Source of the DNA: an uncultured Clostridium sp. | GTDB taxonomy: Bacteria; Bacillota; Clostridia; Clostridiales; Clostridiaceae | NCBI GenBank assembly: GCA_902785295.1 | Contig: CACZYK010000001.1 | Location: 1 to 64,000, forward strand | Length of the DNA stretch: 64,000 nt | Direction: 5' to 3' | Shown here: positions 1 to 64,000 of the stretch, piece by piece | Position numbering within the stretch: position 1 is the stretch's first letter | Layout of the letters: the number at the start of each line of letters is the position of its first letter | The notes under the pieces: model-generated | What the model was told of the DNA's origin: nothing | Database searches by the model: none | The model's input: the letters and a program-made list of their open reading frames with translations, nothing else | Program-made: the position numbers and the translations under genes

Positions 1-6
1 CTTGCT

Positions 7-35
7 ACTGGTTCTTTTCTGGATCTTTAGGGTCA
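7..35 (-). repeat. Short repeat, copy A: relic of a C-terminal coding tail
   Basis: Read on the minus strand, this stretch directly follows the stop codon of the Rpn-like gene and, in the same frame, encodes a peptide containing DPKDPEKNQ and then a stop. It matches the C-terminal codons of the 282-residue gene at 1084-1932 (DPKGPENYQRQA). It is copy A of three; the others are at 1095-1123 and 4463-4490. It is probably the remnant of a gene related to the Argonaute partner, or a preferred junction for module exchange. Confidence 0.55.
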
Positions 36-46
36 ATGACGGATTT

Positions 47-949
47 TTATTTATTAAAATATTTATCTAATTCATTTATTGATTTTATATCAAATATTTC
101 CATCAATATAATATCAATAGTATCCTTTGACAAATTACTTATTTTACTTTTATATTCTTCTGATAAAAAACCAAATTTCTTTATTAGTAATTTTATTAAT
201 GTCTCTGATTTTCCTTTTTCTATCCCTTTTTCTATCCCTTCTTTTCTTCCTTTTTCTATTCCATCTTCTATTAACATACGTCCTAATTCAGTCATGCTTA
301 TCTCCTCCTTCACTTTTTGTAAGTCTTTTCCACTTAAAAATTTGTCTGCAAATGCATATAACATTGATTCTATATCATATTTATATTCATTTTCAGATGA
401 TTTTACTATTCTTATTGATTTTATTATTTTTTCTGCTTTTGTAAGTTTTCCTCCCATTATTGGAGTAAATGTTAATGCAACAAGTTCTTGTTTTGTTATG
501 TTTTCTTTGTTTTTTACTTTTTTCTCTAGTTCTTCAACTATTAAATCTCCATTTTTATCAGACATAAATATACTTTTAACTTTATATTTGTTTATACCTG
601 TTTCTAAAGTATCCTTTGCATTTTTAATGTTTCCACTATAAACCACATAAGTTGTTACATCTTTATCCTTTTGTAAACTTAAAACTGCTTCATAAACTCT
701 AAATCTTCTTAAATCTGACTTTCCTTTATTAGTTGTTTGAAATTCAAAATGAATATAAGTATCATCTTCCATTAGAAAAGTATAATCCATATGAAGGTTT
801 AATGCTTCAAGTACTACTATCTCTGTTGAACTTGAGTCTTTTACTTTTTGGTTTATTCCAAAAAACTTTAATCCTTCTTCTGCAAATACATCCATTGCTT
901 TTTTCATTATTAAATCTTCATGCTTTATTTCATTATTATTTTTAGACAT
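47..949 (-). CDS. Rpn-family/PD-(D/E)XK nuclease-like protein
   Basis: This 300-residue protein resembles the Rpn family (recombination-promoting nuclease, also annotated as a putative transposase of the PD-(D/E)XK nuclease superfamily). The nuclease-like core lies near residues 45-130: the segment LNLHMDYTFLMEDDTYIHFEFQ has the usual D...E-x-Q pattern. The C-terminus has the family's charged repeat (EKGRKEGIEKGIEKGK, about residues 232-250) and then a short helical tail. Rpn proteins are known to nick or degrade DNA and promote RecA-independent recombination; some have been linked to phage defence. The start has an upstream GGAGAATG-type site. It stands alone, with a relic of another gene immediately downstream. 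The family is fairly sure; activity here is inferred. Confidence 0.7.
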   Translation of the reverse strand: MSKNNNEIKHEDLIMKKAMDVFAEEGLKFFGINQKVKDSSSTEIVVLEALNLHMDYTFLMEDDTYIHFEFQTTNKGKSDLRRFRVYEAVLSLQKDKDVTTYVVYSGNIKNAKDTLETGINKYKVKSIFMSDKNGDLIVEELEKKVKNKENITKQELVALTFTPIMGGKLTKAEKIIKSIRIVKSSENEYKYDIESMLYAFADKFLSGKDLQKVKEEISMTELGRMLIEDGIEKGRKEGIEKGIEKGKSETLIKLLIKKFGFLSEEYKSKISNLSKDTIDIILMEIFDIKSINELDKYFNK

Positions 950-1083
950 ATTACATTCTCCTATTTATTTTTTCACTTCCATTATATATTATTATTTCTT
1001 TTATGTAAAATGAATTTATTGTAATTTTCTGAAAATAATTCTTTTTAAAACAAAAAGCCATGCTCTTTCAAATATAGCTTATA

Positions 1084-1932
1084 TTATGCTTGTCGCTGGT
1101 AATTTTCTGGACCCTTAGGGTCATAGCGAGAGGGCTTGGCTCTATCGCTTGCTAAAAAGTGACTTTCTTTTTTATTCCAAAACTTTTGGGCTAAATTCAT
1201 ATATCTAACTACATCTTCACATTTTTTTATAGGTAATTTACCTTGTTTAATAATCTCATCAATAAATTCCTTATCCTTTATGAAATATATTGCTTTGCAA
1301 TATTCATAAATATCTTTAAAATTGTTGAGAAATGCTTTCAATAATGGTTTGTTTGGTTCAGAAGATGAACTTAAAATTTCTGTTGATAAACCAGAAAAAT
1401 ACTGATCTAATCTAAAAATAAAAGTATCAAATCTATCAAATCTAATGCTACCTTTAAATCCTTGCATATCTCCCATAGCTTGTATTAATGAAAAATTTAC
1501 AAGTCTATGATGATTATCCTTACATTTTTCTAATTGCTCAAGTGCACATTTATTATCGCCTATAATTTCTTTAAATAACTTAATTTTATTTTCGTTGAAA
1601 TTAAAGTCACATTCGCCACCAAGTCGATTTGCTGGTTTACAATAATCAATACCATTATAGTTTTCAATTTTGGTGTTGTTTTCTAGAGCAAAAAGACGAT
1701 TTTTATTTTTTAATGGTAAATTAGTATAATAGCCATTTAGTGGTCTGACTTTTTCATATTTATAAAAGAACAAGTTATTAAAATTGTAGTTTTTTCTTAA
1801 GCACCATTTAGAATCTGTCTCCACATAATATTTTTTATAATGTTCCCATGCTTTTGGAGATGAGTCTGGATCAAAGCATAACTCTTTACCCATCCAGTTT
1901 TGCACACACTCTATTTTTTCATTTTTAAACAT
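1084..1932 (-). CDS. Unknown Argonaute-associated protein
   Basis: I do not recognise this 282-residue protein. It starts 19 bp after the stop codon of the Argonaute gene on the same strand, so the two are probably co-transcribed. The sequence is soluble-looking and mixed alpha/beta, rich in aromatic residues (for example WCLRKNYNFNNLFFYKYEK near residues 43-60). It contains scattered cysteines and a possible FRLDQYFSGLSTEI motif near residues 173-186. No nuclease, helicase or membrane signature is visible. The C-terminal tail (RYDPKGPENYQRQA) is repeated as relics at 7-35 and 4463-4490. By position it may help Argonaute with guide generation, target recognition or an effector step. That role is inference only. 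Confidence 0.6.
   Translation of the reverse strand: MFKNEKIECVQNWMGKELCFDPDSSPKAWEHYKKYYVETDSKWCLRKNYNFNNLFFYKYEKVRPLNGYYTNLPLKNKNRLFALENNTKIENYNGIDYCKPANRLGGECDFNFNENKIKLFKEIIGDNKCALEQLEKCKDNHHRLVNFSLIQAMGDMQGFKGSIRFDRFDTFIFRLDQYFSGLSTEILSSSSEPNKPLLKAFLNNFKDIYEYCKAIYFIKDKEFIDEIIKQGKLPIKKCEDVVRYMNLAQKFWNKKESHFLASDRAKPSRYDPKGPENYQRQA
1095..1123 (-). repeat. Short repeat, copy B, inside the 3' end of the Argonaute partner gene
   Basis: This stretch codes for the last residues of the 282-residue protein (about DPKGPENYQR). The plus-strand text is close to that at 7-35: both contain CTGG, TTTTCTGGA and TTAGGGTCA at the same spacing. It is also related to 4463-4490. This is the only copy that is still part of an open reading frame of normal length. 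Confidence 0.55.
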
Positions 1933-1951
1933 TCATTTTCCTCCTTTTTTA

Positions 1952-4186
1952 TTATAGAAAATATAATTTGTTATCTAATACACCTTGTGGTATAAATTCT
2001 ATTGCTTTGCATATTTTATCTGCGTAGCCTGTTGTTATTGGTAATCTCATACTTTTTGTTGAGCCAACATGTATTTGAGATAATGCATATATTTGATTAA
2101 GAATTGTAATCATATCTAAATCACCATATGTCTTTTCTATTTTTAATGGTCTAGGTGAGCCTAAATTTTCTTTGATATCTGTTGTAATTACATATGCCTT
2201 ATTTTCATTAACTACATATATTGATTTTTCTGGATTTTTTATAATATTATTATTTATACTTGCTAATTTAATTGGGGTCTTTTTTCTAACTTCTATAATA
2301 TTAAACTTTATATTATATCTTCCAAAATAATTTTCATACCACTCTAAAGTTTCTCTTGAAAAACCATCTCTATGTATAACTATATTTTTAGGAAGCTCTC
2401 CATATTTTTCTTCATATGAGTTTAATACATTATCAAATATTTCTTGTAATATTTCATTTTCAATTATTTCACCACTTTGAGGTATTACAGGTTTATAGTA
2501 ATTTATTAATTCTCCATGTTTATCAAATAATACAGAACAAGCTGGATGGTGTATTCCTTTTTCTCTTGTCCCCACATCTAAACCAATAAAGCAATCTATA
2601 TTCCCTTGCATATTATCCACTGCCCATGGAATTCCACCTATTTTACCTAATATACCTAATATAATATTATGTAAATAATATAACCCTGTATTTCCTTTAG
2701 ATTCCTTAAGTAGCTTGGCTGTTTTTACTGATATCATTTGTGATGGTATATTCATTTCTGCCCAAACTTTTTTAAATGGATTATATGGATTTTCTTCATC
2801 CTCCTCATTTAAATCAGGTATTATTGCTATAACAAACTCTACCTTATTATATTCTTTAACTTTTTTAGCTACCTTTTTATACTCCCTAATATCTCCAGAT
2901 TTATATTTTTCAAAAATACAATTTTTAGGGTCAAATAAAATATTCATTAAGTTATTAGCTATAAATTTATTATCAGTATTTTGATATTTTCCTTCTGTTG
3001 CAAAATCATATATTGCTCTAATAGCTTTTTTAGATTCTAGCTCATACTCTTCTGGATATAATACTCCAAAACATACCTTTTCTTGTGGCATTTTATAAAA
3101 TCCATTTTGAAATATTTGCATTTTATTTTTTATAACACCATTAGCACCAATTAATTTAGGCTCTATTAAATTTCCTGATTTATATCCTAATTTACTTATA
3201 TCATCTACATATTCATCATTAAAATACATATTATTTAATTCTTTTATTTTTCCAATATCTTTAATAAAGTTTTTTAATATTTTATATCTATATCCCATAT
3301 CCATTTTTACAAGTTGCTCAATTTCTTTAGAAAAACTAAAATCTTCCCTTGATAAATATTCCCTTGTTATTATTGGAGCTAGGGCATGTGGAATATAATT
3401 AAAAATTTTTTTATTAGCTCTAACTATAATTACATTAGCATTTTTATCTTCTTCAGTAAAATTTTTAACTCTATACTCTTGATTTCTTGAAATATAATAA
3501 TCTATTAATGATTGTCCTAATGTGCATGGGTCTTTTACTTTTAAATTAGATATTTCCTCAATAGTCCCTGAACTATTAATATTAGCCCAAGTATTTTTAA
3601 CTTCTAATCCTATAACATTAAAGCCTAGTTTCATCATTTCATATATATTTTTATCATAAGAAAACTCTGATGCACAACTAACATATAATATAACACCTAA
3701 ATCATCAGTAATTACTGGATTTATCTTAAACTTCCTTTTTAACTGAAATCCTTTTTTACTTTTTACTATTTTTTCTTTAGTATCTCTATCTAAAATAAAA
3801 TTACAAATAATATCTCTATTATTAGCTGCTCTATATTTATTATTACCATCAATTTTAATCCATCTAATTGCATTATTTATATAATATACAATTAAATCTT
3901 CATAAATTTTTTTATTCTCTAAAACATCAAGTTCTTCCTCTCCATCAAATATTATATCAACATCATCTCTTTGAGGAATATTTTCAAGTTTTTCAATAGA
4001 TAGCAATTGTTCTCCTCTTTTTAATATAGGTTTAAATCTATTACTTGAAGATAAATTATACTTCACACTATTTATAGCCTTATTTACATTTTCAATATTG
4101 CCTTTTCCTTTTAAATTATACTTATAAAAAACTTTAGGAGTTACTTTTCCTATTCCTTCAAACGCTTCAAATGTTATTTTATTCAT
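1952..4186 (-). CDS. ago: Long prokaryotic Argonaute, CbAgo-like
   Basis: This 744-residue protein is a DNA-guided nuclease of the long pAgo class. It resembles, from memory, the Clostridium butyricum Argonaute (748 residues) along its whole length. The PIWI domain begins near residue 530 with GLDVGTREKGIHHPACS. The catalytic tetrad appears complete: Asp at about 537 (LDVG), Glu at about 573, Asp at about 607 (HRDGFSRE) and Asp at about 723 (GYADKI). The C-terminus ends in the usual hydrophobic FL. Characterised relatives use short 5'-phosphorylated DNA guides to cut DNA and can restrict plasmids and phages. I chose the ATG at 4186, which has AAAGGATGG upstream; a longer open frame lacks such a site. 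An unknown gene follows 19 bp downstream. The family call is very secure; the biological role is inferred. Confidence 0.95.
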   Translation of the reverse strand: MNKITFEAFEGIGKVTPKVFYKYNLKGKGNIENVNKAINSVKYNLSSSNRFKPILKRGEQLLSIEKLENIPQRDDVDIIFDGEEELDVLENKKIYEDLIVYYINNAIRWIKIDGNNKYRAANNRDIICNFILDRDTKEKIVKSKKGFQLKRKFKINPVITDDLGVILYVSCASEFSYDKNIYEMMKLGFNVIGLEVKNTWANINSSGTIEEISNLKVKDPCTLGQSLIDYYISRNQEYRVKNFTEEDKNANVIIVRANKKIFNYIPHALAPIITREYLSREDFSFSKEIEQLVKMDMGYRYKILKNFIKDIGKIKELNNMYFNDEYVDDISKLGYKSGNLIEPKLIGANGVIKNKMQIFQNGFYKMPQEKVCFGVLYPEEYELESKKAIRAIYDFATEGKYQNTDNKFIANNLMNILFDPKNCIFEKYKSGDIREYKKVAKKVKEYNKVEFVIAIIPDLNEEDEENPYNPFKKVWAEMNIPSQMISVKTAKLLKESKGNTGLYYLHNIILGILGKIGGIPWAVDNMQGNIDCFIGLDVGTREKGIHHPACSVLFDKHGELINYYKPVIPQSGEIIENEILQEIFDNVLNSYEEKYGELPKNIVIHRDGFSRETLEWYENYFGRYNIKFNIIEVRKKTPIKLASINNNIIKNPEKSIYVVNENKAYVITTDIKENLGSPRPLKIEKTYGDLDMITILNQIYALSQIHVGSTKSMRLPITTGYADKICKAIEFIPQGVLDNKLYFL

Positions 4187-4199
4187 TAAGACCATCCTT

Positions 4200-4349
4200 T
4201 TAGTTAATTTTGAAAGGGAAAAAACTATTAACAAGTTTTTGATTCAATAATTTGCTGTTAATATCTTTCCATTCTTGAGTTGCATCATTCCAACTTTGAT
4301 AAGCAATTTTCTTTTGGTATGGATTGCTAATAATTTTTATTTTTGCCAT
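4200..4349 (-). pseudogene. 49-residue ORF upstream of ago, probable truncated gene
   Basis: A small minus-strand reading frame begins with ATG at 4349 after an AGAGAG-like site. It encodes MAKIKIISNPYQKKIAYQSW... and ends in FFPFKIN just 13 bp before the Argonaute start. The N-terminal pattern (short beta strand, ISNPY, then a W...W repeat) looks like the beginning of a larger cytosolic protein whose remainder is missing. It may be a truncated relic. It may also be a real small gene translationally linked to ago, since its stop overlaps the ago ribosome binding site. I cannot assign a function. Confidence 0.4.
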
Positions 4350-4462
4350 AGTTTGTACGTCTCTCTTTATGTAAATTATTTATATTCAATGGTTTATAAA
4401 AATAACTTGCGTAAAAGCTGATTTTTTAAATTTCTTGGTTTTAGTATTCTTTTAAGATTGAC

Positions 4463-4490
4463 ACTGGAATTTTACTGGGCCCTAAGGTTT
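4463..4490 (-). repeat. Short repeat, copy C: degenerate coding tail
   Basis: Read on the minus strand, this stretch would encode KP*GPVKFQCQS and then a stop. It aligns with DPKGPENYQRQA at the end of the 282-residue protein, but with an internal stop. It lies between the GreA-C-like gene and the Argonaute region. Together with copies A and B it brackets the Rpn and Argonaute modules. Confidence 0.45.
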
Positions 4491-4520
4491 CTAACAAGTG
4501 AAAATATGGCTTGTTTCATA

Positions 4521-4958
4521 CTATTCTATCTTTTTTATTCTATACTTTATAATAGCTTTACCTTGTTTTATTTCAAATTTTTTTCCCTTTTTACAGTTGA
4601 CTAATGCTTTTCCTATTTGTGATTTAATTGAAAATTTATTGTTAAATATATCTTCATCTTTATCTTCTACTATAGTTATTTTGATAATTTCATTTTCTTT
4701 AACATTTAAAAGTGTTATTTTTTTATTTAGAAGTGTTCTGCCATCTTGTTCTTCTTCCCTATTACTATCCTTATCATTAATTATCTCTGTATAAGAAGAG
4801 CAAAACATTCTGCCTACACATTTACATAAGTAATTATTTATTTTTGCATTTTTACATGTCTCTTCAGAATAAAAAGCACAATTTTTCTTTCTTTTTCTTC
4901 CATGTGGTCCTACATACTCTAATTGTGCTGATACCCCTTGCATTTGTTTTATGCCCAT
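4521..4958 (-). CDS. Small protein with Cys-rich N-terminus and GreA-C-like C-terminus
   Basis: This 145-residue protein has two parts. Residues about 22-58 hold six cysteines (CAFYSEETC, CKC, FCSSY), which suggests a metal-binding or Fe-S segment. Residues about 78-145 resemble the C-terminal domain of the transcript-cleavage factors GreA/GreB (pattern S-x-IGKAL-x5-G-x-x-x-E, ending YRIKKIE). No Gre coiled-coil is present, so it is not a normal transcript cleavage factor. Its promoter region at 5140-5166 matches the promoter box of the SNF2/GHKL operon, so it may be co-regulated with that module. Such GreA-C pieces are often protein-protein interaction domains. The function is unknown. Confidence 0.6.
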   Translation of the reverse strand: MGIKQMQGVSAQLEYVGPHGRKRKKNCAFYSEETCKNAKINNYLCKCVGRMFCSSYTEIINDKDSNREEEQDGRTLLNKKITLLNVKENEIIKITIVEDKDEDIFNNKFSIKSQIGKALVNCKKGKKFEIKQGKAIIKYRIKKIE

Positions 4959-5318
4959 ATAATCATCCCCAAACTAATTTGATTTTTCTTTTAATATACC
5001 AAAATAGAGGTTGCTACTTAACTACATCTCTAATGTACCAATTATTTCTAGGCCAAGTAAAAATATAAATATCACATACTTATATTCTACTTTTTTCATC
5101 ATTGTAGCTTTATTTAATAAAGTTGTTTTACATATAATTATTATACTACATGTATACATTGTTAAAAATATCATTATTGAAATTTTTTATAAATTTTCTT
5201 ATTTTTTTAAACATAAATTTATAAAAAGGTCCCTTCTAGATAAACAATTTTATTATTACAATTATTCACCTAAAAGGAAACACCAAGTATTTTAGCAAAC
5301 TAAAGTATCCATTACTAA
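4959..5318. other. Intergenic region between the GreA-C-like and GHKL genes
   Basis: No gene is supported in these 360 bases. The stretch is very AT-rich. It contains one minus-strand promoter-like box (5140-5166) that resembles the one upstream of the SNF2 gene. I see nothing else that can be assigned. Confidence 0.6.
5140..5166 (-). promoter_or_regulatory. Promoter box shared with the SNF2/GHKL operon
   Basis: On the minus strand there is a TTTAAC -35-like hexamer (5166-5161), a 15-bp spacer and a perfect TATAAT (5145-5140). The spacer holds a 10-bp palindrome, ATGTATACAT (5150-5159). The box at 12982-13009 is nearly the same (TTTTTAAC, ATGTAT, ATGTAGTATAATA) but has a 16-bp spacer. The likeness suggests a common regulator, plausibly the WYL protein at 13140-14093. 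The gene served would be the GreA-C-like gene ending at 4521. Confidence 0.5.
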
Positions 5319-8300
5319 CTAATTTTCTTCATTACTTCTGCTAAAAAATGCTGCAAAGTTATTAATATGATTTTTGCTCAATACTAATTTTTCATCTTTT
5401 CCATTTAACTTTACTGGAATCACATAATAGTCTCCATTAAAGTCATTAACTTCTTCTGGAAATATATCTCCACTTTCTACCTTTAAAGCATACTCTTTTA
5501 TTGTACTAAAGTCTCGTCCACCGTATTTAGCTTTTACAAAACAATTAGGGCAAAAACCTAAAATATTATATTCTCTATCTTTCCACCAGCCATCTTTTTT
5601 TTCTTCTCTAATATGATATACTTCAATATATTTACTTCCATTAATTAAATTTATCTCTTCATGACATACTTGACACTTTCCTCCATATTCTCTAAGTAAA
5701 TATTCCTTTGGATCAATAGAATTTTTATCTAAAACTATATAGTTTCTTTCTTTAGTAGTTTTATCTTTCTTTCTACTTTCTATCTCCTTAATTTCAAAAT
5801 TATTTTGAAAAGAATCTATTAATTTTATTTTTTTTTCATTTCTAAGTTCTTCTTCTTCCTCTGGATAAAGCCCTACATTCCACTCATCCTCACTTTCATC
5901 ATTAGTTTTTTCAAGTCCTAAACTAACCAAATTATCCTCTATTTGTTTTCGAGCTTCTTTAAGTGATATATCTAAATTCATTAAATTTTCTTCATTGGAT
6001 GTTGAAAAAGATTGGGGAGCTTCTTTACGAGGTATATCTGAGTTCATTGAGACTTTTTCTATATTCTTACCCTCTTCTTTTTTATTTCTTCTCTTTTCTT
6101 GTAGCTTTTTTTCTTTATATTCATTTAGATATTTATATACCCTCTTAAGTCTATCAAATCCAATACTATTTATTATATAAGATAAGGTATTTACCATAGA
6201 ATAATTTCTTGGTATATATATTTTTTTCTTTTCTTCATTAATAAATGGCAAATCCAATAGAATATGAATATCCCCTATTTTTGATTCTAACTTTTCCACA
6301 GTCAATATATTATTATATAATTCATCAGCTCCACCATATGCTTTTAATCCCATTAAAAATATAGCTGTATCCTTTTCTTCTAAATCATTTTTATAATATT
6401 CAAGCAAATCTTTTATTTCTTTTTTTTCAGAATCATTTAATGCCATTTCATTACTCACAATAATATTCTTATTACTATTTATTAATAAAAAGCCCAACTC
6501 CCTTGCAGCCTTTTCAATTTCAATTCTTTCTATTTCTTTTATACCTAATTTTATTACTAATAATTCATTTTTTTCAATATTAATCTCTAGCTTATCATTA
6601 TTTAAAAGTAGTAATATACTTCTGTTCTGAGTTATATTATCAAAATCCTGCTTAATTTTATGTTTATCTTCTAACTTCCAACTACTCCAAGATTTTAATA
6701 CCACATATATTTTTTTTAATAAAACATCATTTGGGTTGTTAACATATTCCTTAAGTATACCAAAATACTGATTTATATCACTTTCCTCTTCCAAATTTAA
6801 TAACTTTCCAAATCTCTTACCTAAATCTCCATACTGCTCTTCAATTAAATATTTGTAATTTCCTTTTCCTAATTTAAATTTTTCTACCTCTACTAAATTA
6901 CCACTGTTTTTATCAAGTATCATAAAGCCATCACTTGAAACTCCACTGATAATTAATTCCATAGCTGCTAATAGAATTTCATCATAAATAACTTTATCTT
7001 TATTATTTTCCCAATATTCGACTAGATCGTTAATGTTAACTTCTTTAATACCCAATGATTCTAAGTATGCTGGGGAATACCCTTTAAGTTTATTTGTTTC
7101 TTCAAATACAACATCTATAAATAAACAGGTCTTATCAATATTACTTTTATTACTATCTATAATCTTTATGCTTTTTGCCTTATTAGGAAATGTTAATCTA
7201 CCGTTAATGGTAATTAATGGAATTAAATTTCTATTAACGCCTCCCCAATTATTTAATTTCACAATGCTATATTTCTCGCAATGTTGGAAATGGATTACAA
7301 TAGCATAGCCAAATGAAATCTTATCAATTTCTGAATATATGTTTGATGCATATTTAAAATCAGAAAAATTTCTATACCACAACTCATAAATTTCATCAGC
7401 AAGAATTCTTCTATCTGCAGTTTGGTCATTTAAAAGTTTTTTCATATATTCATCTAATTCATATTTTTTTAACTCTATTTTTCTAGAAAATGTTGAATTT
7501 GTGTATATTTTATTTTTATCCTCTTCCAATACTTCATCATTTTCCCTAATAAACGTATAAGAATTTTTATATAATGATATTTTCTTCTCCGCTTTAGGCT
7601 TATTGAAAATATCACATAAACTTAGAAATTCTCTAAACTTTTCTATTCCATCATTTTTACTAATTATATTTTCTTTTGTTTTTATGTCAATTTTTAATTC
7701 AGGTATATTTAATTTACTAAAGATATCTTCTTTAGTTATCAAAAATTTAGGCATGGATAAATACCTCAATTCGCTAATTGTTCCCAAAGAGCTTTCAAAA
7801 CAAACTTCTCCTATTTTCTTTAAATCTTCTAAATACTCTTCTTCTAACTTCTTTTTTACTCTAAAATTATCATATATCATCATAAGCAACCTAAAATTCG
7901 AATTACTATCAGTTTTATTTTTAAGCATAGCAGGTATTTGAACTTGAGATAATACGTTATCACTTCTTAGCTCTTCTATTTCCAAAGATGATAATAGTTT
8001 TCTAACTATTTTATTATTACTTCTAATCTCCTCATTTTTCTTATTAATTTCCTCTGAACCTTCTTTATATATCATAGGCAAATATGTGTATTTAGGATTT
8101 ACAATTCTACAAGTTCCATCATTAAGTTCTCCAAGTCCAGTTTCTTTTTTATTTTGTGTTGAAATCCAAAATACTTTAGTATTATTTTCATCTATCAAGC
8201 TTGAAAAACCTTCATTTTCTATTGGAAAAATTTTCGATTTTAAAAGTGAATTCTTCATTTCTTCTCTTCTATATCTAAAATAAAAGTCGCTGTTAAAGAC

Positions 8301-9785
8301 ACTCATGTTAAGAATTTCTTTATACAACTCTACAAGTTTATTATTATCTAAAAGATTTTGTTTTGGAAACCCACATTTTTTTAAACAAATTAAAAAAATA
8401 TCCTCATTCATTTTTTGAACTTTATATTTATCAAGTATAATATTTCTACCATTAACGCACCAATCAAATTTAACAAATTTTTTACCTAATACTTTTTCTA
8501 TTTCTCTTCTATATTCAACATTGTTTAACAAAATACCTCTCATAAAAGTAGTTGGAATTATCGCTTCATTTGGTTTTATCCACTGATCATCATTGGTTTT
8601 TATCCACTCATATTCCAGAAGTTTTTCCATTAACTCTTCAAAAACATCCTTTAATTGATCATTCTCACTTTTTGTTGGAATATAATCAATCAGATTGTTT
8701 TCTATATTTGATTTCTTTAATTTTTCATATCCATTAATAATTACATTTGATAAATTGCTTAATAAATATTTATTCCATTGATTATTTTTAGGATCATGTA
8801 ATTTTTCTCTATCTGCTTTCATATAAGCATCTATTTGTAAAAATATTGGTATTGGTAATGTTACTTTTGTTGGCAAAAAACAAAATACTTTTCCTTCACT
8901 ACAAACATTCTTAGTAGGAAATAATATTGAAACTTTTCTTGGAATAGATTCTGTCCATGTTAATTTGTCCCATCTTTCTTTTAATAGCTCTTTAGGGAAA
9001 ATAATATCCTCTGAATATTTTATAAATTCTTTTTTCTTATAATTACTTTCAATATAAAGTAAATCTCCTTTTCTATTTGAAGGCTTTATTTGAACACTTT
9101 TAATATTGCTTGCCTCATTTCTTTTATCTTCAAAAGTAAAGTTGGATATATTTTGTAAAAATAAAAAGGTTTCAAACTGCATAGTAAAGTATTTTTCAAT
9201 CTCCTCTGCTATTATACTTAAACTCTCATCATCTTTAAAATATATACTCAATTGAGTTCCTTTTACATTTGTATCATTATCTTTAATTAATTCTGGAATT
9301 ATGCACTTATCACTATGAAGACAAAAATTAAATCCATTACTTCTTATCTCTATTTTTTCAGCTAATGCAAAAACAGACTTAAATCCAATACCCTTTTCAC
9401 CAATAAAACTAGCAGAATTTGTATCATTAGATTTTTTAGTTGAATTTCCTGTATCTGTTATAGCAATCAAATCATTTATTGAAAATCCTACCTCATTATA
9501 TGTTATTACTAATTTATCATCAAATATCTGGAAGCTCATTTTAGGAATAACATCATCAAATTTTGCATCATCTGCATTTTGTATTAATTCCAATAAAAAA
9601 TGCTTTCTATTCTCATAAGTTGTATCACTTAAAATTCCCAGTGAATTTCTATATCCTGGTATTGCCCAATCATAATTACTCCTTACATCAGCTAAAATCT
9701 TAATAGCCTCTTCTTTATTATTACTACTAATAACCTGTTCAATTAATTCTTTTCTTTCTTTTGATATATCTCTAAAATTACTCAA
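5319..9785 (-). CDS. Giant sacsin-type GHKL ATPase with C-terminal Cys4/HNH-like domain
   Basis: This protein of about 1488 residues opens with a Hsp90-like (GHKL) ATP-binding domain of the sacsin type. The N-box is HFLLELIQNADDA near residues 62-74, and an ATP-lid motif FIGEKGIGFKSVF lies near 132-144. A degenerate NEVGFS replaces the usual DNGxGF. The long middle has no recognised domain. Near residues 1370-1410 there are CQVC and CPNC pairs with YHIREE between, which looks like a zinc-bound HNH-like fold. The final His of HNH is replaced (CPNCF), so catalysis is doubtful. The likely start is the TTG at 9785, with GAGGGTG upstream; it overlaps the end of the SNF2 gene by 8 bp, so the two are translationally coupled. 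Sacsin-like GHKL proteins paired with helicases occur in defence islands. A role in anti-phage defence is inferred. Confidence 0.75.
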   Translation of the reverse strand: MSNFRDISKERKELIEQVISSNNKEEAIKILADVRSNYDWAIPGYRNSLGILSDTTYENRKHFLLELIQNADDAKFDDVIPKMSFQIFDDKLVITYNEVGFSINDLIAITDTGNSTKKSNDTNSASFIGEKGIGFKSVFALAEKIEIRSNGFNFCLHSDKCIIPELIKDNDTNVKGTQLSIYFKDDESLSIIAEEIEKYFTMQFETFLFLQNISNFTFEDKRNEASNIKSVQIKPSNRKGDLLYIESNYKKKEFIKYSEDIIFPKELLKERWDKLTWTESIPRKVSILFPTKNVCSEGKVFCFLPTKVTLPIPIFLQIDAYMKADREKLHDPKNNQWNKYLLSNLSNVIINGYEKLKKSNIENNLIDYIPTKSENDQLKDVFEELMEKLLEYEWIKTNDDQWIKPNEAIIPTTFMRGILLNNVEYRREIEKVLGKKFVKFDWCVNGRNIILDKYKVQKMNEDIFLICLKKCGFPKQNLLDNNKLVELYKEILNMSVFNSDFYFRYRREEMKNSLLKSKIFPIENEGFSSLIDENNTKVFWISTQNKKETGLGELNDGTCRIVNPKYTYLPMIYKEGSEEINKKNEEIRSNNKIVRKLLSSLEIEELRSDNVLSQVQIPAMLKNKTDSNSNFRLLMMIYDNFRVKKKLEEEYLEDLKKIGEVCFESSLGTISELRYLSMPKFLITKEDIFSKLNIPELKIDIKTKENIISKNDGIEKFREFLSLCDIFNKPKAEKKISLYKNSYTFIRENDEVLEEDKNKIYTNSTFSRKIELKKYELDEYMKKLLNDQTADRRILADEIYELWYRNFSDFKYASNIYSEIDKISFGYAIVIHFQHCEKYSIVKLNNWGGVNRNLIPLITINGRLTFPNKAKSIKIIDSNKSNIDKTCLFIDVVFEETNKLKGYSPAYLESLGIKEVNINDLVEYWENNKDKVIYDEILLAAMELIISGVSSDGFMILDKNSGNLVEVEKFKLGKGNYKYLIEEQYGDLGKRFGKLLNLEEESDINQYFGILKEYVNNPNDVLLKKIYVVLKSWSSWKLEDKHKIKQDFDNITQNRSILLLLNNDKLEINIEKNELLVIKLGIKEIERIEIEKAARELGFLLINSNKNIIVSNEMALNDSEKKEIKDLLEYYKNDLEEKDTAIFLMGLKAYGGADELYNNILTVEKLESKIGDIHILLDLPFINEEKKKIYIPRNYSMVNTLSYIINSIGFDRLKRVYKYLNEYKEKKLQEKRRNKKEEGKNIEKVSMNSDIPRKEAPQSFSTSNEENLMNLDISLKEARKQIEDNLVSLGLEKTNDESEDEWNVGLYPEEEEELRNEKKIKLIDSFQNNFEIKEIESRKKDKTTKERNYIVLDKNSIDPKEYLLREYGGKCQVCHEEINLINGSKYIEVYHIREEKKDGWWKDREYNILGFCPNCFVKAKYGGRDFSTIKEYALKVESGDIFPEEVNDFNGDYYVIPVKLNGKDEKLVLSKNHINNFAAFFSRSNEEN

Positions 9786-12700
9786 TAGAATCACCCTCTT
9801 TAATTTTTAAATACATTAATGCTATCAAGGATGTCGATACTGACAGCTCTGATATCTTCTCCAAATTTTTAATTTTTTCTTTATTATTTTGTTCCTCATT
9901 TTCTATTTGAGATTTAATAAGTCTTAAAAAATCTTTATTTGCTTCTATTCCCTGAGCAGCACTTTTTTCAATATGAGTATTAATTTTTTGCTGTAATCTC
10001 TCACACCTAACTCTACAGCCCTCTTCCAATGAACGTTTTTTAGCTTCTACTTTAAATTTATTTTCATTTTTCATCATAACTATTTTGTCACTAATGGCTT
10101 CCTCTACTGCTTGTATGCCAATATCAATATAATCTTCTAACTGAATTTCTACGCCTTGAAAATCAGTGCAATTTGAAATCACTTTATTAATTCTCCTGCT
10201 AAGTTTTATGTAATCATATTTATATGGAACTTTTTCACAAATGCTAATTGGTACTGCTGCTAAATTTAGCTCAGTTCTAAACCCCTCTGTCTTTAATTCA
10301 TAAAAAGGAACTATATATTCACCACTTGGTATATTAATTAAATTAGTTTTTGTTTCAGCATAAAAAACCTTTGAAATTTTTTTATTTTCTTCTAATAACT
10401 CTAAAAGAAATTTTATCCAAAAACCTGTTGGAGATAAAAAATGTGCTTCCTTATTTTCCATAGCTAGACTTCCATCAAATATAACCTTTACTTCATTTTC
10501 TTTTACTAATTTTCCCAGTTCTCTTGAACTTCCTTCAGCTCCAGGACTTTTCATATATTTTTCTAATTTATTTTTTAATTCTTTAGAAAGTTTTATTTTT
10601 GCTAATACTCCTTCTTTTTGAAAAGTGCAATTTTCCCATTCCTTAATACATGCTTCTGATAAAAACATTGCATCTTCTGGACCAACAAAATCTGTTTTAT
10701 CCATATTAGCTATTGTTCTTTTAAAATATTCATCTCCTAATAACTCTTCTCTGCTGTTTTCAAACTTGTCCAATTCCAATTTTGCTTGTTGAATAGCTAA
10801 ATTTATATCTTCTATTCTTTGGTTCAATTGTTCCTCTGATAAAGAATTTGTAATTATATCTGATTGTAATTCTGTTATTTTTTCACTAACAATAGGTTCA
10901 ACAAGTCCTACACTATCCTCAACTAATCTTATTCTGCCATATAATGCATCATAAATAGTTTCATCTACTGTATTTTTTATATACATGCTTGCTACAAATA
11001 TTTTATCTGCCTTTTGTCCGAATCTATCTATACGCCCTATTCTCTGCTCAATTTTCATAGGATTATATGGCAAATCATAATTTATCATAGCTTCACAAAA
11101 TTGAAAATCTAAACCTTCTCCTCCAACATCACTAGATAATAAAATATTCAATTTTCCTTCCTCAAAGTCCTTCATAACTTCATATCTTCCAACTTTATTA
11201 TTAATGGATTCAAGTGGCATTTCTCCACATATTAAACCAACTTTATAGCCCTCCTCTTCTAATCTTCTTTTTAAATATTTGAGTGTTCTTATAAAAAATG
11301 AAAATACAATAATCTGTTTATTATGTATATTGCTCATTAACTCTTCTACAGCTTTACTAAACTGAATATACTTATAATCTTCTTCTTCAATTTCCTTTGC
11401 TTTATTTAATAAATATGTAAATCTATCTTTTATATCTTCAGGGATGGCTATTTCCTTTAAATCATAATCATCTTCTAAAATATCTTCATCATTATAATCA
11501 CATTCCCTTTTCATTTTATTATTGTCTATACACCATTTTAAATATTCCTTCATTGCAGGTATACAGCTTGATGCCATTCTTCTAGGAGTATTACTAATAA
11601 ATCCTAAAGCACTCTCGTTTCCACCTTTTAACAAGTAAAGCTCTTCAACGACTTTTACTACTTCATTATAAAATTCCATTTCTTTTTCAGATAAATTTAC
11701 TGCTATCTTTATAGGTTCTCTTATAACCCTATTTTGAAAAGCCTCTCTTTTTAATGTTCTAGTAAATGATTGTGCAAATGGACTAAATGATATTAACAAA
11801 TTACTATAATATACAATTTGTTCATCTGTTAATTCTTCTTTATTTTTTATAATGTATAACAAATTTTGAATTGAGTTATTCCTCACAATAATTTCGCCTA
11901 TTGGATCATTCCTCATTTCTTCAAATTTTTCCTCTATTCTTTCATATAATGAAATATCTTTCTTTTCAAGTAAACGTCTGCATGTGTTTATTGATTTTAC
12001 CGGGGAAAGTAATGCTTGAAAGGTTTGCATATCTGCAAATATTCCAGGATTTAAAATATGCATCTGATTATATAAATCCTCATCCTTTAAATTTAATGGT
12101 GTTGCTGATAACATTATCATCATTTCTGACATTGAACTTAATAAATTTCCCATTTCATTTGTTATTGTACTATTATTTCTCATATGATGTGCTTCATCTA
12201 TAATCAACATATTAAATACGTCATTTATTCTATTTGATTTTAAATCCTCTAATATCCCCATATATTTCTTATGCCTTAATGTTTGAAGACTAACAATGGA
12301 CCATTTATATTCATTAGGAATGATTCCTTCCTTGGCATTTTTCAAATACGCTTGAAGAGTCTCTGGTGTATGAAAATGGAATGAAAAATTAAACCTATCT
12401 TTCATTTCTTCTCTCCATTTTATACCTAAAGAATTTGGGCATATAATCAAAATTGAACTTTTTCTTGTCAATCTTCCTCTTGCAAGCAACTCTGTTAGAA
12501 TTATTCCTGTTTCTATTGTTTTACCCACTCCTACTTCATCAGCAATAAACAATCTTTCATCTGATCCTGGCGAAATAAACTTCATTAATGGCTTAAATTG
12601 AAATGGATTAAAAATAGTTTTACTAGCTAAATAGCTATATAAATTGCCCTCAATTGGCTTTTTAAGCCTGTACCATGTTTGAAATATCTTAAAATCATCT

Positions 12701-12918
12701 ACTGTTGCAAATTCATTAAAAATCCAGCTTTCTTTTATTTCATCTTCTGAATTATAATATTTTTTTAAAAACTTTTCTTGATATGTTGTTTGTCTGCCGT
12801 CTATAGTTACTTTATAAGCAACATTATTATTTCTAATTAGTACATCATTTATTGTGCCAACCTTATTTGTGCTTATAATGATAACATTATCTCCTTTTTC
12901 AAATTTGTTTTTCATCAT
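9778..12918 (-). CDS. SNF2/HepA-type DNA-dependent ATPase
   Basis: This 1046-residue protein is a superfamily 2 ATPase of the SNF2 (RapA/HepA-like) kind. Residues 1-50 form a small SH3-like strand-rich region. Walker A is IADEVGVGKTIETG (about 124-137), motif II is LIIDEAHHMRN (about 238-248), motif III is SATPLN, and motif VI is QRIGRIDRFGQ near 635. The C-terminal 380 residues are largely helical with coiled-coil character (about 700-730 and 960-1030). It probably translocates on or remodels DNA. It is the first gene after the promoter box at 12982-13009 and is coupled to the GHKL gene. It is similar in type to, but clearly distinct from, the SNF2 protein at 30072-33347. Start: ATG at 12918 with GAAAGGA upstream. 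Confidence 0.85.
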   Translation of the reverse strand: MMKNKFEKGDNVIIISTNKVGTINDVLIRNNNVAYKVTIDGRQTTYQEKFLKKYYNSEDEIKESWIFNEFATVDDFKIFQTWYRLKKPIEGNLYSYLASKTIFNPFQFKPLMKFISPGSDERLFIADEVGVGKTIETGIILTELLARGRLTRKSSILIICPNSLGIKWREEMKDRFNFSFHFHTPETLQAYLKNAKEGIIPNEYKWSIVSLQTLRHKKYMGILEDLKSNRINDVFNMLIIDEAHHMRNNSTITNEMGNLLSSMSEMMIMLSATPLNLKDEDLYNQMHILNPGIFADMQTFQALLSPVKSINTCRRLLEKKDISLYERIEEKFEEMRNDPIGEIIVRNNSIQNLLYIIKNKEELTDEQIVYYSNLLISFSPFAQSFTRTLKREAFQNRVIREPIKIAVNLSEKEMEFYNEVVKVVEELYLLKGGNESALGFISNTPRRMASSCIPAMKEYLKWCIDNNKMKRECDYNDEDILEDDYDLKEIAIPEDIKDRFTYLLNKAKEIEEEDYKYIQFSKAVEELMSNIHNKQIIVFSFFIRTLKYLKRRLEEEGYKVGLICGEMPLESINNKVGRYEVMKDFEEGKLNILLSSDVGGEGLDFQFCEAMINYDLPYNPMKIEQRIGRIDRFGQKADKIFVASMYIKNTVDETIYDALYGRIRLVEDSVGLVEPIVSEKITELQSDIITNSLSEEQLNQRIEDINLAIQQAKLELDKFENSREELLGDEYFKRTIANMDKTDFVGPEDAMFLSEACIKEWENCTFQKEGVLAKIKLSKELKNKLEKYMKSPGAEGSSRELGKLVKENEVKVIFDGSLAMENKEAHFLSPTGFWIKFLLELLEENKKISKVFYAETKTNLINIPSGEYIVPFYELKTEGFRTELNLAAVPISICEKVPYKYDYIKLSRRINKVISNCTDFQGVEIQLEDYIDIGIQAVEEAISDKIVMMKNENKFKVEAKKRSLEEGCRVRCERLQQKINTHIEKSAAQGIEANKDFLRLIKSQIENEEQNNKEKIKNLEKISELSVSTSLIALMYLKIKEGDSIE

Positions 12919-12940
12919 ATTAAATTCCTTTCACTCTTAA

Positions 12941-13012
12941 TCATTACATAGGTTAAAAGTAGTTAATTTATCATTATAACTATTATACTACATTCATACA
13001 TAAGTTAAAAAC
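12941..13012 (-). promoter_or_regulatory. SNF2/GHKL promoter flanked by a direct repeat
   Basis: On the minus strand, TTTAAC (13009-13004), a 16-bp spacer and TATAAT (12987-12982) form a good sigma-A promoter for the SNF2 gene. A 20-bp imperfect direct repeat brackets it. On the plus strand the repeat reads TCATTACATAGGTTAAAAGT (12941-12960) and TTCATACATAAGTTAAAAAC (12993-13012). One copy covers the -35 region and the other the transcript start region, as expected for operator sites. The neighbouring WYL regulator is the obvious candidate to bind them. The 220 bases between the genes hold nothing else. Confidence 0.55.
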
Positions 13013-13139
13013 TCTATTCTTTTTAATATCAAAATATACATCCTTAAAGCCTTAATTTAAAAGAACATAAATAATTATTTTAACTACCTCCTTCTTACAT
13101 CATCATACCTACAATTCTAATATTAATTTTCACAATGTA

Positions 13140-14093
13140 TTATGTATTATTTTCTATTATTTTTCGTGCACAATCTATAACTTCATTTCTTATTTCTTCT
13201 GGTTCTAGTACTGTACAGTTGCTTCCCATACCAATTATCCATTCTATTGTTTGAATTTTTCCATTAACTAGTGCTTCATATATTATATAGCCTTCTTTTT
13301 GGTAATCTGTGATTATTTCATCATCTAGCCACTTAAATTCTTTAAAGCCTTGAGCATATGGATATTTAATTTTTAGTTTAATGTTGTATCTTCCATCCCT
13401 GAATAATCCAATGTTATTGTCTAAATAGGTTTTTAGGTTAAAGTCTCCTCTTTCAAAGCTTTCATCTTTTATAAGCTTCACTTTATTTATCCTTACTAAT
13501 TTAAATGTTCTTATTTCATTTTTTGCATTACAGAATCCTACAAAGAAGTTTGCTCCATAGTATGTAAATAGCCCATATGGATTTACTATTCTTTTGCTTT
13601 CCACTCCTTTAGAATCTGTATATTCTATTTCTATTTTCTTTTTATTGATTATTCCATCATTAATTATCAGCCATTTATTTTTTTCTTCTTCAACATTTAT
13701 TTTTAAGGTTACTCCCTTAGAATAGTAGTTACTTTTATTTATAATATCATCAAACTTCTTATTTGATGCTACACGTATTTTTTTGTTTATGCTGTCTAGG
13801 GTGCTGTAATAATGGCTTCCTTGTGCTTTTAATTCTTCTGTAACTCTATCTAATATATTTAATTCATCATATGATAAATCTAAATTTAATAGATAATCAT
13901 TTCCCACAAGTTCATACCCTCCATACTTTCCTGTAGTATTATTAATTGTAACCCCTGCACTTTCTAAATCTTCTTTATATCTTGTTATTTCTCTTTCATT
14001 GACTTCAAGTTCTGCTGCCAATTCTTTTCTTGTAACCTTTTTTCTGCTTCTTAAAATTGCTAGCATACGTAATGCATTGTTTACTTTTCCCAT
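13140..14093 (-). CDS. WYL-domain transcriptional regulator
   Basis: This 317-residue protein begins with a winged-helix DNA-binding domain of the HTH_11/DeoR type (MLAILRSRKKVTRKELAAELEVNEREITRYKEDLESAG, about residues 10-48). A WYL domain follows, near residues 145-215 (IEIEYTDSKGVESKRIVNPYGLFTYYGANFFVGFC), then a WCX-like C-terminus. Such proteins regulate defence islands (for example BrxR/CapW-type regulators) and may sense a ligand or nucleic acid. It lies directly upstream of, and on the same strand as, the SNF2/GHKL pair. The direct repeat at 12941-13012 and the related box at 5140-5166 are candidate operators. Start: ATG at 14093 with AAAGGA upstream. The family is secure; its targets are inferred. 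Confidence 0.85.
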   Translation of the reverse strand: MGKVNNALRMLAILRSRKKVTRKELAAELEVNEREITRYKEDLESAGVTINNTTGKYGGYELVGNDYLLNLDLSYDELNILDRVTEELKAQGSHYYSTLDSINKKIRVASNKKFDDIINKSNYYSKGVTLKINVEEEKNKWLIINDGIINKKKIEIEYTDSKGVESKRIVNPYGLFTYYGANFFVGFCNAKNEIRTFKLVRINKVKLIKDESFERGDFNLKTYLDNNIGLFRDGRYNIKLKIKYPYAQGFKEFKWLDDEIITDYQKEGYIIYEALVNGKIQTIEWIIGMGSNCTVLEPEEIRNEVIDCARKIIENNT

Positions 14094-14111
14094 ATTAATT
14101 CCTTTATATTT

Positions 14112-14567
14112 TTAAAAACAAAAATCCATTTCTTCATAAGGCTCAACTCCTGTCATCCATACATATGCCTCATATTCCACCCAAAATTTGCTTACTTCTA
14201 CCTTATCACCATTTGATATGAATAAATATTTACTTATTATATCATTATTTACCCAGTAATATTGATTAAACATTTCTTCAGTTATTTCAGTTCCTTCTGG
14301 AATACATTTTACACATACTATTGGAGAAATTACTCCCCCCTTGACCTTATAATCATCACTTATTTTATAAACCACTATATCAATTTTTTCATCTGAATCA
14401 AAGCCATACATTGAAAGAGGTACATCTATTCCTATACAGTCTTTAGGAACATTTATTTTTTCCATTAGATATTCACATGTTTTTTTATAAATTGAACTTA
14501 AATTTTCAATTCCAATTGAATCTAGCAGATACTTTTTTCTGTCTATTGAAAAAACCTTATTTTCCAT
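14112..14567 (-). CDS. Unknown 151-residue protein of the WYL gene cluster
   Basis: I do not recognise this protein. The chosen start is the ATG at 14567 (MENKVFSIDRKKYLL), with AAAGGAG ten bases upstream; it overlaps the end of the preceding gene by 11 bp. The pattern IGIDVPLSMYGFDSDEKIDIVVYK followed by SPIVCVKC (about residues 45-90) resembles the start of HsdR_N-type restriction proteins. In those, D and E-x-K residues form a PD-(D/E)XK site; here the E-x-K position reads CVKC, so a catalytic site is doubtful. The gene is 18 bp upstream of the WYL regulator, apparently in one operon with it. A substrate-recognition role is speculative. Confidence 0.5.
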   Translation of the reverse strand: MENKVFSIDRKKYLLDSIGIENLSSIYKKTCEYLMEKINVPKDCIGIDVPLSMYGFDSDEKIDIVVYKISDDYKVKGGVISPIVCVKCIPEGTEITEEMFNQYYWVNNDIISKYLFISNGDKVEVSKFWVEYEAYVWMTGVEPYEEMDFCF

Positions 14568-15033
14568 AATTCTCTTCTCCTTTATCACTATAAAAATATC
14601 CTATTGCCCATCTGTATATTCTACATGTTATAAATTCCTCTGGAAGACTTCTATACTTTAAAGGAAGTTCTTCTATTGAAGGTATATGTGAAAATACGCC
14701 ATTTTCAACTTCAAGCTTCCATCCTTCAAACTCCCAAGTATCTTTAGCTCCCTTTTTAGGAATAATAGCTGCATGAACATTGTGAGGATAATTTTTCTTT
14801 TGAGAATATCCTTTTTTTATAACTCCACATATATAAATTGCTTTAAAATCACTTTGTTCATCAAATACAATAATATTATCATTATTAAAGTTTTCATTAT
14901 GTTTACTAAATTTCTTACTATACTTTCCCTTAAGACATTGTGTACAATGCTTTGTATCATCACCATCAACAACGTATTTGCTCCATAGCCACATAAATTC
15001 ATTAGAATCAAAATTATGTTTTACTTTTATCAT
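14557..15033 (-). CDS. Unknown 158-residue protein, first gene of the WYL operon
   Basis: I do not recognise this protein. It has an N-terminal W-rich part (MWLWSKYVV), a CTQC pair at about residues 30-33, and a central strand-rich region (AIYICGVIKKG, HAAIIPKKGAKDTWEFEGWKLE). It ends in a helix with RIYRWAIGYF. The compact beta character and the CxxC suggest a small metal-binding domain. Its stop codon lies inside the next gene's start region, so the two are translationally coupled. The operon of this gene, the 151-residue gene and the WYL regulator probably belongs with the SNF2/GHKL module. Confidence 0.5.
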   Translation of the reverse strand: MIKVKHNFDSNEFMWLWSKYVVDGDDTKHCTQCLKGKYSKKFSKHNENFNNDNIIVFDEQSDFKAIYICGVIKKGYSQKKNYPHNVHAAIIPKKGAKDTWEFEGWKLEVENGVFSHIPSIEELPLKYRSLPEEFITCRIYRWAIGYFYSDKGEENYGK

Positions 15034-15108
15034 ATAATCATCACTCCTAAATACTTTATGATTATATAATAAATCATATTAGTGACTTATATTGCACTAT
15101 TAATATTT

Positions 15109-16275
15109 TTATTTTAACTTTATTGGATTAACATCAATTTCTTTAAACTTTATAAATTCTTCTTCATAGTGCCATATTCTAAATCCTTGATTATAAGCTA
15201 GCTGATATAGTGGATTAATTACTTTTAATAAACTTTTTTTAAATTCTTTTTCGTTAATTGCACCAACTACAGAATTTATTTCTTTTATATTTAAGGTTTT
15301 ATCTATCTCTAAAAAGTCATCTAAATACTTTTCATTTTTAGGTAAATCTTTAATATAATTTATTCCTATATATTGAATATCTAAGAACTTGTCCATATAT
15401 TCTTTTGCATCAGCTAATTTATTATTTTTACTACTATTTATTTTTTCAAATGTTGGTATTAGATTCCATAATTTATCATGTCCTATATATGTCCAAGGAA
15501 TAAAATGGTCTATGCTTATTCCACCATATATATTTTTATTTTCTTTTGTAAACTGTAAATTGCTATAAATATCAACTATATCAGTATTGCTTATTATTTC
15601 ATTCCAATACTTCTTTGCTAAATTTAAGTCTCTTTTTATTGGTGGATTTAATTTATTTATTATTGCAGGAACATTAGGATTCCTTCCTTGTAGGAACTCG
15701 ACAATTTTGTAATTTAACCACCCTCTTATAATGTTTTGATTTACATATATATAATCAAACCATATATCATTTATATATACTTCTTTTTTTTCTGATGAAA
15801 TTCTATATAATACTGTTTTATCGTTTTCTGTTAAACTTTCAATAAGTAAATTTTTATCATAATCTTTTACCCTTCTTAATTTATCTTCATAAAAAGGTGT
15901 TAGCAATCTATATGGAACATATCTAGCTAATAATAAAATCTTTTTTTCAAAAGCAGGAGTATTATTTTTCAAAAGCATCTCATATAAATCATTTTTGTTA
16001 ATGCTTTCTTTTTTCACATACTCTTTATTAATATCTATAACTATTTTTTGCAGTTGATCTTGAGAACCAAAATTAAGATTATATGCAAATATTGGATACC
16101 ATGAATCACATATCATTCCAATAACTGCTTCTTTAAATTTTATTATTCTCTTACCTTTTATTATTTCTTTAAAAATACTATTAAACCAAAATAGCTTATA
16201 ACTATTGGTCATATTTATAAATATATTTTCAAGTAAATTTATATCTAATTCATTATGTATTGGTAAAAATTTCAA
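15109..16275 (-). CDS. HNH endonuclease domain protein
   Basis: The HNH motif of this protein of about 388 residues is clear near residues 265-300: SIDHFIPWTYIGHDKLWNLIP followed by the tail INSSKNNKLAD. The Asp-His pair, the Asn of WNLIP and the N-S-S-K-N-N-K segment are the usual catalytic and structural positions. The N-terminal 250 residues are helical and unassigned. I chose the TTG at 16275, with GGAGG seven bases upstream; a TTG at 16290 lies within the GGAGG region. The gene is divergent from dndB across 228 bp. Known phosphorothioate-dependent nucleases include HNH enzymes of the ScoMcrA type, so this could be a restriction partner of the dnd operon. I see no SBD domain that would prove it. 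Confidence 0.75.
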   Translation of the reverse strand: MKFLPIHNELDINLLENIFINMTNSYKLFWFNSIFKEIIKGKRIIKFKEAVIGMICDSWYPIFAYNLNFGSQDQLQKIVIDINKEYVKKESINKNDLYEMLLKNNTPAFEKKILLLARYVPYRLLTPFYEDKLRRVKDYDKNLLIESLTENDKTVLYRISSEKKEVYINDIWFDYIYVNQNIIRGWLNYKIVEFLQGRNPNVPAIINKLNPPIKRDLNLAKKYWNEIISNTDIVDIYSNLQFTKENKNIYGGISIDHFIPWTYIGHDKLWNLIPTFEKINSSKNNKLADAKEYMDKFLDIQYIGINYIKDLPKNEKYLDDFLEIDKTLNIKEINSVVGAINEKEFKKSLLKVINPLYQLAYNQGFRIWHYEEEFIKFKEIDVNPIKLK

Positions 16276-16435
16276 ATATTTTTCCTCCAATTTATATAGT
16301 CCACTTGTAAATATTCTACATGTATTATTAATTTCCTTTTATTACAACTATATCTTTTTAAGTTTTATTTATAAAATGCTTTCTTTATTTTTACTTATAA
16401 TTCAAAATTTAATTTTATTTTTCTTTTATTACCAT

Positions 16436-16477
16436 TTACTTCTTAAATTCATATTGTTATAATAAGCTACGTACGTA
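16436..16477 (+). promoter_or_regulatory. Candidate dnd promoter with palindromic operator
   Basis: A TATAAT at 16458-16463 lies 41 bp before the dndB start, with a weak TTTACT (16436-16441) 16 bp upstream as the -35. Just downstream of the -10, at the likely transcription start, is a perfect 10-bp palindrome, TACGTACGTA (16468-16477), which stands out in AT-rich surroundings. DndB is known in other bacteria to repress its own operon by binding the promoter, so this palindrome is a candidate DndB operator. Confidence 0.5.
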
Positions 16478-16503
16478 ATAAAATTTAAATTGGGAGATTT
16501 ATA

Positions 16504-17583
16504 ATGAAAAATAATTTTTTTTATTCATTTCCAGCAATAAAAGGAATACAAGCAAAAAGAGAATTTTTTGTGATTATGTGTCCTTTATCAGTATTATCTA
16601 AATTATTTATATTTACTGATAATGAACTTCCTCCTGAATATAGAGCACAAAGAATTATAAATAAAACAAGAATTCCAGAAATGACATCATATATTGTTAA
16701 TAATCAAAATGATTATGTCTTTTCTTCTGTTACAGCATCTATTGATGGAGAATATGAATTTTTCCCAATTGATACTCATAAAGAAATGGGAACTCTTAAA
16801 GTTTCTATGGATAGCAGATTGTTAATTAATGACGGGCAACATCGAAGAGCTGCAATTGAAGAAGCTTTAAAATCTTGTCCTGAATTAAGTAATGAAACAA
16901 TATCTGTTGTTTTATTTATAGATGAAGGATTAAAAAGAAGTCAACAAATTTTTGCTGATTTAAATAAACATGCTGTTAATGTTTCTAAATCAATAGGTGT
17001 TCTTTATGATTCAAGAGATCCTATTGCTATAATTACAAAGGCATTATTAGAAGAAAATGTTTATCTTAAGAATTTTACTGATAAAGAAAATCCTTCCTTA
17101 TCAAAATTCTCTCCGAAATTGTTCACTTTAAGTTCTATAAATGAAACAAATAAACGACTTCTTAATAAAATAAATTCAAAAGATGAACAAATTAAATTTG
17201 TAAAAGAATTTTGGAATATACTATGTGAAAATATGATTGAATGGAAATCAGTTTTTAATAAAGAGTTACCTTCTTCTCTTTTTAGAGATAGTTATATTAG
17301 TGCTAATGGAGTTGTTCTGGAAGCTTTAGGCATTGTAGGAAATTATATTTATATTAATAATAATAAAAACTGGAAAGCTATTCTTGCAAATGTGAAAACT
17401 ATTGATTGGAATCGTTCCAATTTATCCGATTGGAAAAATAGAGCTATTGGAAATAATGGGCGTATTGTAAAAAGTGCAACTTACATAAAACTTACAAGTA
17501 ACAAAATTAAAATGTTATTACATATAAAACTTAGTAAAGATGATGCAAAAATAGAAGCAAATATGACAGAAAAGGATGTTTAG
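16504..17583 (+). CDS. dndB: DndB, phosphorothioate operon regulator
   Basis: This 359-residue protein carries the DndB/DGQHR-family signature INDGQHRRAAIEEAL at about residues 108-122. The downstream pattern FADLNKHAVNVSKSIGVLYD (about 151-170) is also typical. DndB is not required for sulfur insertion; in studied hosts it represses dnd transcription and modulates which sites are modified. The gene has GGGAG upstream and starts the plus-strand dnd operon. It is followed after 2 bp by dndC. A palindrome near the promoter (16468-16477) is a possible binding site. Length and motifs are normal for the family. Confidence 0.92.
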   Translation: MKNNFFYSFPAIKGIQAKREFFVIMCPLSVLSKLFIFTDNELPPEYRAQRIINKTRIPEMTSYIVNNQNDYVFSSVTASIDGEYEFFPIDTHKEMGTLKVSMDSRLLINDGQHRRAAIEEALKSCPELSNETISVVLFIDEGLKRSQQIFADLNKHAVNVSKSIGVLYDSRDPIAIITKALLEENVYLKNFTDKENPSLSKFSPKLFTLSSINETNKRLLNKINSKDEQIKFVKEFWNILCENMIEWKSVFNKELPSSLFRDSYISANGVVLEALGIVGNYIYINNNKNWKAILANVKTIDWNRSNLSDWKNRAIGNNGRIVKSATYIKLTSNKIKMLLHIKLSKDDAKIEANMTEKDV

Positions 17584-17585
17584 TA

Positions 17586-19196
17586 ATGAATTTAGATTTA
17601 AAAGAAAAAATTAATGCTATATTAAATGAAATGAAAATGGTATATCTAAATGATAATAGACCATGGGTTATTGGCTATAGTGGTGGTAAAGATAGCTCTA
17701 CTGTCGTTCAACTTGCTTTTACTATGCTTCAAAACCTAAAGCCAGAAGAAAGACATAAAGATATTTATATTGTTTCTTCAGATACACTAATTGAAAACCC
17801 TATTGTTTTAGCTTATTTAAAAGATAATTCTGCAAAAATAGCTAGAGGGGCTAAAGAACAAGGGTTGCCTTTATATTGTAACATGGTTCATCCTGATTAT
17901 AATGATACATATTGGACTAATATCATAGGTAAAGGTTTGCCTACTCCTACCTCTATTAGGTTTAGATGGTGTACTGAAAGACTTAAAATAAAACCTTCTA
18001 ATAAATTTATAGAAGAAAAAGTAAAAGAAAATGGTGAGGTTGTTATTTTATTAGGAGTAAGAAAAGCTGAAAGTGCTGCAAGAAAAGCTCGTATTTCTAA
18101 ACGAGAAATTGAAGGATATTTGTTAACACCTCATGTAACTTTAGCGAACACATATGTTTATAATCCTATAGTTAACTTAACTACTGATGAAGTATGGGAT
18201 GTTCTTTTATCTGATAATGGTAATACTCCATGGGGAACAAGTAATAGGGATTTATTTGACTTATATATGGGGGCTGATAGTGGTGAATGCCCTTTTACAA
18301 CAACAAATGATAAAAATACTCCAAGTTGTGGTAATTCTAGATTTGGTTGTTGGATTTGCACTGTAGTTGCAGAAGATAAATCATTAACTGGTTTTATAGC
18401 TAATGGTGAAGATTGGTTAAATCCACTTCTTGATTTTAGAAAATGGTTATTATCAATTAGAAATAAACATGAGTATAGAATGCAATATAGAAGAGATGGA
18501 AATCATTATTATAAAAAAGCTTATATAGATAAGTTACCTTTAAGTGAAAATTATTATATTGATGAAGATCATATTTTTGAAGAAAATAATCAATTTTATA
18601 TAGATTTAAAAAGAAGTCATTCAAAAGAAAATAATGGTGAAGTAATATATTCTAGTGAACAGGATAAAATTTATTTAGATCTTCTTCCTATAATTAATGA
18701 TACTCAAATAAATCCTGAAAAGATTTTATCTGATGAAAAAGGACAATATGTTAATGTTTTAGGATATGGACCTTTTAATTTTCATGCTAGAAAAGAAATT
18801 CTTCGCAAGCTCTTAGAGGTTCAAAAATTAATTAATGAAGAAGTTGAAGATGATATTAAATTAATAACAATTGAAGAATTAGAAATGATAGATAAAATTT
18901 GGGATGATGAAGAAGACTTAAGTCATAGAGAATTAGTAAATTTATATCATGAGGTAACTGGTGAAAAACTTCCTTGGGATGATTATAAAAAACCAGTATT
19001 TGACACTACTGCTCTTAAAATAATTTCTGAATTAAGTAAAAAACATAATATATCAGAAGATTTAATAAATAAACTACTTATTGAAACTAATAAAAATAAA
19101 TATTACACAAATAAAAGTATTCTTGACAAATCAATAAGTAAAATTTTAAATCAAAGGCATTTACACAAAAGTTTAGTTGAGGAGATTTCAAAATGA
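17586..19196 (+). CDS. dndC: DndC, PAPS-reductase-like sulfur transferase
   Basis: This 536-residue protein belongs to the phosphoadenosine phosphosulfate reductase/ATP-pyrophosphatase superfamily. The PP-loop SGGKDSS is at residues 32-38. Four cysteines able to hold the Fe-S cluster are C235, C248, C255 and C258 (ECPFTT, SCGN, CWIC). DndC is thought to activate the DNA backbone with ATP and pass sulfur from the cysteine desulfurase to make phosphorothioate linkages. It sits between dndB and dndD, overlapping dndD by 4 bp (ATGA). The long C-terminal extension after residue 300 is normal in DndC. Nothing looks broken. Confidence 0.95.
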   Translation: MNLDLKEKINAILNEMKMVYLNDNRPWVIGYSGGKDSSTVVQLAFTMLQNLKPEERHKDIYIVSSDTLIENPIVLAYLKDNSAKIARGAKEQGLPLYCNMVHPDYNDTYWTNIIGKGLPTPTSIRFRWCTERLKIKPSNKFIEEKVKENGEVVILLGVRKAESAARKARISKREIEGYLLTPHVTLANTYVYNPIVNLTTDEVWDVLLSDNGNTPWGTSNRDLFDLYMGADSGECPFTTTNDKNTPSCGNSRFGCWICTVVAEDKSLTGFIANGEDWLNPLLDFRKWLLSIRNKHEYRMQYRRDGNHYYKKAYIDKLPLSENYYIDEDHIFEENNQFYIDLKRSHSKENNGEVIYSSEQDKIYLDLLPIINDTQINPEKILSDEKGQYVNVLGYGPFNFHARKEILRKLLEVQKLINEEVEDDIKLITIEELEMIDKIWDDEEDLSHRELVNLYHEVTGEKLPWDDYKKPVFDTTALKIISELSKKHNISEDLINKLLIETNKNKYYTNKSILDKSISKILNQRHLHKSLVEEISK

Positions 19197-21352
19197 TAAT
19201 TAACAGCATAACATTAAAAAATTTTAGATCATATGAAGATGAAACAACATTCATTTTTTCCCCTAATGATGATAAAAATATTATTTTAATAGGTGGAGAA
19301 AATGGAGCTGGTAAGTCTACTCTATTTGAAGCTATTAAACTTTGTATGTATGGTCCGACAAACTATGGATATATAGGATATAATCATAACTATCTTACTA
19401 AAATAAAAAATAATATTAATGATAATGCTTTTAAAAATGAAGATGTTAATGCATTTATATCTCTTGATATTACTTTTAAAGACAAAACTCTTTTAAAAAG
19501 ATATACTTTAAAACGTTCTTGGTCTTATAATAACCAAAAACTAAGTGAAGATTTTATAGTTTATCTTGATGGAAATGAATTAAATGCTGAAGATAGATTA
19601 TATTTTGACAAATATTTGCGTTCAGTATTACCTCCATCATTATTTAATTTTTTCTTTTTTGATGGAGAGGAATTAAGTGATTTTTTCACTTCATCTTCAT
19701 CAAATTTAAGTTTAAAAGATTCTATACTACAACTTTTTAATTATGATACATTTGACATTTTAAAGAAGCAATTAACTTCTTATCAAAGAAGTCAATCAAA
19801 ATCAGATGATAAATTAAAAGAAATTCAAACTAATTATGATAATATTTTGTTAATAGTATCAGTATTAGAAAAAGACATAGAGATTCTTAATTCTTCTATA
19901 ATTAATTATGAAGAGGAACTTGATAATTTAAAAATTAAGAAATCAAAAATTGAAGAAGATTTTAAAAATAGTGGTGGATTACTTGAAGAAGAAAAAAAGA
20001 AACTAAATAATACTATTATGGCTTTAGAAAATGAACGAATTAACATAAACCAAAATATTAAAGATTCTTGTAATGATATTGTTCCATTTTTATTAATACC
20101 TGATTTATTAACTTCAATTAAAAATCAAATTAAAAATGAAGAACTACTAAATTCCTACTTATCTATTAATGACAAACTAACAGGAGACCTTATTAAAGAA
20201 TCTATTGCAAATTATATAGAATTAAATGAAAACGACAATGTATTTAATAATATTGCTAATTCTATTATTTGTAATATGTTTGATATTAAAAAAATTGAAA
20301 ACACTACAAGTATTTTAGAATTATCCTCAGAAGATAAAAATAATGTTATTTTTAAAATTAATAGTATTTTAGATAAGAAAGATAATTTAAAAACTTCTAT
20401 TATTAATAAATTTAACAGAATTCATGAAATAAATAATGAAATCAAAAATTTAAGAAAAAAATTAAACTCTTCTGTTTCAGAAGATCTTCTTAAAAATTAT
20501 ATTGAGTCAATGCATTTAGTTGTTAATGAAATTAATAACACCGAAATAAAACTTTCTCAATGTAGAAGTAAACTTGAGACAAAAATACAAGACCTAAATA
20601 ATAAAGAATATCATCTAAATAAAGCTAAAAATGAATATCTATCTTTACTTCAGGATAATAATGTTCTTGAAATATCTACTAATATCATTGATTATTTGAA
20701 TGAGCTATTATCTATATTAACTAAAGATAAAATCAATTTGATTGAAAAAAACTTTTTAAATATATTTAGTGCAATTATAAGAAAAGAAAATTATGTTAAC
20801 AATATTTCAATAGATAAAAATTTTAATTCAACTTTATATATTAATAAAGATTATACTGTATATGAAATACTTAATATTATTAATAACATTGGATTTGATG
20901 AACTTTCTAAAAAATATGGCTCCAAATTTATAGATGACCTTTATACGATTTATAATATTTCTAATAATGATGACTTATTAATTGAACTTAATAATGATAT
21001 TGCTTTAAATGTATTAAAATTAAGTACAAAAGTAAATATTAATGACTTTTCTAATGGAGAAAAACAAGTTTACATTTTATGTTTAATTTGGGCTATTATA
21101 AAAAGTTCTGGGGTGGAAATTCCATTTATTATTGATACTCCATATGCTCGTATTGACGAAAACCATAGAAATTCATTAACTAATATTTACTTGCCTAATA
21201 TAAGTAAACAAGTAATTATTTTATCTACTAACAAAGAAATAGATAGCAACTTATATAAAACAATTAAACCTCATGTATGTAATGAATATCTACTTCTTTA
21301 TAATACTAAAGATAGAAAAACAGAGGTTAAAAAAGGATATTTTGAGGTGTAA
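19193..21352 (+). CDS. dndD: DndD, SMC-like ATPase
   Basis: This 719-residue ABC-type ATPase is related to SMC/Rad50. Walker A is GGENGAGKST (residues 34-43). Two long coiled-coil stretches occupy about 195-290 and 395-490. The signature region FSNGEKQVYI lies near 620, and Walker B is IPFIIDTPYARID near 645. DndD is required for DNA phosphorothioation and is thought to couple ATP hydrolysis to opening or nicking DNA for sulfur insertion. The gene overlaps dndC by 4 bp and is followed after 2 bp by dndE. Family length and motif order are normal. Confidence 0.95.
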   Translation: MIINSITLKNFRSYEDETTFIFSPNDDKNIILIGGENGAGKSTLFEAIKLCMYGPTNYGYIGYNHNYLTKIKNNINDNAFKNEDVNAFISLDITFKDKTLLKRYTLKRSWSYNNQKLSEDFIVYLDGNELNAEDRLYFDKYLRSVLPPSLFNFFFFDGEELSDFFTSSSSNLSLKDSILQLFNYDTFDILKKQLTSYQRSQSKSDDKLKEIQTNYDNILLIVSVLEKDIEILNSSIINYEEELDNLKIKKSKIEEDFKNSGGLLEEEKKKLNNTIMALENERININQNIKDSCNDIVPFLLIPDLLTSIKNQIKNEELLNSYLSINDKLTGDLIKESIANYIELNENDNVFNNIANSIICNMFDIKKIENTTSILELSSEDKNNVIFKINSILDKKDNLKTSIINKFNRIHEINNEIKNLRKKLNSSVSEDLLKNYIESMHLVVNEINNTEIKLSQCRSKLETKIQDLNNKEYHLNKAKNEYLSLLQDNNVLEISTNIIDYLNELLSILTKDKINLIEKNFLNIFSAIIRKENYVNNISIDKNFNSTLYINKDYTVYEILNIINNIGFDELSKKYGSKFIDDLYTIYNISNNDDLLIELNNDIALNVLKLSTKVNINDFSNGEKQVYILCLIWAIIKSSGVEIPFIIDTPYARIDENHRNSLTNIYLPNISKQVIILSTNKEIDSNLYKTIKPHVCNEYLLLYNTKDRKTEVKKGYFEV

Positions 21353-21354
21353 TT

Positions 21355-21744
21355 ATGGGATTTAGATTAAAAACATCAAAAAGAACTAAAGAAATATTTG
21401 AAGAACTAGGAGAAAGCACTAATCTTAAACCTTTTGCCTTAAGTAAAATAGCTGTAAGTATGTCTTTAAATGATAATGTATCTATAGATGAGTATAAAAA
21501 TGATGACACCAATGGCTTAGAACTTCAAAGGTCTACTGTTACTGGTGAATATGATGCACTATTTAAGGCTTTAATAGAAATAAAATTAGGAAGACATATA
21601 AATGATGATGAATACTATCCATATTATATGAAGTTACATATTGATAAAGGAGCAGAATTACTTTATAACAAATATAGATATTCTGGAGGTAATCTAGAAA
21701 AATTCTTGAAACAAATACTGGTAAAGGAGGATAATATTTTATGA
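21355..21744 (+). CDS. dndE: DndE, small DNA-binding sulfur-modification protein
   Basis: This 129-residue basic protein matches DndE in size, position and pattern (FRLKTSKRTKEIFEELGESTNLKPFALSKIAVSMSL at the N-terminus). Structural work on a relative showed a helical tetramer that binds nicked DNA. It is the fourth modification gene and overlaps dndA by 4 bp. Start: ATG at 21355, two bases after the dndD stop. Its ribosome binding site lies inside the dndD end (GAGGTG). Confidence 0.9.
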   Translation: MGFRLKTSKRTKEIFEELGESTNLKPFALSKIAVSMSLNDNVSIDEYKNDDTNGLELQRSTVTGEYDALFKALIEIKLGRHINDDEYYPYYMKLHIDKGAELLYNKYRYSGGNLEKFLKQILVKEDNIL

Positions 21745-22928
21745 TTTATTTAGATAATAATGCCACTACTCCCATTGACCCTGAAGTGCTAGAAGCAATG
21801 TTACCTTATTTAAAAGAAGAATATGGAAATCCTTCTAGTAGATACTATACTTTAGCAATAAATGCAGATAAAGCTGTTGAAAAAGCTAGAGAACAAGTAG
21901 CTAATTTAATTAATGCTGAACCTAAAGAAATTGTATTTACTGCTGGTGCATCAGAAAGTAATAATTTCATAATTAAAGGTGTTTCTGATTATATGAAAAA
22001 CTATGAAGAAAAAGGAAATCATATAATTACTTCTACTGTTGAACATAAATCAGTTCTTCAAACTTGCAAATTTCTTAATGGTGATGTTTTTTGGAACAAA
22101 TCTGAAAAATCAGTTGCAAGTAAATTTATAAAGAAAAAAGGAACTAAAAAAATTGAGCGTGGATATGAAGTGTCTTTTTTGCCAGTAAACCAATATGCTC
22201 AAGTAAACAGTGATGATTTTAAAACTTCAATAAAATCAAATACTATTCTCGCTTCTTTTATGTGGGGTAATAATGAAATAGGCTCCCTTAATAATATTAA
22301 AGAACTATGCTCAATAGCAAAAGATTCTAATATATTATTTCATTCAGATGCCACTCAAGTTTTAGGGAAAATAGATATAGATGTAAAGAAAATATCTGTT
22401 GATTTTTTATCCATGTCTGCCCATAAAATATATGGTCCTAAAGGAGTGGGTGCTGCTTTTATAAGACAAAATGGTATATCTGATTTTAAAATAACCTCTT
22501 TAATACATGGTGGATTACAAGAAAGAGGCTATAGAGCTGGTACTTCTGCTGTACATAATATAGTTGGATTTGGTAAAGCTTGTGAAATAGCTAAAAGAGA
22601 TATGAATAAATATATAAAAAAACTAACAAAATTAGAAATAGAAGCTAAAAAAGCTCTTAAAGAAAAATATCCAGATATACAATTTTTAGGCGACCCTGAA
22701 AATCATATACCTGGAGTTATTGGAATGATTATTCCTGAAATAATTAATGAAATGTTTATTAAAGATTTATCTGATAAAGTTGCTCTTTCTTCTGGCTCTG
22801 CTTGTGGTATTATTGAACCATCCTATGTAATTTATGAGATTAATTTACAAGATAAATCTAGTAATTTTTTAAGATTAAGTTTTAATAAGTATTCAGAAGC
22901 TTCTTCTATAAATGATATTATTATATAA
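21741..22928 (+). CDS. dndA: DndA, cysteine desulfurase
   Basis: This 395-residue NifS/IscS-type PLP enzyme provides sulfur from cysteine. The PLP lysine is K229 in SMSAHKIYGPKG, and the persulfide-forming cysteine is C355 in SSGSACG. The GGLQERGYRAGT segment is typical. A short insertion around residues 117-142 (rich in K and S) separates it from the housekeeping IscS pattern. It ends the dnd operon; a strong hairpin follows directly. Here dndA is last, giving the order B-C-D-E-A, whereas in several well-studied clusters dndA is divergent or missing and replaced by iscS. Confidence 0.93.
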   Translation: MIYLDNNATTPIDPEVLEAMLPYLKEEYGNPSSRYYTLAINADKAVEKAREQVANLINAEPKEIVFTAGASESNNFIIKGVSDYMKNYEEKGNHIITSTVEHKSVLQTCKFLNGDVFWNKSEKSVASKFIKKKGTKKIERGYEVSFLPVNQYAQVNSDDFKTSIKSNTILASFMWGNNEIGSLNNIKELCSIAKDSNILFHSDATQVLGKIDIDVKKISVDFLSMSAHKIYGPKGVGAAFIRQNGISDFKITSLIHGGLQERGYRAGTSAVHNIVGFGKACEIAKRDMNKYIKKLTKLEIEAKKALKEKYPDIQFLGDPENHIPGVIGMIIPEIINEMFIKDLSDKVALSSGSACGIIEPSYVIYEINLQDKSSNFLRLSFNKYSEASSINDIII

Positions 22929-22963
22929 ATGGTAAAGGATGATTTATACCATCCTTTACCATT
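22928..22963. terminator. Bidirectional terminator between convergent operons
   Basis: A perfect 14-bp stem (AATGGTAAAGGATG at 22928-22941 and CATCCTTTACCATT at 22950-22963) with an 8-base loop lies right after dndA. It sits between the plus-strand dnd operon and the convergent minus-strand helicase operon, so it can end transcripts from both sides. Confidence 0.85.
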
Positions 22964-23023
22964 TTGCTAGTTTCCAAAAAGCCTTATCATCCTTATAAAT
23001 TAATTTGTAAAATTTTATATATA

Positions 23024-23680
23024 TTAGTTTTTAATGCTTAACATTATATTTCCTAATAAATCTTCCTTTTGAATCCATTCAATTATTGTATCAGACAGAT
23101 CTAATAAAGTTGCCTCCTTGTTCTTTACTTTCTTTAAAAAAGTAACTATTTTATCATCATCAAATTTCATTCTTGATAAAATCTCATTAGCTTTTCTAAT
23201 TTCAAGATCGTACTCTTCAATAATTGTTTCATTTAAAGGCCATTTTGAAAAATTATTCATACTTATCAAGATTTTTTGAATTTCTTTCTTATCATTACTT
23301 ATTAACTTTAATATACCTAATTCTTCTTTAATGTTAGCTAAAAACTGTTCTGTCTGATTTGTCCATTCATTTTTAATCTTTTCACTTAATTTTTTTATAC
23401 CATCTCGATATTTTATTGGATTGTTAACTTCTCTTTTTTCAAATATATTTTTTGAATATTTAACATATTCTTTTATTTCATCATGAATATTATTAGAAAA
23501 TGAAATATGATCATATTTTTTACATAAAATATAACTTTTTATTGTCGGAACAAAATATTCATTATATGCATCAAAAAATGTGTTATTTTGTCGTGCTATA
23601 TTTTGATTTTTTACATCTTTTTGCTTGTTTTCAGATACTTCGCACATCAAAGCTATACACTTATTTAATTTTTCTCTCAT
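23024..23680 (-). CDS. Unknown 218-residue helical protein, last gene of the helicase operon
   Basis: I do not recognise this protein. It appears almost wholly alpha-helical and charged, with coiled-coil-like stretches (about residues 80-135 and 160-205). There is no visible catalytic motif or membrane segment. It lies one base downstream of the large P-loop ATPase gene and completes the seven-gene minus-strand operon. In that position it may be a structural subunit or adaptor of the ATPase. Start: ATG at 23680, after a GGAGG just inside the upstream gene's end. Confidence 0.6.
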   Translation of the reverse strand: MREKLNKCIALMCEVSENKQKDVKNQNIARQNNTFFDAYNEYFVPTIKSYILCKKYDHISFSNNIHDEIKEYVKYSKNIFEKREVNNPIKYRDGIKKLSEKIKNEWTNQTEQFLANIKEELGILKLISNDKKEIQKILISMNNFSKWPLNETIIEEYDLEIRKANEILSRMKFDDDKIVTFLKKVKNKEATLLDLSDTIIEWIQKEDLLGNIMLSIKN

Positions 23681-23681
23681 A

Positions 23682-26600
23682 TTAATCCTCCATTAATTTT
23701 ATTAATTTATCAAATTCCAACTTGTTTTCATCAAATCTCGGATCTACTGAATTACCTCCTATATTTAACCATTTGCCACTTCTAATTAATTCTTGTTTTG
23801 TATTTGTCATTTCATTATAAATACTTTCTACATCATCATATACTTTTTTAAGTAATGATATAAATGACTTAATATTCTTCATTGGATTTTTAGAATAATA
23901 AATCATCTTTTCAAGAGAACTTAAACCATCCATTTCTTTACACAATATTGATAATGACTTAATAATATTAGAACTATTTTCTTTAAATTTCATTACCTCA
24001 TTAGTTTTTAAACCAATATTTATACCATTTCTCTCTGTCTGATTGTAAAAATCTTTAATTTCATTTAGTAACTCTTTAATATCGTCTATTTCAAATTCAT
24101 CGCCTTCATGAAAATCAAAATAATCAAGTAATTCAAGATATAACTTTTTTCCCTCAGCAGATTCTGCAATTAAGACCTTATCAATACGTGAAAGTATTTT
24201 TTTTAAATACTCTTTTGGCATATTACGTGCTTTAATTTTATCATCGGCTATTTCATCAATATTAATTGAAAAATTGTCTTTCTTCAAGTCTTTAAAAATT
24301 GAACTTAATTCACTATAGTTAATAATTTTTTTTGTTACATTCTTATTATTTCCCTGTATAAGATTATAATACTTTTGTATAATATCTATATTTTCTTTAT
24401 CATTAAAATAAATAATATTATCCATAAATTCAATCCACTCTTTCGAATGCCCTTCCAAATTTTTCTTTTGACGCTCATTATTATTTTTTAAAAATACTTC
24501 TGGCTTTATATCTGATAATTTATTTATTTGATAATCTCCATTAAGAATACCTCTATATACTTCTGCAATCATTGCACAACGAATATAATTAGGATACTTT
24601 GCATTAGTATCATATGCACGAACAATTTCAATAAATTTATTTTTATTTTTTTCTAACCAACATGTAATAAATCTTAAGCTTGAAGCAGAGTTTTCAAAAT
24701 TCCATGACATCTTCCCTAAATGAATCCACTTTCCAAATGCAAGCAATAATTGATATGTATCCTCTGAATCGTCAAGTAAAACTAATCCCTTATCAATTCC
24801 TCTGTCTTGTCTTTCAATGGAAATCAAAGTATAACTCGACTTTTCAACCATTTGTACTGAAATAAGAGGTACACCTTCTCTTTGCCAAGGAATTGTCGCA
24901 AAAATAAATTTACAAATTTCATCTCTAACTTTATAAGCTTTTGTAAAACTCTTTTTTTCATAATACCAATCAGATAATATTCTAGTAAAATCATCAAATT
25001 CTTTATTTGTTTTAACAACAGGTTTCTCATCTTTTCTTGTTTCTGGTTTTTGGACTATAACATTAGTATTATTTTCTTCATTTGATATTGGTACATCTAT
25101 ATCATCAATTGAAACATTCAATATTTTTTCAGCAAAAATTTTCAACCCAAACTCTTTAAAAACTTTTAAACTAACTGCTCCAATATATCCTTTATTATTG
25201 GTATCAAGTGTTCCGTCCCCCCAAAAGCTAATTATTGCAAGCACTCTATCTCTATAACTATTTTTTTCAGAATCATCAAGTTTCATATTTGCAATCATAC
25301 TTTTTATTCTTGATTCTACATCATACTTCAATATGGATGCTTTTGATGTTAAAAATTTAGGGAAATTATCCTTATCTTTCAAAATATTATCTATGGCTGG
25401 TTCAATTATTTTTCTTAAAATATATCTTGGTGTTTTATGCACTACTATTCTATCATATAAATTTACAATTGCTTTCTTGGTAAATGGATATAAGCTAAGC
25501 TTCTTTCCTTCATAATTATAATATTCCCAATTACTTATTTCTGTGTCTTCATGAACTGGATACTCTACTTCTAAAGCTCCATTTTTATACCATTTATTAA
25601 TATCAGTTTCAGGGATAGATATTACATTTAAGTATTTCGCAACAAATTGTATTAAATCATCAGTATTATTTCCAATAGAACCATCTTCTATTGTTATCAT
25701 TGTTGTAATACGATCAATATAATTAGATCTGAATTCTTTAAAATACTCTGATGTTGTTCCAATAACAGATACCAAACGGCACATTTTATCAACTTCATTA
25801 ATACCAGTATGTTCTACAATTAACGCATCTAATAAATCTCTATTAATCCCTGTACAAGAAGTAATATCCTCAATAAGTAATATGAGATTCTTTCCTTGCT
25901 TATATAATTCTTGTCTTATTTCCTTAAAAATCTGTTGAAAGTCACCTGGTTCTAATCCAGCACACGCTTTTATTACAGACTCTACTTTTGAATTCATATA
26001 TTTTGCAAGAATTTTTGGATTACATTCATCATCTAAGAAAGTTCCATCTGCTTCAGGTAAAAGCTTATTTGCTATTTTTACTGCCTTTTTACTTGCATTA
26101 TTTTTTAACTTTGTATTAAAATCATAATCCATAGTAAAATCCTCTTCATTAAATAAAGCTAACACATCTTCATCTGTCTCTAAATTACTATCAACTATTT
26201 TACTATATATTCTTTCAATTGGACCACCACTCATAAGCATTCTTTCTTCAAATTCTGAGCTTGATAAAAGTTCTCTAAAATTTTTTCTATCACTCGCTGA
26301 AAGAATTGTTTCATCATCATCTGCAATTTCAACCAAAAACTTATGATATATTTCATACTTAAATTTTTGCTCACTTACATTTTGATTAGCCCTAACTAAT
26401 CTTTCATATATATCCTTATTTTTAATATTCTTTACTTCATCTATATTTAAAAATTGTTTAATTGTACCTTTAAGAGTGTTATCACTTCTCCTTATCATAA
26501 GAATAACATCTTTACTTTCTTCTAATGTGTCTAATTTAGCATTAATCCATCTTATAAAATGAGATTTACCTGAACCACTTGAACCATCTACTACTACTAA

Positions 26601-26813
26601 CTGATGCTTATTATATAATTCTAAATTATTAAAATATCTGAAAAAAATTTCTTCCTCTGACATATATTCAGATAATGGTGTTCCTGTTAAATCATTAGTT
26701 ACTTTTATCTTTTTAAATGGTACATGTGTAGATAAAAAATCTGCTTGAGTACTATTAATAGAATCCACATTCAATACATCTTTAAACCTAGTAAAAGCTA
26801 TTTGTCTATTCAT
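23682..26813 (-). CDS. Large P-loop ATPase, DpdH-like by size and context
   Basis: This 1043-residue protein has a Walker A GSSGSGKS at residues 77-84, preceded by the strand QLVVVD. A Walker B/sensor region NLILLIEDITS lies near 310-320, followed by an STAND/AAA-like stretch with SVIGTTSEYFKEFRSNYIDRIT. The rest is helical without a recognised domain. It overlaps the upstream 270-residue gene by 4 bp (ATGA). The SNF2/RecQ/about 270/about 1040 order matches what I recall of DpdE-F-G-H in the 7-deazaguanine DNA restriction systems. I could not test this by alignment. No nuclease motif is visible, so it may act as a switch or loader for the helicases. Confidence 0.65.
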   Translation of the reverse strand: MNRQIAFTRFKDVLNVDSINSTQADFLSTHVPFKKIKVTNDLTGTPLSEYMSEEEIFFRYFNNLELYNKHQLVVVDGSSGSGKSHFIRWINAKLDTLEESKDVILMIRRSDNTLKGTIKQFLNIDEVKNIKNKDIYERLVRANQNVSEQKFKYEIYHKFLVEIADDDETILSASDRKNFRELLSSSEFEERMLMSGGPIERIYSKIVDSNLETDEDVLALFNEEDFTMDYDFNTKLKNNASKKAVKIANKLLPEADGTFLDDECNPKILAKYMNSKVESVIKACAGLEPGDFQQIFKEIRQELYKQGKNLILLIEDITSCTGINRDLLDALIVEHTGINEVDKMCRLVSVIGTTSEYFKEFRSNYIDRITTMITIEDGSIGNNTDDLIQFVAKYLNVISIPETDINKWYKNGALEVEYPVHEDTEISNWEYYNYEGKKLSLYPFTKKAIVNLYDRIVVHKTPRYILRKIIEPAIDNILKDKDNFPKFLTSKASILKYDVESRIKSMIANMKLDDSEKNSYRDRVLAIISFWGDGTLDTNNKGYIGAVSLKVFKEFGLKIFAEKILNVSIDDIDVPISNEENNTNVIVQKPETRKDEKPVVKTNKEFDDFTRILSDWYYEKKSFTKAYKVRDEICKFIFATIPWQREGVPLISVQMVEKSSYTLISIERQDRGIDKGLVLLDDSEDTYQLLLAFGKWIHLGKMSWNFENSASSLRFITCWLEKNKNKFIEIVRAYDTNAKYPNYIRCAMIAEVYRGILNGDYQINKLSDIKPEVFLKNNNERQKKNLEGHSKEWIEFMDNIIYFNDKENIDIIQKYYNLIQGNNKNVTKKIINYSELSSIFKDLKKDNFSINIDEIADDKIKARNMPKEYLKKILSRIDKVLIAESAEGKKLYLELLDYFDFHEGDEFEIDDIKELLNEIKDFYNQTERNGINIGLKTNEVMKFKENSSNIIKSLSILCKEMDGLSSLEKMIYYSKNPMKNIKSFISLLKKVYDDVESIYNEMTNTKQELIRSGKWLNIGGNSVDPRFDENKLEFDKLIKLMED

Positions 26814-27622
26814 CTTCTTTTTACTCCTCTATATATTATATGTGTAAACTTTTCTGTAAACTCATGTGTTTCATCCTTAAATAAATTCCAAGTTTCTTTA
26901 CTATCCAAATTTTTCTTAATAGTAATTTCATTTTTATCATGCATTTGTCTAAGGGCAATTGACATAGCTAGATTAAAAGTTTTACTATCTCTTGTTTCTT
27001 TTAATGCAACCGAAGCAAAACTATATATTTCATCTAAAAATTCTTTAACAGAATATTCTTTATTTTTTTCTAAATTTGACAATTCACAGAAATCTTGTAA
27101 TGCTACATGCATATTAGGCAAATAATACATAGCATTACCTTCTTGAATATATCCAAAACCCAAAAATGAAATCCAAAAGCGCATACCCAAAATCATTTGT
27201 TCATTTACTAATAAAATTTTAGACTTATCTTGTATTTCTCGCCTTATATTTACATCAGTCAAAGTTTTATACTTCAACCACTCATCATTTGATTCTAAAT
27301 AACAATTAGCAATTTTATAAAAGTATGTATCTGTATTATTAAATACAATTGAATTACAATATTTGCGGAAGGAATTCATATCTTTTAATATCTTTTTATC
27401 TCCAATAAATTTCAAAATATCATTTTCTTTAGATATAAGTTGTAATTCTTTAACACAAACATCTCTTATGCTCGAATAATATGTAGAACTAGATGGATTA
27501 ATCTCTGTTGGTTCCATTCTCTCTTTTGCTAACTTATCATTTAAATCCTCTTTTGATACCATTTGACAAAGTTCAAATACCCTCTCTGGTATAGGTTCAG
27601 TCTTTATATTATTATCAAACAT
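26810..27622 (-). CDS. 270-residue protein, DpdG-like by position
   Basis: The function is unknown. The protein begins KTEPIPERVFELCQMVSKEDLNDKLAKERMEP, which looks like a small winged-helix or helical N-terminal domain. Its helical body contains LRQMHDKNEITIKKNLDSKETWNLF near the C-terminus, a possible second winged helix. It lies between the RecQ-like helicase (27 bp away) and the large ATPase (4-bp overlap). DpdG proteins have similar size and position, but I rely on context and length only. It might recognise modified or unmodified DNA for the complex; that is inference. Confidence 0.55.
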   Translation of the reverse strand: MFDNNIKTEPIPERVFELCQMVSKEDLNDKLAKERMEPTEINPSSSTYYSSIRDVCVKELQLISKENDILKFIGDKKILKDMNSFRKYCNSIVFNNTDTYFYKIANCYLESNDEWLKYKTLTDVNIRREIQDKSKILLVNEQMILGMRFWISFLGFGYIQEGNAMYYLPNMHVALQDFCELSNLEKNKEYSVKEFLDEIYSFASVALKETRDSKTFNLAMSIALRQMHDKNEITIKKNLDSKETWNLFKDETHEFTEKFTHIIYRGVKRR

Positions 27623-27649
27623 ATCTTCACTTCACTCCTCATTATTATC

Positions 27650-30082
27650 CTATTCTTGTTTGCAAGGTCCATTTATTATCTCTGATAAATTTTTCTTTTT
27701 GAAAGACAAATAATAATCTTCCTTAGAAAATAAAAGAAATCTCATATCATGTTTTTTTATAATACTATCTATTATATTAAGTATATTCTTTTGCATCATA
27801 TTATCATCAGGAATATAAACAATAATACTACCAGATATAAAATATTTATTATTTGTGATTAGCTCCAAAAATTCAAAATAATTGCAATACATCAATTTAT
27901 AGCTACTACTTATCTGTTTAGATTCAATTGCTCTTATCATTTCATTATCTGCAACTAGAACATCTGCTCCTTTTTCAAGTATGCCCAAAATAGAATCAAT
28001 ACAACTAGAACTAATTGTTAACATACACTTTGCACCATATGAATAAGCATCAATCTCATCATTAATTTTTGAAAATGGTTTATTAATATCAGATTTTAAA
28101 GTTTTATTATCCTCAAAATTTATAATATCAGTATGTCTATTACATCCTGCACAATACTCATAGGTTTTTCTATATACTTTTGTAAAAACATCAGACCAAC
28201 AAATTTTACCAACATTATTTAGATTTTTCTTCATTAGTAAAAACTCATATTCTTTTTTCTTCCATTCTTTATCTCTGATAGAATCAATCATGGCTTTTGT
28301 TTTATCATTATTTGATAATAACTGCCTTTCCAAGATTGTAATAAAAAATATATACTTATTACTTACATATTGAATATCATCAATTGTAATTAATCCATTT
28401 CTGCGTAAAAACAGAATAACATATACATTCCAAACTATATCTTGGTTATTAATATAATCAACAAATTCTTCATTTGCATTGTAATCTGGCTTTACATATG
28501 TATCAATCAAATACTTAGAATTATAAAGTGGTTTTGTAGCACTACTATGTAACATACTAAACCATCTTCCAATTAATTTATCTGTAGTAACAACTTTACT
28601 TACAAATGAAAAAGCTGAATCAACATCTTCTTCTGTATAAATCATTGTACTAAGACTAGGCAAACCATCTCTTCCACCTCTTCCTGCTTCTTGATAATAC
28701 TTGTTTAGATTTTCAGGCACATATATATGCAAAACCGTTCTTACATTTTTTTTATCAACCCCAACTCCAAAAGCACAAGTTGCTATCATTAAATCAAACT
28801 GTCCCTCTTTCCATAAGCTTATTATTTCTTGTCTTTGGTCATTTTTTGTTTCACCAGTAAAAGTATATATATTGTTGTATCCATTTTCACAAAGTTTCTC
28901 TTTTAAATTCTCTGCTTCATTAGGTGATTTAACATATACAATCATTGGTCTAGGTAATAAATCAATTGCCTTTAAAACTCTATTCATTTTTTCGCCATAA
29001 TTATCACATTTAATAATATCAAATCTTGTTTCATGTCTTAATTTTTCACATCGAATTTCTATCCATCGTTCTTCTGTGGAATAAAACATCTTCAATTGTC
29101 GAATAACTTCATCACTATATGTAGCTGAAAGCAAAAAAGTTCTTAACTCATCATTTTTCAACATAAAATTTTTTCGCATGGCATCTAAACACTGAAAATC
29201 AATTCTAAAAGAAGACCCCCAATCAATGATTATATGTGCCTCATCTATAATAATATTTTTTAAATACTTTTCATCATTAGATTTTTCTATTTTTTCCCTC
29301 AAAAATTGATTTTTTATCAAACTCTCTGGAGAAACAAATAACAATCGTGCCTTCTTTTGCTCAAGGCTACAAAAAAATTTATCCAAATTACACCCACTAT
29401 GATAATAAAATATTTCTTCATCAGTATTTGAATTTATAATATCTTTTGAATTACTAAATTGGTCTAGCATCAACGAAATAGTAGGTACTATTACTAATGT
29501 CAAACCCTCTTTTTGATATGCAACTGTTTGAGTAATTAAACTTTTTCCACCACCAGTTGTCATAGATACTAAGCATGAATAACCAACTGGTGTACGTAAT
29601 GCACCCATTACAGCTAACTTCTGCTCATTGCTTTTAAAATATTTAAAACTAGTAAGTTTCTGTATATATGAATTGGTTATTAAATTATGTATCTTGTCTT
29701 CATCTTCCTCTTTAATATTTTGCATATAAAGTTGATTAACAAGATATCTATTGGAAAATTCAGGCAAAACTAATTTTGCCCTTACTTTTCCTGTATTCAT
29801 ATCAATATATAATCCAAAATCATGAAATCTTTCAGATGGATAATATTTAGGCATTACTAATTCTTTCTTTACCAGTAAAAGATAATTTCTTAGAGCACAT
29901 TCAAAATCAACTTTAGATGCTTCATTGTTTAATTGTTTATTCCAAATTTTTATTAATGTTATTGCTGTATTAAATATATATTTCTCTTTTGTTGTCCTAA
30001 ATGTAAATCTTTCATTCAAAATAGAATTATCTCCATTTTTAATAGCACATTCAACTAATCTATGAATTTCATTATAAACCAT
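27650..30082 (-). CDS. RecQ-like DEAD/DEAH helicase, DpdF-like
   Basis: This 810-residue superfamily 2 helicase has Walker A TTGGGKS (residues 175-181), DEAH box IIIDEAHIIIDWGSSFR (about 277-293) and motif III LLSATY. Its motif VI is YYQEAGRGGRDGLPS near 463, the RecQ family form. A Cys pair CAGC near 618 and further cysteines suggest a metal site. RecQ-type enzymes unwind 3'-5'. It overlaps the upstream SNF2 gene by 11 bp, so translation is coupled. Size and neighbours match DpdF of deazaguanine DNA systems. A DNA-restriction role is inferred from the operon. Confidence 0.8.
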   Translation of the reverse strand: MVYNEIHRLVECAIKNGDNSILNERFTFRTTKEKYIFNTAITLIKIWNKQLNNEASKVDFECALRNYLLLVKKELVMPKYYPSERFHDFGLYIDMNTGKVRAKLVLPEFSNRYLVNQLYMQNIKEEDEDKIHNLITNSYIQKLTSFKYFKSNEQKLAVMGALRTPVGYSCLVSMTTGGGKSLITQTVAYQKEGLTLVIVPTISLMLDQFSNSKDIINSNTDEEIFYYHSGCNLDKFFCSLEQKKARLLFVSPESLIKNQFLREKIEKSNDEKYLKNIIIDEAHIIIDWGSSFRIDFQCLDAMRKNFMLKNDELRTFLLSATYSDEVIRQLKMFYSTEERWIEIRCEKLRHETRFDIIKCDNYGEKMNRVLKAIDLLPRPMIVYVKSPNEAENLKEKLCENGYNNIYTFTGETKNDQRQEIISLWKEGQFDLMIATCAFGVGVDKKNVRTVLHIYVPENLNKYYQEAGRGGRDGLPSLSTMIYTEEDVDSAFSFVSKVVTTDKLIGRWFSMLHSSATKPLYNSKYLIDTYVKPDYNANEEFVDYINNQDIVWNVYVILFLRRNGLITIDDIQYVSNKYIFFITILERQLLSNNDKTKAMIDSIRDKEWKKKEYEFLLMKKNLNNVGKICWSDVFTKVYRKTYEYCAGCNRHTDIINFEDNKTLKSDINKPFSKINDEIDAYSYGAKCMLTISSSCIDSILGILEKGADVLVADNEMIRAIESKQISSSYKLMYCNYFEFLELITNNKYFISGSIIVYIPDDNMMQKNILNIIDSIIKKHDMRFLLFSKEDYYLSFKKKNLSEIINGPCKQE

Positions 30083-33000
30083 CTATCATCCTCACATAAC
30101 AAACTGAATCTAATATCATTCTTGGAGTAGAAAAACATTGTAAGAGCAAATCGTTAACATCTTCATTTACTACCTTTTCTCCGGTTAAATAAAATTTACC
30201 TATTGCTTTTTGTGCTCCACTATTTTTTAATAACTCCACCTTCAATAAACTTAATTGTTTTTTTAATTTTTTATTAATCTTTACTTTTACTTTTTCTAAC
30301 GCTCTCTGGTATCCATACTCAACTTCTTGTATCCACTTTTCTTGTGGATACATATTTATAAACGAATTTATATTTGGATGCAAACCAGATCTCGAACCTA
30401 AATGTTTAAACTTTTTTCTGTCAACATTCTCTGAGGTCATTAAATAATTAAATGTATTTATTACCTCTTCTTCAGAAACATTATCATTATTAGAAATAGA
30501 AATTGCACATTGAAGTTGCTCAATTTGCATAAATCCACGATATTTGTCTATAGTATGTAATGATAATCCTTTTTCTAACAATAATGTTTCATTTGGATAT
30601 AAAGCCCATGTAAACACAAAGCCTGTCCAGTCTATGTTGGCCTTACAAGCGAAAGCTGCACAAGTTCCCTTATATGAACCTAATGCATTGTTAACAATAC
30701 TATCAAAAATTGCATCTCCTGGTGCAAAAAAATGAATATAATCATTATCAATACCTATCTTCCTATCAAATGTTCCCTCAACATAATTTAAATCATATTT
30801 TGATATTTTTTCATCATTCATACAACGCATCTTATTTTGTAATTGATTTATTTTATTATTAATCACTAAATTTATATCTGGTGGTACAAATAATGAATTG
30901 TATGCCGATTTTAATGAAAAAGAGTTTTCATCAAACCTTATAATTGATTTTTCTTCACTTTTTCCATGAAAGCCAGATAATGCTGACCATCGCATCATAG
31001 AATCTGCAAATAATTGTTTTTCATTTGAAACATACATTTCTCTTGTATTATCCATAATCTTATTTATTGCTTGATATTTATATTCTGCAACATCAAAATA
31101 TCTTTCGCGAGTAATTATCTGTTTCAACTCACCTATTTCTTTTTTCACTTCATTTATTATACCAATTAGTCCATACTTAAAGTCATTACAAACTGCTTTA
31201 ATTATTTTTTCGTCCATATCATTCATGATAATTTCAAGCCCACTTTGAGATTTCGTAAATATTCCTATACCTTCATTCCAGAATTTGAACAAATCTTCTT
31301 CAATAGATAATTTTGCATAACAAACTACTGAAATAACTGGTTTATTTTTTTCTCTACCAATACGATCTAATCTACCTATCCTCTGTTCAATTTCATTGGC
31401 ATTCCACGGAATATCAATATGAACAACAACATCAGCATTTTGAAAATTTCTTCCTTCACCTCCTGATTCATCAGATAATAATATCCAATAATTGCTGTCT
31501 GTTTCAAATCTATATGCCCCTAATTCTCTTTCATCAGATTCCATATATTTTGAGAAAAATGCACAGTGTTCTTTTCCAAAATATCTTTCAAATACATCTT
31601 TATATAACAAAAATGATTCATCAAAATTAGTAAAAACTAATACTTTTTTTCCATATAATTCTTGATCAATATAATCAATAATATTATTCATTCTTGATTC
31701 ATAACCTTCAGGATCTTCCATAAAAGTATGCATTTTTAGAATATTTTCCTTTTCTTCATTTTTCCAATTAGTAGAAAGTTCAAATAATTCTTCAGGCGCA
31801 TCATCTATAAATCCATTATTTAATATTGTATCAAATGCTACTGCAGAACTAAAAAATGCTGAAACTAATCTTTTATATTTTATCAAATATGTACTATAGT
31901 CGAGATTTTTATTTTCTATCCAACTAGCCAATTCTCTATAGACATTGTACTCTGTATTATTAAAATTAGTCTGCATATCATATGAAATTTCTTTTATTTC
32001 TCGAATATTATAGTCTTCTTCTTTTTCACAACCACGTCTATTTCTGATAATGGATTTTTCAAATTGATAGTTCTCACACACATAGGCTAAAGCACCTTGT
32101 ATTTTCTCAATACCAAAATCTTCAGATTCATAATTTATATTTTCGTATAAATCTTTAAAAATATTATCATTAATAAGTTTTTGAATTTTTTCTAAACTAT
32201 CAATTATATCTTCAAAAGCATCCTTTGTATCTTCACTATGTTCATTTTCACTTTCATCAATTTCTTCTAAATATGAATCAAAATTTTCTAGTGCATCATG
32301 TACCCTTCTAACAATATCTCCTTGTAAATTCATCAAAAATTCAAATTTTTCATCTGATATTCTAGTGTATTTCATGGGTTGAATAAGTTGTAACAGTTTT
32401 TTATATTCATCTTTTCTTCTTTGAATAGGTGTTGCACTAAGCATAAGAATATTATCAGTTTTTTTACTTAATTCCAATAATAATTTATATTTTTCATTAT
32501 CTTGTAAATATTTATGTACTTCATCAGCAATCAAAAAATCGTAATGTCCTTCAAGAAAATATTCATTAAATTTATTCATACTAATCAAGCATATCTTATT
32601 TCCATTAACATCTAATCCTTCAAAAATTTTAAATTTATATGCAAGTTCTATTCTCCATTGTTCCACTAAGGAATCTGGCACAATTATTATTATATTTGAA
32701 TTATGATTATCCTTTAAATAAACTTTTAAGACTGCTGAAGCTTCTATCGTTTTCCCCATTCCAACTTCATCGGCAATCATATTTCTACATATGCCATCTT
32801 GAAGACATCTAATTATTGTTCTTAACTGATGTGTTTTTAAATATATTTTACATCCTGCAACTTCACTAAATCCATAAAGTGAGTTATTAATAATATGCAT
32901 TGTTCTACTTACAATGCTTCTACCAAAAAACCACATAGGATTCTGAAATTCATAATTTTTTAATTGTTCTAATGGGCATACACATCCATCATTATATGAA

Positions 33001-33347
33001 CACTCTAACATTGATTCAGATACATATTCAATTAAATCTTCATCGGATTGTATGTAATAGTAATACATTCCATTTTCTTTATTTAATTTAAGTGCTTTTA
33101 CAATATATCTTGTTTTTTTATATTTAACAATAGCACCAATACGAATCTTAATATGCGATATTTTATTAACATTATACTTTTTATTTTTCGGCTTTGGATA
33201 AAACTTTCCTACTCCATTAACATCAAAAAATATAATATCAACTAACTCTGAAAATTCATCTATTTCTTTTATTTTTCCAATTGCATAATCACGTGAAAAT
33301 TTTTCATCATCTATTGCACATCGCACAAACATACCATTTTTTATCAA
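30072..33347 (-). CDS. SNF2-type helicase, DpdE-like
   Basis: This 1091-residue SNF2-family ATPase starts with strand-rich modules (about residues 1-115, with IGAIVKYKKTRYIVK). Walker A is ADEVGMGKTI (192-201), motif II reads ADEVHKYLQD (DEVH instead of DEAH), motif III is LSATPIQRR, and the C-terminal half has QRIGRLDRIGR near 655. The protein has an acidic linker near 370-390. It is followed by the RecQ-like gene (11-bp overlap) and preceded by the AddB-like gene (2-bp gap). It is of the same broad class as the SNF2 protein at 9778-12918, but the two differ in their flanking domains. DpdE of the deazaguanine systems is the best parallel I know. Confidence 0.8.
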   Translation of the reverse strand: MIKNGMFVRCAIDDEKFSRDYAIGKIKEIDEFSELVDIIFFDVNGVGKFYPKPKNKKYNVNKISHIKIRIGAIVKYKKTRYIVKALKLNKENGMYYYYIQSDEDLIEYVSESMLECSYNDGCVCPLEQLKNYEFQNPMWFFGRSIVSRTMHIINNSLYGFSEVAGCKIYLKTHQLRTIIRCLQDGICRNMIADEVGMGKTIEASAVLKVYLKDNHNSNIIIIVPDSLVEQWRIELAYKFKIFEGLDVNGNKICLISMNKFNEYFLEGHYDFLIADEVHKYLQDNEKYKLLLELSKKTDNILMLSATPIQRRKDEYKKLLQLIQPMKYTRISDEKFEFLMNLQGDIVRRVHDALENFDSYLEEIDESENEHSEDTKDAFEDIIDSLEKIQKLINDNIFKDLYENINYESEDFGIEKIQGALAYVCENYQFEKSIIRNRRGCEKEEDYNIREIKEISYDMQTNFNNTEYNVYRELASWIENKNLDYSTYLIKYKRLVSAFFSSAVAFDTILNNGFIDDAPEELFELSTNWKNEEKENILKMHTFMEDPEGYESRMNNIIDYIDQELYGKKVLVFTNFDESFLLYKDVFERYFGKEHCAFFSKYMESDERELGAYRFETDSNYWILLSDESGGEGRNFQNADVVVHIDIPWNANEIEQRIGRLDRIGREKNKPVISVVCYAKLSIEEDLFKFWNEGIGIFTKSQSGLEIIMNDMDEKIIKAVCNDFKYGLIGIINEVKKEIGELKQIITRERYFDVAEYKYQAINKIMDNTREMYVSNEKQLFADSMMRWSALSGFHGKSEEKSIIRFDENSFSLKSAYNSLFVPPDINLVINNKINQLQNKMRCMNDEKISKYDLNYVEGTFDRKIGIDNDYIHFFAPGDAIFDSIVNNALGSYKGTCAAFACKANIDWTGFVFTWALYPNETLLLEKGLSLHTIDKYRGFMQIEQLQCAISISNNDNVSEEEVINTFNYLMTSENVDRKKFKHLGSRSGLHPNINSFINMYPQEKWIQEVEYGYQRALEKVKVKINKKLKKQLSLLKVELLKNSGAQKAIGKFYLTGEKVVNEDVNDLLLQCFSTPRMILDSVCYVRMIDGL

Positions 33348-33349
33348 AA

Positions 33350-35986
33350 TTAATCATCCCCTATGTTAGCACCATACTCAAGACAAATATCCTTACTTGC
33401 ACAATACATACAATGCTTTCCATGAATACAGTAAAACTTTTTATCAATAATTGCTTTTTTTAATTCTTCATCACTAACTTCTTCCATAATGTTTTTTAAA
33501 GGAGTATTTAAAAAACATTCCCTTAATCTCATTTCTTCTTTCATATCAACTGATATACTTGGAAAGAGATTTTTATTTTTACTATATTTTTTCATACGTT
33601 GAATAAAACTACATATATCTTTATAAACTGATGAAATAATCTGTGTTTTTTCCAATTCATCAGAAATACGAAATTGTGTTTCAATAATTTCATACTGCTC
33701 TTGTATTACCTTTTTTATTATTTCATCACTATATGATTTGCCATCAAGTTCTTTTTTGCTCCTATTAGTAGTAAGGATTTTTAAATATGTATGAATTAAA
33801 AATCTGTCTCTAAATACTGTTTTTCCTTGCCCTATTCCCTCTAGTGCAAATCTATATGGGCATAACTTCAATTTTTTCCTATCTTCTTCTGAAATATACT
33901 TAATCACTTCATCTATCTCTTTCTCATTAGATTCAACAACTAAATTTTCCAAGTAATTATTTGTATTAAATGAAGAGTATTTTCTAACTTTTGCTCCAAG
34001 TAGAGTAAACATATAGAACAAATCATTATCCTTATTATCTTCTCTTCTAACATAACTCAATTTACATCTTACTCTATTAAACTCTAGTCCATAAAGTAGT
34101 GCATATCTTTTAAAATTTCGATACTCCATTTTTGATTTTAAAAAAACTTGATACTTCCATTCCAATGCTTGATAACTATATTCAAAAAACTTAATATCTA
34201 AAGGCCATGGAAGCCTTTCATCTTTACTAGAGCAAATATCTTTATCGCTCAAGCAACAAAAATGATAGCAAACCTTTTTTGGATCCTGTTTTGCACTTCT
34301 AAGAATATCCCCATCAATCTGGTCAAAATTTTTCACAATCCAATGAGCACCTCTTACAGTATTTTCATCTTGACTTAAGTAATAACTCATTGTCTGCTTT
34401 AGAGCATTAAATGTTCCTGTTTCAGGAATATCCGATTCTTCTAATCTCTCAAGTAATCTACGAATCACACTATGCATTTCATCATCTAAATCATTCAAAT
34501 CACTAACTTTTGAAATAATAAATTTTCTAATTCTTTTATAGAACCTTCTGAAATTATCTGTACCATTATCAAAATCATCGAAGAAAGATTTAACAATTTT
34601 TTCAAGTTCATTTAGAGCATTCTTCAATTCCAAAAGTAACTCTTTATCTACCATAAAATATCCAACTTTCTCTTTATCATTATGCTTTTTATTTGAATTT
34701 TTTATTAATTGATTTAATTTCGCAATAATTCCCAATATTGTATTTTCTTTTTTTACATATGGCTCAATCATATTGAATGTACTAACCAGCTGACCAGGAA
34801 TATTTTCAGAAATTATGCCAGAATTTAAGCATTCTTTTATATCTGAAAAATTGTCAACTTTCACACACCTTTTCTCAGAATCCCACATATTTGTAGTGGA
34901 TATAAAAAAATGACCAATTGGATAATCCAAGAAATGTCTTTCTTCAAATTGTTCTGGAAAATATGCCCTCAATATATCATTAACTTTTCCTGATGCTGAG
35001 TATAATTGTTCTTCCATAAAAAAAAGTGGTGTTTTTACATTATCATTTTTTTCACTAGCACTCTTAGCTTTATCAAATAACATTGCTACATAATTTGCAA
35101 ATTCAGTTGTATTATTGAATTCGATAATTTCTAAATCATTCAATACTTTATTCTTTTCTATGAACTCACCATTTGATAAATGACCTATATAATCAGCTAG
35201 TACATTAGACTTATATGAGTTTATGAGTAATGGCATTGGTACAAATTGATTTATGCTATAATTATTAATTGGCACATCAAATATTGAATAAATATTCATC
35301 CATGTCTCATAAACAACTGAATACTGATTCTGATAATTAAACAAAAGAACTATATCTTTAAATTTACTAATATCTTCAATGGCACACAATATCGCAGGCG
35401 TGAATTGATGTATTCCATGAATTACAATCTGATTTCTGTTTATTGCATTTAAATCAACATCTTTTTTATGAAACATCAATGCATTATCAATAGATTGTTC
35501 CACTACTTCCTTAGAATTTACTCTTTCAAAAGAAAATGTAGAGTTTACATTTGAATCAATAATTTTGTACAAATCCACAAGATATTGTTGAGAAATATTT
35601 AATTCTTTTTTACTCATCAACTTAGAGTTTATACCTAATTCTTTAAACATTCTAATACATGCAACAATAGATTTTGTGTTAAACAATAAAGAACGTTTTA
35701 CATTTTCCAAAATATTAGTTTCAAAATTTAATTCGTTTATTGCGTTATCCACTTCCATAATTTGTCGTACATTTGTATTTATATCTTCCCAGTTTTTATA
35801 CATGCAATTTACAAGTGTCTTTACTGTTGCTGTTGCTTGTCTTTTTTTCAATAAAGGATATATTTGATTCATACCATTTACCATAGTCTGAGAAACACAG
35901 AAATGAGCACTATCTTTTATTTCATTCCAAAAAGGCTCACAATCTATTTCATATGGATTTGAATATGTATATATTTTAATTCCCAT
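33350..35986 (-). CDS. AddB/RexB-like Fe-S protein without visible nuclease core
   Basis: This protein of about 878 residues resembles the inactive-helicase subunit AddB. Segments such as IVIHGIHQFTPAILCAIED (about 205-225) echo the AddB helicase-like core, but no Walker A is visible. Near residue 708 is LCPYRFALEG. At the C-terminus C853, C859, C862 and C868 (FYCIHGKHCMYCASKDIC) give the C-x2-C-x5-C pattern of the AddB/Cas4 4Fe-4S nuclease fold. I do not see the catalytic GxxD...ExK motif between them. I chose the ATG at 35986, with GGAGG eight bases upstream. The NERD-UvrD gene ends 2 bp before it, so the two likely form an AddAB-like pair. Confidence 0.7.
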   Translation of the reverse strand: MGIKIYTYSNPYEIDCEPFWNEIKDSAHFCVSQTMVNGMNQIYPLLKKRQATATVKTLVNCMYKNWEDINTNVRQIMEVDNAINELNFETNILENVKRSLLFNTKSIVACIRMFKELGINSKLMSKKELNISQQYLVDLYKIIDSNVNSTFSFERVNSKEVVEQSIDNALMFHKKDVDLNAINRNQIVIHGIHQFTPAILCAIEDISKFKDIVLLFNYQNQYSVVYETWMNIYSIFDVPINNYSINQFVPMPLLINSYKSNVLADYIGHLSNGEFIEKNKVLNDLEIIEFNNTTEFANYVAMLFDKAKSASEKNDNVKTPLFFMEEQLYSASGKVNDILRAYFPEQFEERHFLDYPIGHFFISTTNMWDSEKRCVKVDNFSDIKECLNSGIISENIPGQLVSTFNMIEPYVKKENTILGIIAKLNQLIKNSNKKHNDKEKVGYFMVDKELLLELKNALNELEKIVKSFFDDFDNGTDNFRRFYKRIRKFIISKVSDLNDLDDEMHSVIRRLLERLEESDIPETGTFNALKQTMSYYLSQDENTVRGAHWIVKNFDQIDGDILRSAKQDPKKVCYHFCCLSDKDICSSKDERLPWPLDIKFFEYSYQALEWKYQVFLKSKMEYRNFKRYALLYGLEFNRVRCKLSYVRREDNKDNDLFYMFTLLGAKVRKYSSFNTNNYLENLVVESNEKEIDEVIKYISEEDRKKLKLCPYRFALEGIGQGKTVFRDRFLIHTYLKILTTNRSKKELDGKSYSDEIIKKVIQEQYEIIETQFRISDELEKTQIISSVYKDICSFIQRMKKYSKNKNLFPSISVDMKEEMRLRECFLNTPLKNIMEEVSDEELKKAIIDKKFYCIHGKHCMYCASKDICLEYGANIGDD

Positions 35987-35987
35987 A

Positions 35988-38900
35988 CTATATTTCCTCC
36001 AATAATTTTCCCCACGTATTTCCATTAGAATCTGTTTTATTAAACCAGTAAAACTTATTTATTGTCCTAGTTAATGCCACATATAATATACGTGCTTCTT
36101 CCATCTCAATCTCACCTAATTCATCATCCTCATAGAAATATTCATTTGCCATAAATTCTCCATCAACACTAACACAATATCCAACTTTTCCATCAACATA
36201 TGTCACATCCAAACCATTTCTATGCATCATATCAATCTTGTCAGTAGTTATAGGCATAATAACCATATCATACTCCAAACCCTTTGACTTATGAACAGTG
36301 GTACATACTATGCGTACATAATCACCACCATCTGTTACAGATCTTGAATTTCTTTCTGAGCCCATATTAATCAAGATATTTAATGACTCATTAATTGAAT
36401 CCAATGTCAAATAACTATATTTGCTTTCTTTTGATAAATCTTCAAATACTAAATCATAATTTGTTCGATAATGTATTTGCTTTGCTTCATCCATAGAATA
36501 TGTTTTCCATGGCTTAGTTGCATCATAAATTTTTCGCAACACCATCAATACTGGTTTACTTTGTATTTCATAAACCAATTCACTCCAATTTACTCCTAGT
36601 GTTTTTTGATAAAATTTATCTAAACATCCAATAAGATAATTCATCTTTTCCTGCTCTGTCATTTTTACCAACTTTTCCACAGGAAACTTTATATTTACAT
36701 TATTTGATAAAAGTAAATTAAATAAATATACTGGATTTCTTGAATTTGATAAGGCAGATGTTAACTTACATAAATCTATACTTGATTGAAGTCTATATAA
36801 ATCTCCATTTGAATCACTCTCAATTATAATATCATTCTGTTCTTTAGCTTTTCTAAGAATAGTAGCTATCTGATAATTTGTTCTTACAAGAACTGCAACA
36901 GTTTTTTCAGCCTGCGATAATTTTGAAAAATCACTCCTTGCTTCTATTTCAGTTTTTCTATTCTTTATCACTTCAAATAATTTTTTATATATACCATCAT
37001 CTTTTTCGTCTTCTTTTGTATAAGAAAACACATTTACTAATTCATTTTTATCCAAAAGTAAGTTTTCATTAACTCCAATCAATCTATCTGATGGTTCTTT
37101 ATAAGGAATAAGATTCTTATTTCCCATTGAGTTAAATAACACTGCAAAATCTTCTAACAATCTCTTATCAGTTCTATAATTAATATTTAAAGTATATTCT
37201 TTCCATGTTTCTGCCTGACATCCCATCTTTTTAAATGAGTCCATAGTTGCTCCTCTAAATCTATAAATACTTTGTTTTAAATCTCCAACTATAAAAAAAT
37301 TAAACCCTAATTTCTTTTGCATTTCTAAAAATGCAGATATCTGTGAATCATCAACATCCTGAAATTCATCAATGAATATATATTTGTATTGATACAAATT
37401 AGTGTTAAATGACTCATCACTTACACATTTATTTAAGTAAAGCATATATTCCACAAGACTAACTGAATTATTCTCATATAAATAATCTGAATACGCTCTC
37501 TCAGTCTTTATAATGACCTCTTCAATAATCTCATTCATGTATGGCATTTGACTTGCTGGTGCTCCAAATACATTCTCTGTGGTCTCTTTTATGTCATATC
37601 CTTTATTATATAACATATCTGCAAATTTCAATAATAGTTTTCTAAAGTCATATATGTTTCCCGGTATGTTTCCAAAGAACATAGGCTCTTCATTATTTTT
37701 CTTTTGCAAATACTCATTAAAGTACATATCAAAGATTTTCTGCTTTTGATAATTTCCACTTACTGTTGAAAAATCAACACCTATTCCTAAAGATAATGAT
37801 GTATCTTTCATTACTAAATTTGAAAAACTATGAATGGTTGATATTCGCATATTTTCTATTTCAGCAATCATTTCAAGATACTTTTTATTTCGTGTAAGAA
37901 TAAAATAATTCATAAATGCTTGCTTTAACCTACTTTTCATATTGGTAGCAGCTTCAGTCGTAAATGTTAACATTGCAATTTCATTTTTCACATCCAATAT
38001 ATTTGACTTACTTGACTTATGACAAATAAAAGAAATTCTTGAAATCATAGAATATGTTTTTCCAGTGCCTGCACCTGCTTTAACAACAATATTTTTATCA
38101 ATAGGAGCATGTTCTACCATATACTGTTGCAAATTAAACTTTGATTTTTTTGCTATAAACTCCACTATTTCTAGTGTTTTTTTATCTAATACTCCATTCT
38201 TAATAATCCTATTTTCACTTACAAAATCACTTAATTCTTCAATAAAGTATGCCTCAAAATTAAAAAATTCAATATATCCATCTTTGCTCTTCAATGTATT
38301 TTTTTGTTGTGAGTTGAGAATAAAATTTCTGCCTTTCAGAAAAATTCCTTCAGCGTTAAACTTTTTTAATATATTTTGAGAAATCTGTTCCACTTCATCT
38401 TTATTACTCAAAAATATGGTCTGCTTTACTCCTTTAAAATAATAATTTACTATTTCATCTATATCTGAAATGGTAATATCATGTACATATATCCTTAATT
38501 CAGAATAAGGCAAAACATCATTATTTTCTTCCTCAATATAATTATTTGCCTCAAAATGCAACCTACACGTTTTATATATATTTCCAACCATTTTGTCATA
38601 AATAGGCTGATTTGTTTTTTGATATACTCTGGCTATTTTCTTCACAAATTTTGTTGGATTTTCAATGTCTTCTTGAAACAAAGTAAATTCTGGTTCTGAA
38701 ACAATATTTAGTCCTCTATTATTATATTCATATTCTGACATAAATGGATAACACACCATATCCATTACAAATGGATTTATACTATATTTATTGTTATATA
38801 TATTAACAAGAGCAAACCTGTAACTTCTTGCTTGTTTCTTGGGTGAACTAACTGGTTCCGAATAAAGTGTTGTTTGAATTGTATCAGGATTATTTACTTT

Positions 38901-39104
38901 TATAATATCCAATGCCTTCCATCCTTTTACTTCTATTATAAGTATTCCTATATGTTCCATAATCAAACAAAAGTCAAACTGCTTACCATTTACTTCCCTA
39001 TTGTAATAACATATTATATCATCAGGTAAATTTGACTCTATACACTCATAAACTTTCATTTCACCCTTATAAGTCGCATCCTTTTTATCCATCATTTTTG
39101 CCAT
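35988..39104 (-). CDS. NERD-UvrD helicase, AddA-like, first gene of the seven-gene operon
   Basis: This protein of about 1038 residues starts with a NERD nuclease-related domain (residues 12-65; D44 in KQFDF, E58-V-K60 in IIEVKGW). A UvrD/Rep helicase follows: Walker A VVKAGAGTGKTYS near 345-357, YIFIDEFQDVDDSQ near 620, VGDLKQSIYRFRGA near 648, TTVHKSKGLEYDMV near 935 and LYVALTRT near 1008. The combination implies a DNA translocase with a possible nuclease head. I prefer the ATG at 39104, where GAGGTAATGGTC gives proper spacing; an ATG at 39110 is possible. It is paired with the AddB-like protein. Upstream are 360 bases with no clear promoter. Confidence 0.85.
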   Translation of the reverse strand: MAKMMDKKDATYKGEMKVYECIESNLPDDIICYYNREVNGKQFDFCLIMEHIGILIIEVKGWKALDIIKVNNPDTIQTTLYSEPVSSPKKQARSYRFALVNIYNNKYSINPFVMDMVCYPFMSEYEYNNRGLNIVSEPEFTLFQEDIENPTKFVKKIARVYQKTNQPIYDKMVGNIYKTCRLHFEANNYIEEENNDVLPYSELRIYVHDITISDIDEIVNYYFKGVKQTIFLSNKDEVEQISQNILKKFNAEGIFLKGRNFILNSQQKNTLKSKDGYIEFFNFEAYFIEELSDFVSENRIIKNGVLDKKTLEIVEFIAKKSKFNLQQYMVEHAPIDKNIVVKAGAGTGKTYSMISRISFICHKSSKSNILDVKNEIAMLTFTTEAATNMKSRLKQAFMNYFILTRNKKYLEMIAEIENMRISTIHSFSNLVMKDTSLSLGIGVDFSTVSGNYQKQKIFDMYFNEYLQKKNNEEPMFFGNIPGNIYDFRKLLLKFADMLYNKGYDIKETTENVFGAPASQMPYMNEIIEEVIIKTERAYSDYLYENNSVSLVEYMLYLNKCVSDESFNTNLYQYKYIFIDEFQDVDDSQISAFLEMQKKLGFNFFIVGDLKQSIYRFRGATMDSFKKMGCQAETWKEYTLNINYRTDKRLLEDFAVLFNSMGNKNLIPYKEPSDRLIGVNENLLLDKNELVNVFSYTKEDEKDDGIYKKLFEVIKNRKTEIEARSDFSKLSQAEKTVAVLVRTNYQIATILRKAKEQNDIIIESDSNGDLYRLQSSIDLCKLTSALSNSRNPVYLFNLLLSNNVNIKFPVEKLVKMTEQEKMNYLIGCLDKFYQKTLGVNWSELVYEIQSKPVLMVLRKIYDATKPWKTYSMDEAKQIHYRTNYDLVFEDLSKESKYSYLTLDSINESLNILINMGSERNSRSVTDGGDYVRIVCTTVHKSKGLEYDMVIMPITTDKIDMMHRNGLDVTYVDGKVGYCVSVDGEFMANEYFYEDDELGEIEMEEARILYVALTRTINKFYWFNKTDSNGNTWGKLLEEI

Positions 39105-39464
39105 GACCATTACCTCTACTTTTTCTTTAAACTATTGTAAAACAATCTAAATTTTCATAACTTTGAATATATTCCATAGTTCTACTTTTTTTGAATTTCT
39201 CAATTATCTAAAAAATAAATATTTAGATTAATCACTCTACTTATCTATTAAAAGTCCTATAAAAATTTGAGATATACTGTCTATGTTTATAACTTTATTA
39301 TCTTGCATTTTTTGTAATAGGTCAATAATTTTTTGGTATTTTTATCAAATAAATAAGTTTTTTTGTCACTTTTAGGTTGTTAAACCAAGTTTTCATAGAA
39401 TCAACAAAATATCTATTATATTTTATATGAAAAAATTTTTTTATTTACTATTGAATTATAAATG
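39105..39464. other. Intergenic region upstream of the helicase operon
   Basis: No gene is supported here. The sequence is very AT-rich with long T runs. It must hold the promoter of the minus-strand helicase operon, unless that starts in the upstream 138-residue gene. I could not pick a convincing -35/-10 pair. Confidence 0.5.
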
Positions 39465-39563
39465 CTACATATAATATTTATCATTATCAATATAGCTTTT
39501 CTTTTTACTTGTTAATTCATCTTCAAGATTTGAAGTAGTCTCATGATATATTTCTGATATCAT
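39465..39563 (-). CDS. Possible 32-residue small protein
   Basis: An ATG at 39563 opens a 32-codon frame (MISEIYHETTSNLEDELTSKK..., ending NDKYYM). It starts 22 bases after the stop of the 138-residue gene, preceded by AAAGG. The peptide is hydrophilic and acidic/basic mixed. Nothing proves it is translated; its position between a possible DNA-recognition gene and the helicase operon is the only reason to list it. Confidence 0.3.
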   Translation of the reverse strand: MISEIYHETTSNLEDELTSKKKSYIDNDKYYM

Positions 39564-39584
39564 TATATTCAGCCTTTACACCTT

Positions 39585-40001
39585 TTATTGATTATCATAA
39601 AAAACATCTAATACTTTATCCCAATGAGAATATGACTTCACTTCATTATACAATTCAATAAATTTTTCATTCCATTGATCTTTCTTTAATCCAGGATAAA
39701 AATATTTAAAAAATCCTACACCAGGCATATATGTATCCTTATTTACAACCATAACAGATACTGGTGGTAAACCATTCTCTATACATGCCTCTGATATGCA
39801 ACCTAATGGTCTATCTAAGTTCCTTGGATTCATTGGTATTGATAATAAATTCGCCAATTCACCATACTGAATTATTTCATTATTCTCAACAATATGTTCT
39901 AATAATGCTATTGCTACTTCTATTACTATGTCATCATAACATTCATCAGTTAGTTCAAATTTAAATTTATTTGTATATTTTCTTTTTATTTTGATCAACA
40001 T
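39585..40001 (-). CDS. Unknown 138-residue protein with alkyltransferase-like winged-helix pattern
   Basis: The central part (about residues 32-100) reads ALLEHIVENNEIIQYGELANLL, then a run of L-x-x-P-L-G-x-I-S-x-x-C, GLPPVSVMVVNK and PGVGFF. It recalls the fold of alkyltransferase-like (ATL/MGMT C-terminal) domains: helix, wing with YGELA, and a late P-G-x-G-F. The reactive PCHR motif of MGMT is absent. I have the impression that similar domains are found fused to or near HNH and methyl-dependent restriction enzymes, where they would read DNA. Here it is upstream of the helicase operon on the same strand. A DNA-binding specificity role is a guess. Confidence 0.45.
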   Translation of the reverse strand: MLIKIKRKYTNKFKFELTDECYDDIVIEVAIALLEHIVENNEIIQYGELANLLSIPMNPRNLDRPLGCISEACIENGLPPVSVMVVNKDTYMPGVGFFKYFYPGLKKDQWNEKFIELYNEVKSYSHWDKVLDVFYDNQ

Positions 40002-40061
40002 TAATTAACCCTCCAATTCATTTATTTTTTCATGATTTTTATTCCTTTCATATTAATAATC

Positions 40062-40979
40062 CTATGCTGGTTTACTTTCTAGATATAGCACTTGTGAATC
40101 CACAAATTCAAAATTGCATTCACATAATTTATTAAAATTTTCTATGGTTTCTTTTATTTGTTTTTGAGTAAATATTTTTTCATCACATAAGTAAAGTGCT
40201 CTGTAAATGTCTTCATTTAGGATATTGTCTTTTATAAGATTTGTTATTTTCTTAACTTCTTCCTTTTCTTTTTCTGAAAATTTTATACCTATTTCATTTA
40301 TCTTTTTTATATATAATTTGTTTATTTGAATATAGCTCATATATAAAGCTATAATGTATTCAATATTTAAACTTATTTGATTTTCTATATTTCTTTTAAC
40401 TAAATCCTCAATATCTAACTTTATATTTGCTATACATTCTCTTAGTGATACATAATCATTTCTTTCTATGGGCTTATTATTAATACCTTGCTGTTCAAAA
40501 CTTTCTATTAAAATTGTTGCTTTTGCAATTTCTTTTCTTGTTCTTAAAACAAGTTTTTGTTTTTCATTGTCTAAAAGTTTATTTACTCCTATTTGTATCT
40601 CGTCTAACTTTTTATTCATGCTATTTAATTTTTTATTTATAATAACAAAGCTTGCCACTGAGACACAAATATTCAAGCCTGATGCTAATAAACTTGCTGT
40701 GCTTACTAAAGACTGTAAACTTTTTACATTACTTAAACATTCTAAGTTTTTAAGCATATTACTAAACCTTACATCTAGTTTGGACATTTCATTTATAACT
40801 TCTTTATATGAAACATCTTCTTTTACTATCTCTAAATGACGTATTATTTGTCCATTATAAGAACCACTATTAATTCTTCTAATAGTTCCACCATAAACAG
40901 TAGCCTTTTTTTCTTTAATAAGTTGTATGCACTCTTCAGGTATTTTTCTATAAACCTCTTTATTAATTATTTCTTCCAT
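40062..40979 (-). CDS. Unknown protein with one membrane segment
   Basis: I do not recognise this 305-residue protein (ATG at 40979 with GGAG six bases upstream; a GTG at 40991 is less likely). Near residues 92-112 there is a hydrophobic stretch (LLASGLNICVSVASFVII) that could cross or enter the membrane. A coiled coil follows (NKKLNSMNKKLDEIQIGVNKLL), and the C-terminal half is helical. The gene starts 2 bp after the stop of the upstream 191-residue gene, so they are coupled. The layout of short N-terminal domain, membrane-active helix and helical body occurs in some abortive-infection proteins and toxins, but there is no specific motif. Confidence 0.5.
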   Translation of the reverse strand: MEEIINKEVYRKIPEECIQLIKEKKATVYGGTIRRINSGSYNGQIIRHLEIVKEDVSYKEVINEMSKLDVRFSNMLKNLECLSNVKSLQSLVSTASLLASGLNICVSVASFVIINKKLNSMNKKLDEIQIGVNKLLDNEKQKLVLRTRKEIAKATILIESFEQQGINNKPIERNDYVSLRECIANIKLDIEDLVKRNIENQISLNIEYIIALYMSYIQINKLYIKKINEIGIKFSEKEKEEVKKITNLIKDNILNEDIYRALYLCDEKIFTQKQIKETIENFNKLCECNFEFVDSQVLYLESKPA

Positions 40980-40981
40980 CC

Positions 40982-41557
40982 TTATCTCCACTCCAATTTA
41001 TATTCATTTAAATATAAGATTAAAGCTATCTCAAATAATTTTATATCTTTATCTTTGTTTATTAATCTTGATGAAAAAGGTTCACATTTTTTAAATATTT
41101 TAACTATGTCTTTTATATAAACCTCTGAATTTTTTATTAAGTCATTTCTTAAATTAGTTACTTTTTTTAAATCAACATTATTTAAAATCAATATTAATTT
41201 AGAGGCAACACTTATACAAAATTCTTTTGAGATATTGTCATCCTTAAAATCTCCTTTAGATTTTCCAATTAAGTTTTTAAGGGATTCTGCTTTAGACCTA
41301 TTTATTTTCCTTTCATTTTTATATTGTATTAGCACATATAAACTATTTTCTATTTTTTCAATAAAAAACTTATTTAATTTATAGTCTAATCTAACAGAAT
41401 CATCTTTAACCCCAAAATATCCTTTAATAAAATTAATAATAAAATCATGTCTTCTTATATTATATTTTTCTTTGTATCCTGCTATTTTAGCAACTTTTAA
41501 AAAATCATCTCGATTAAGATTTTTTATCATAATATGTACATTATATGCATTACTCAT
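40982..41557 (-). CDS. Unknown 191-residue helical protein coupled to the membrane-segment gene
   Basis: I do not recognise this protein. It starts MSNAYNVHIMIKNLNRDDFLKVAK at 41557, with GGAAGTGG upstream. It is charged and mostly helical, with no metal site, P-loop or membrane segment. Its stop codon lies 2 bp before the start of the next gene, which encodes a protein with a membrane segment. Together they may form a two-gene defence or toxin-type unit, but the evidence is only the coupling and the location at the edge of the defence region. Confidence 0.5.
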   Translation of the reverse strand: MSNAYNVHIMIKNLNRDDFLKVAKIAGYKEKYNIRRHDFIINFIKGYFGVKDDSVRLDYKLNKFFIEKIENSLYVLIQYKNERKINRSKAESLKNLIGKSKGDFKDDNISKEFCISVASKLILILNNVDLKKVTNLRNDLIKNSEVYIKDIVKIFKKCEPFSSRLINKDKDIKLFEIALILYLNEYKLEWR

Positions 41558-41735
41558 TAAAACCACTTCCACATTATGTATTTACATAATTTATGTTATT
41601 TTATCTTTGTATTATAATTTTATCATAATTGTATTTTTTATACAATATTCTTCATGTTTTTATATTTTTTCTTATTTATTACATTTATATATCTATTTAA
41701 AACTTTTTCATTTTAATTTTATATAAAATAAAAAA

Positions 41736-41755
41736 CCATATTATTTTAAATATGG
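41736..41755 (-). terminator. Terminator downstream of the GNAT gene
   Basis: A 7-bp stem (CCATATT 41736-41742, AATATGG 41749-41755) with a 6-base loop is followed on the minus strand by a T run. It lies 25 bp after the end of the acetyltransferase gene. Confidence 0.7.
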
Positions 41756-41779
41756 CTTTAACTTGATATAATTTTTTTG

Positions 41780-42253
41780 TTATATGTGACAAATCATTAT
41801 ATATTCTTCCTCATTTTCATCAACAATCTCAAATCCTACTTTCTTATACATTTTTACAGCATAGTTTGCTTTTTGAACAGAAAGTGATGTTTTTTTATAT
41901 CCTCTTTGTTTTAATATATTAAGCATTTCTTTCATTAATGCAGTACCAATCCCTAATCCTCTATACTCTTTATATAAAGAAATAGCTAATGAAGGTGTTG
42001 TATCATTTATATGTCCATAGTCATTCATAATACGAACCCAAACAGCACCAACTATCTTTCCATCAATTTCTGCTACCAAACCTATATCATCTTTTTTCAT
42101 TCCAAAATCTTTTAAATATATTTGTAACTCAGGTTTATTAATAATTGTTTTTGGTGGAGGAGATACTCTTTCTGGTACAAATATAGCTTCATATAAAAAA
42201 TTTTCAAGTAAACTATATTCTTCTTTTAATATCTCTCTAATTGTATAGTTCAT
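41780..42253 (-). CDS. GNAT family N-acetyltransferase
   Basis: This 157-residue acetyltransferase has the acetyl-CoA motif A near residues 90-125 (LAISLYKEYRGLGIGTALMKEML, with the R/Q-x-x-G-x-G/A loop as RGLGIGTAL). Motif B is NYAVKMYKKVGFEIVDE near 130. Family members transfer acetyl groups to amines; the substrate cannot be told. The ATG at 42253 has GGAGG eight bases upstream. The gene appears to be alone, ended by the terminator at 41736-41755. Length is normal. Confidence 0.85.
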   Translation of the reverse strand: MNYTIREILKEEYSLLENFLYEAIFVPERVSPPPKTIINKPELQIYLKDFGMKKDDIGLVAEIDGKIVGAVWVRIMNDYGHINDTTPSLAISLYKEYRGLGIGTALMKEMLNILKQRGYKKTSLSVQKANYAVKMYKKVGFEIVDENEEEYIMICHI

Positions 42254-42332
42254 AGGCACTTCCTCCATTTAATTTAAAATATAATTATTTAAACCTTTTT
42301 GTATTCTCTAATGCTTAATTTTTTTACTTTTT

Positions 42333-42632
42333 TTAATAAGTTATTATTGTAGATTCAAAAAATCTTTCTTGAAATTCTACTAATGTTTTTATTTGTTCTT
42401 TATTATACTTATTTAATTCTTTACAAACTACTAACTTATCTTCAATATCATTTAGTCTTTTTATTATTGCTACAACATATCCTTCATATGTTTCTAAAGG
42501 TTCAAATTCTCCAATAATATATACATCAATTTTCTCTCCATCTCCAGCTATTGTATTAGGAATAAAGCCATAATTTAAAGAATATATAAAGTTATGTTTA
42601 GAGCCGAGTGGTCTATCTATTTTTATTTTCAC
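42333..42632 (-). CDS. Short inorganic-pyrophosphatase-like protein
   Basis: The 99-residue sequence (GTG start at 42632, preceded by AGGAAA) matches the core of small soluble pyrophosphatase-like proteins: DRPLGSKHN at residues 6-14, YSLNYGFIP at about 18-26, AGDGEKIDVYIIGE at about 29-42, and ND-x-EDKLVV near 60. In type I pyrophosphatases the D-G-x-x-x-D segment binds metal, and here D31 and D36 are kept. It is much shorter than the classic enzyme (about 170 residues), but clostridia have such short forms. Role and substrate are uncertain. Confidence 0.7.
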   Translation of the reverse strand: MKIKIDRPLGSKHNFIYSLNYGFIPNTIAGDGEKIDVYIIGEFEPLETYEGYVVAIIKRLNDIEDKLVVCKELNKYNKEQIKTLVEFQERFFESTIITY

Positions 42633-42756
42633 AAATTTTCCTAAATAAGATTCTATTTAAGTTTCTCCTTTTAATTTGTCTATTTTTATATTGTAACTTT
42701 ATCATGATTATATTTTTTGTACAATATTTTCATTTTGTTATCTTTATATTTGTAAA

Positions 42757-42790
42757 AAAAGATAGCCAGTAAATTAGCTTGCTATCTTTT
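42757..42790 (-). terminator. Terminator of the radical SAM operon
   Basis: AAAAGATAGC (42757-42766) pairs with GCTATCTTTT (42781-42790) around a 14-base loop. On the minus strand a T run follows. It lies 80 bp after the SPASM radical SAM gene and belongs to a local family of TAGC...GCTA terminators also seen at 51451-51490 and 54810-54835. Confidence 0.75.
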
Positions 42791-42869
42791 AAAATTTTAT
42801 TCAATAAATTGTTTAATATTCCCAAAGTATCTTTTTCAAATTTTTCTTTATGTTTCTGAAAGTCTACCT

Positions 42870-44066
42870 TTATTCCTTCCATATACCATTTTTAACATCA
42901 TAGCAACATCGTGGATTTTTAGAATGAATATTCCCACAAACTGAAATTCCTATTGGTCTACAATCATTACATGCAAATCTATATTCACATTCTTTGCAAT
43001 CTTCAATATTACTAAAATCTAGAAACCAGTTTTTTAATGTACTTTCCTTATTAATTATATTTTTAATTGTATCTATTCTAGTATTTCCATATACCAAATT
43101 TCTTTCAAATTCACAAGGAATAACATCACCATTTTCCATAATTGATATTTTTCCATACCAACATGTATTTCTTATCATATTATTCTGAAATTTAATTTTA
43201 TCAGCTTTAAAATTGGGTTTCCTTAAATATACTGGTTCTAACACTTTTTTCTTTGTTGGGATATGTGAATTTTGTGTTCCACCAAATACTTTTCTAATAA
43301 CATCATACCTTGAATATTGCATTCCTATACTTTTAACAAATGAAATAATATCATCTACATAATCTTCATTTTCTTTCATAATAATAACTGCTGAGTACAC
43401 CTTAATTCCATTATCTACTAAATATTTAACTGCCTTAGTCATCTTAAAAAAACTTCCTTGCACACCTGTAATAGTATCATGAATTTCTTCCTTATGTCCA
43501 TAAACTGAAACTTTCACTCTAATATTATTCTTTATAACACATTCTAGTAATTTATCTGTAAAACAAGTAGCATTAGTAAATAAAGTAACATTAATATTAT
43601 ATTGAGAAACATAATTTATAAGCTCAATTAAGTTTATGTAACATCCTGGCTCTCCTCCAATTATTATCAATCTCTTAATTTTTAATCTTGCCAATTGATC
43701 AATTATGTCTTTCCACTCTTCTATAGATAACACATCCATACATCCCAAATGTGAATTACCTTCATAGCAATGTAAACATTTTAAATTACATTTCTGAGTA
43801 ATTTCAATCCATGCCATCTCTAAACTAACATTTTTACAAACATTAACTGAATATACTCTAGGAGAAAAATTCGATGATATTAGATTATTCATCTTCAACT
43901 TTTCTAAATATTTTTCATCTTCTTTTATTGTTTTTGATTTTACATAACGCCCAATAATATCACATGCTTTTCTATTTATTGAGTATACCTTATGTGTAGA
44001 GAAATTATAGATTGCACCATTTTTTGCTCCCTCTACAAATACAACATCTTCATTTATTTCAAACAT
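42870..44066 (-). CDS. SPASM radical SAM peptide-modifying enzyme
   Basis: This 398-residue protein is a radical SAM enzyme. Residues 1-80 look like a PqqD/RRE-type peptide-binding domain (YNFSTHKVYSINRKACDII). The [4Fe-4S]-SAM motif is C93-x3-C97-x2-C100 (CNLKCLHC). Near residue 140 there is IIGGEPG. The C-terminal third has a SPASM domain with several cysteines (CWYG, PCEFERN, DCKECEYRFACNDC). Such enzymes make Calpha, thioether or ether crosslinks in RiPPs. I chose the ATG at 44066, which overlaps the upstream stop and has AAAGGATGG behind it. It is the last gene of the precursor-methyltransferase-radical SAM operon. Confidence 0.85.
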   Translation of the reverse strand: MFEINEDVVFVEGAKNGAIYNFSTHKVYSINRKACDIIGRYVKSKTIKEDEKYLEKLKMNNLISSNFSPRVYSVNVCKNVSLEMAWIEITQKCNLKCLHCYEGNSHLGCMDVLSIEEWKDIIDQLARLKIKRLIIIGGEPGCYINLIELINYVSQYNINVTLFTNATCFTDKLLECVIKNNIRVKVSVYGHKEEIHDTITGVQGSFFKMTKAVKYLVDNGIKVYSAVIIMKENEDYVDDIISFVKSIGMQYSRYDVIRKVFGGTQNSHIPTKKKVLEPVYLRKPNFKADKIKFQNNMIRNTCWYGKISIMENGDVIPCEFERNLVYGNTRIDTIKNIINKESTLKNWFLDFSNIEDCKECEYRFACNDCRPIGISVCGNIHSKNPRCCYDVKNGIWKE

Positions 44067-45618
44067 ATATTTTACCATCCTTTTGTATTGGTGTATCATT
44101 ATATAATTTTTCTAACTCTTTTATGGTATATTTAAATTGACTTGAATTGCTTTGCATTTTTTCTATTATAATTGGTATATTTGTTCTACACCAATTTATA
44201 TCATTTTCCTCATAAAGATGAAAAAAATACTCCTTTAACATTTGAAACTCTTTTTGTTCAGCATCTTTAACATATAAATGATACTTTTCCGCTAAGGGAT
44301 TAACATGCCTCACCAATTCATATTTTCTTTTCAAAGAATTAAATTGACCTTTTACTTCTTCTAATTGAGGAATCAATTCATTTGTAAGAAAATTTACAAC
44401 TTCTTTTACTTCTGGATAATAAAAATCATAAGCACTTGTATTTAAAAATGAATATTCCTTTTTTAGTAATCCATCATTTCTAACTTTTTCAAGTAATTTT
44501 GTTCCTTCCAATAATTGAACTTTCAATCCACCATAATGATAGTAATTGGAGGATTTTAACTCTACTAAATACCTATAATTTTCTTTAAAAGTTTCCAATG
44601 TACTGTAAGGATTAATAAATATCATTCCATATCGAGGCGATATTCCATTATTTTTCAATATTTTAATAGCCTCAATTCCTTCTGTCAAAGTAGATCTTTT
44701 ATTGTAAAGCAATCTATCTTTTTCATTTCCAGCATCCACCCCTAAAAACAAGTGATGAAATCCTATTTTATTCATTTGTTTTATTAATTCATAATTCTTG
44801 GGATTACAGATTGATTTACATTTTGCAAATCCTGAAAACACAATATTTAAATTGAGCTTATCTATCTTTTTAAACAATAACCACAAACGTTGTCTATTTA
44901 TATCTGTATCAACATCAAACAAATCATCATCAACAAAAAAATACTTTCTGACACCAAATGTTGTTGTCATATAATAAATTTCATTTACTATTGCATCAGG
45001 TTCTTTATATGTTACCCTTCCCTTTCTTGAACAACAAAACGAACATGCTCCAGTACAAATATTTGCTTTTGTTAACATACAATGTGTCTTTTTAATATTT
45101 CTAGAATATTCATCATTAATAAAATAATCGTATGCATGTTCTCTGCATACTTGATTTTCAATATTTTTTTCTTTATTTAAGAAATCGTTTTTTGAAATTA
45201 TATTTTTATCTCCTATAAGTAATTCAGACGAATCTATATAATGTTCTAGTAATCGTTTTATTGGAGACTCTCCATCACCCAATATTAAGTAATCAATATT
45301 TGTCATATCTGCTAAGATTGATTTATAATTCATTGATATAAATTGTCCACCCATAAAGACAATACTATCTCTTTGCATATCTTTTATGTATTTTGCAATT
45401 TCCATAAATAAACAGTAATTAGTCTCAAATACTGAAAAGCCGTAAAAATCATACTCCATTGATAAATCTTCTTTTATAAATTCTAATGTTTCTCTATGAT
45501 GATAAAATTTTGTATCTACCTGTATTGAACATTTATCTCTTAAATATTGTGCAATATAATCCACACCAGTATTTCCATATTTATAACTATTAATAATTGA
45601 AATTAATAATACCTTCAT
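44059..45618 (-). CDS. B12-binding-domain radical SAM enzyme
   Basis: Residues 1-125 of this 519-residue protein form a cobalamin-binding-like Rossmann fold (VLLISIINSYKYGNTG at the start, GGQFIS and LILGDGESP near 90-120). The classic DxHxxG His is not seen. The radical SAM motif is C188-x3-C192-x2-C195 (CTGACSFC). Then comes FVDDDLFD near 230, and RYGMIFINPYST in the second half. Enzymes of this class methylate unactivated carbons or make other C-C/C-X changes. The gene starts 3 bp after the methyltransferase stop and overlaps the SPASM gene. The peptide precursor at the head of the operon is the probable substrate. Confidence 0.8.
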   Translation of the reverse strand: MKVLLISIINSYKYGNTGVDYIAQYLRDKCSIQVDTKFYHHRETLEFIKEDLSMEYDFYGFSVFETNYCLFMEIAKYIKDMQRDSIVFMGGQFISMNYKSILADMTNIDYLILGDGESPIKRLLEHYIDSSELLIGDKNIISKNDFLNKEKNIENQVCREHAYDYFINDEYSRNIKKTHCMLTKANICTGACSFCCSRKGRVTYKEPDAIVNEIYYMTTTFGVRKYFFVDDDLFDVDTDINRQRLWLLFKKIDKLNLNIVFSGFAKCKSICNPKNYELIKQMNKIGFHHLFLGVDAGNEKDRLLYNKRSTLTEGIEAIKILKNNGISPRYGMIFINPYSTLETFKENYRYLVELKSSNYYHYGGLKVQLLEGTKLLEKVRNDGLLKKEYSFLNTSAYDFYYPEVKEVVNFLTNELIPQLEEVKGQFNSLKRKYELVRHVNPLAEKYHLYVKDAEQKEFQMLKEYFFHLYEENDINWCRTNIPIIIEKMQSNSSQFKYTIKELEKLYNDTPIQKDGKIYV

Positions 45619-45621
45619 AGC

Positions 45622-46302
45622 CTATTCCTTATTTTCATAAATCAAATAATTAACACATTTGTGACACATTTGAGCATCACAAACAATTCTTCCTTTTTCA
45701 TATAGCCATTCACATTCTCGCATTGCCCCCATAGAAGCTACTGTAGGATATAATAATATTATCTTTATATGACGATTTTTTCTTTTTAAACTTTTTTTAA
45801 CATTATTAATCCACTTCATATATGTTTCTTTGTCATAAAATGTATTAAATAAATAAAAACATGTAATATCATCTTTTATTGGCATTTCTATTGCATTGCC
45901 TTTAAACATTTCTATAGTGTATTCTTTATCAGAAAATTTAGACTTAAAACTCTTTAAATTTTCTATAAATATATTATACAAGTAGTCCTCATGTTCAATT
46001 CCATACAAATTTTTATATCCATTTTTTGCCATATAAAACAATAAAATTCCTGTTCCTGCTCCAACATCTAAAATAACTTCATCTTTGTCAATCATCCCAC
46101 TATTTATTAATTTATCTAGTAAAAGCAAATTAGTTCCTTCGTATGGATTAAATCTAATATCTTTTTTAGGAATTGGAGTTCCCTCTTTAAGACCATATTC
46201 ATTCAAAAAACTATTTAAAACTTCTTTTCTAATTTTTCTTTTTATTTTATTTGCTTTTTTTTCTAAACTTACTGCCAACTTTATTTTTATATTTACAAAC
46301 AT
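45622..46302 (-). CDS. Class I SAM-dependent methyltransferase of the peptide operon
   Basis: This 226-residue methyltransferase has the class I SAM loop EVILDVGAGTGILLFYMAK (about residues 77-95) and the following acidic motif YGIEHEDYL. Near residue 160 ITCFYLFNTFYDKETYMKWI is the usual motif IV/post-IV area. Cysteines near the C-terminus (CEWLY, CDAQMCHKCVNYL) could bind metal. The start is the ATG at 46302 with GGAGG five bases upstream. It lies directly after the attenuator-like terminator that follows the precursor gene and is 3 bp from the B12 radical SAM gene. Likely role: methylation of the peptide product. Confidence 0.8.
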   Translation of the reverse strand: MFVNIKIKLAVSLEKKANKIKRKIRKEVLNSFLNEYGLKEGTPIPKKDIRFNPYEGTNLLLLDKLINSGMIDKDEVILDVGAGTGILLFYMAKNGYKNLYGIEHEDYLYNIFIENLKSFKSKFSDKEYTIEMFKGNAIEMPIKDDITCFYLFNTFYDKETYMKWINNVKKSLKRKNRHIKIILLYPTVASMGAMRECEWLYEKGRIVCDAQMCHKCVNYLIYENKE

Positions 46303-46313
46303 ATCTCCTCCAC

Positions 46314-46342
46314 AAAAAAAGGAAGGATGCCGAAACACCCTT
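46314..46342 (-). terminator. Weak terminator/attenuator between precursor and enzyme genes
   Basis: On the minus strand AAGGGTG (46342-46336), loop TTTCGG, CATCCTT (46329-46323) and then a T7 run (46320-46314) form a short hairpin with one G-T pair. In RiPP operons such a leaky terminator after the precursor gene lets the peptide be made in excess over its enzymes. Confidence 0.65.
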
Positions 46343-46365
46343 TAAAAATATTTTACATGCTGTAA

Positions 46366-46476
46366 CTAGTAGTTATCATCATCGTCCCAAAATGGACCAC
46401 AATCAGTATGACAAGATGATGAATTTACATTTTCTGATACAGTAACACATTCTAATGTTGCTTCTTCAATATCCAT
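46366..46476 (-). CDS. Putative RiPP precursor peptide, 36 residues
   Basis: This ORF encodes MDIEEATLECVTVSENVNSS followed by SCHTDCGPFWDDDDNY. A perfect AAGGAGG ribosome binding site lies seven bases before the ATG at 46476. The peptide has three cysteines (C10, C22, C26), an acidic leader-like half and a core-like C-terminus with Cys, Trp, Tyr and four Asp. It is the first gene before a methyltransferase and two radical SAM enzymes, separated from them by a weak terminator. No such sequence is known to me. The downstream enzymes would suit Cys-centred crosslinks or C-methylation. A TTGAAA/TATAAT-type promoter lies in the AT-rich sequence at about 46515-46550. No export or immunity gene is seen nearby. 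Confidence 0.7.
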   Translation of the reverse strand: MDIEEATLECVTVSENVNSSSCHTDCGPFWDDDDNY

Positions 46477-46964
46477 TTCAAATACCTCCTTATACAAAAT
46501 AAAAAATTCTATAAGCATTTATATTATAATTATAACAATTTTTTTCAAATATTCAATAATCTTTAATAGTGTTTATTATTAAAAAGTAAATTTATTTATC
46601 ATTATCAAAATCTTTTAATTATATATCTTTTTTAGTTTCCATTAAATTCAGAATACACATACCCTAAATTAACATATAACATCTTTTCCCTTTTTACCTA
46701 CTTTCATTACTAATTTAAGTATATCTTTTCTTTATAATTTTATATTGTTTATTTGTATAACTATTTATATTATTCTCTTCTTTCTGTAAAAGTGAAATTA
46801 TGTTTACTTGCTATCTTTTAAAATTTTTATTTTTTTACTAATTAATATCATATAATTCTTAGTCAATATTTTCCTCTTCTTGCATCCAATTAATAATATT
46901 TTCTTTAATTAAATATTACTATAGTTTAAGATAGTATCTGTAATTCTCATTTACAAAAATATAG
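46477..46964. repeat. Gene-free region with relics of the AAA-ATPase-like gene upstream region
   Basis: No gene is supported in these 488 bases. At about 46697-46750 the sequence repeats the region just upstream of the two AAA-ATPase-like genes at 46965-48527 and 51556-53118 (shared runs such as TTTAAGTATATCTTTTCTTT and TATAATTTTATATT). At about 46767-46793 it resembles part of the 66-bp repeat at 50455-50520. It looks like the scar of a lost third copy. The right part is featureless AT-rich DNA. Confidence 0.55.
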
Positions 46965-48527
46965 TTAATTCAATTCTTCAATTTTGCATTCATGTTCTTT
47001 TGTTTTTGAGTTATAGCAAATTCCTACTGCAAGTATTTTTCTTTCTGCATTTTCTTTTATGAATTTCATGGAATAATCTTTTTCTTTTATTTGATTTATT
47101 GCTTTTTCTGCTGTATCATCTTTCTTTAATTCAAGTATTATTGCAGTACCATTTTTCTTTCTTGGGTGAAACATAAAATCTGCATAGCCTTTTCCACTCT
47201 TTTCTTCACGTTCAATTTTATATTCATTTCTTGCTGAAAGATATGCTAAAGTCACTACACATGATAAACTATTTTCATCATTATATTGAAGTATTGGTAT
47301 CTCACTATTATGAATATTATTAATTATCTTTTCCATTGTCTTTGTATCTTTATTAAGGGTTGCTTTTAGCATATTTGATGAATTTTTAACTATTCTCATA
47401 ACTTCTCCAAAAGCTTCATCTTTTAATGCTTTTTCAAATTCCTTCATAAGTTCTTTATTTGGAATTCTTATTGTTCCATCATAATAGGATAAAAAGCCAT
47501 AAACTATCATTGCTGAATATATTTCTTCTCTTGTTTTTGGTGCTTCTTGTCCTGCTCTAAATTCCTCATCTATAAATATATCTACTGTATTTCCAGCTAC
47601 CATTTCTATAACATCATCACGTACTTCTGCTATATTATATTTTAAATAAAATAATACCTCATCCATTCTTCCAGTATTGGTCCAATAACTTCTGCACTTA
47701 CCATTTTCAAGTGCCTTAACTACTGATCTAGGATTATAAATCTTTTCACCATCTTCAGTTAAGTATCCATTATACCATTTACTTATTTCATCAAAGGAAA
47801 GAACATTTTGTTTGTCACATAAATATTTTACTTCATCTTCAGTAAACCCAAAATAATTATCATAAACACCATCATTAATCATTGTATATTCATCAAACAT
47901 ATTAAGAGCAGAACCCTCTGAATACTTCTTTATAGGAAGAACTCCTGTCATATAACAAAGTGCTACATATGGTTTGTCTTTTAAAAGATTTCTTAAAAAT
48001 TCTAAAAAATCTTGTTGATTTTCTTTAAATAAATCATGACTAAATATATAATCCCATTCATCTATTATAAATATAAATTGTTCACTAGTTGTAGATAAGA
48101 TATCACCTATTGAAAAATATTTTTCTACATCTATCTGAGGATAACTTTCTTTTATATCATTAATAATCGATACTTTTATCATATTAATATAATCATTATA
48201 AGAAGTTCCTTTCTCTGAAATTTTGCTTAAAGAAATATTTATAACATTATATTTATTTAAATTTTCTAAATAAGACTTTTCTTTACTTATATTAAGCTTA
48301 TCAAAAATATCCTTTGAATTATATCCTTTTGTATAATATGCACCTAACATATTTATTATAGATGACTTTCCAAATCTTCTTGGTTTTGTTACACAAATAT
48401 ATTTACTAGGTGTACTTATAAATGTATTCAATTTCCCTAATATATTAGATTTATCAATAAAATACTTTCACCTTGCTAATTCATTAAAATTTCTTAATGC
48501 TGTATCTGTATTTAAATAAATAGACAT
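46965..48527 (-). pseudogene. AAA-ATPase-like/PD-(D/E)XK protein, broken by an early TGA
   Basis: The reading frame from the ATG at 48527 to the stop at 46965 is exactly 1563 bp, the same as the intact paralogue at 51556-53118. At codon 20 (48468-48470) a TGA interrupts it: LAR*KYF here against LIKSKYF in the paralogue. After the stop the frame is open for 501 codons and keeps the P-loop-like TKPRRFGKSSIINML. It also keeps the C-terminal nuclease-like segment (YADFMFHPRKKNGTAIILELKKDD). This family (AAA-ATPase-like domain plus PDDEXK_9) is common in clostridia; its function is unknown. The downstream part is almost identical to the paralogue. A downstream ATG at 48431 could give a shortened protein. 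Confidence 0.75.
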
Positions 48528-48653
48528 TATTCTTTTCACCTGCTTTCATTAATAAATTAAGTATATCTTTTCTTTATAATTTTATATTATTTATTTAAAT
48601 AAAAACTCTTAAAATCTAGCTATTTATTTATTAATTAATTGTTTTAAATAAAT

Positions 48654-48668
48654 TACATTGATATTTTT
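48654..48668. repeat. TACATTGATATTTTT repeat, one of four copies
   Basis: The 15-base string TACATTGATATTTTT occurs here and at 50394-50408, 50422-50436 and 50519-50533. The copies flank the gene at 48700-50358, one near its 3' end and three near its 5' end. They may mark past recombination or slippage. Confidence 0.5.
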
Positions 48669-48699
48669 TATATTTTCAATTTTTAAAGCATAAAATACC

Positions 48700-50358
48700 T
48701 TATTCTTTTTTTAATACTCTGCATTTTTTCTTAAAGAAACTTATGCCATATTTAATTATTTTCTCATATCCTTCTTCTATTAATTCTGTATCATAGTTTC
48801 TGTTGTCTATTTGTTTTAAGGCTTCCTTGCATTTATTATCTAAATCTTTTAGTTTATCTGCCACTTTAAGCTCTATTATTATAGCAGTATCTTCTTCTGA
48901 GTTTGTTATAAATATATCCCCTCTTCCATCTCCACTTTCTCTATTGGATTTTATTATATAATCTTTCATGTTTAATAATATACCTACCATAAATCCATGA
49001 TAAAAGTTTTCATAGGAATCATGAAAGCTTATTGTATTTACTAAAAGACTTCTTATCTCTTTTTCTAGTGATTCTATATCACCATTTATTAAACTATTAA
49101 AGAATTTTGTTAAATCTTTTTTAGCTATATTTTCCCTAAACCACCCCATAATTTTATTCTTAAAAATGTACTTTACTTCTTTATTAGGTATTTTTAAACA
49201 CATTATTTCATTATTATAGGAAGTTACTTTTAGATATCCTGTTAAAAGCAATATATTCCATAAGCTATCACTTGTGGTATATAAATCATCATAGGTTACA
49301 TCTAAATGTAACTCTTTAGTTATACATTCTCCTTTCATTAAACTCTCTATTTCAGATTTAGTTGTTTTATCTGCTCTTTCTATTAAGGTTCTTACTATAC
49401 TGTTCGAACTTGTGTTTGCCCAATAAGATAGTGGTTCTTTATTTTTGTCTAACATTAAATCATTTAGATACTTTATTAAACTCCAAGGATTATAAACTTC
49501 CATACCACTAAAATTGTATCCATCATACCATTTTTTTATATCTGCATATTTATCAGTAATATTATAATCTTTACATATACTCAAAATATCATCTTCTGTA
49601 AAGCCAAAAAACTCTCTATAATTTGCATCTAATATAGAGCATACATTTAAGTTATTTAGTCCTGTAAATATGCTTTCTTTAGATATCCTTAAGCAACCTG
49701 TAACTACAGCAAAATCTAAAGAGTCATTTGATTTTAAAGCAGACTCAAAAAGTGAACGAATAAAATCAACCATTTCTTTATAAAAACCTTCAAAGAAAGC
49801 ATTTTCAAGTGGTACATCATATTCATCTATAAGTATTATTACTTTCTTTTTATAATATTTTTCTAAACTTTTTGCTAAAAATTTTAAAGATGTATTATAG
49901 TCAGATATGCTACCTTTACCCTCCATTATATTTCTAAATTTCTCTTTTTCATATTCTAATAAATCATCAGCACTTAAAACTTCTTTATGGCTATTAAACT
50001 CTTCAGATATAATTTCTACTATTTTATCATATGCCATACCAAAGGTTGGTTGCTTTGCTGCTTTTAAACTTAAACTTATTACTGGATATTTACCCATACA
50101 ATCTAAGTATTTCTGACTTTCATTCATTATTTTTAAACCTTTAAAAAGATAATTATTGTCTTCTTCAGTTTTCTCAAAAAAGTATTTTAACATACTCATA
50201 TTTAAAGTCTTGCCAAAGCGTCTTGGTCTTGTTATTAAGGTAACTTCACTTTGCATATCTAATAATTCTTTTATATATAGAGACTTATCTACAAAATAAT
50301 ACCCTTTATCTATTAACTTTTTAAAATTATCTACTCCTATAGGTAATGGCTTATTCAT
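48700..50358 (-). CDS. AAA-ATPase-like/PD-(D/E)XK nuclease-like protein
   Basis: This intact 552-residue protein is of the AAA-ATPase-like plus PDDEXK_9 type. The N-terminus MNKPLPIGVDNFKKLIDKGYYFVDKSLYI is the family hallmark, followed by ITRPRRFGKTLNMSML (P-loop-like, about residues 41-56). The ATPase acidic motif KKVIILIDEYDVPLENA lies near 172-188. The C-terminus has GRGDIFITNSEEDTAIIIELKVAD (about 478-501), the D...E-x-K of a PD-(D/E)XK fold. The family is widespread in gut anaerobes and may be mobile or defence-linked; its function is not established. It is only distantly related to the other two copies here. Confidence 0.8.
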   Translation of the reverse strand: MNKPLPIGVDNFKKLIDKGYYFVDKSLYIKELLDMQSEVTLITRPRRFGKTLNMSMLKYFFEKTEEDNNYLFKGLKIMNESQKYLDCMGKYPVISLSLKAAKQPTFGMAYDKIVEIISEEFNSHKEVLSADDLLEYEKEKFRNIMEGKGSISDYNTSLKFLAKSLEKYYKKKVIILIDEYDVPLENAFFEGFYKEMVDFIRSLFESALKSNDSLDFAVVTGCLRISKESIFTGLNNLNVCSILDANYREFFGFTEDDILSICKDYNITDKYADIKKWYDGYNFSGMEVYNPWSLIKYLNDLMLDKNKEPLSYWANTSSNSIVRTLIERADKTTKSEIESLMKGECITKELHLDVTYDDLYTTSDSLWNILLLTGYLKVTSYNNEIMCLKIPNKEVKYIFKNKIMGWFRENIAKKDLTKFFNSLINGDIESLEKEIRSLLVNTISFHDSYENFYHGFMVGILLNMKDYIIKSNRESGDGRGDIFITNSEEDTAIIIELKVADKLKDLDNKCKEALKQIDNRNYDTELIEEGYEKIIKYGISFFKKKCRVLKKE

Positions 50359-50393
50359 TCTTTCACACCTTTCTTTTATTATTTCTTAAAATT

Positions 50394-50436
50394 TACATTG
50401 ATATTTTTACTTTTTAAAATTTACATTGATATTTTT
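50394..50436. repeat. Two TACATTGATATTTTT repeats upstream of the AAA-ATPase-like gene
   Basis: Two further copies of the 15-base string lie at 50394-50408 and 50422-50436, 28 bp apart, just before the start of the 48700-50358 gene (read on the minus strand). A fourth is at 50519-50533. Confidence 0.5.
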
Positions 50437-50454
50437 TATTTTTGAATAATAAAA

Positions 50455-50520
50455 CTTTCTCAAATTCTTTATTAGGTATAATAATTATATATTATTATCT
50501 TCTTTCTGTAAAAGGAACTA
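50455..50520. repeat. 66-bp direct repeat, left copy
   Basis: The sequence from CTTTCTCAAATTC to TAAAAGGAACTA is identical, as far as I can read, to 54720-54785. The two copies bracket the CRISPR array, an AAA-ATPase-like gene, the M50-like gene and the Uma2 gene (about 4.2 kb). Confidence 0.75.
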
Positions 50521-50640
50521 CATTGATATTTTTAATATAAATACCTTATTGTTAAATAAAAATATGCTAAATTTAATAAAGATAGTGATAAAATAAACTA
50601 AATGTGGTAAAATATAAATATCGAGTGAAGAAAAACGAAT

Positions 50641-50853
50641 TTACGCAACCCCAAAAGCCCCTAAAAAAAGGGGTAGGTTACGCAAGAAAATAAAAACTTG
50701 AGAAAATGGCTTGAACACTAGCTTTTAAAGGATTTTCAGAAAATGCGTAACCTAAAAATACACCCTAAATTTAAAGAAAAATTTAAAATCAAAAAGGGGT
50801 TGCGTAAAATGGCAAAATTAAACCGCATGAACACTAGGTTTCAAAGGGGTGCT
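50641..50853 (+). promoter_or_regulatory. CRISPR leader with nested inverted repeats
   Basis: The sequence before the first repeat is highly patterned. TTACGCAACCCC (50641-50652) is the exact reverse complement of GGGGTTGCGTAA (50796-50807). Nested inside, GGTTACGCA (50676-50684) is the exact reverse complement of TGCGTAACC (50744-50752). A small hairpin AGCCCCT/AGGGGT lies at about 50657-50674. In addition TGAACACTAG occurs at 50712-50721 and 50828-50837, and AAAATGGC at 50703-50710 and 50806-50813. The pattern suggests binding sites for adaptation or regulatory proteins, or a structured leader RNA. The distal, degenerate repeat at the other end of the array supports leader-to-right transcription on the plus strand. 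Confidence 0.65.
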
Positions 50854-51400
50854 GTGGAAATTGCATTAGACCTGTTTAAGGGATTGTCACCTATTTCACC
50901 ATACTTAGTGTTATCGCCTATCATTGCGTGGAAATTGCATTAGACCTGTTTAAGGGATTGTCACCAGTGTATGTTGGCTTTCCATCACTCAATACTTCCC
51001 GTGGAAATTGCATTAGACCTGTTTAAGGGATTGTCACCTTTAAAATCTCAACTTGTTCGCTCTGTAATCTTGAAAGTGGAAATTGCATTAGACCTGTTTA
51101 AGGGATTGTCACATATCACAATCTGTATTAGCATTTACCCCTTCTGCTATGCTTAGTGGAAATTGCATTAGACCTGTTTAAGGGATTGTCCAGCAATTCT
51201 ATCTCAGCAATTCTATGTGGAAATTGCATTAGACCTGTTTAAGGGATTGTCACACACATGTCATGTGTTCAGCCTTTCTTCTAATATTGCTCGTGGAAAT
51301 TGCATTAGACCTGTTTAAGGGATTGTCACTAACATCATAAACAATTTCCAAAGCCTTCTCTTCGTGGAAATTGCATTAGACCTGTTTAAGGGATTGTCAC
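50854..51400 (+). CRISPR. Orphan CRISPR array, eight 37-bp repeats
   Basis: The eight repeats start at 50854, 50928, 51001, 51076, 51156, 51217, 51293 and 51364. The 37-bp unit begins GTGGAAATTGCATTAGACC and ends TTTAAGGGATTGTCAC. All copies agree except the fifth, whose last two bases differ. Spacers are 37, 36, 38, 43, about 24-26, 39 and 34 bp. A further 36-bp spacer (51401-51436) is followed by a degenerate partial repeat (GTGGAATTACAT from 51437). The repeat ends form a partial inverted repeat (GTGgaAAT/ATTgtCAC). No cas gene is in the window, so the effector must be elsewhere or absent. The repeat is not one of the common clostridial 29-30-bp I-B/III types; its subtype is unassigned. 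Confidence 0.97.
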
Positions 51401-51450
51401 ATTCCAATCAACTTTGTCTTGAAACTCTTCCACAAAGTGGAATTACATAA

Positions 51451-51490
51451 AAAAAGTAGCAAGTAATCTTAAATTCACTTGCTACTTTTT
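51451..51490. terminator. Bidirectional terminator after the CRISPR array
   Basis: AAAAAGTAGCAAGT (51451-51464) and ACTTGCTACTTTTT (51477-51490) form a 14-bp stem with A/T tracts on both sides. It can end the CRISPR transcript on the plus strand and the AAA-ATPase-like gene transcript on the minus strand. Confidence 0.8.
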
Positions 51491-51555
51491 AAAACTTTAT
51501 TCATCTCTTATTTCATACATAATATCATAAATTTCTTCACTAAGTTCATCACATG

Positions 51556-53118
51556 TTAATTTAGTTCTTCAATTTTACATTCATGCTCTTTTGTTTTAGA
51601 CTTATAACAAATTCCTACTGCTAGTATTTTTCTTCCTTCATTTTCTTTTATGAATTTCATGGAATAATCTTTTTCTTTTATTTGATTTATTGCTTTTTCT
51701 ACTTTATCATCTTTCTTTAATTCAAGTATTATTGCAGTACCATTTTTCTTTTTTGGGTGAAACATAAAATCTGCATAGCCTTTTCCACTCTTTTCTTCAC
51801 GTTCAATTTTATATTCATTTCTTGCTGAAAGATATGCTAATGTCACTACACAAGATAGACTATTTTCATCATTATATTGAAGGATTGGTATTTCACTATT
51901 ATGAATATCATTAATTATTTTTTCCATTGTTTTTGTATCTTTATTAAGTGTTGCCTTTAGCATATTTGATGAATTTTTAACTATTGTCATAACTTCTCCA
52001 AAAGATTTGTCTTTTAGAGCTTTTTCAAATTCTTTCATAAGTTCTTTATTTGGTATTTTTATTGTTCCGTCATAATAAGATAAAAAGCCATAAACTATCA
52101 TAGCTGAATATATTTCTTCTTTTGTTTCAGGTGCATCTTGTCCTGCTCTAAATTCTTCATTTATAAATATATCTATTGTATTTCCAGCTACCATCTCTAT
52201 TACATCGTCACGTACTTCTGCTATGTTATATTTTAAATAAAATAATACTTCATCCATCCTTCCAGTATTAGTCCAATAACTTGTGCAATAATTATCTTCT
52301 AGGGCACATACTACTGAACGTGGATTATATAATGCTCTGCCAAAACAATCTTGGTAACCATTATACCATTCAGTAATTTCTTTAAATGACATTTGTTTAT
52401 TTTTTTTACATAAATCTTTTACTTCATTCTCTGTAAAGCCAAAATAATCTGAATATACATAATCATTTAGCATTGTATATTCTTTAAACATATTAAGAGC
52501 AGAACCTTCAGAATACTTCTTTATAGGTAAAACTCCTGTCATATAACAAAGTGCAACATATGGTTTATCTTTTAAAAGGTTTCTCAAAAATTCTAAAAAG
52601 TCCTTTTGATTTTCCTTATATAAATCATGGCTAAATATATAATCCCATTCATCTATTATAAATATAAATTCTTCCTTAGTTTCTAAAAACATTTTGTATA
52701 GTGCTTGGTTTTGTTCAATTTTTTTATCTTTAAATATTTCTGATATATCCTTTTTTATTTGGGTTTCTATATTATTAATATAATTACTATATTCTAATCC
52801 ATCACTTGGTATATCACTAAATGAAATATTTATAACATTATATTTATTTATGTTTTCTAAATAAGATTTACTTTTGCTTATATTAAATTTATCAAAAATA
52901 TCTTTTGAATTATAGTTTTTAGTATAATAAGCTCCAAGCATATTTATTATTGAAGACTTACCAAATCTTCTTGGTTTTGTTATGCAAACATAACATGCTG
53001 ATGTGCCAATTAAATTATTAAACTTATCTATTATTGAGGATTTATCAACAAAATACTTAGATTTTATTAACTTTTTATAATTTTTAAGTGCTGTATTTGT
53101 ATTTAAATAAATAGACAT
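51556..53118 (-). CDS. AAA-ATPase-like/PD-(D/E)XK protein, intact paralogue
   Basis: This 520-residue protein (ATG at 53118, MSIYLNTNTALKNYKKL, preceded by AGGTGAAAAG) is the intact version of the broken gene at 46965-48527. It has the P-loop-like ITKPRRFGKSSIINMLGAYY (about residues 46-65), the acidic motif EFIFIIDEWDYIFSHDL near 155-171, and a C-terminal PD-(D/E)XK-like region (GKGYADFMFHPKKKNGTAII then LELKKDD, about 455-482). The two genes have equal length. They are nearly identical over the last 300 residues and diverge most around residues 75-150. The region just upstream is duplicated as well, so this is a recent segmental duplication. The cellular role is unknown. Confidence 0.8.
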   Translation of the reverse strand: MSIYLNTNTALKNYKKLIKSKYFVDKSSIIDKFNNLIGTSACYVCITKPRRFGKSSIINMLGAYYTKNYNSKDIFDKFNISKSKSYLENINKYNVINISFSDIPSDGLEYSNYINNIETQIKKDISEIFKDKKIEQNQALYKMFLETKEEFIFIIDEWDYIFSHDLYKENQKDFLEFLRNLLKDKPYVALCYMTGVLPIKKYSEGSALNMFKEYTMLNDYVYSDYFGFTENEVKDLCKKNKQMSFKEITEWYNGYQDCFGRALYNPRSVVCALEDNYCTSYWTNTGRMDEVLFYLKYNIAEVRDDVIEMVAGNTIDIFINEEFRAGQDAPETKEEIYSAMIVYGFLSYYDGTIKIPNKELMKEFEKALKDKSFGEVMTIVKNSSNMLKATLNKDTKTMEKIINDIHNSEIPILQYNDENSLSCVVTLAYLSARNEYKIEREEKSGKGYADFMFHPKKKNGTAIILELKKDDKVEKAINQIKEKDYSMKFIKENEGRKILAVGICYKSKTKEHECKIEELN

Positions 53119-53217
53119 TTTCTTTTCACCTGCTTTCATTAATAATTTAAGTATATATTTTCTTTATAATTTTATATTATTTAAGTAAAAACTTTTAAAT
53201 TTGAATTTATTATTTGT

Positions 53218-53997
53218 TTAAATTTTTAAGTTGTATCTTATAAATGCAATAATAAAATATATTATTTGGCATATAAAACATATTGCTAGTATTCCTGAAA
53301 CTATTGAACTTGTTATTCCTAAAGCATATGTAATGTATTTTATTGCTGGTTTTACTAAAGATATTAAGGCAATTATTATTGTTACTTCAATAAGTCCAAT
53401 TCCTGATGTTTTTATATCAGGTAAAGATAGTGTCATATGAACTGCTATCATTGATATTAGTATAATGTATATTAAAAATTTTATGTTTATTATATCTTGA
53501 CTTATTAATGATTTTATTAGTAATTTTGATATGCTAAAGAAATATTCAAAAAATCCTATATCCATTGAAATGGATTTTACTCCTTCTTTTACTATTGTTA
53601 TAACATTTGGCTCTAATAAATATGTTAATAAAACTATGACTAATGTTCCTGAGATAAATGGTCCTATACCAACTAAAAGCATTCCAATTGAGTTTGTTAT
53701 TCTTCTTTTTTTAATTCCCCATGAAACATAGCCTAATGTTACTGTTCCATCTCCATTTTCTTTTACTTTTGTTGGGAAAAACTTAGTGTTATAAACTTTA
53801 AAACCAAATATTTTTGCCATAATATAATGCCCAAATTCATGTATTGGAGTTCCTATAAAGGAGCTTATCCCATTAACCTTATACTTTCCAATTCTAGCTA
53901 AAAGTGTACAAGAAAGTTGTTTTATATATCCTAAAGCAATACCTACTATTACAACTTGAAGGATTAATATGCTCCATTGTACTAAAATTTCCTTCAA
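53218..53997 (-). CDS. M50-like membrane metalloprotease
   Basis: This protein of about 259 residues has five or six hydrophobic segments. The zinc motif is IHEFGHYIMAKIFGF near residues 53-67, typical of site-2/M50-type intramembrane proteases. Further membrane helices lie at about 108-132 (GMLLVGIGPFISGTLVIVLLTYLL), 175-200 and 215-258. Its second ligand (an Asp in a later helix) is not obvious. I prefer the TTG at 53997, which has GAGGTGG upstream; a GTG at 54006 is the alternative. The neighbours do not suggest a substrate. It may process a membrane protein or an exported peptide; a link to the RiPP 7 kb away is only a possibility. Confidence 0.6.
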   Translation of the reverse strand: MKEILVQWSILILQVVIVGIALGYIKQLSCTLLARIGKYKVNGISSFIGTPIHEFGHYIMAKIFGFKVYNTKFFPTKVKENGDGTVTLGYVSWGIKKRRITNSIGMLLVGIGPFISGTLVIVLLTYLLEPNVITIVKEGVKSISMDIGFFEYFFSISKLLIKSLISQDIINIKFLIYIILISMIAVHMTLSLPDIKTSGIGLIEVTIIIALISLVKPAIKYITYALGITSSIVSGILAICFICQIIYFIIAFIRYNLKI

Positions 53998-54076
53998 AAA
54001 TCCCACCTCTTTTTATCAAAATCCCATATTGTTTAAAATTAATATTTAACTTTATATTAAATATCTAGTTATGCCC

Positions 54077-54640
54077 TTAATCTAATAAATCTAAATCTTT
54101 TAATGATATACCTAAATTTGAAAATACTACAGATTTTATAGTGTCAGAAAAGTTATATTTTCCTGATAAAACATATTTTTTAGTAGAAATATCTATATTA
54201 TATACATTTGTTACTTTATTAAGAGGGTCAACTATCCAATATTCAGATACACCATATCTTTGATATAGTTTAAATTTAGTTATCAAGTCATCATCTCTAT
54301 TAGATGATAGTATCTCTATAATTAATTTAGGAATTCCTACAATACCTCTACGACATTCATTAGATTTACTGCAATATACCATTAAATCTGGTACAACTTC
54401 ATTATCTGTATTCCTTAAAAAATCTAATAACTCATCATTATTTCTAGTATCTATAACTTTGTTAGTTAAATATAAGGATGTTTCATTTAATACATTACAT
54501 ACACTATCTTTAAGATAAGTACCTAGCTTATTTGCCAAATAAAATTCTATCTTCATATGATTTAAACTAGGTCTTGGGGACATTAAAGTTACACCATCTA
54601 TTCTCTCCATTTTAAAATAATTATTATTAATGTATTCCAT
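54077..54640 (-). CDS. Uma2-family (PD-(D/E)XK) endonuclease-like protein
   Basis: This 187-residue protein follows the Uma2 (DUF820) pattern. The N-terminal part ERIDGVTLMSPRPSLNHMKI is at residues 13-32, the catalytic region VVPDLMVYC at about 97-105 has the Asp, and IPKLIIEILSS at about 118-128 has the Glu. RYGVSEYWIVDP, typical of the family, follows near 143. The fold is a restriction-like nuclease; the biological role of most members is unknown. The ATG at 54640 has GGAGATG upstream. It is a stand-alone gene next to one copy of the 66-bp repeat. Confidence 0.85.
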   Translation of the reverse strand: MEYINNNYFKMERIDGVTLMSPRPSLNHMKIEFYLANKLGTYLKDSVCNVLNETSLYLTNKVIDTRNNDELLDFLRNTDNEVVPDLMVYCSKSNECRRGIVGIPKLIIEILSSNRDDDLITKFKLYQRYGVSEYWIVDPLNKVTNVYNIDISTKKYVLSGKYNFSDTIKSVVFSNLGISLKDLDLLD

Positions 54641-54719
54641 AAAATCATCTCCTATCTCATATCTAAAATTAATTTTTGACTATGGTCATTACTTCTTTAA
54701 ATAACTAATTTTTATAAAT

Positions 54720-54785
54720 CTTTCTCAAATTCTTTATTAGGTATAATAATTATATATTATTATCTTCTTTCTGTAAAAGGAACTA
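54720..54785. repeat. 66-bp direct repeat, right copy
   Basis: This copy is identical to 50455-50520 as far as read. It lies between the Uma2 gene and the polyamine operon and marks the right edge of the segment bounded by the two copies. Confidence 0.75.
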
Positions 54786-54809
54786 ATTTAAATTTTCTGA
54801 AAAAAATAA

Positions 54810-54835
54810 CATAGCAAGTAAATTTACTTGCTATG
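54810..54835. terminator. Terminator after the polyamine operon
   Basis: A perfect 26-bp palindrome (CATAGCAAGTAAA/TTTACTTGCTATG) is preceded on the plus strand by A6, which gives a T run on the minus strand. It lies 42 bp beyond the aguB stop. Confidence 0.85.
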
Positions 54836-54876
54836 CTTTATCATATACTTTCTTCTCCACATAAGCCATCATACTA

Positions 54877-55755
54877 TTATTTACTTGTTATGTCCATATA
54901 TTTATCTGGTCTTCTATCTCTAAAGATTCCCCAGCTTAGTCTATCTTCATAATTTGAATCTAGGTCAATTGAAGCACAGATAACATCTTCTTCTTCTCTT
55001 CCTAACTCCTTAACTATTTCTCCTGTGTCGTCTGTTATAAATGAGGAACCATAAAATAATAGTTGTGATTCTTGGTTGTCATTTTCTTTGCAAGGTGTAA
55101 CTTTTTCTAGTCCTACTCTATTCGCAGCTACAACAGGAATTAAGTTTGCAGCTGAGTGTCCTTGCATACATCTTCTCCAATGTGGCATGCTGTCTCTTTC
55201 TAGTATAGGCTCACTTCCTATTGCTGTTGGGTAAAATATTATTTCTGCTCCATTTAAGGTAAGGGCTCTTGCTGTTTCTGGAAACCACTGGTCCCAGCAT
55301 ATTCCTATACCAATATTTGCAAATCTAGTTTTAAATACCTTAAATCCTGTATCTCCTGGGGTGAAGTAAAACTTTTCTTGATAAAAGTGGTCATCTGGGA
55401 TATGTGTCTTTCTATAAATTCCTAAGATAGAGCCATCTGCATCAATAACAGCAATGCTATTAAATAAGGTGTTTCCGCTTTTTTCATAAAAGCTTATTGG
55501 AAGTACCACATTAAGCTCCTTTGCTATATTTTTAAAGTGATTTATTGCTTTATTATCTTCAGGAGTACTTGCAAAGTTATAATAATCATATCTTTTTTCT
55601 TGACAGAAATATTGTCTTTCAAATAATTCTGGCAATAATATAATATTTGCACCTTTTTTTGCTGCTTTTCTTATAAGTTCTTCTGCCTTATTTATATTTT
55701 CTTCTACAACTTTTGAGCATTTCATTTGAACTGCTGCTACAACTACATTTCTCAT
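54877..55755 (-). CDS. aguB: N-carbamoylputrescine amidase
   Basis: This 292-residue nitrilase-superfamily enzyme hydrolyses N-carbamoylputrescine to putrescine, CO2 and ammonia. The catalytic triad is visible: E43 (LLPELFERQYF), K116 (YRKTHIPDD) and C153 (GICWDQWFPE). Length and motif order are normal for AguB. It is the last gene of the minus-strand polyamine operon, 91 bp after aguA. A 26-bp repeat in that gap appears to supply its AAAGGAAGGTGG ribosome binding site. Product and operon agree, so the call is secure. Confidence 0.95.
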   Translation of the reverse strand: MRNVVVAAVQMKCSKVVEENINKAEELIRKAAKKGANIILLPELFERQYFCQEKRYDYYNFASTPEDNKAINHFKNIAKELNVVLPISFYEKSGNTLFNSIAVIDADGSILGIYRKTHIPDDHFYQEKFYFTPGDTGFKVFKTRFANIGIGICWDQWFPETARALTLNGAEIIFYPTAIGSEPILERDSMPHWRRCMQGHSAANLIPVVAANRVGLEKVTPCKENDNQESQLLFYGSSFITDDTGEIVKELGREEEDVICASIDLDSNYEDRLSWGIFRDRRPDKYMDITSK

Positions 55756-55765
55756 ATGTTTTCCA

Positions 55766-55860
55766 CCTTCCTTTAAATTATTTTGGAATTTACTAATAAA
55801 TATTTATTTTCAACAAAATTTAAATATCTTTTTTCCTTCCTTTAAATTATTCTGGAATTT
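55766..55860. repeat. 26-bp direct repeat spanning the aguA 3' end and the aguB leader
   Basis: CCTTCCTTTAAATTATTTTGGAATTT (55766-55791) and its copy at 55835-55860 differ at one base. The second contains the aguA stop codon; the first contains the aguB ribosome binding site (read on the minus strand). It is a small local duplication. Confidence 0.8.
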
Positions 55861-56941
55861 GCTGGGTTATGCAATGTATGTTTCCCCCACCAACAATTAT
55901 ATCTCTTGCATAAATTGGAACTATATTTCTATCTTTAAATAAATCACTTAATATTTCTACTGCTAGTTTATCATTTTCATCATTAAATTGAGGGACAATA
56001 ATAGAGTTATTTGATATATAAAAGTTAACATAGCTTGCTGCTAATCTTTCGTTAACTTCTCTCATGTCCTCCCCTTCTTCAAATTCAAATCCAGCTAGTT
56101 CTTCTTCTGTGATGCATATATGTTTTTTAGGGATAGGTAATTTTGTTATTTTAAACTTTCTTCCTTTTGCATCAGTTTCACTAGATAATATATCATAACA
56201 TTCCTTTGACATTTTATATTGCTCATCTTCTTTATCGTCTGTCCAAGCTAGCACAACGCTTGCTGGTTCCACAAAGGCACATACATTATCTACATGTTCA
56301 TTGGTTTCATCATTATATATGCCATGTTTTAGCCAAATTATTTTTTCTGCACCTAGGTATTTTTTTAAATTATCTTCTATTTGAAGTTTACTTAAATTAG
56401 GATTGCGTCCTTTACTTAATAGACAAGCCTCTGTAACTATTACTGTTCCTTCACCATCACTATGTATTGAGCCACCTTCAAGAACAAAGTGTTTTGCATC
56501 ATATGCTTCATATCCTAGTTTTTCACATACAGAAGAGGCAAGCTTTGAATCTTTATCCCAGTTTTTATAAAGACCATCAAATTCTCCACCCCATGCATTA
56601 AACTTCCAGCAAACTCCTCTTACATCTCCCTTATCATTAACAACAAAGGTTGGACAAGTGTCTCTTGCCCAAGCATCATCTGATTCAGTTTCTATTATTT
56701 TTATTTTATCAGATAGCATATTTTTAGCAGATTCTTTAACATCACTTTCTACTAGCATATATACCTCTTCGCTTTCTGAGATTGCTTCTGCAACATTTTT
56801 AAAGGCTTCTCTTGCTTTTTTTGCACCATATGTCCATGAACCTGGTCTTTTAGGCCATATCATAATACAGCCTTTATGCTTTTCAAATTCTCCTGGCATT
56901 CTAAATCCATCACTTTTAGGTATTGTCTTTAACTCTTTCAT
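55847..56941 (-). CDS. aguA: Agmatine deiminase
   Basis: This 364-residue enzyme of the pentein (peptidyl-arginine-deiminase-like) fold converts agmatine to N-carbamoylputrescine. Its C-terminus IIVGGGNIHCITQQIPE places the nucleophilic Cys at C357, as in characterised enzymes. FRMPGEFEKHKGCIMIWPKRPGSWTYG near the start, the D-x-W-x-R-D segment (SDDAWARDTCPTF near residue 87) and the H-x-D/E-like NEHVDNVCAF near 214 are also family marks. It begins 2 bp after the nspC stop. It lies between nspC and aguB in the operon, consistent with the agmatine route to putrescine. Confidence 0.96.
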   Translation of the reverse strand: MKELKTIPKSDGFRMPGEFEKHKGCIMIWPKRPGSWTYGAKKAREAFKNVAEAISESEEVYMLVESDVKESAKNMLSDKIKIIETESDDAWARDTCPTFVVNDKGDVRGVCWKFNAWGGEFDGLYKNWDKDSKLASSVCEKLGYEAYDAKHFVLEGGSIHSDGEGTVIVTEACLLSKGRNPNLSKLQIEDNLKKYLGAEKIIWLKHGIYNDETNEHVDNVCAFVEPASVVLAWTDDKEDEQYKMSKECYDILSSETDAKGRKFKITKLPIPKKHICITEEELAGFEFEEGEDMREVNERLAASYVNFYISNNSIIVPQFNDENDKLAVEILSDLFKDRNIVPIYARDIIVGGGNIHCITQQIPE

Positions 56942-56943
56942 AA

Positions 56944-58065
56944 TTATAATCTTCCTTTAAAATCTTTATATCCAAAACTTTTAATTACTTCACATTGATT
57001 ATTACTATGCATTACTGCAATGGATGGAAGTGGGATTCCATTAAATGTATTATTTTTAACCATAGAATATATAGCCATATCCTCAAAATATAATTTATCT
57101 CCTACCTTTATTTCTCTGTCAAATGAATAATCTCCTATAATGTCTCCTGCTAAACAAGTATATGAAGATAAACGATAGGTGTATTTTTTTTCATTAGGTT
57201 TTCCACTATCTTTAAGAGGTGGTCTATATGGCATTTCTAGTACATCTGGCATATGGCAAGCAGCTGAGGCATCTAATATAAGTATATCCATTCCATTATG
57301 AACAATATCTAAAACCTCTGTTACTAAATATCCAGCATTTAAAGCTATTGCTTCCCCTGGCTCAATATAAACTTGCAAATCATATTTTTCTTGTATATTT
57401 TTAATTAATTTTTTTAATAAATCTACATCATAATCTTCTCTTGTAATATGGTGTCCACCACCTATGTTAAGCCATTTCATTTTGTATAGATATTTCCCAA
57501 ACTTTTCTTCAACTACTTTTAAAGTTTTTTCTAAATCATCTGAATTTTGTTCACATAGTGTATGAAAGTGTAAGCCTTCTATATCATCTAATAAATCTTC
57601 TCTAAAATTACTTAATGTAACTCCAAGTCTTGAACCTTCAGCACAAGGGTCATATATTGCATGGCCCTCTTCTTGTGTTGAACATTCTGGGTTTATTCTT
57701 ATTCCTACACTTATTTTAGAACATATACTTTTGTATTTTTCATATTGACTAAAAGAGTTAAAGCTAATATGGTCACATATTTTTACTATTTCTTTTATGT
57801 CCTCTTCTTTAAAAGCTGGTGCATATACATGGTTTTCTTTATTCATCTCTTCTTTTCCAAGTCTAGCTTCATACAAGCCACTTGAAGTTGTTCCACTAAT
57901 ATATTTTTTTATAAGTGGATATTCATAATAACAAGAAAATGCCTTTTGAGCTAATAATATTTTACAACTTGTATCTTTTTCTACATCTTGTAGGATTTCA
58001 AGATTTTTAATTAATTTCCTCTCATCTATAACATAACAAGGTGTTTTTAATTCGTTTATTTTCAT
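56944..58065 (-). CDS. nspC: Carboxynorspermidine/carboxyspermidine decarboxylase
   Basis: This 373-residue PLP enzyme of the alanine-racemase-fold decarboxylase family converts carboxy(nor)spermidine to (nor)spermidine. K41 in LLAQKAFS is the PLP lysine. NIGGGHHITREDYD near residue 195 and the HTLCEQN segment near 150 are typical of the family. A C-terminal substrate segment CHMPDVLEMPYRP near 255 is also present. The start codon is immediately after the stop of the dehydrogenase gene, so they are coupled. Together they make spermidine from putrescine using aspartate semialdehyde. Confidence 0.95.
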   Translation of the reverse strand: MKINELKTPCYVIDERKLIKNLEILQDVEKDTSCKILLAQKAFSCYYEYPLIKKYISGTTSSGLYEARLGKEEMNKENHVYAPAFKEEDIKEIVKICDHISFNSFSQYEKYKSICSKISVGIRINPECSTQEEGHAIYDPCAEGSRLGVTLSNFREDLLDDIEGLHFHTLCEQNSDDLEKTLKVVEEKFGKYLYKMKWLNIGGGHHITREDYDVDLLKKLIKNIQEKYDLQVYIEPGEAIALNAGYLVTEVLDIVHNGMDILILDASAACHMPDVLEMPYRPPLKDSGKPNEKKYTYRLSSYTCLAGDIIGDYSFDREIKVGDKLYFEDMAIYSMVKNNTFNGIPLPSIAVMHSNNQCEVIKSFGYKDFKGRL

Positions 58066-59325
58066 CTATTCAACCTCTACTGGATTTTCACATACAACCC
58101 AAGGAAGTCCCCACTTATTAAGTGCTTCCATAAATGGGTCTGGATCAAATTCTTCAACATTAAATACGCCTTTTTTATTCCATACTCCATTAACAACTAG
58201 CATTGAGCCTATCATTGCTGGTACTCCTGTAGTGTATGATATTGCCTGTGAGCCAACTTCTTTATAACATTCTTGATGGTCACATACATTGTATATATAA
58301 ATAGTTTTTTCTTTTCCATCCTTTATACCTTTAAATATACAACCTATGTTAGTTTTACCTACTGTTCTAGGTCCTAGTGATGCTGGGTCTGGTAATAATG
58401 CTTTTAAAAATTGAATTGGTACTATTTCTTTACCTTCAAAGTTAATTGGTGATGTAGATAACATTCCTACATTTTCTAAACACTTCATATGTGTTAAGTA
58501 GCTTTGACCAAATGTCATAAAGAATCTTATTCTCTTTATTCCTGGTATGTTTTTAGCTAAAGATTCTATTTCCTCATGATGAAGAAGGTACATATCTTTT
58601 TTACCTACTTCTGGGAAGTCATATTCTCTTTTTACTTCCATTGGTTTAGTTTCAACCCAATGACCATCTTCCCAATATGAACCGTTTGCTGATACTTCTC
58701 GAAGATTTATTTCAGGATTAAAGTTTGTAGCAAATGGATAACCATGGTCTCCACCATTACAGTCTAAAATATCTATGTAATGTATTTCATCAAAATAATG
58801 CTTTAGGGCATAAGCTGAAAAAACACTTGTTACTCCTGGGTCAAATCCACTTCCAAGTAATGCTGTAAGGTTTTTATTTTTAAATTTTTCTTGGTATGCC
58901 CATTGCCATGAATAATCAAAATAAGCTGTAAATCCTTTTTCTTTACATCTTTTTTCATATACTTCTCTCCACTCAGGGTCATCAGTGTCTTCTGCTTCAT
59001 AATTTGCAGTATCAATATAGTTAACTCCAGCTTCAAGACAAGCGTCCATAATTGTTAAATCTTGATAAGGAAGCGCTACATTTAAAACAGCATCTGGCTT
59101 ATATGAATTAATAAGTGCTACTAATTCCTCTACATTATCTGCATCAACTTTAGCTGTTGTAATGTTTGTCTTTGTACTACCTTGAAGCTTTTCTTTAAGG
59201 GCATCACATTTAGATTTAGTACGACTAGCTATCATAATATCTGTAAATACCTCACTATTTTGACAACACTTATTGATTGCCACTGAAGCAACTCCACCAC
59301 AACCTATAATCATTAATTTACTCAT
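58066..59325 (-). CDS. Carboxynorspermidine/carboxyspermidine dehydrogenase (saccharopine-dehydrogenase-like)
   Basis: This 419-residue NADPH-dependent enzyme of the Lys9/saccharopine dehydrogenase family makes carboxyspermidine from putrescine and aspartate semialdehyde. The Rossmann loop is MIIGCGGVASVAINKC at residues 5-20. AALPYQDLTIMDACLEAGVNY-like patterns are seen near 93-112, with GSGFDPGVTSVFSAYALKHYFDE further on. In a clostridial operon with nspC this function is well established by context. The 3' end adjoins nspC and the start overlaps speE by 8 bp. Confidence 0.93.
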   Translation of the reverse strand: MSKLMIIGCGGVASVAINKCCQNSEVFTDIMIASRTKSKCDALKEKLQGSTKTNITTAKVDADNVEELVALINSYKPDAVLNVALPYQDLTIMDACLEAGVNYIDTANYEAEDTDDPEWREVYEKRCKEKGFTAYFDYSWQWAYQEKFKNKNLTALLGSGFDPGVTSVFSAYALKHYFDEIHYIDILDCNGGDHGYPFATNFNPEINLREVSANGSYWEDGHWVETKPMEVKREYDFPEVGKKDMYLLHHEEIESLAKNIPGIKRIRFFMTFGQSYLTHMKCLENVGMLSTSPINFEGKEIVPIQFLKALLPDPASLGPRTVGKTNIGCIFKGIKDGKEKTIYIYNVCDHQECYKEVGSQAISYTTGVPAMIGSMLVVNGVWNKKGVFNVEEFDPDPFMEALNKWGLPWVVCENPVEVE

Positions 59326-60184
59326 TTCTCTTTTCCTCCTCTTCTTCTAATAAATCTTCTACGTATTTTGGAAGCATAAATGCTCCTCTATGTAAATTAG
59401 TTGTATAATACCAGGTTTTTATTCCTCTTTCTTTCCATCTCTTTTCATCTAAATCATTAAGTGGATGATATTTTTTAGAAGCAAAGCCAAATAGCCAATA
59501 ACCTGATGGACATGTAGGAATATGTGCTTGATAAACTCTGCTTATTGGGAAAGAACGATATGCCTTTCTATGCATTTGCCTACAAGCTTCTTCATCCTCA
59601 TCATAAAAAGGACTTCCATGTTGATATACCATGATTCCATCATCTTTAAGTGCTTTATAACAACTTCCATAAAATTCTTTTGTAAATAACCCTTCTGTAT
59701 GTCCAAATGGGTCTGTGCTATCATTTATTATTAAATCATATTCATTTTTCTTATTACGTAAAAACCTTAACCCATCTTCATAATAAACATTAACACGAGG
59801 GTCTTGAAGCCCTATTGCTATTTCAGGAAATATTTTTTGACAAACATCTACAAACATCTTATCAGTTTCAACCACATCAATCTGCTCAATATTATCATAG
59901 TAAGTAAGCTCTTTAGCTACTCCTCCATCTCCCCCACCAATTATTAATACCTTTTTTACATTAGGATGAACTGCCATAGGTACATGGGTCACCATTTCAT
60001 CATAAATAAATTCATCCTTTTCTGAAAATACAATTTCTCCATCTAATGTTACAAATTTACCAAATTCTATAGAATCAAAAACATCTATTCTTTGATATTC
60101 GCTTCTGCCACTAAATAATTGTTTTTCTACCCTTATTGATATCTTTGCATTATCAGTATGAAGCTCTGAAAACCACATTTCCAT
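59318..60184 (-). CDS. speE: Spermidine synthase-like aminopropyltransferase
   Basis: This 288-residue aminopropyltransferase has the SAM-type loop LIIGGGDGGVAKELTYYD (about residues 81-98). The gatekeeper/catalytic region NDSTDPFGHTEGLFTKEFY (about 155-173) and YQHGSPFYD near 193 are also conserved. SpeE uses decarboxylated SAM to add an aminopropyl group to putrescine. No speD is visible in the window, so the donor must come from elsewhere or the enzyme has another amine substrate. It is coupled to the downstream dehydrogenase (8-bp overlap), with 6 bp after speA. The call is secure by motifs. Confidence 0.94.
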   Translation of the reverse strand: MEMWFSELHTDNAKISIRVEKQLFSGRSEYQRIDVFDSIEFGKFVTLDGEIVFSEKDEFIYDEMVTHVPMAVHPNVKKVLIIGGGDGGVAKELTYYDNIEQIDVVETDKMFVDVCQKIFPEIAIGLQDPRVNVYYEDGLRFLRNKKNEYDLIINDSTDPFGHTEGLFTKEFYGSCYKALKDDGIMVYQHGSPFYDEDEEACRQMHRKAYRSFPISRVYQAHIPTCPSGYWLFGFASKKYHPLNDLDEKRWKERGIKTWYYTTNLHRGAFMLPKYVEDLLEEEEEKRNE

Positions 60185-60190
60185 TACTTG

Positions 60191-61642
60191 TTACTCCTTT
60201 AAAACATTAATATTATTTACCTTTGGGTCTTCTGTTCCTTGCATTGAACAGCCCTTTTCTTTAGCATACATAATATATTCTGCTATTTCTTGAGTTATCA
60301 TCTCTCCAGGGGCTAGTATTGGAATTCCTGGTGGATAGCACATAACAAATTCCCCACAAATCTTTCCTGCTGCCTCTTTTATAGGTAGGGATACCTTTTC
60401 AGAATAAAAAGCTTTTTGTGGTGTTACTACAACTTCTGGCTGTATATATTCTCCTGAAAGCATTCCTGCTTTATCTTTTTTATATAATCTTTCAATATCA
60501 GCAAGTGCACCAACTAGTCTTTCTATGTCTTGAATTCTATCTCCTATAGATATGTATGCTAATATATTACCAAAATCTCCAAATTCAATTTGAATATCGT
60601 ATTCATCTCTTAAAAGGTCATAAACTTCTATTCCTGCAAGACCATTTCCTAATGTATAAATTGATAATTTAGTAATATCAAAATCAAAAACACTAGTACC
60701 ATTAATTAATTCTTTTCCATATGCATAATATCCACCTATTTGATTGATTTCATTTCGAGCATATTCTGCCATTTTAGCAACCTTTTCAAAGGATTCTTCC
60801 CCTCTAAGTGCTAAATTTCTTCTTGAAATATCAAGGCTTGATAATAATAAATATGAAGCACTTGTAGTCTGTGTTAAATTAATTATTTGTCTTACATAAT
60901 CAGCATTTACATTTGTATTTGTAAGCAAAATAGAACTTTGAGTAAGGCTTCCTCCTGATTTATGCATAGATATAGCTGCCATATCAGCCCCTGCTTCCAT
61001 TGCTGATATAGGAAGATTTTTATTAAAATAAAAATGTGTTCCATGAGCCTCATCTGCTAAAACCTTCATCCCATATGAATGAGCAAGCTTTACTATTGAT
61101 TTTATATCTGAACATATACCATAATATGTTGGATTGTTTACAAAAACTGCTACAGCATCTGTATTGTTTTTTATTGCTTCTTCTACACAACTAAATTCCA
61201 TTCCTAATGCTATTCCTAATTCTGAATTTATCTTTGGATTTACATAAACTGGGATAGCACCACAAAGAACCATTGCATTAATTACACTTTTATGTACATT
61301 TCTTGGCAAGATAATTTTATCTCCTGCTTTACACACAGATAAAATCATATTTTGAACTGCTGATGTAGTTCCTCCAACCATAAGAAACGCATTTTTAGCA
61401 CCAAAAGCATCTGCTGTAAGCTTTTCTGCTTCACGAATAACAGATATAGGATGACACAAATTATCTAATGGTTTCATAGAATTTACATCTAAGCCAACAC
61501 ATTTTTCTCCAAGTAACTCAACTAATTCTGGATTACCTCGCCCTCTTTTGTGACCTGGTACATCAAATGGGACCACTCTCTTTTTCCTAAATTTTTGTAA
61601 TGCTTCATAAATTGGGGCTGATTTTTGCTTTTCTCTATCCAT
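60191..61642 (-). CDS. speA: Arginine decarboxylase, aspartate aminotransferase-fold type
   Basis: This 483-residue PLP enzyme of the Orn/Lys/Arg decarboxylase major-domain family lacks the long wing domain of the inducible enterobacterial enzymes. DVPGHKRGRGNPE is at residues 27-39, the pyridine-stacking/cofactor segment VLADEAHGTHF near 194-204, and K228 is the PLP lysine in SMHKSGGS. Given aguA and aguB downstream, arginine to agmatine is the likely reaction, not lysine decarboxylation. It is the first gene of the operon, with AAGGAG seven bases before the ATG at 61642. A long structured leader precedes it. Confidence 0.9.
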   Translation of the reverse strand: MDREKQKSAPIYEALQKFRKKRVVPFDVPGHKRGRGNPELVELLGEKCVGLDVNSMKPLDNLCHPISVIREAEKLTADAFGAKNAFLMVGGTTSAVQNMILSVCKAGDKIILPRNVHKSVINAMVLCGAIPVYVNPKINSELGIALGMEFSCVEEAIKNNTDAVAVFVNNPTYYGICSDIKSIVKLAHSYGMKVLADEAHGTHFYFNKNLPISAMEAGADMAAISMHKSGGSLTQSSILLTNTNVNADYVRQIINLTQTTSASYLLLSSLDISRRNLALRGEESFEKVAKMAEYARNEINQIGGYYAYGKELINGTSVFDFDITKLSIYTLGNGLAGIEVYDLLRDEYDIQIEFGDFGNILAYISIGDRIQDIERLVGALADIERLYKKDKAGMLSGEYIQPEVVVTPQKAFYSEKVSLPIKEAAGKICGEFVMCYPPGIPILAPGEMITQEIAEYIMYAKEKGCSMQGTEDPKVNNINVLKE

Positions 61643-62040
61643 AAATTCACTCCTTTGTGTACCAAAAAGGAAATTTCTAAACTTTTTTCTTACTTAAGCT
61701 TAAAAGTTATCTATAGTTTAATAACTAACATAATTTCCTTATAATAAAAAAACAGATGATATATACACCATCTGCGTAAATAAACAACATAATTTATTCA
61801 TAGATAAAAATAATCTAATAAAATTGAAGTATGAATAATATCCCTTAGAGTCTCATAGCAAATATACTGTTACTACTCTTATTGAATGTTTCACAAGATG
61901 ATATGCATTAAAATACGATTATAAAGTAATCAACTTATAAAATTTGAGCTAGAAGCTCAATCAATAATGTGAGAAATTACTATTTCTCACGCCGGCAACT
62001 GACCCCTCTGTCCGTCTGAGTTTTTCTAAATTAATAGTGG
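61643..62040 (-). promoter_or_regulatory. Structured speA leader with terminator
   Basis: The minus-strand leader contains several structural elements. At 62030-61990 there is a GC-rich, possibly folded segment (CTCAGACGGACAGAGGGGTC, then GTTGCCGGCGTGAG). Hairpins follow at 61990-61969 (9-bp stem, GTGAGAAAT/ATTTCTCAC) and near 61957-61945 (GAGCT/AGCTC). A terminator lies at 61774-61746 (CAGATG stem, T7). A long-range inverted repeat AAGGAAATT/AATTTCCTT (61740-61732 and 61675-61667) lies before the start of speA. The layout fits transcription attenuation by a riboswitch or RNA-binding factor. I could not match a known class. The rest of the 537-bp gap is featureless. Confidence 0.55.
61746..61774 (-). 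terminator. Intrinsic terminator in the speA leader
   Basis: On the minus strand CAGATG (61774-61769), a loop that can add G-T and A-T pairs, CATCTG (61758-61753) and T7 form a good intrinsic terminator about 100 nt before the speA start. Confidence 0.75.
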
Positions 62041-62179
62041 TCATATATTCGCATGAAACTATATTATTATTTCATACATAACTTACCATAACATAAATAT
62101 TAATCCTTGTCAATTATTTGATGAATTTTTAACTTAATCATAACTTCTCCAATAAAATATTGTAATTTAAAAAAACAAT

Positions 62180-62587
62180 TTAAACATAATTATTTTCCTT
62201 AAGCCACTTATCATATTTTTGCATTGTTATTTTATATATTGTTTCTATGTCATACAGGTACATATTTACCTTTCCAATTGCTGAAGGTACCTCAACTCTT
62301 AATGTTTTCTTGATTTTAATAAACTCTGTGTCCTGCATTTTTTTAATCATCTTATCTGTTGCAAAAAATATATCTTTTAAATCCTTTCTTGTAAAACCTA
62401 AAAAATCAATACATTCAAAAAGGTCTATTTTATTAGTATTAAGAAGTTTTATCATCTCGTCTTTTTTTAATGTTTTTTTAACTTTTATATTATGTTTTTC
62501 TAAAACAGTAGTAATATTCTCCCTTGTTATATGTTTAAAATTATCTTTAACATAATCTCTAATCCATTCTTTAGTTATCATCTTCAT
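62180..62587 (-). CDS. Unknown 135-residue helical protein
   Basis: I do not recognise this protein. The likely start is the ATG at 62587 (MKMITKEWIRDYVK), with AGAGGTG six bases upstream; a GTG at 62596 lies inside that site. It contains two weakly similar helical parts (ITRENITTVLEKHNIKVKKTLKKDEMIKLL and LGFTRKDLKDIFFATDKMIKKM), like the small helix-extended-loop-helix or SAP-type domains of phage-related proteins. The C-terminus reads YDIETIYKITMQKYDKWLKENN. It is a stand-alone gene upstream of the polyamine leader. Its function is unknown. Confidence 0.6.
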   Translation of the reverse strand: MKMITKEWIRDYVKDNFKHITRENITTVLEKHNIKVKKTLKKDEMIKLLNTNKIDLFECIDFLGFTRKDLKDIFFATDKMIKKMQDTEFIKIKKTLRVEVPSAIGKVNMYLYDIETIYKITMQKYDKWLKENNYV

Positions 62588-62783
62588 TTTTATCACCTCT
62601 AAAAACTATTTTAGATTATTAATTATAATTATTATCACTTTTAATTAAAATAATTCAATTAATTCTCTAACTTTTCTATAGCATTCTTATATCTATCTTG
62701 ATTTTCTTTACCAATGAATTACTTAAAAACTTTTATGTTATAATAAACTTGTTTAATTGTTTAAATGATTGGAGTGATTAAAA

Positions 62784-63449
62784 ATGAAACCTTTAGAAGC
62801 AATAAAAAAAAGACATTCTGTTCGTTCTTTTGAAGATAAAAAAATTGAGGGAGAGGTAAAAGATAAACTTTTACAAATGATTGATAAATGTAATAAAGAA
62901 AGTGGTCTTCACATCCAGCTTGTACTTGATGAACCTAAAGCTTTTGATGGTTTTATGGCCCACTATGGGAAATTTTTAGGAGTTAAAAATTATATTACCT
63001 TAATTGGGAAAAAGACAAGTGATTTAGAAGAAACTTGTGGTTATTATGGAGAAAAACTTGTTATTTTAGCACAAAGTCTTGGACTAAATACCTGCTGGGT
63101 AGCAATGACTTATAGCAAAATAAAAAGTGCCTTTGAAATTAAAGATGGAGAAAAACTTTGTTGTGTTATTGCTATTGGTTATGGAAAAACTCAAGGAGTT
63201 TCTCATAAATCTAAATCAATTGAAAGTGTAAGTAAAGTAAATGGAAATATGCCCGATTGGTTTAAAAAAGGAGTAGAATCAGCACTTCTTGCTCCTACAG
63301 CTGTTAATCAGCAAAAATTTAAATTCATTTTAAATGGGAATAAAGTATCTGCTAAAGCTGGTATAGGTTTTTATAGTAAAATTGATCTTGGCATTGTAAA
63401 ATATCATTTTGAAGTTGGTGCTGGTATTAAAAACTTTACTTGGGAATAA
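62784..63449 (+). CDS. Nitroreductase family protein
   Basis: This 221-residue FMN-dependent reductase-like protein begins KPLEAIKKRHSVRSFEDKKI (residues 2-21), the phosphate/FMN-contact motif of the nitroreductase superfamily. A central GYYGEKLVILAQSLGLNTCWVA and the terminal AIGYGKTQ are typical. The C-terminal half has PTAVNQQKFKFILNGNKVSAKA, common in the clostridial members (TM1586-type NADH dehydrogenase/NAD(P)H nitroreductase group). The gene has GGAGTGATT upstream of its ATG and ends before a strong terminator. The physiological substrate is not known. Confidence 0.88.
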   Translation: MKPLEAIKKRHSVRSFEDKKIEGEVKDKLLQMIDKCNKESGLHIQLVLDEPKAFDGFMAHYGKFLGVKNYITLIGKKTSDLEETCGYYGEKLVILAQSLGLNTCWVAMTYSKIKSAFEIKDGEKLCCVIAIGYGKTQGVSHKSKSIESVSKVNGNMPDWFKKGVESALLAPTAVNQQKFKFILNGNKVSAKAGIGFYSKIDLGIVKYHFEVGAGIKNFTWE

Positions 63450-63510
63450 TCAAAAGATGTTTTGAATCTGTCAATATTTTGGTGTAAACTGAATAAATAA
63501 TATTTTGTTT

Positions 63511-63554
63511 AAAGTAAGGTTGAAAAAATTGAATTATAATTTCAACCTTACTTT
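63511..63554. terminator. Strong terminator after the nitroreductase gene
   Basis: AAAGTAAGGTTGAAA (63511-63525) is perfectly complementary to TTTCAACCTTACTTT (63540-63554). T-rich DNA follows on the plus strand. Confidence 0.85.
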
Positions 63555-63618
63555 TATGTATATTTTAATGATAACTCCTAAATTCACTAAATTATTATAT
63601 AGCCTCTAGATTTTTTTA

Positions 63619-63851
63619 TTAAGCATGTTTTTTTTCATTCATAATCTTGTTATATGCCCAAATTTCATCTATAAGTGCAAAGCCTTTTTCCTATCATCTA
63701 GCCCTTCATCAAAAATCTTTATTTTTTCTACTAATTTATTTGTGTCTCTTACTATTCTAAATTTATAATTTTCCATGCTATTTTCTGGTGAATCTGACTT
63801 TAGTTTATTAAGCATTTTAGTTATAATCCATGGAATTTTTATAATTTTCAC
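63619..63851 (-). pseudogene. Small gene broken by a probable frameshift
   Basis: From the ATG at 63851 a 60-codon frame (MKIIKIPWIITKMLNKLKSD..., ending KKALHL) stops at 63669. In another frame, immediately overlapping, the sequence continues as ALIDEIWAYNKIMNEKKHA and stops at 63619. Joining them needs a single-base indel near 63680, giving a natural-looking ...DDRKK-x-x-ALIDEIWAYNK end. So this is probably a frameshifted gene of about 77 residues, or a truncated but functional 60-residue protein. The family is not recognised. Confidence 0.4.
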
Positions 63852-63878
63852 ACTTTTTCAACAATATAATTAAGTTAT

Positions 63879-64000
63879 TTAAAGCCTTACATACTTCCAA
63901 GGAATATCCTCACAAAGCCATACATTATTTTCTGATAGATAAAATTTATAGCCATCTTTAAGCATTTCTTCTGTATCAATCTTTAATACAATAGGCTTTC
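63879..64000 (-). CDS. kptA: RNA 2'-phosphotransferase (Tpt1/KptA), 3' end only
   Basis: The reading frame enters from the right edge and ends at 63879. It reads KPIVLKIDTEEMLKDGYKFY, then LSENNVWLCEDIPWKYVRL. The string L-K-I-D-x-x-x-M-x-x-D-G-x-x-F-Y-x-S-x-N-x-V-W-L is the C-terminal part of KptA/Tpt1 enzymes, which remove a 2'-phosphate from RNA using NAD+. The N-terminal two-thirds lie outside the window. The broken small gene lies 27 bp downstream. Confidence 0.75.
   Translation of the reverse strand, partial: KPIVLKIDTEEMLKDGYKFYLSENNVWLCEDIPWKYVRL

What the first reader, a model, noticed from the sequence alone, without database searches (positions are those of the whole stretch)
16504..39104. 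Phosphorothioate (Dnd) modification operon facing a seven-gene helicase/ATPase operon that replaces DndFGH
Seen: dndB-C-D-E-A on the plus strand converges, across a shared terminator, with a tightly coupled minus-strand operon. That operon is NERD-UvrD helicase, AddB-like Fe-S protein, SNF2 helicase, RecQ-like helicase, 270-aa protein, 1043-aa P-loop ATPase and 218-aa protein. Known: Dnd restriction normally uses DndFGH, and some archaea use PbeABCD. Dpd (7-deazaguanine) systems use DpdE (SNF2), DpdF (RecQ-like), DpdG and DpdH (ATPase). Inference: this may be a phosphorothioate-dependent system whose restriction arm is a Dpd-like EFGH module with an added AddAB-like pair. No dpdA-type transglycosylase is visible, so the modification would be sulfur, not deazaguanine.
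Basis: partly seen in the sequence, partly recalled or inferred. Interest (0 to 1): 0.87.

Follow-up and report, generated by a model that had tools for sequence, protein, structure and literature searches.

The report
Sulfur-DNA defence with borrowed restriction arm
This bacterial locus pairs the genes that put sulfur into the DNA backbone with a seven-gene set of DNA motors and a nuclease, mostly relatives of parts of a different DNA-marking defence, and the same pairing recurs in many other bacteria, so it looks like an undescribed type of sulfur-based anti-phage system.

Summary
Observation confirmed. dndB-C-D-E-A (+) converges on a seven-gene operon whose proteins are homologous to DpdE, F, G, H and the DpdI-position protein, preceded by an AddB-fold protein and a NERD-UvrD helicase-nuclease. 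The window's genome (96% complete) gave no DpdA and no DndH match.

The pairing is conserved. Of 80 DpdH relatives fetched, 44 have dndC/dndD on the same contig; those 44 and the window lie on one DpdH branch without DpdA/J/K systems. In 397 genomes sampled from a Lachnospiraceae family, 11 carry strong DpdH, all among the 20 with DndC (9 of the 11 also in the first survey). The two arms are exchanged as blocks: one pair of loci shares Dnd genes at 91-98% but restriction arms at 25-45%, switching between dpdI and dndB.

Best reading: a phosphorothioate-based restriction system with a Dpd-type motor core and a NERD nuclease head. DndH is usually absent but full-length in 6 of 46 dnd-linked genomes. 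That PT is the mark read, and that it protects, is inferred. Eight papers opened and the listings seen do not describe it.

The parts
15109..16290 (-). HNH endonuclease (393 aa), companion of the Dnd arm; divergent from dndB
16504..17583 (+). dndB, ParB-like regulator
   Evidence: TIGR03233 465 bits, cut-off 328
17586..19196 (+). dndC, PP-loop sulfurtransferase
   Evidence: TIGR03183 458 bits, cut-off 290; SGGKDS at 32 in the window protein, Cys129, 235, 248, 255, 258 in 46 of 46 rows
19193..21352 (+). dndD, ABC ATPase
   Evidence: TIGR03185 391 bits, cut-off 246; Walker A GENGAGKS
21355..21744 (+). dndE
   Evidence: Pfam DndE 2.9e-23, 82.7 bits, cut-off 25
21741..22928 (+). dndA-type cysteine desulfurase
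   Evidence: TIGR03235 8e-117, below cut-off; Lys229 and Cys355 in 35 of 35 rows
22927..22964 (.). hairpin shared by the two convergent operons
   Evidence: 15-bp perfect stem, z -6.5
23024..23680 (-). DpdI-position protein (218 aa)
   Evidence: phmmer 4e-13 to the Paenibacillus Dpd counterpart, 8e-13 to that of G190, each against the ORFs of one locus; 25-row alignment
23682..26813 (-). DpdH-like P-loop ATPase (1043 aa)
   Evidence: NF041065 8.1e-87, 293 bits, cut-off 450; GSSGSGKS at 77
26810..27622 (-). DpdG-like protein (270 aa)
   Evidence: NF041064 2.4e-4; phmmer 1e-14 to the Paenibacillus DpdG-position protein, against the ORFs of one locus
27650..30082 (-). DpdF-like RecQ-family helicase (810 aa)
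   Evidence: NF041063 2.2e-130, 437 bits, cut-off 550; TGxGKS 176-181 and DEAH 280-283 conserved over 44 rows
30072..33347 (-). DpdE-like SNF2 helicase (1091 aa)
   Evidence: NF041062 1.8e-96, 324 bits, cut-off 500; DEVGxGKT 193-200 and DEVH 275-278, key residues conserved over 45 rows
33350..36025 (-). AddB-fold protein (891 aa), four cysteines kept, no conserved nuclease residues
   Evidence: Model best matches AddB; C722, C872, C875, C881 in 23 of 23 rows
35988..39110 (-). NERD nuclease fused to UvrD/AddA-like helicase (1040 aa)
   Evidence: Pfam NERD 4.7e-9, UvrD 5.4e-37; PDB AddA 1.4e-15; NERD D46, E59, K61 in all 11 of 13 rows that have the domain

Best explanation
A phosphorothioate (PT) based restriction-modification system made of two interchangeable arms. 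The Dnd arm (DndA, C, D, E, with DndB as regulator and often an HNH nuclease as companion) replaces oxygen by sulfur at its target sites in host DNA. The other arm is a Dpd-type motor set: DpdE (SNF2), DpdF (RecQ-like), DpdG, DpdH (ATPase) and the DpdI-position protein scan and remodel DNA and check its mark; DNA lacking PT licenses unwinding and degradation by an AddAB-like pair in which the one recognisable intact nuclease is the NERD domain at the front of the UvrD helicase, while the AddB-fold partner keeps its cysteine clamp but not a recognisable nuclease site. Shown: homology, motifs, conserved co-occurrence, block exchange of arms. Inferred: that PT is the self mark read by the arm, that PT blocks rather than triggers it, and that NERD is the cutting head.
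For: Homology of E, F, G, H, the DpdI-position protein and the Dnd genes. Same gene set in 44 of 80 fetched DpdH relatives with dndC/dndD on the contig (33 within the fetched locus, 11 after fetching more of the contig). These 44 and the window lie on one branch (SH-aLRT 98); with 3 contig-break rows they are one side of a branch against 24 Dpd or alphaproteobacterial rows. Family sample of 397 genomes: strong DpdH in 11, DndC over cut-off in 20, all 11 in both and on the same contig within about 20 kb; without the centre genome 10 of 19 against 0 of 377, Fisher p 4e-15; 9 of these 11 genomes were also in the first survey. DndH in 0 of those 11 but 4 of the other 9 DndC genomes, p 0.026. Three arrangements of the arms over 45 rows with at least 7 changes on the tree, content kept. 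Block exchange: L053/L055 Dnd genes 91-98%, seven arm genes 25-45% (NERD-UvrD over 226 residues only), 92.4% DNA identity beginning in the dpdI/dndB gap; window/L025 the reverse, arm 62-85%, dnd 30-45%. Catalytic residues of DndC, DndA, DpdE, DpdF, DpdH and NERD conserved (their roles are recalled). With one Paenibacillus DpdA as query, no DpdA in 45 of 46 dnd-linked genomes including the window's.
Against: No assay of any kind. Three relatives on the same branch (L048, L056, L079) carry DpdE-H (and a DpdI-sized gene) with DrmA-type genes but no dnd in the locus and no strong DndC in the genome, so the arm can apparently go with another mark or none. Among loci that I could not judge, the genomes of L026, L029, L035 and L054 gave no strong DndC, nor did that of L047, whose locus shows dndA alone; all are titled MAGs or single short contigs, but they are not support. 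L029 shows about 9 kb after dpdI without dnd. In the window's own class 3 of 4 DndC genomes lack strong DpdH. DndC also passes its cut-off in 5 of 24 Dpd-type or alphaproteobacterial genomes. Six of 46 dnd-linked genomes also have DndH, so the arm need not be the restriction partner. DpdG and the DpdI-position protein are weak by sequence and rest partly on position.
Confidence: 0.66

Rival explanations
1. PT-activated defence: the arm is switched on by PT (as described for SspE and DndI) and acts on invading or replicating DNA, so sulfur is a licence and not a shield.
For: PT-sensing defences exist (PMC11662687 and PMC9646914, titles and starts of abstracts; passages of the former). Arms diverged to 25-45% pair with nearly identical Dnd genes, as expected if the arm senses sulfur in general and not one site.
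Against: The closest relatives of the arm belong to Dpd systems, where the marks are reported to go with exclusion of unmodified DNA (PMC11888242 passages). A nuclease-helicase acting on PT-marked host DNA would be self-harmful without further control (inference).
Confidence: 0.18
2. Two complementary but separate defences kept together in one island: Dnd with or without DndFGH, and a DpdE-I/AddAB-like helicase system that senses foreign DNA ends or replication structures without reading PT.
For: Six of 46 genomes have DndH as well. Three Selenomonadaceae loci have the E-H genes without dnd. An AddAB-like pair occurs without Dnd or Dpd genes around it on a Geobacillus plasmid.
Against: 11 of 11 DpdH genomes in the family sample have DndC on the same contig; arms are reshuffled yet paired again with a Dnd arm; arms co-directional in 37 of 45 rows; DndH in 0 of 11 DpdH genomes against 4 of 9 others.
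Confidence: 0.13
3. The true mark is a 7-deazaguanine made by a DpdA encoded elsewhere, and dnd is a bystander.
For: The arm is nested among Dpd systems; one dnd-linked genome (of L040) has a DpdA fragment with an internal stop.
Against: No DpdA match in the window's genome nor in 44 of the other 45 dnd-linked genomes, with both positive controls found (one Bacillota-type query only); no dpdA, dpdB or que labels in those loci.
Confidence: 0.02
4. Chance neighbours in a defence island of one genome.
For: The window is a defence island with pAgo, TmtA, DrmD-like, WYL and JukB-like genes.
Against: Conserved linkage, block exchange and co-occurrence.
Confidence: 0.01

Closest known systems
Dpd (7-deazaguanine in DNA) systems, restriction genes dpdE to dpdI
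   Same: Same core order E-F-G-H-I with homologous proteins; the window's DpdH branch is set beside Dpd systems of Bacillota.
   Different: No dpdA match in the genome; no dpdA/B, preQ0 genes or dpdJ/K/D labels in the dnd-linked loci; Dnd genes instead; NERD-UvrD and AddB-fold proteins added. Scores below NCBIfam equivalog cut-offs.
Dnd with DndFGH
   Same: DndBCDE-A modification arm.
   Different: No DndH match in the window's genome; restriction arm unrelated. Six relatives (four Bacilli, Oceanirhabdus, Cellulosilyticum) have DndH too.
PbeABCD / CxC-DndE systems
   Same: An alternative partner for Dnd, with an SF2 helicase-nuclease (Rakesh 2024, PMC10853773, section 16 read).
   Different: Only one DndD-type ATPase among the window proteins scanned; nuclease is NERD, not HKD; motor set is Dpd-type.
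SspABCD with SspE or SspFGH; BREX type 4
   Same: PT-based defence with a non-DndFGH effector (starts of abstracts; passages).
   Different: No window protein has an Ssp or BREX profile as its best PADLOC match; the cross-matches are weaker (desulfurase SspA 419 v DndA 426 bits; SspD 44 v DndC 500; BrxH 118 v DpdE 243).
AddAB / RecBCD and Gabija GajB
   Same: NERD-UvrD helicase nearest to AddA (1.4e-15) and GajB (7e-14) in PDB; partner has AddB fold.
   Different: Nuclease is an N-terminal NERD instead of the C-terminal domains of AddA and AddB (layout recalled); AddB nuclease residues not conserved.
DISARM (DrmA, DrmB)
   Same: Variant loci have DrmB-like and NERD-helicase genes in place of NERD-UvrD/AddB (L046, L084), with DrmA seen upstream in L046.
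   Different: The window's operon has no protein with DrmA or DrmB as best match.

Membership tests
Dnd PT modification system | dndB, C, D, E and a dndA-type desulfurase in one operon | tested here: met
   (dndE and dndA below NCBIfam cut-offs)
Dnd PT modification system | DndC PP-loop and cysteines, DndA catalytic Cys and Lys | tested here: met
   5 cysteines in 46 of 46 rows; Cys355 and Lys229 in 35 of 35; roles recalled
Dnd PT modification system | Phosphorothioate present in DNA | not testable with these tools
   Needs LC-MS or iodine cleavage
DndFGH restriction | DndH in the genome | tested here: not met
   no match in the window's genome; full-length in 6 of 46 dnd-linked genomes, weak partial matches in 2 more. 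DndF and DndG not searched genome-wide
PbeABCD | PbeA (HKD nuclease-SF2) and CxC ATPase PbeC | tested here: not met
   window proteins only: DndD scores 409 bits to DndD v 364 to PbeC; best PbeA match shown is DpdF at 40 bits against 335 to DpdF
Dpd system | DpdE, DpdF, DpdG, DpdH homologues in order | tested here: met
   DpdG weak
Dpd system | Curated NCBIfam equivalog cut-offs for DpdE/F/G/H | tested here: not met
   324 v 500, 437 v 550, 20.6 v 80, 293 v 450 bits
Dpd system | DpdA transglycosylase | tested here: not met
   no match in the window's genome with one Paenibacillus query; controls 2 of 2 found
Dpd system | DpdJ, DpdK, DpdD | tested here: not met
   not the best match of any window protein scanned (match lists were cut at 25 for four proteins); no such label in the dnd-linked loci
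AddAB helicase-nuclease | AddB fold | tested here: met
AddAB helicase-nuclease | AddB four-cysteine Fe-S staple | tested here: met
   C722, C872, C875, C881 in 23 of 23; that these are the staple positions is recalled
AddAB helicase-nuclease | AddB PD-(D/E)xK nuclease residues | tested here: not met
   no invariant acid or lysine between the first and second conserved cysteine
AddAB helicase-nuclease | AddA helicase motifs | tested here: met
   Walker A, DEx and later motifs in 13 of 13 rows
DISARM | DrmA and DrmB in the operon | tested here: not met
   no window operon protein has either as best match; met only in variant loci

The most novel reading that the evidence does not exclude
DpdE-F-G-H-I is a mark-independent restriction engine. 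It plugs into different self marks (7-deazaguanine through DpdA, phosphorothioate through Dnd) and into different cutting heads (DpdJ/K/D; NERD-UvrD with AddB; DrmA-DrmB with NERD-helicase), and within the phosphorothioate branch whole engines are swapped between Dnd modules at a fixed junction. This joins Dnd, Dpd and DISARM as one modular superfamily and gives a restriction partner to many dnd clusters thought to be solitary.
Probability: 0.55. Interest if true: 0.88.

Novelty: new variant of a known kind. Interest (0 to 1): 0.8.

Why it matters
A 2025 review names three PT restriction branches: dndFGH (with sspFGH), sspE and pbeABCD (PMC12707154, passage). [quoted passage not shown] In the Lachnospiraceae-family sample here, 11 of 20 dndC genomes carry DpdH beside dnd (the whole arm seen in the 9 of them also annotated in the first survey), against 4 with DndH and 5 with neither, so in that group much of the 'solitary' dnd would have a restriction partner. 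The natural swap between L053 and L055 (same Dnd, arms at 25-45%) is a ready experiment on whether a restriction engine reads the chemical mark or the site. It also suggests that a Dpd restriction arm can be cut loose from its base modification, which searches that require dpdAB (PMC11888242, passage) would not see.

Tried and rejected
Chance neighbours: rejected by the survey. Hidden DpdA: no match in the window's genome. Strict replacement of DndFGH: rejected, since 6 of 46 dnd-linked genomes have full-length DndH: a subclade with three Bacillaceae, Oceanirhabdus and Cellulosilyticum, plus Brevibacillus (2 changes on the tree).

Apparent dnd-less loci (L019-L022, L027, L032, L036, L064-L066, L076; 11) were first read as possible other modification types; fetching more of the contigs showed dnd beyond the 10-kb flank (contig lengths agree). 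NADAR, Mrr and methyltransferase genes near some loci are accessory and not universal. L045's dnd genes lie on another contig that begins with the dpdI gene; L028's lie on another contig; L024 has a broken dndC on another contig. I counted none of these three as linked.

Rows dropped or limited: L047 (DpdH in pieces under 480 aa) left out of the tree, 5 short-contig and 3 cyanobacterial loci labelled unknown. The AddB set of 45 rows includes 5 repeats of refetched contigs, and L033's split AddB is not in it. One weak DpdH match of 20 bits (G774) and five weak ones (18-30 bits) were not counted as DpdH. L079's 1197-aa gene was first labelled DpdJ and became DrmA when that reference was added. 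The DpdI-sized gene is unlabelled at E 1e-5 in several loci. The tree is a quick one, rooted at the midpoint; L079, L057 and L065 are long branches. each saw 391 genomes of the class, apparently the same ones.


Full report
What is there. The window holds dndB-C-D-E-A on the plus strand (16504-22928) and, convergent with it across a 15-bp hairpin, a tight minus-strand operon of seven genes (39110 to 23024). Read 5' to 3' the minus operon encodes a NERD-UvrD protein, an 891-aa protein, and homologues of DpdE, DpdF, DpdG, DpdH and the small protein that follows DpdH in Dpd systems. The DpdE/F/H matches are strong (1.8e-96, 2.2e-130, 8.1e-87) but below NCBIfam's equivalog cut-offs; DpdG is weak by profile (2.4e-4) and supported by phmmer to the Paenibacillus counterpart (1e-14) and by position; the 218-aa protein matches the Paenibacillus counterpart at 4e-13 (these phmmer E-values are for the ORFs of one locus). 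The name DpdI for that position is recalled; the record itself says hypothetical protein.

The modification arm looks functional. DndC keeps five cysteines in 46 of 46 rows and the window's has the PP-loop; DndA keeps Lys229 and Cys355 in 35 of 35; DndD has a Walker A (roles recalled). Next to it, at 15109-16290 on the minus strand, is an HNH-nuclease gene. Homologues are found in 18 of 80 fetched loci, 17 of them just after dndA. Identity follows the Dnd arm in two pairs: 94% between L053 and L042, whose Dnd genes are 91-98% alike, and 34% between the window and L025, whose Dnd genes are 30-45% alike; a third pair (L061/L037) breaks the rule, 26% against 69-89%.

Survey 1, around DpdH. A three-sequence DpdH alignment retrieved 174 relatives from genome contigs, of which the best 80 were kept. 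I annotated every locus with phmmer against the window proteins and Dpd, DndFGH and Drm references taken from fetched loci and fetched more contig sequence where dnd was not in view. Result: dndC/dndD on the same contig in 44 of 80 (33 in the locus, 11 beyond it), dndA only in one (L047, no DndC found in its genome), Dpd-type in 15, alphaproteobacterial Dpd-like in 6, DrmA-linked without dnd in 3, AddB-type with dnd on another contig in 3, and 8 undetermined (5 short contigs, 3 cyanobacteria). Of the 5 short-contig genomes one (L023) gave a good DndC (277 bits), four (L026, L029, L035, L054) none or a weak match. On a DpdH tree of 83 rows (79 of these loci, the window and three plasmid rows) the 44 dnd-linked loci and the window, the 3 contig breaks, the 5 short contigs and the 3 DrmA-linked rows form one branch of 56 (SH-aLRT 98) set beside Dpd systems of Bacillota; no locus labelled DpdA, J or K lies inside.

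Survey 2, by genome. In an even sample of 397 genomes of the family of L030's genome (titled Lachnospiraceae), DndC passes its cut-off in 20 and strong DpdH (257-329 bits) occurs in 11; all 11 are among the 20 and on the same contig, within about 20 kb. Nine of these 11 genomes were also in survey 1; G838 and G906 are new and show convergent dndC and DpdH. Leaving out the centre genome the table is 10, 9, 0, 377, Fisher p 4e-15. DndH is full-length in 4 of the 20, none of them a DpdH genome (p 0.026), and 5 have neither. Against this, in the window's own class strong DpdH was found in 1 of 391 genomes and DndC over cut-off in 4 of 391, so there 3 of 4 Dnd genomes lack the arm.

Arms are blocks that are exchanged. 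The arms occur in three relative arrangements in 45 rows: dnd downstream co-directional 28, upstream co-directional 9, convergent 8, with at least 7 changes on the tree. L053 and L055 have Dnd genes at 91-98% identity and the seven arm genes at 25-45% (NERD-UvrD compared over 226 residues only); DNA identity of 92.4% begins at L053:13790, inside the gap between dpdI (ends 13749) and dndB (starts 13847). The window and L025 show the reverse: arm 62-85%, dnd 30-45%; the window's dndC, D, E and A are closer to Oceanirhabdus (46-65%), whose arm is at 23-34%. So the seven genes behave as one unit, the Dnd genes, often with HNH, as another, and they pair again with each other. This is the strongest argument for a working link and against island hitch-hiking.

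Not a simple replacement. DndH gave no match in the window's genome and is full-length in 6 of the 45 relatives (L057, L059, L062, L064, L066, L067), with weak partial matches in two more; dndFGH lies after dpdI in L064 and L066, and dndFG after dndA in L067. Nor is the AddAB-like pair fixed: Catonella morbi (L046, with L196 upstream) has DrmA, DrmB-like and NERD-helicase genes in its place, then DpdE-I and dndB-A, and L084 shows the same DrmB-like/NERD-helicase pair. In Selenomonadaceae (L048, L056, L079) a DrmA-linked version occurs without dnd and without strong DndC in the genome.

How it most likely works. Dpd systems mark host DNA with deazaguanines, with a restriction operon dpdD-K (PMC11888242, passages). 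The dnd-linked branch keeps the motor core E-I, lacks DpdA and DpdJ/K/D in the loci seen, and has Dnd and a NERD-helicase head. I infer that PT is now the self mark, that the E-I core checks DNA and recruits or licenses the NERD-UvrD/AddB pair on DNA lacking PT, and that degradation follows. That very different arms go with nearly the same Dnd, and similar arms with very different Dnd, suggests that the arm reads the sulfur mark or the Dnd complex more than a given site; this is inference. PT-activated action is the main rival.

Literature. Opened: Rakesh 2024 (PMC10853773; outline, sections 16 and 24, passages) surveys Dnd neighbourhoods, mentions NERD and SF2 helicases, and has no word beginning with Dpd in its main text; its supplementary tables and figures I could not see. 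The 2026 BREX paper (PMC12839542, passages) joins Dpd-type TGT parts with BREX; the passages seen do not join Dpd with Dnd. Jian 2021 (PMC8569181, passages) has no Dpd or helicase word. Also passages of PMC11662687, PMC12707154 (three PT restriction branches), PMC11931770, PMC12904381 and PMC11888242. Listings seen: 20 of 40, 20 of 21 (11), 20 of 37 (22), 30 of 144 (56, mostly unrelated), 5 of 5 (58), 1 of 1 (92), 20 of 36 (118), 3 of 3 (119). None that I saw describes this combination. The library lacks most subscription papers; Gedara 2023 and PMC12914056 are not held, and Thiaville 2016 was not looked up.

Verdict. A real, conserved, modular composite system; a new variant of PT-based defence, with the mechanism inferred.

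Noticed in passing
window 1952-4234 (-): A prokaryotic Argonaute/PprPIWI-type gene (PADLOC pAgo 1061 bits), part of the same defence island.
   Followed up: no
window 5319-12918 (-): A TmtA-like 1491-aa protein next to a DrmD-like SNF2 helicase of 1046 aa, with a WYL-type regulator at 13140-14093: perhaps a further, separate system.
   Followed up: no
window 40062-41572 (-): A JukB-like protein (PADLOC 7.8e-19) with an adjacent 196-aa gene without PADLOC matches, upstream of the helicase operon.
   Followed up: no
L048, L056, L079: Selenomonadaceae loci with DpdE-H (G-H in the cut L056) and a DpdI-sized gene plus DrmA-type genes but no dnd and no strong DndC in the genome; what marks self there is unknown.
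   Followed up: partly
L046 with L196: Catonella morbi: DrmA-DrmB-like-NERD-helicase-DpdE-I-dndB-C-D-E-A, a hybrid of DISARM, Dpd and Dnd genes.
   Followed up: partly
L057, L059, L062, L064, L066 between AddB and DpdE: Two extra genes (about 195-216 and 294-380 aa), no PADLOC match for the two tested, in a subclade whose five genomes all have DndH.
   Followed up: partly
L053:13789-13825 and L055:13874-13910: A 37-bp stretch in the dpdI/dndB gap matches on the opposite strand (inverted repeat) at the very point where the two loci switch from low to 92% identity; terminator hairpin or recombination site.
   Followed up: no
L031, L054, L060: DpdH nearly identical in records titled Hornefia, Gastranaerophilales and Faecalicoccus: recent transfer across distant taxa, or binning error for the MAG.
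   Followed up: no
L019, L020, L024; L129, L130, L135, L141: A NADAR-domain protein lies just after dpdI (L019, L020) or one gene further (L024), and an Mrr-type nuclease lies between NERD-UvrD and dndA in L129, L130, L135 and L141.
   Followed up: no
genome of L040 (G633:C9:1969-2529): A DpdA fragment with an internal stop in a genome that has the dnd-linked arm.
   Followed up: no
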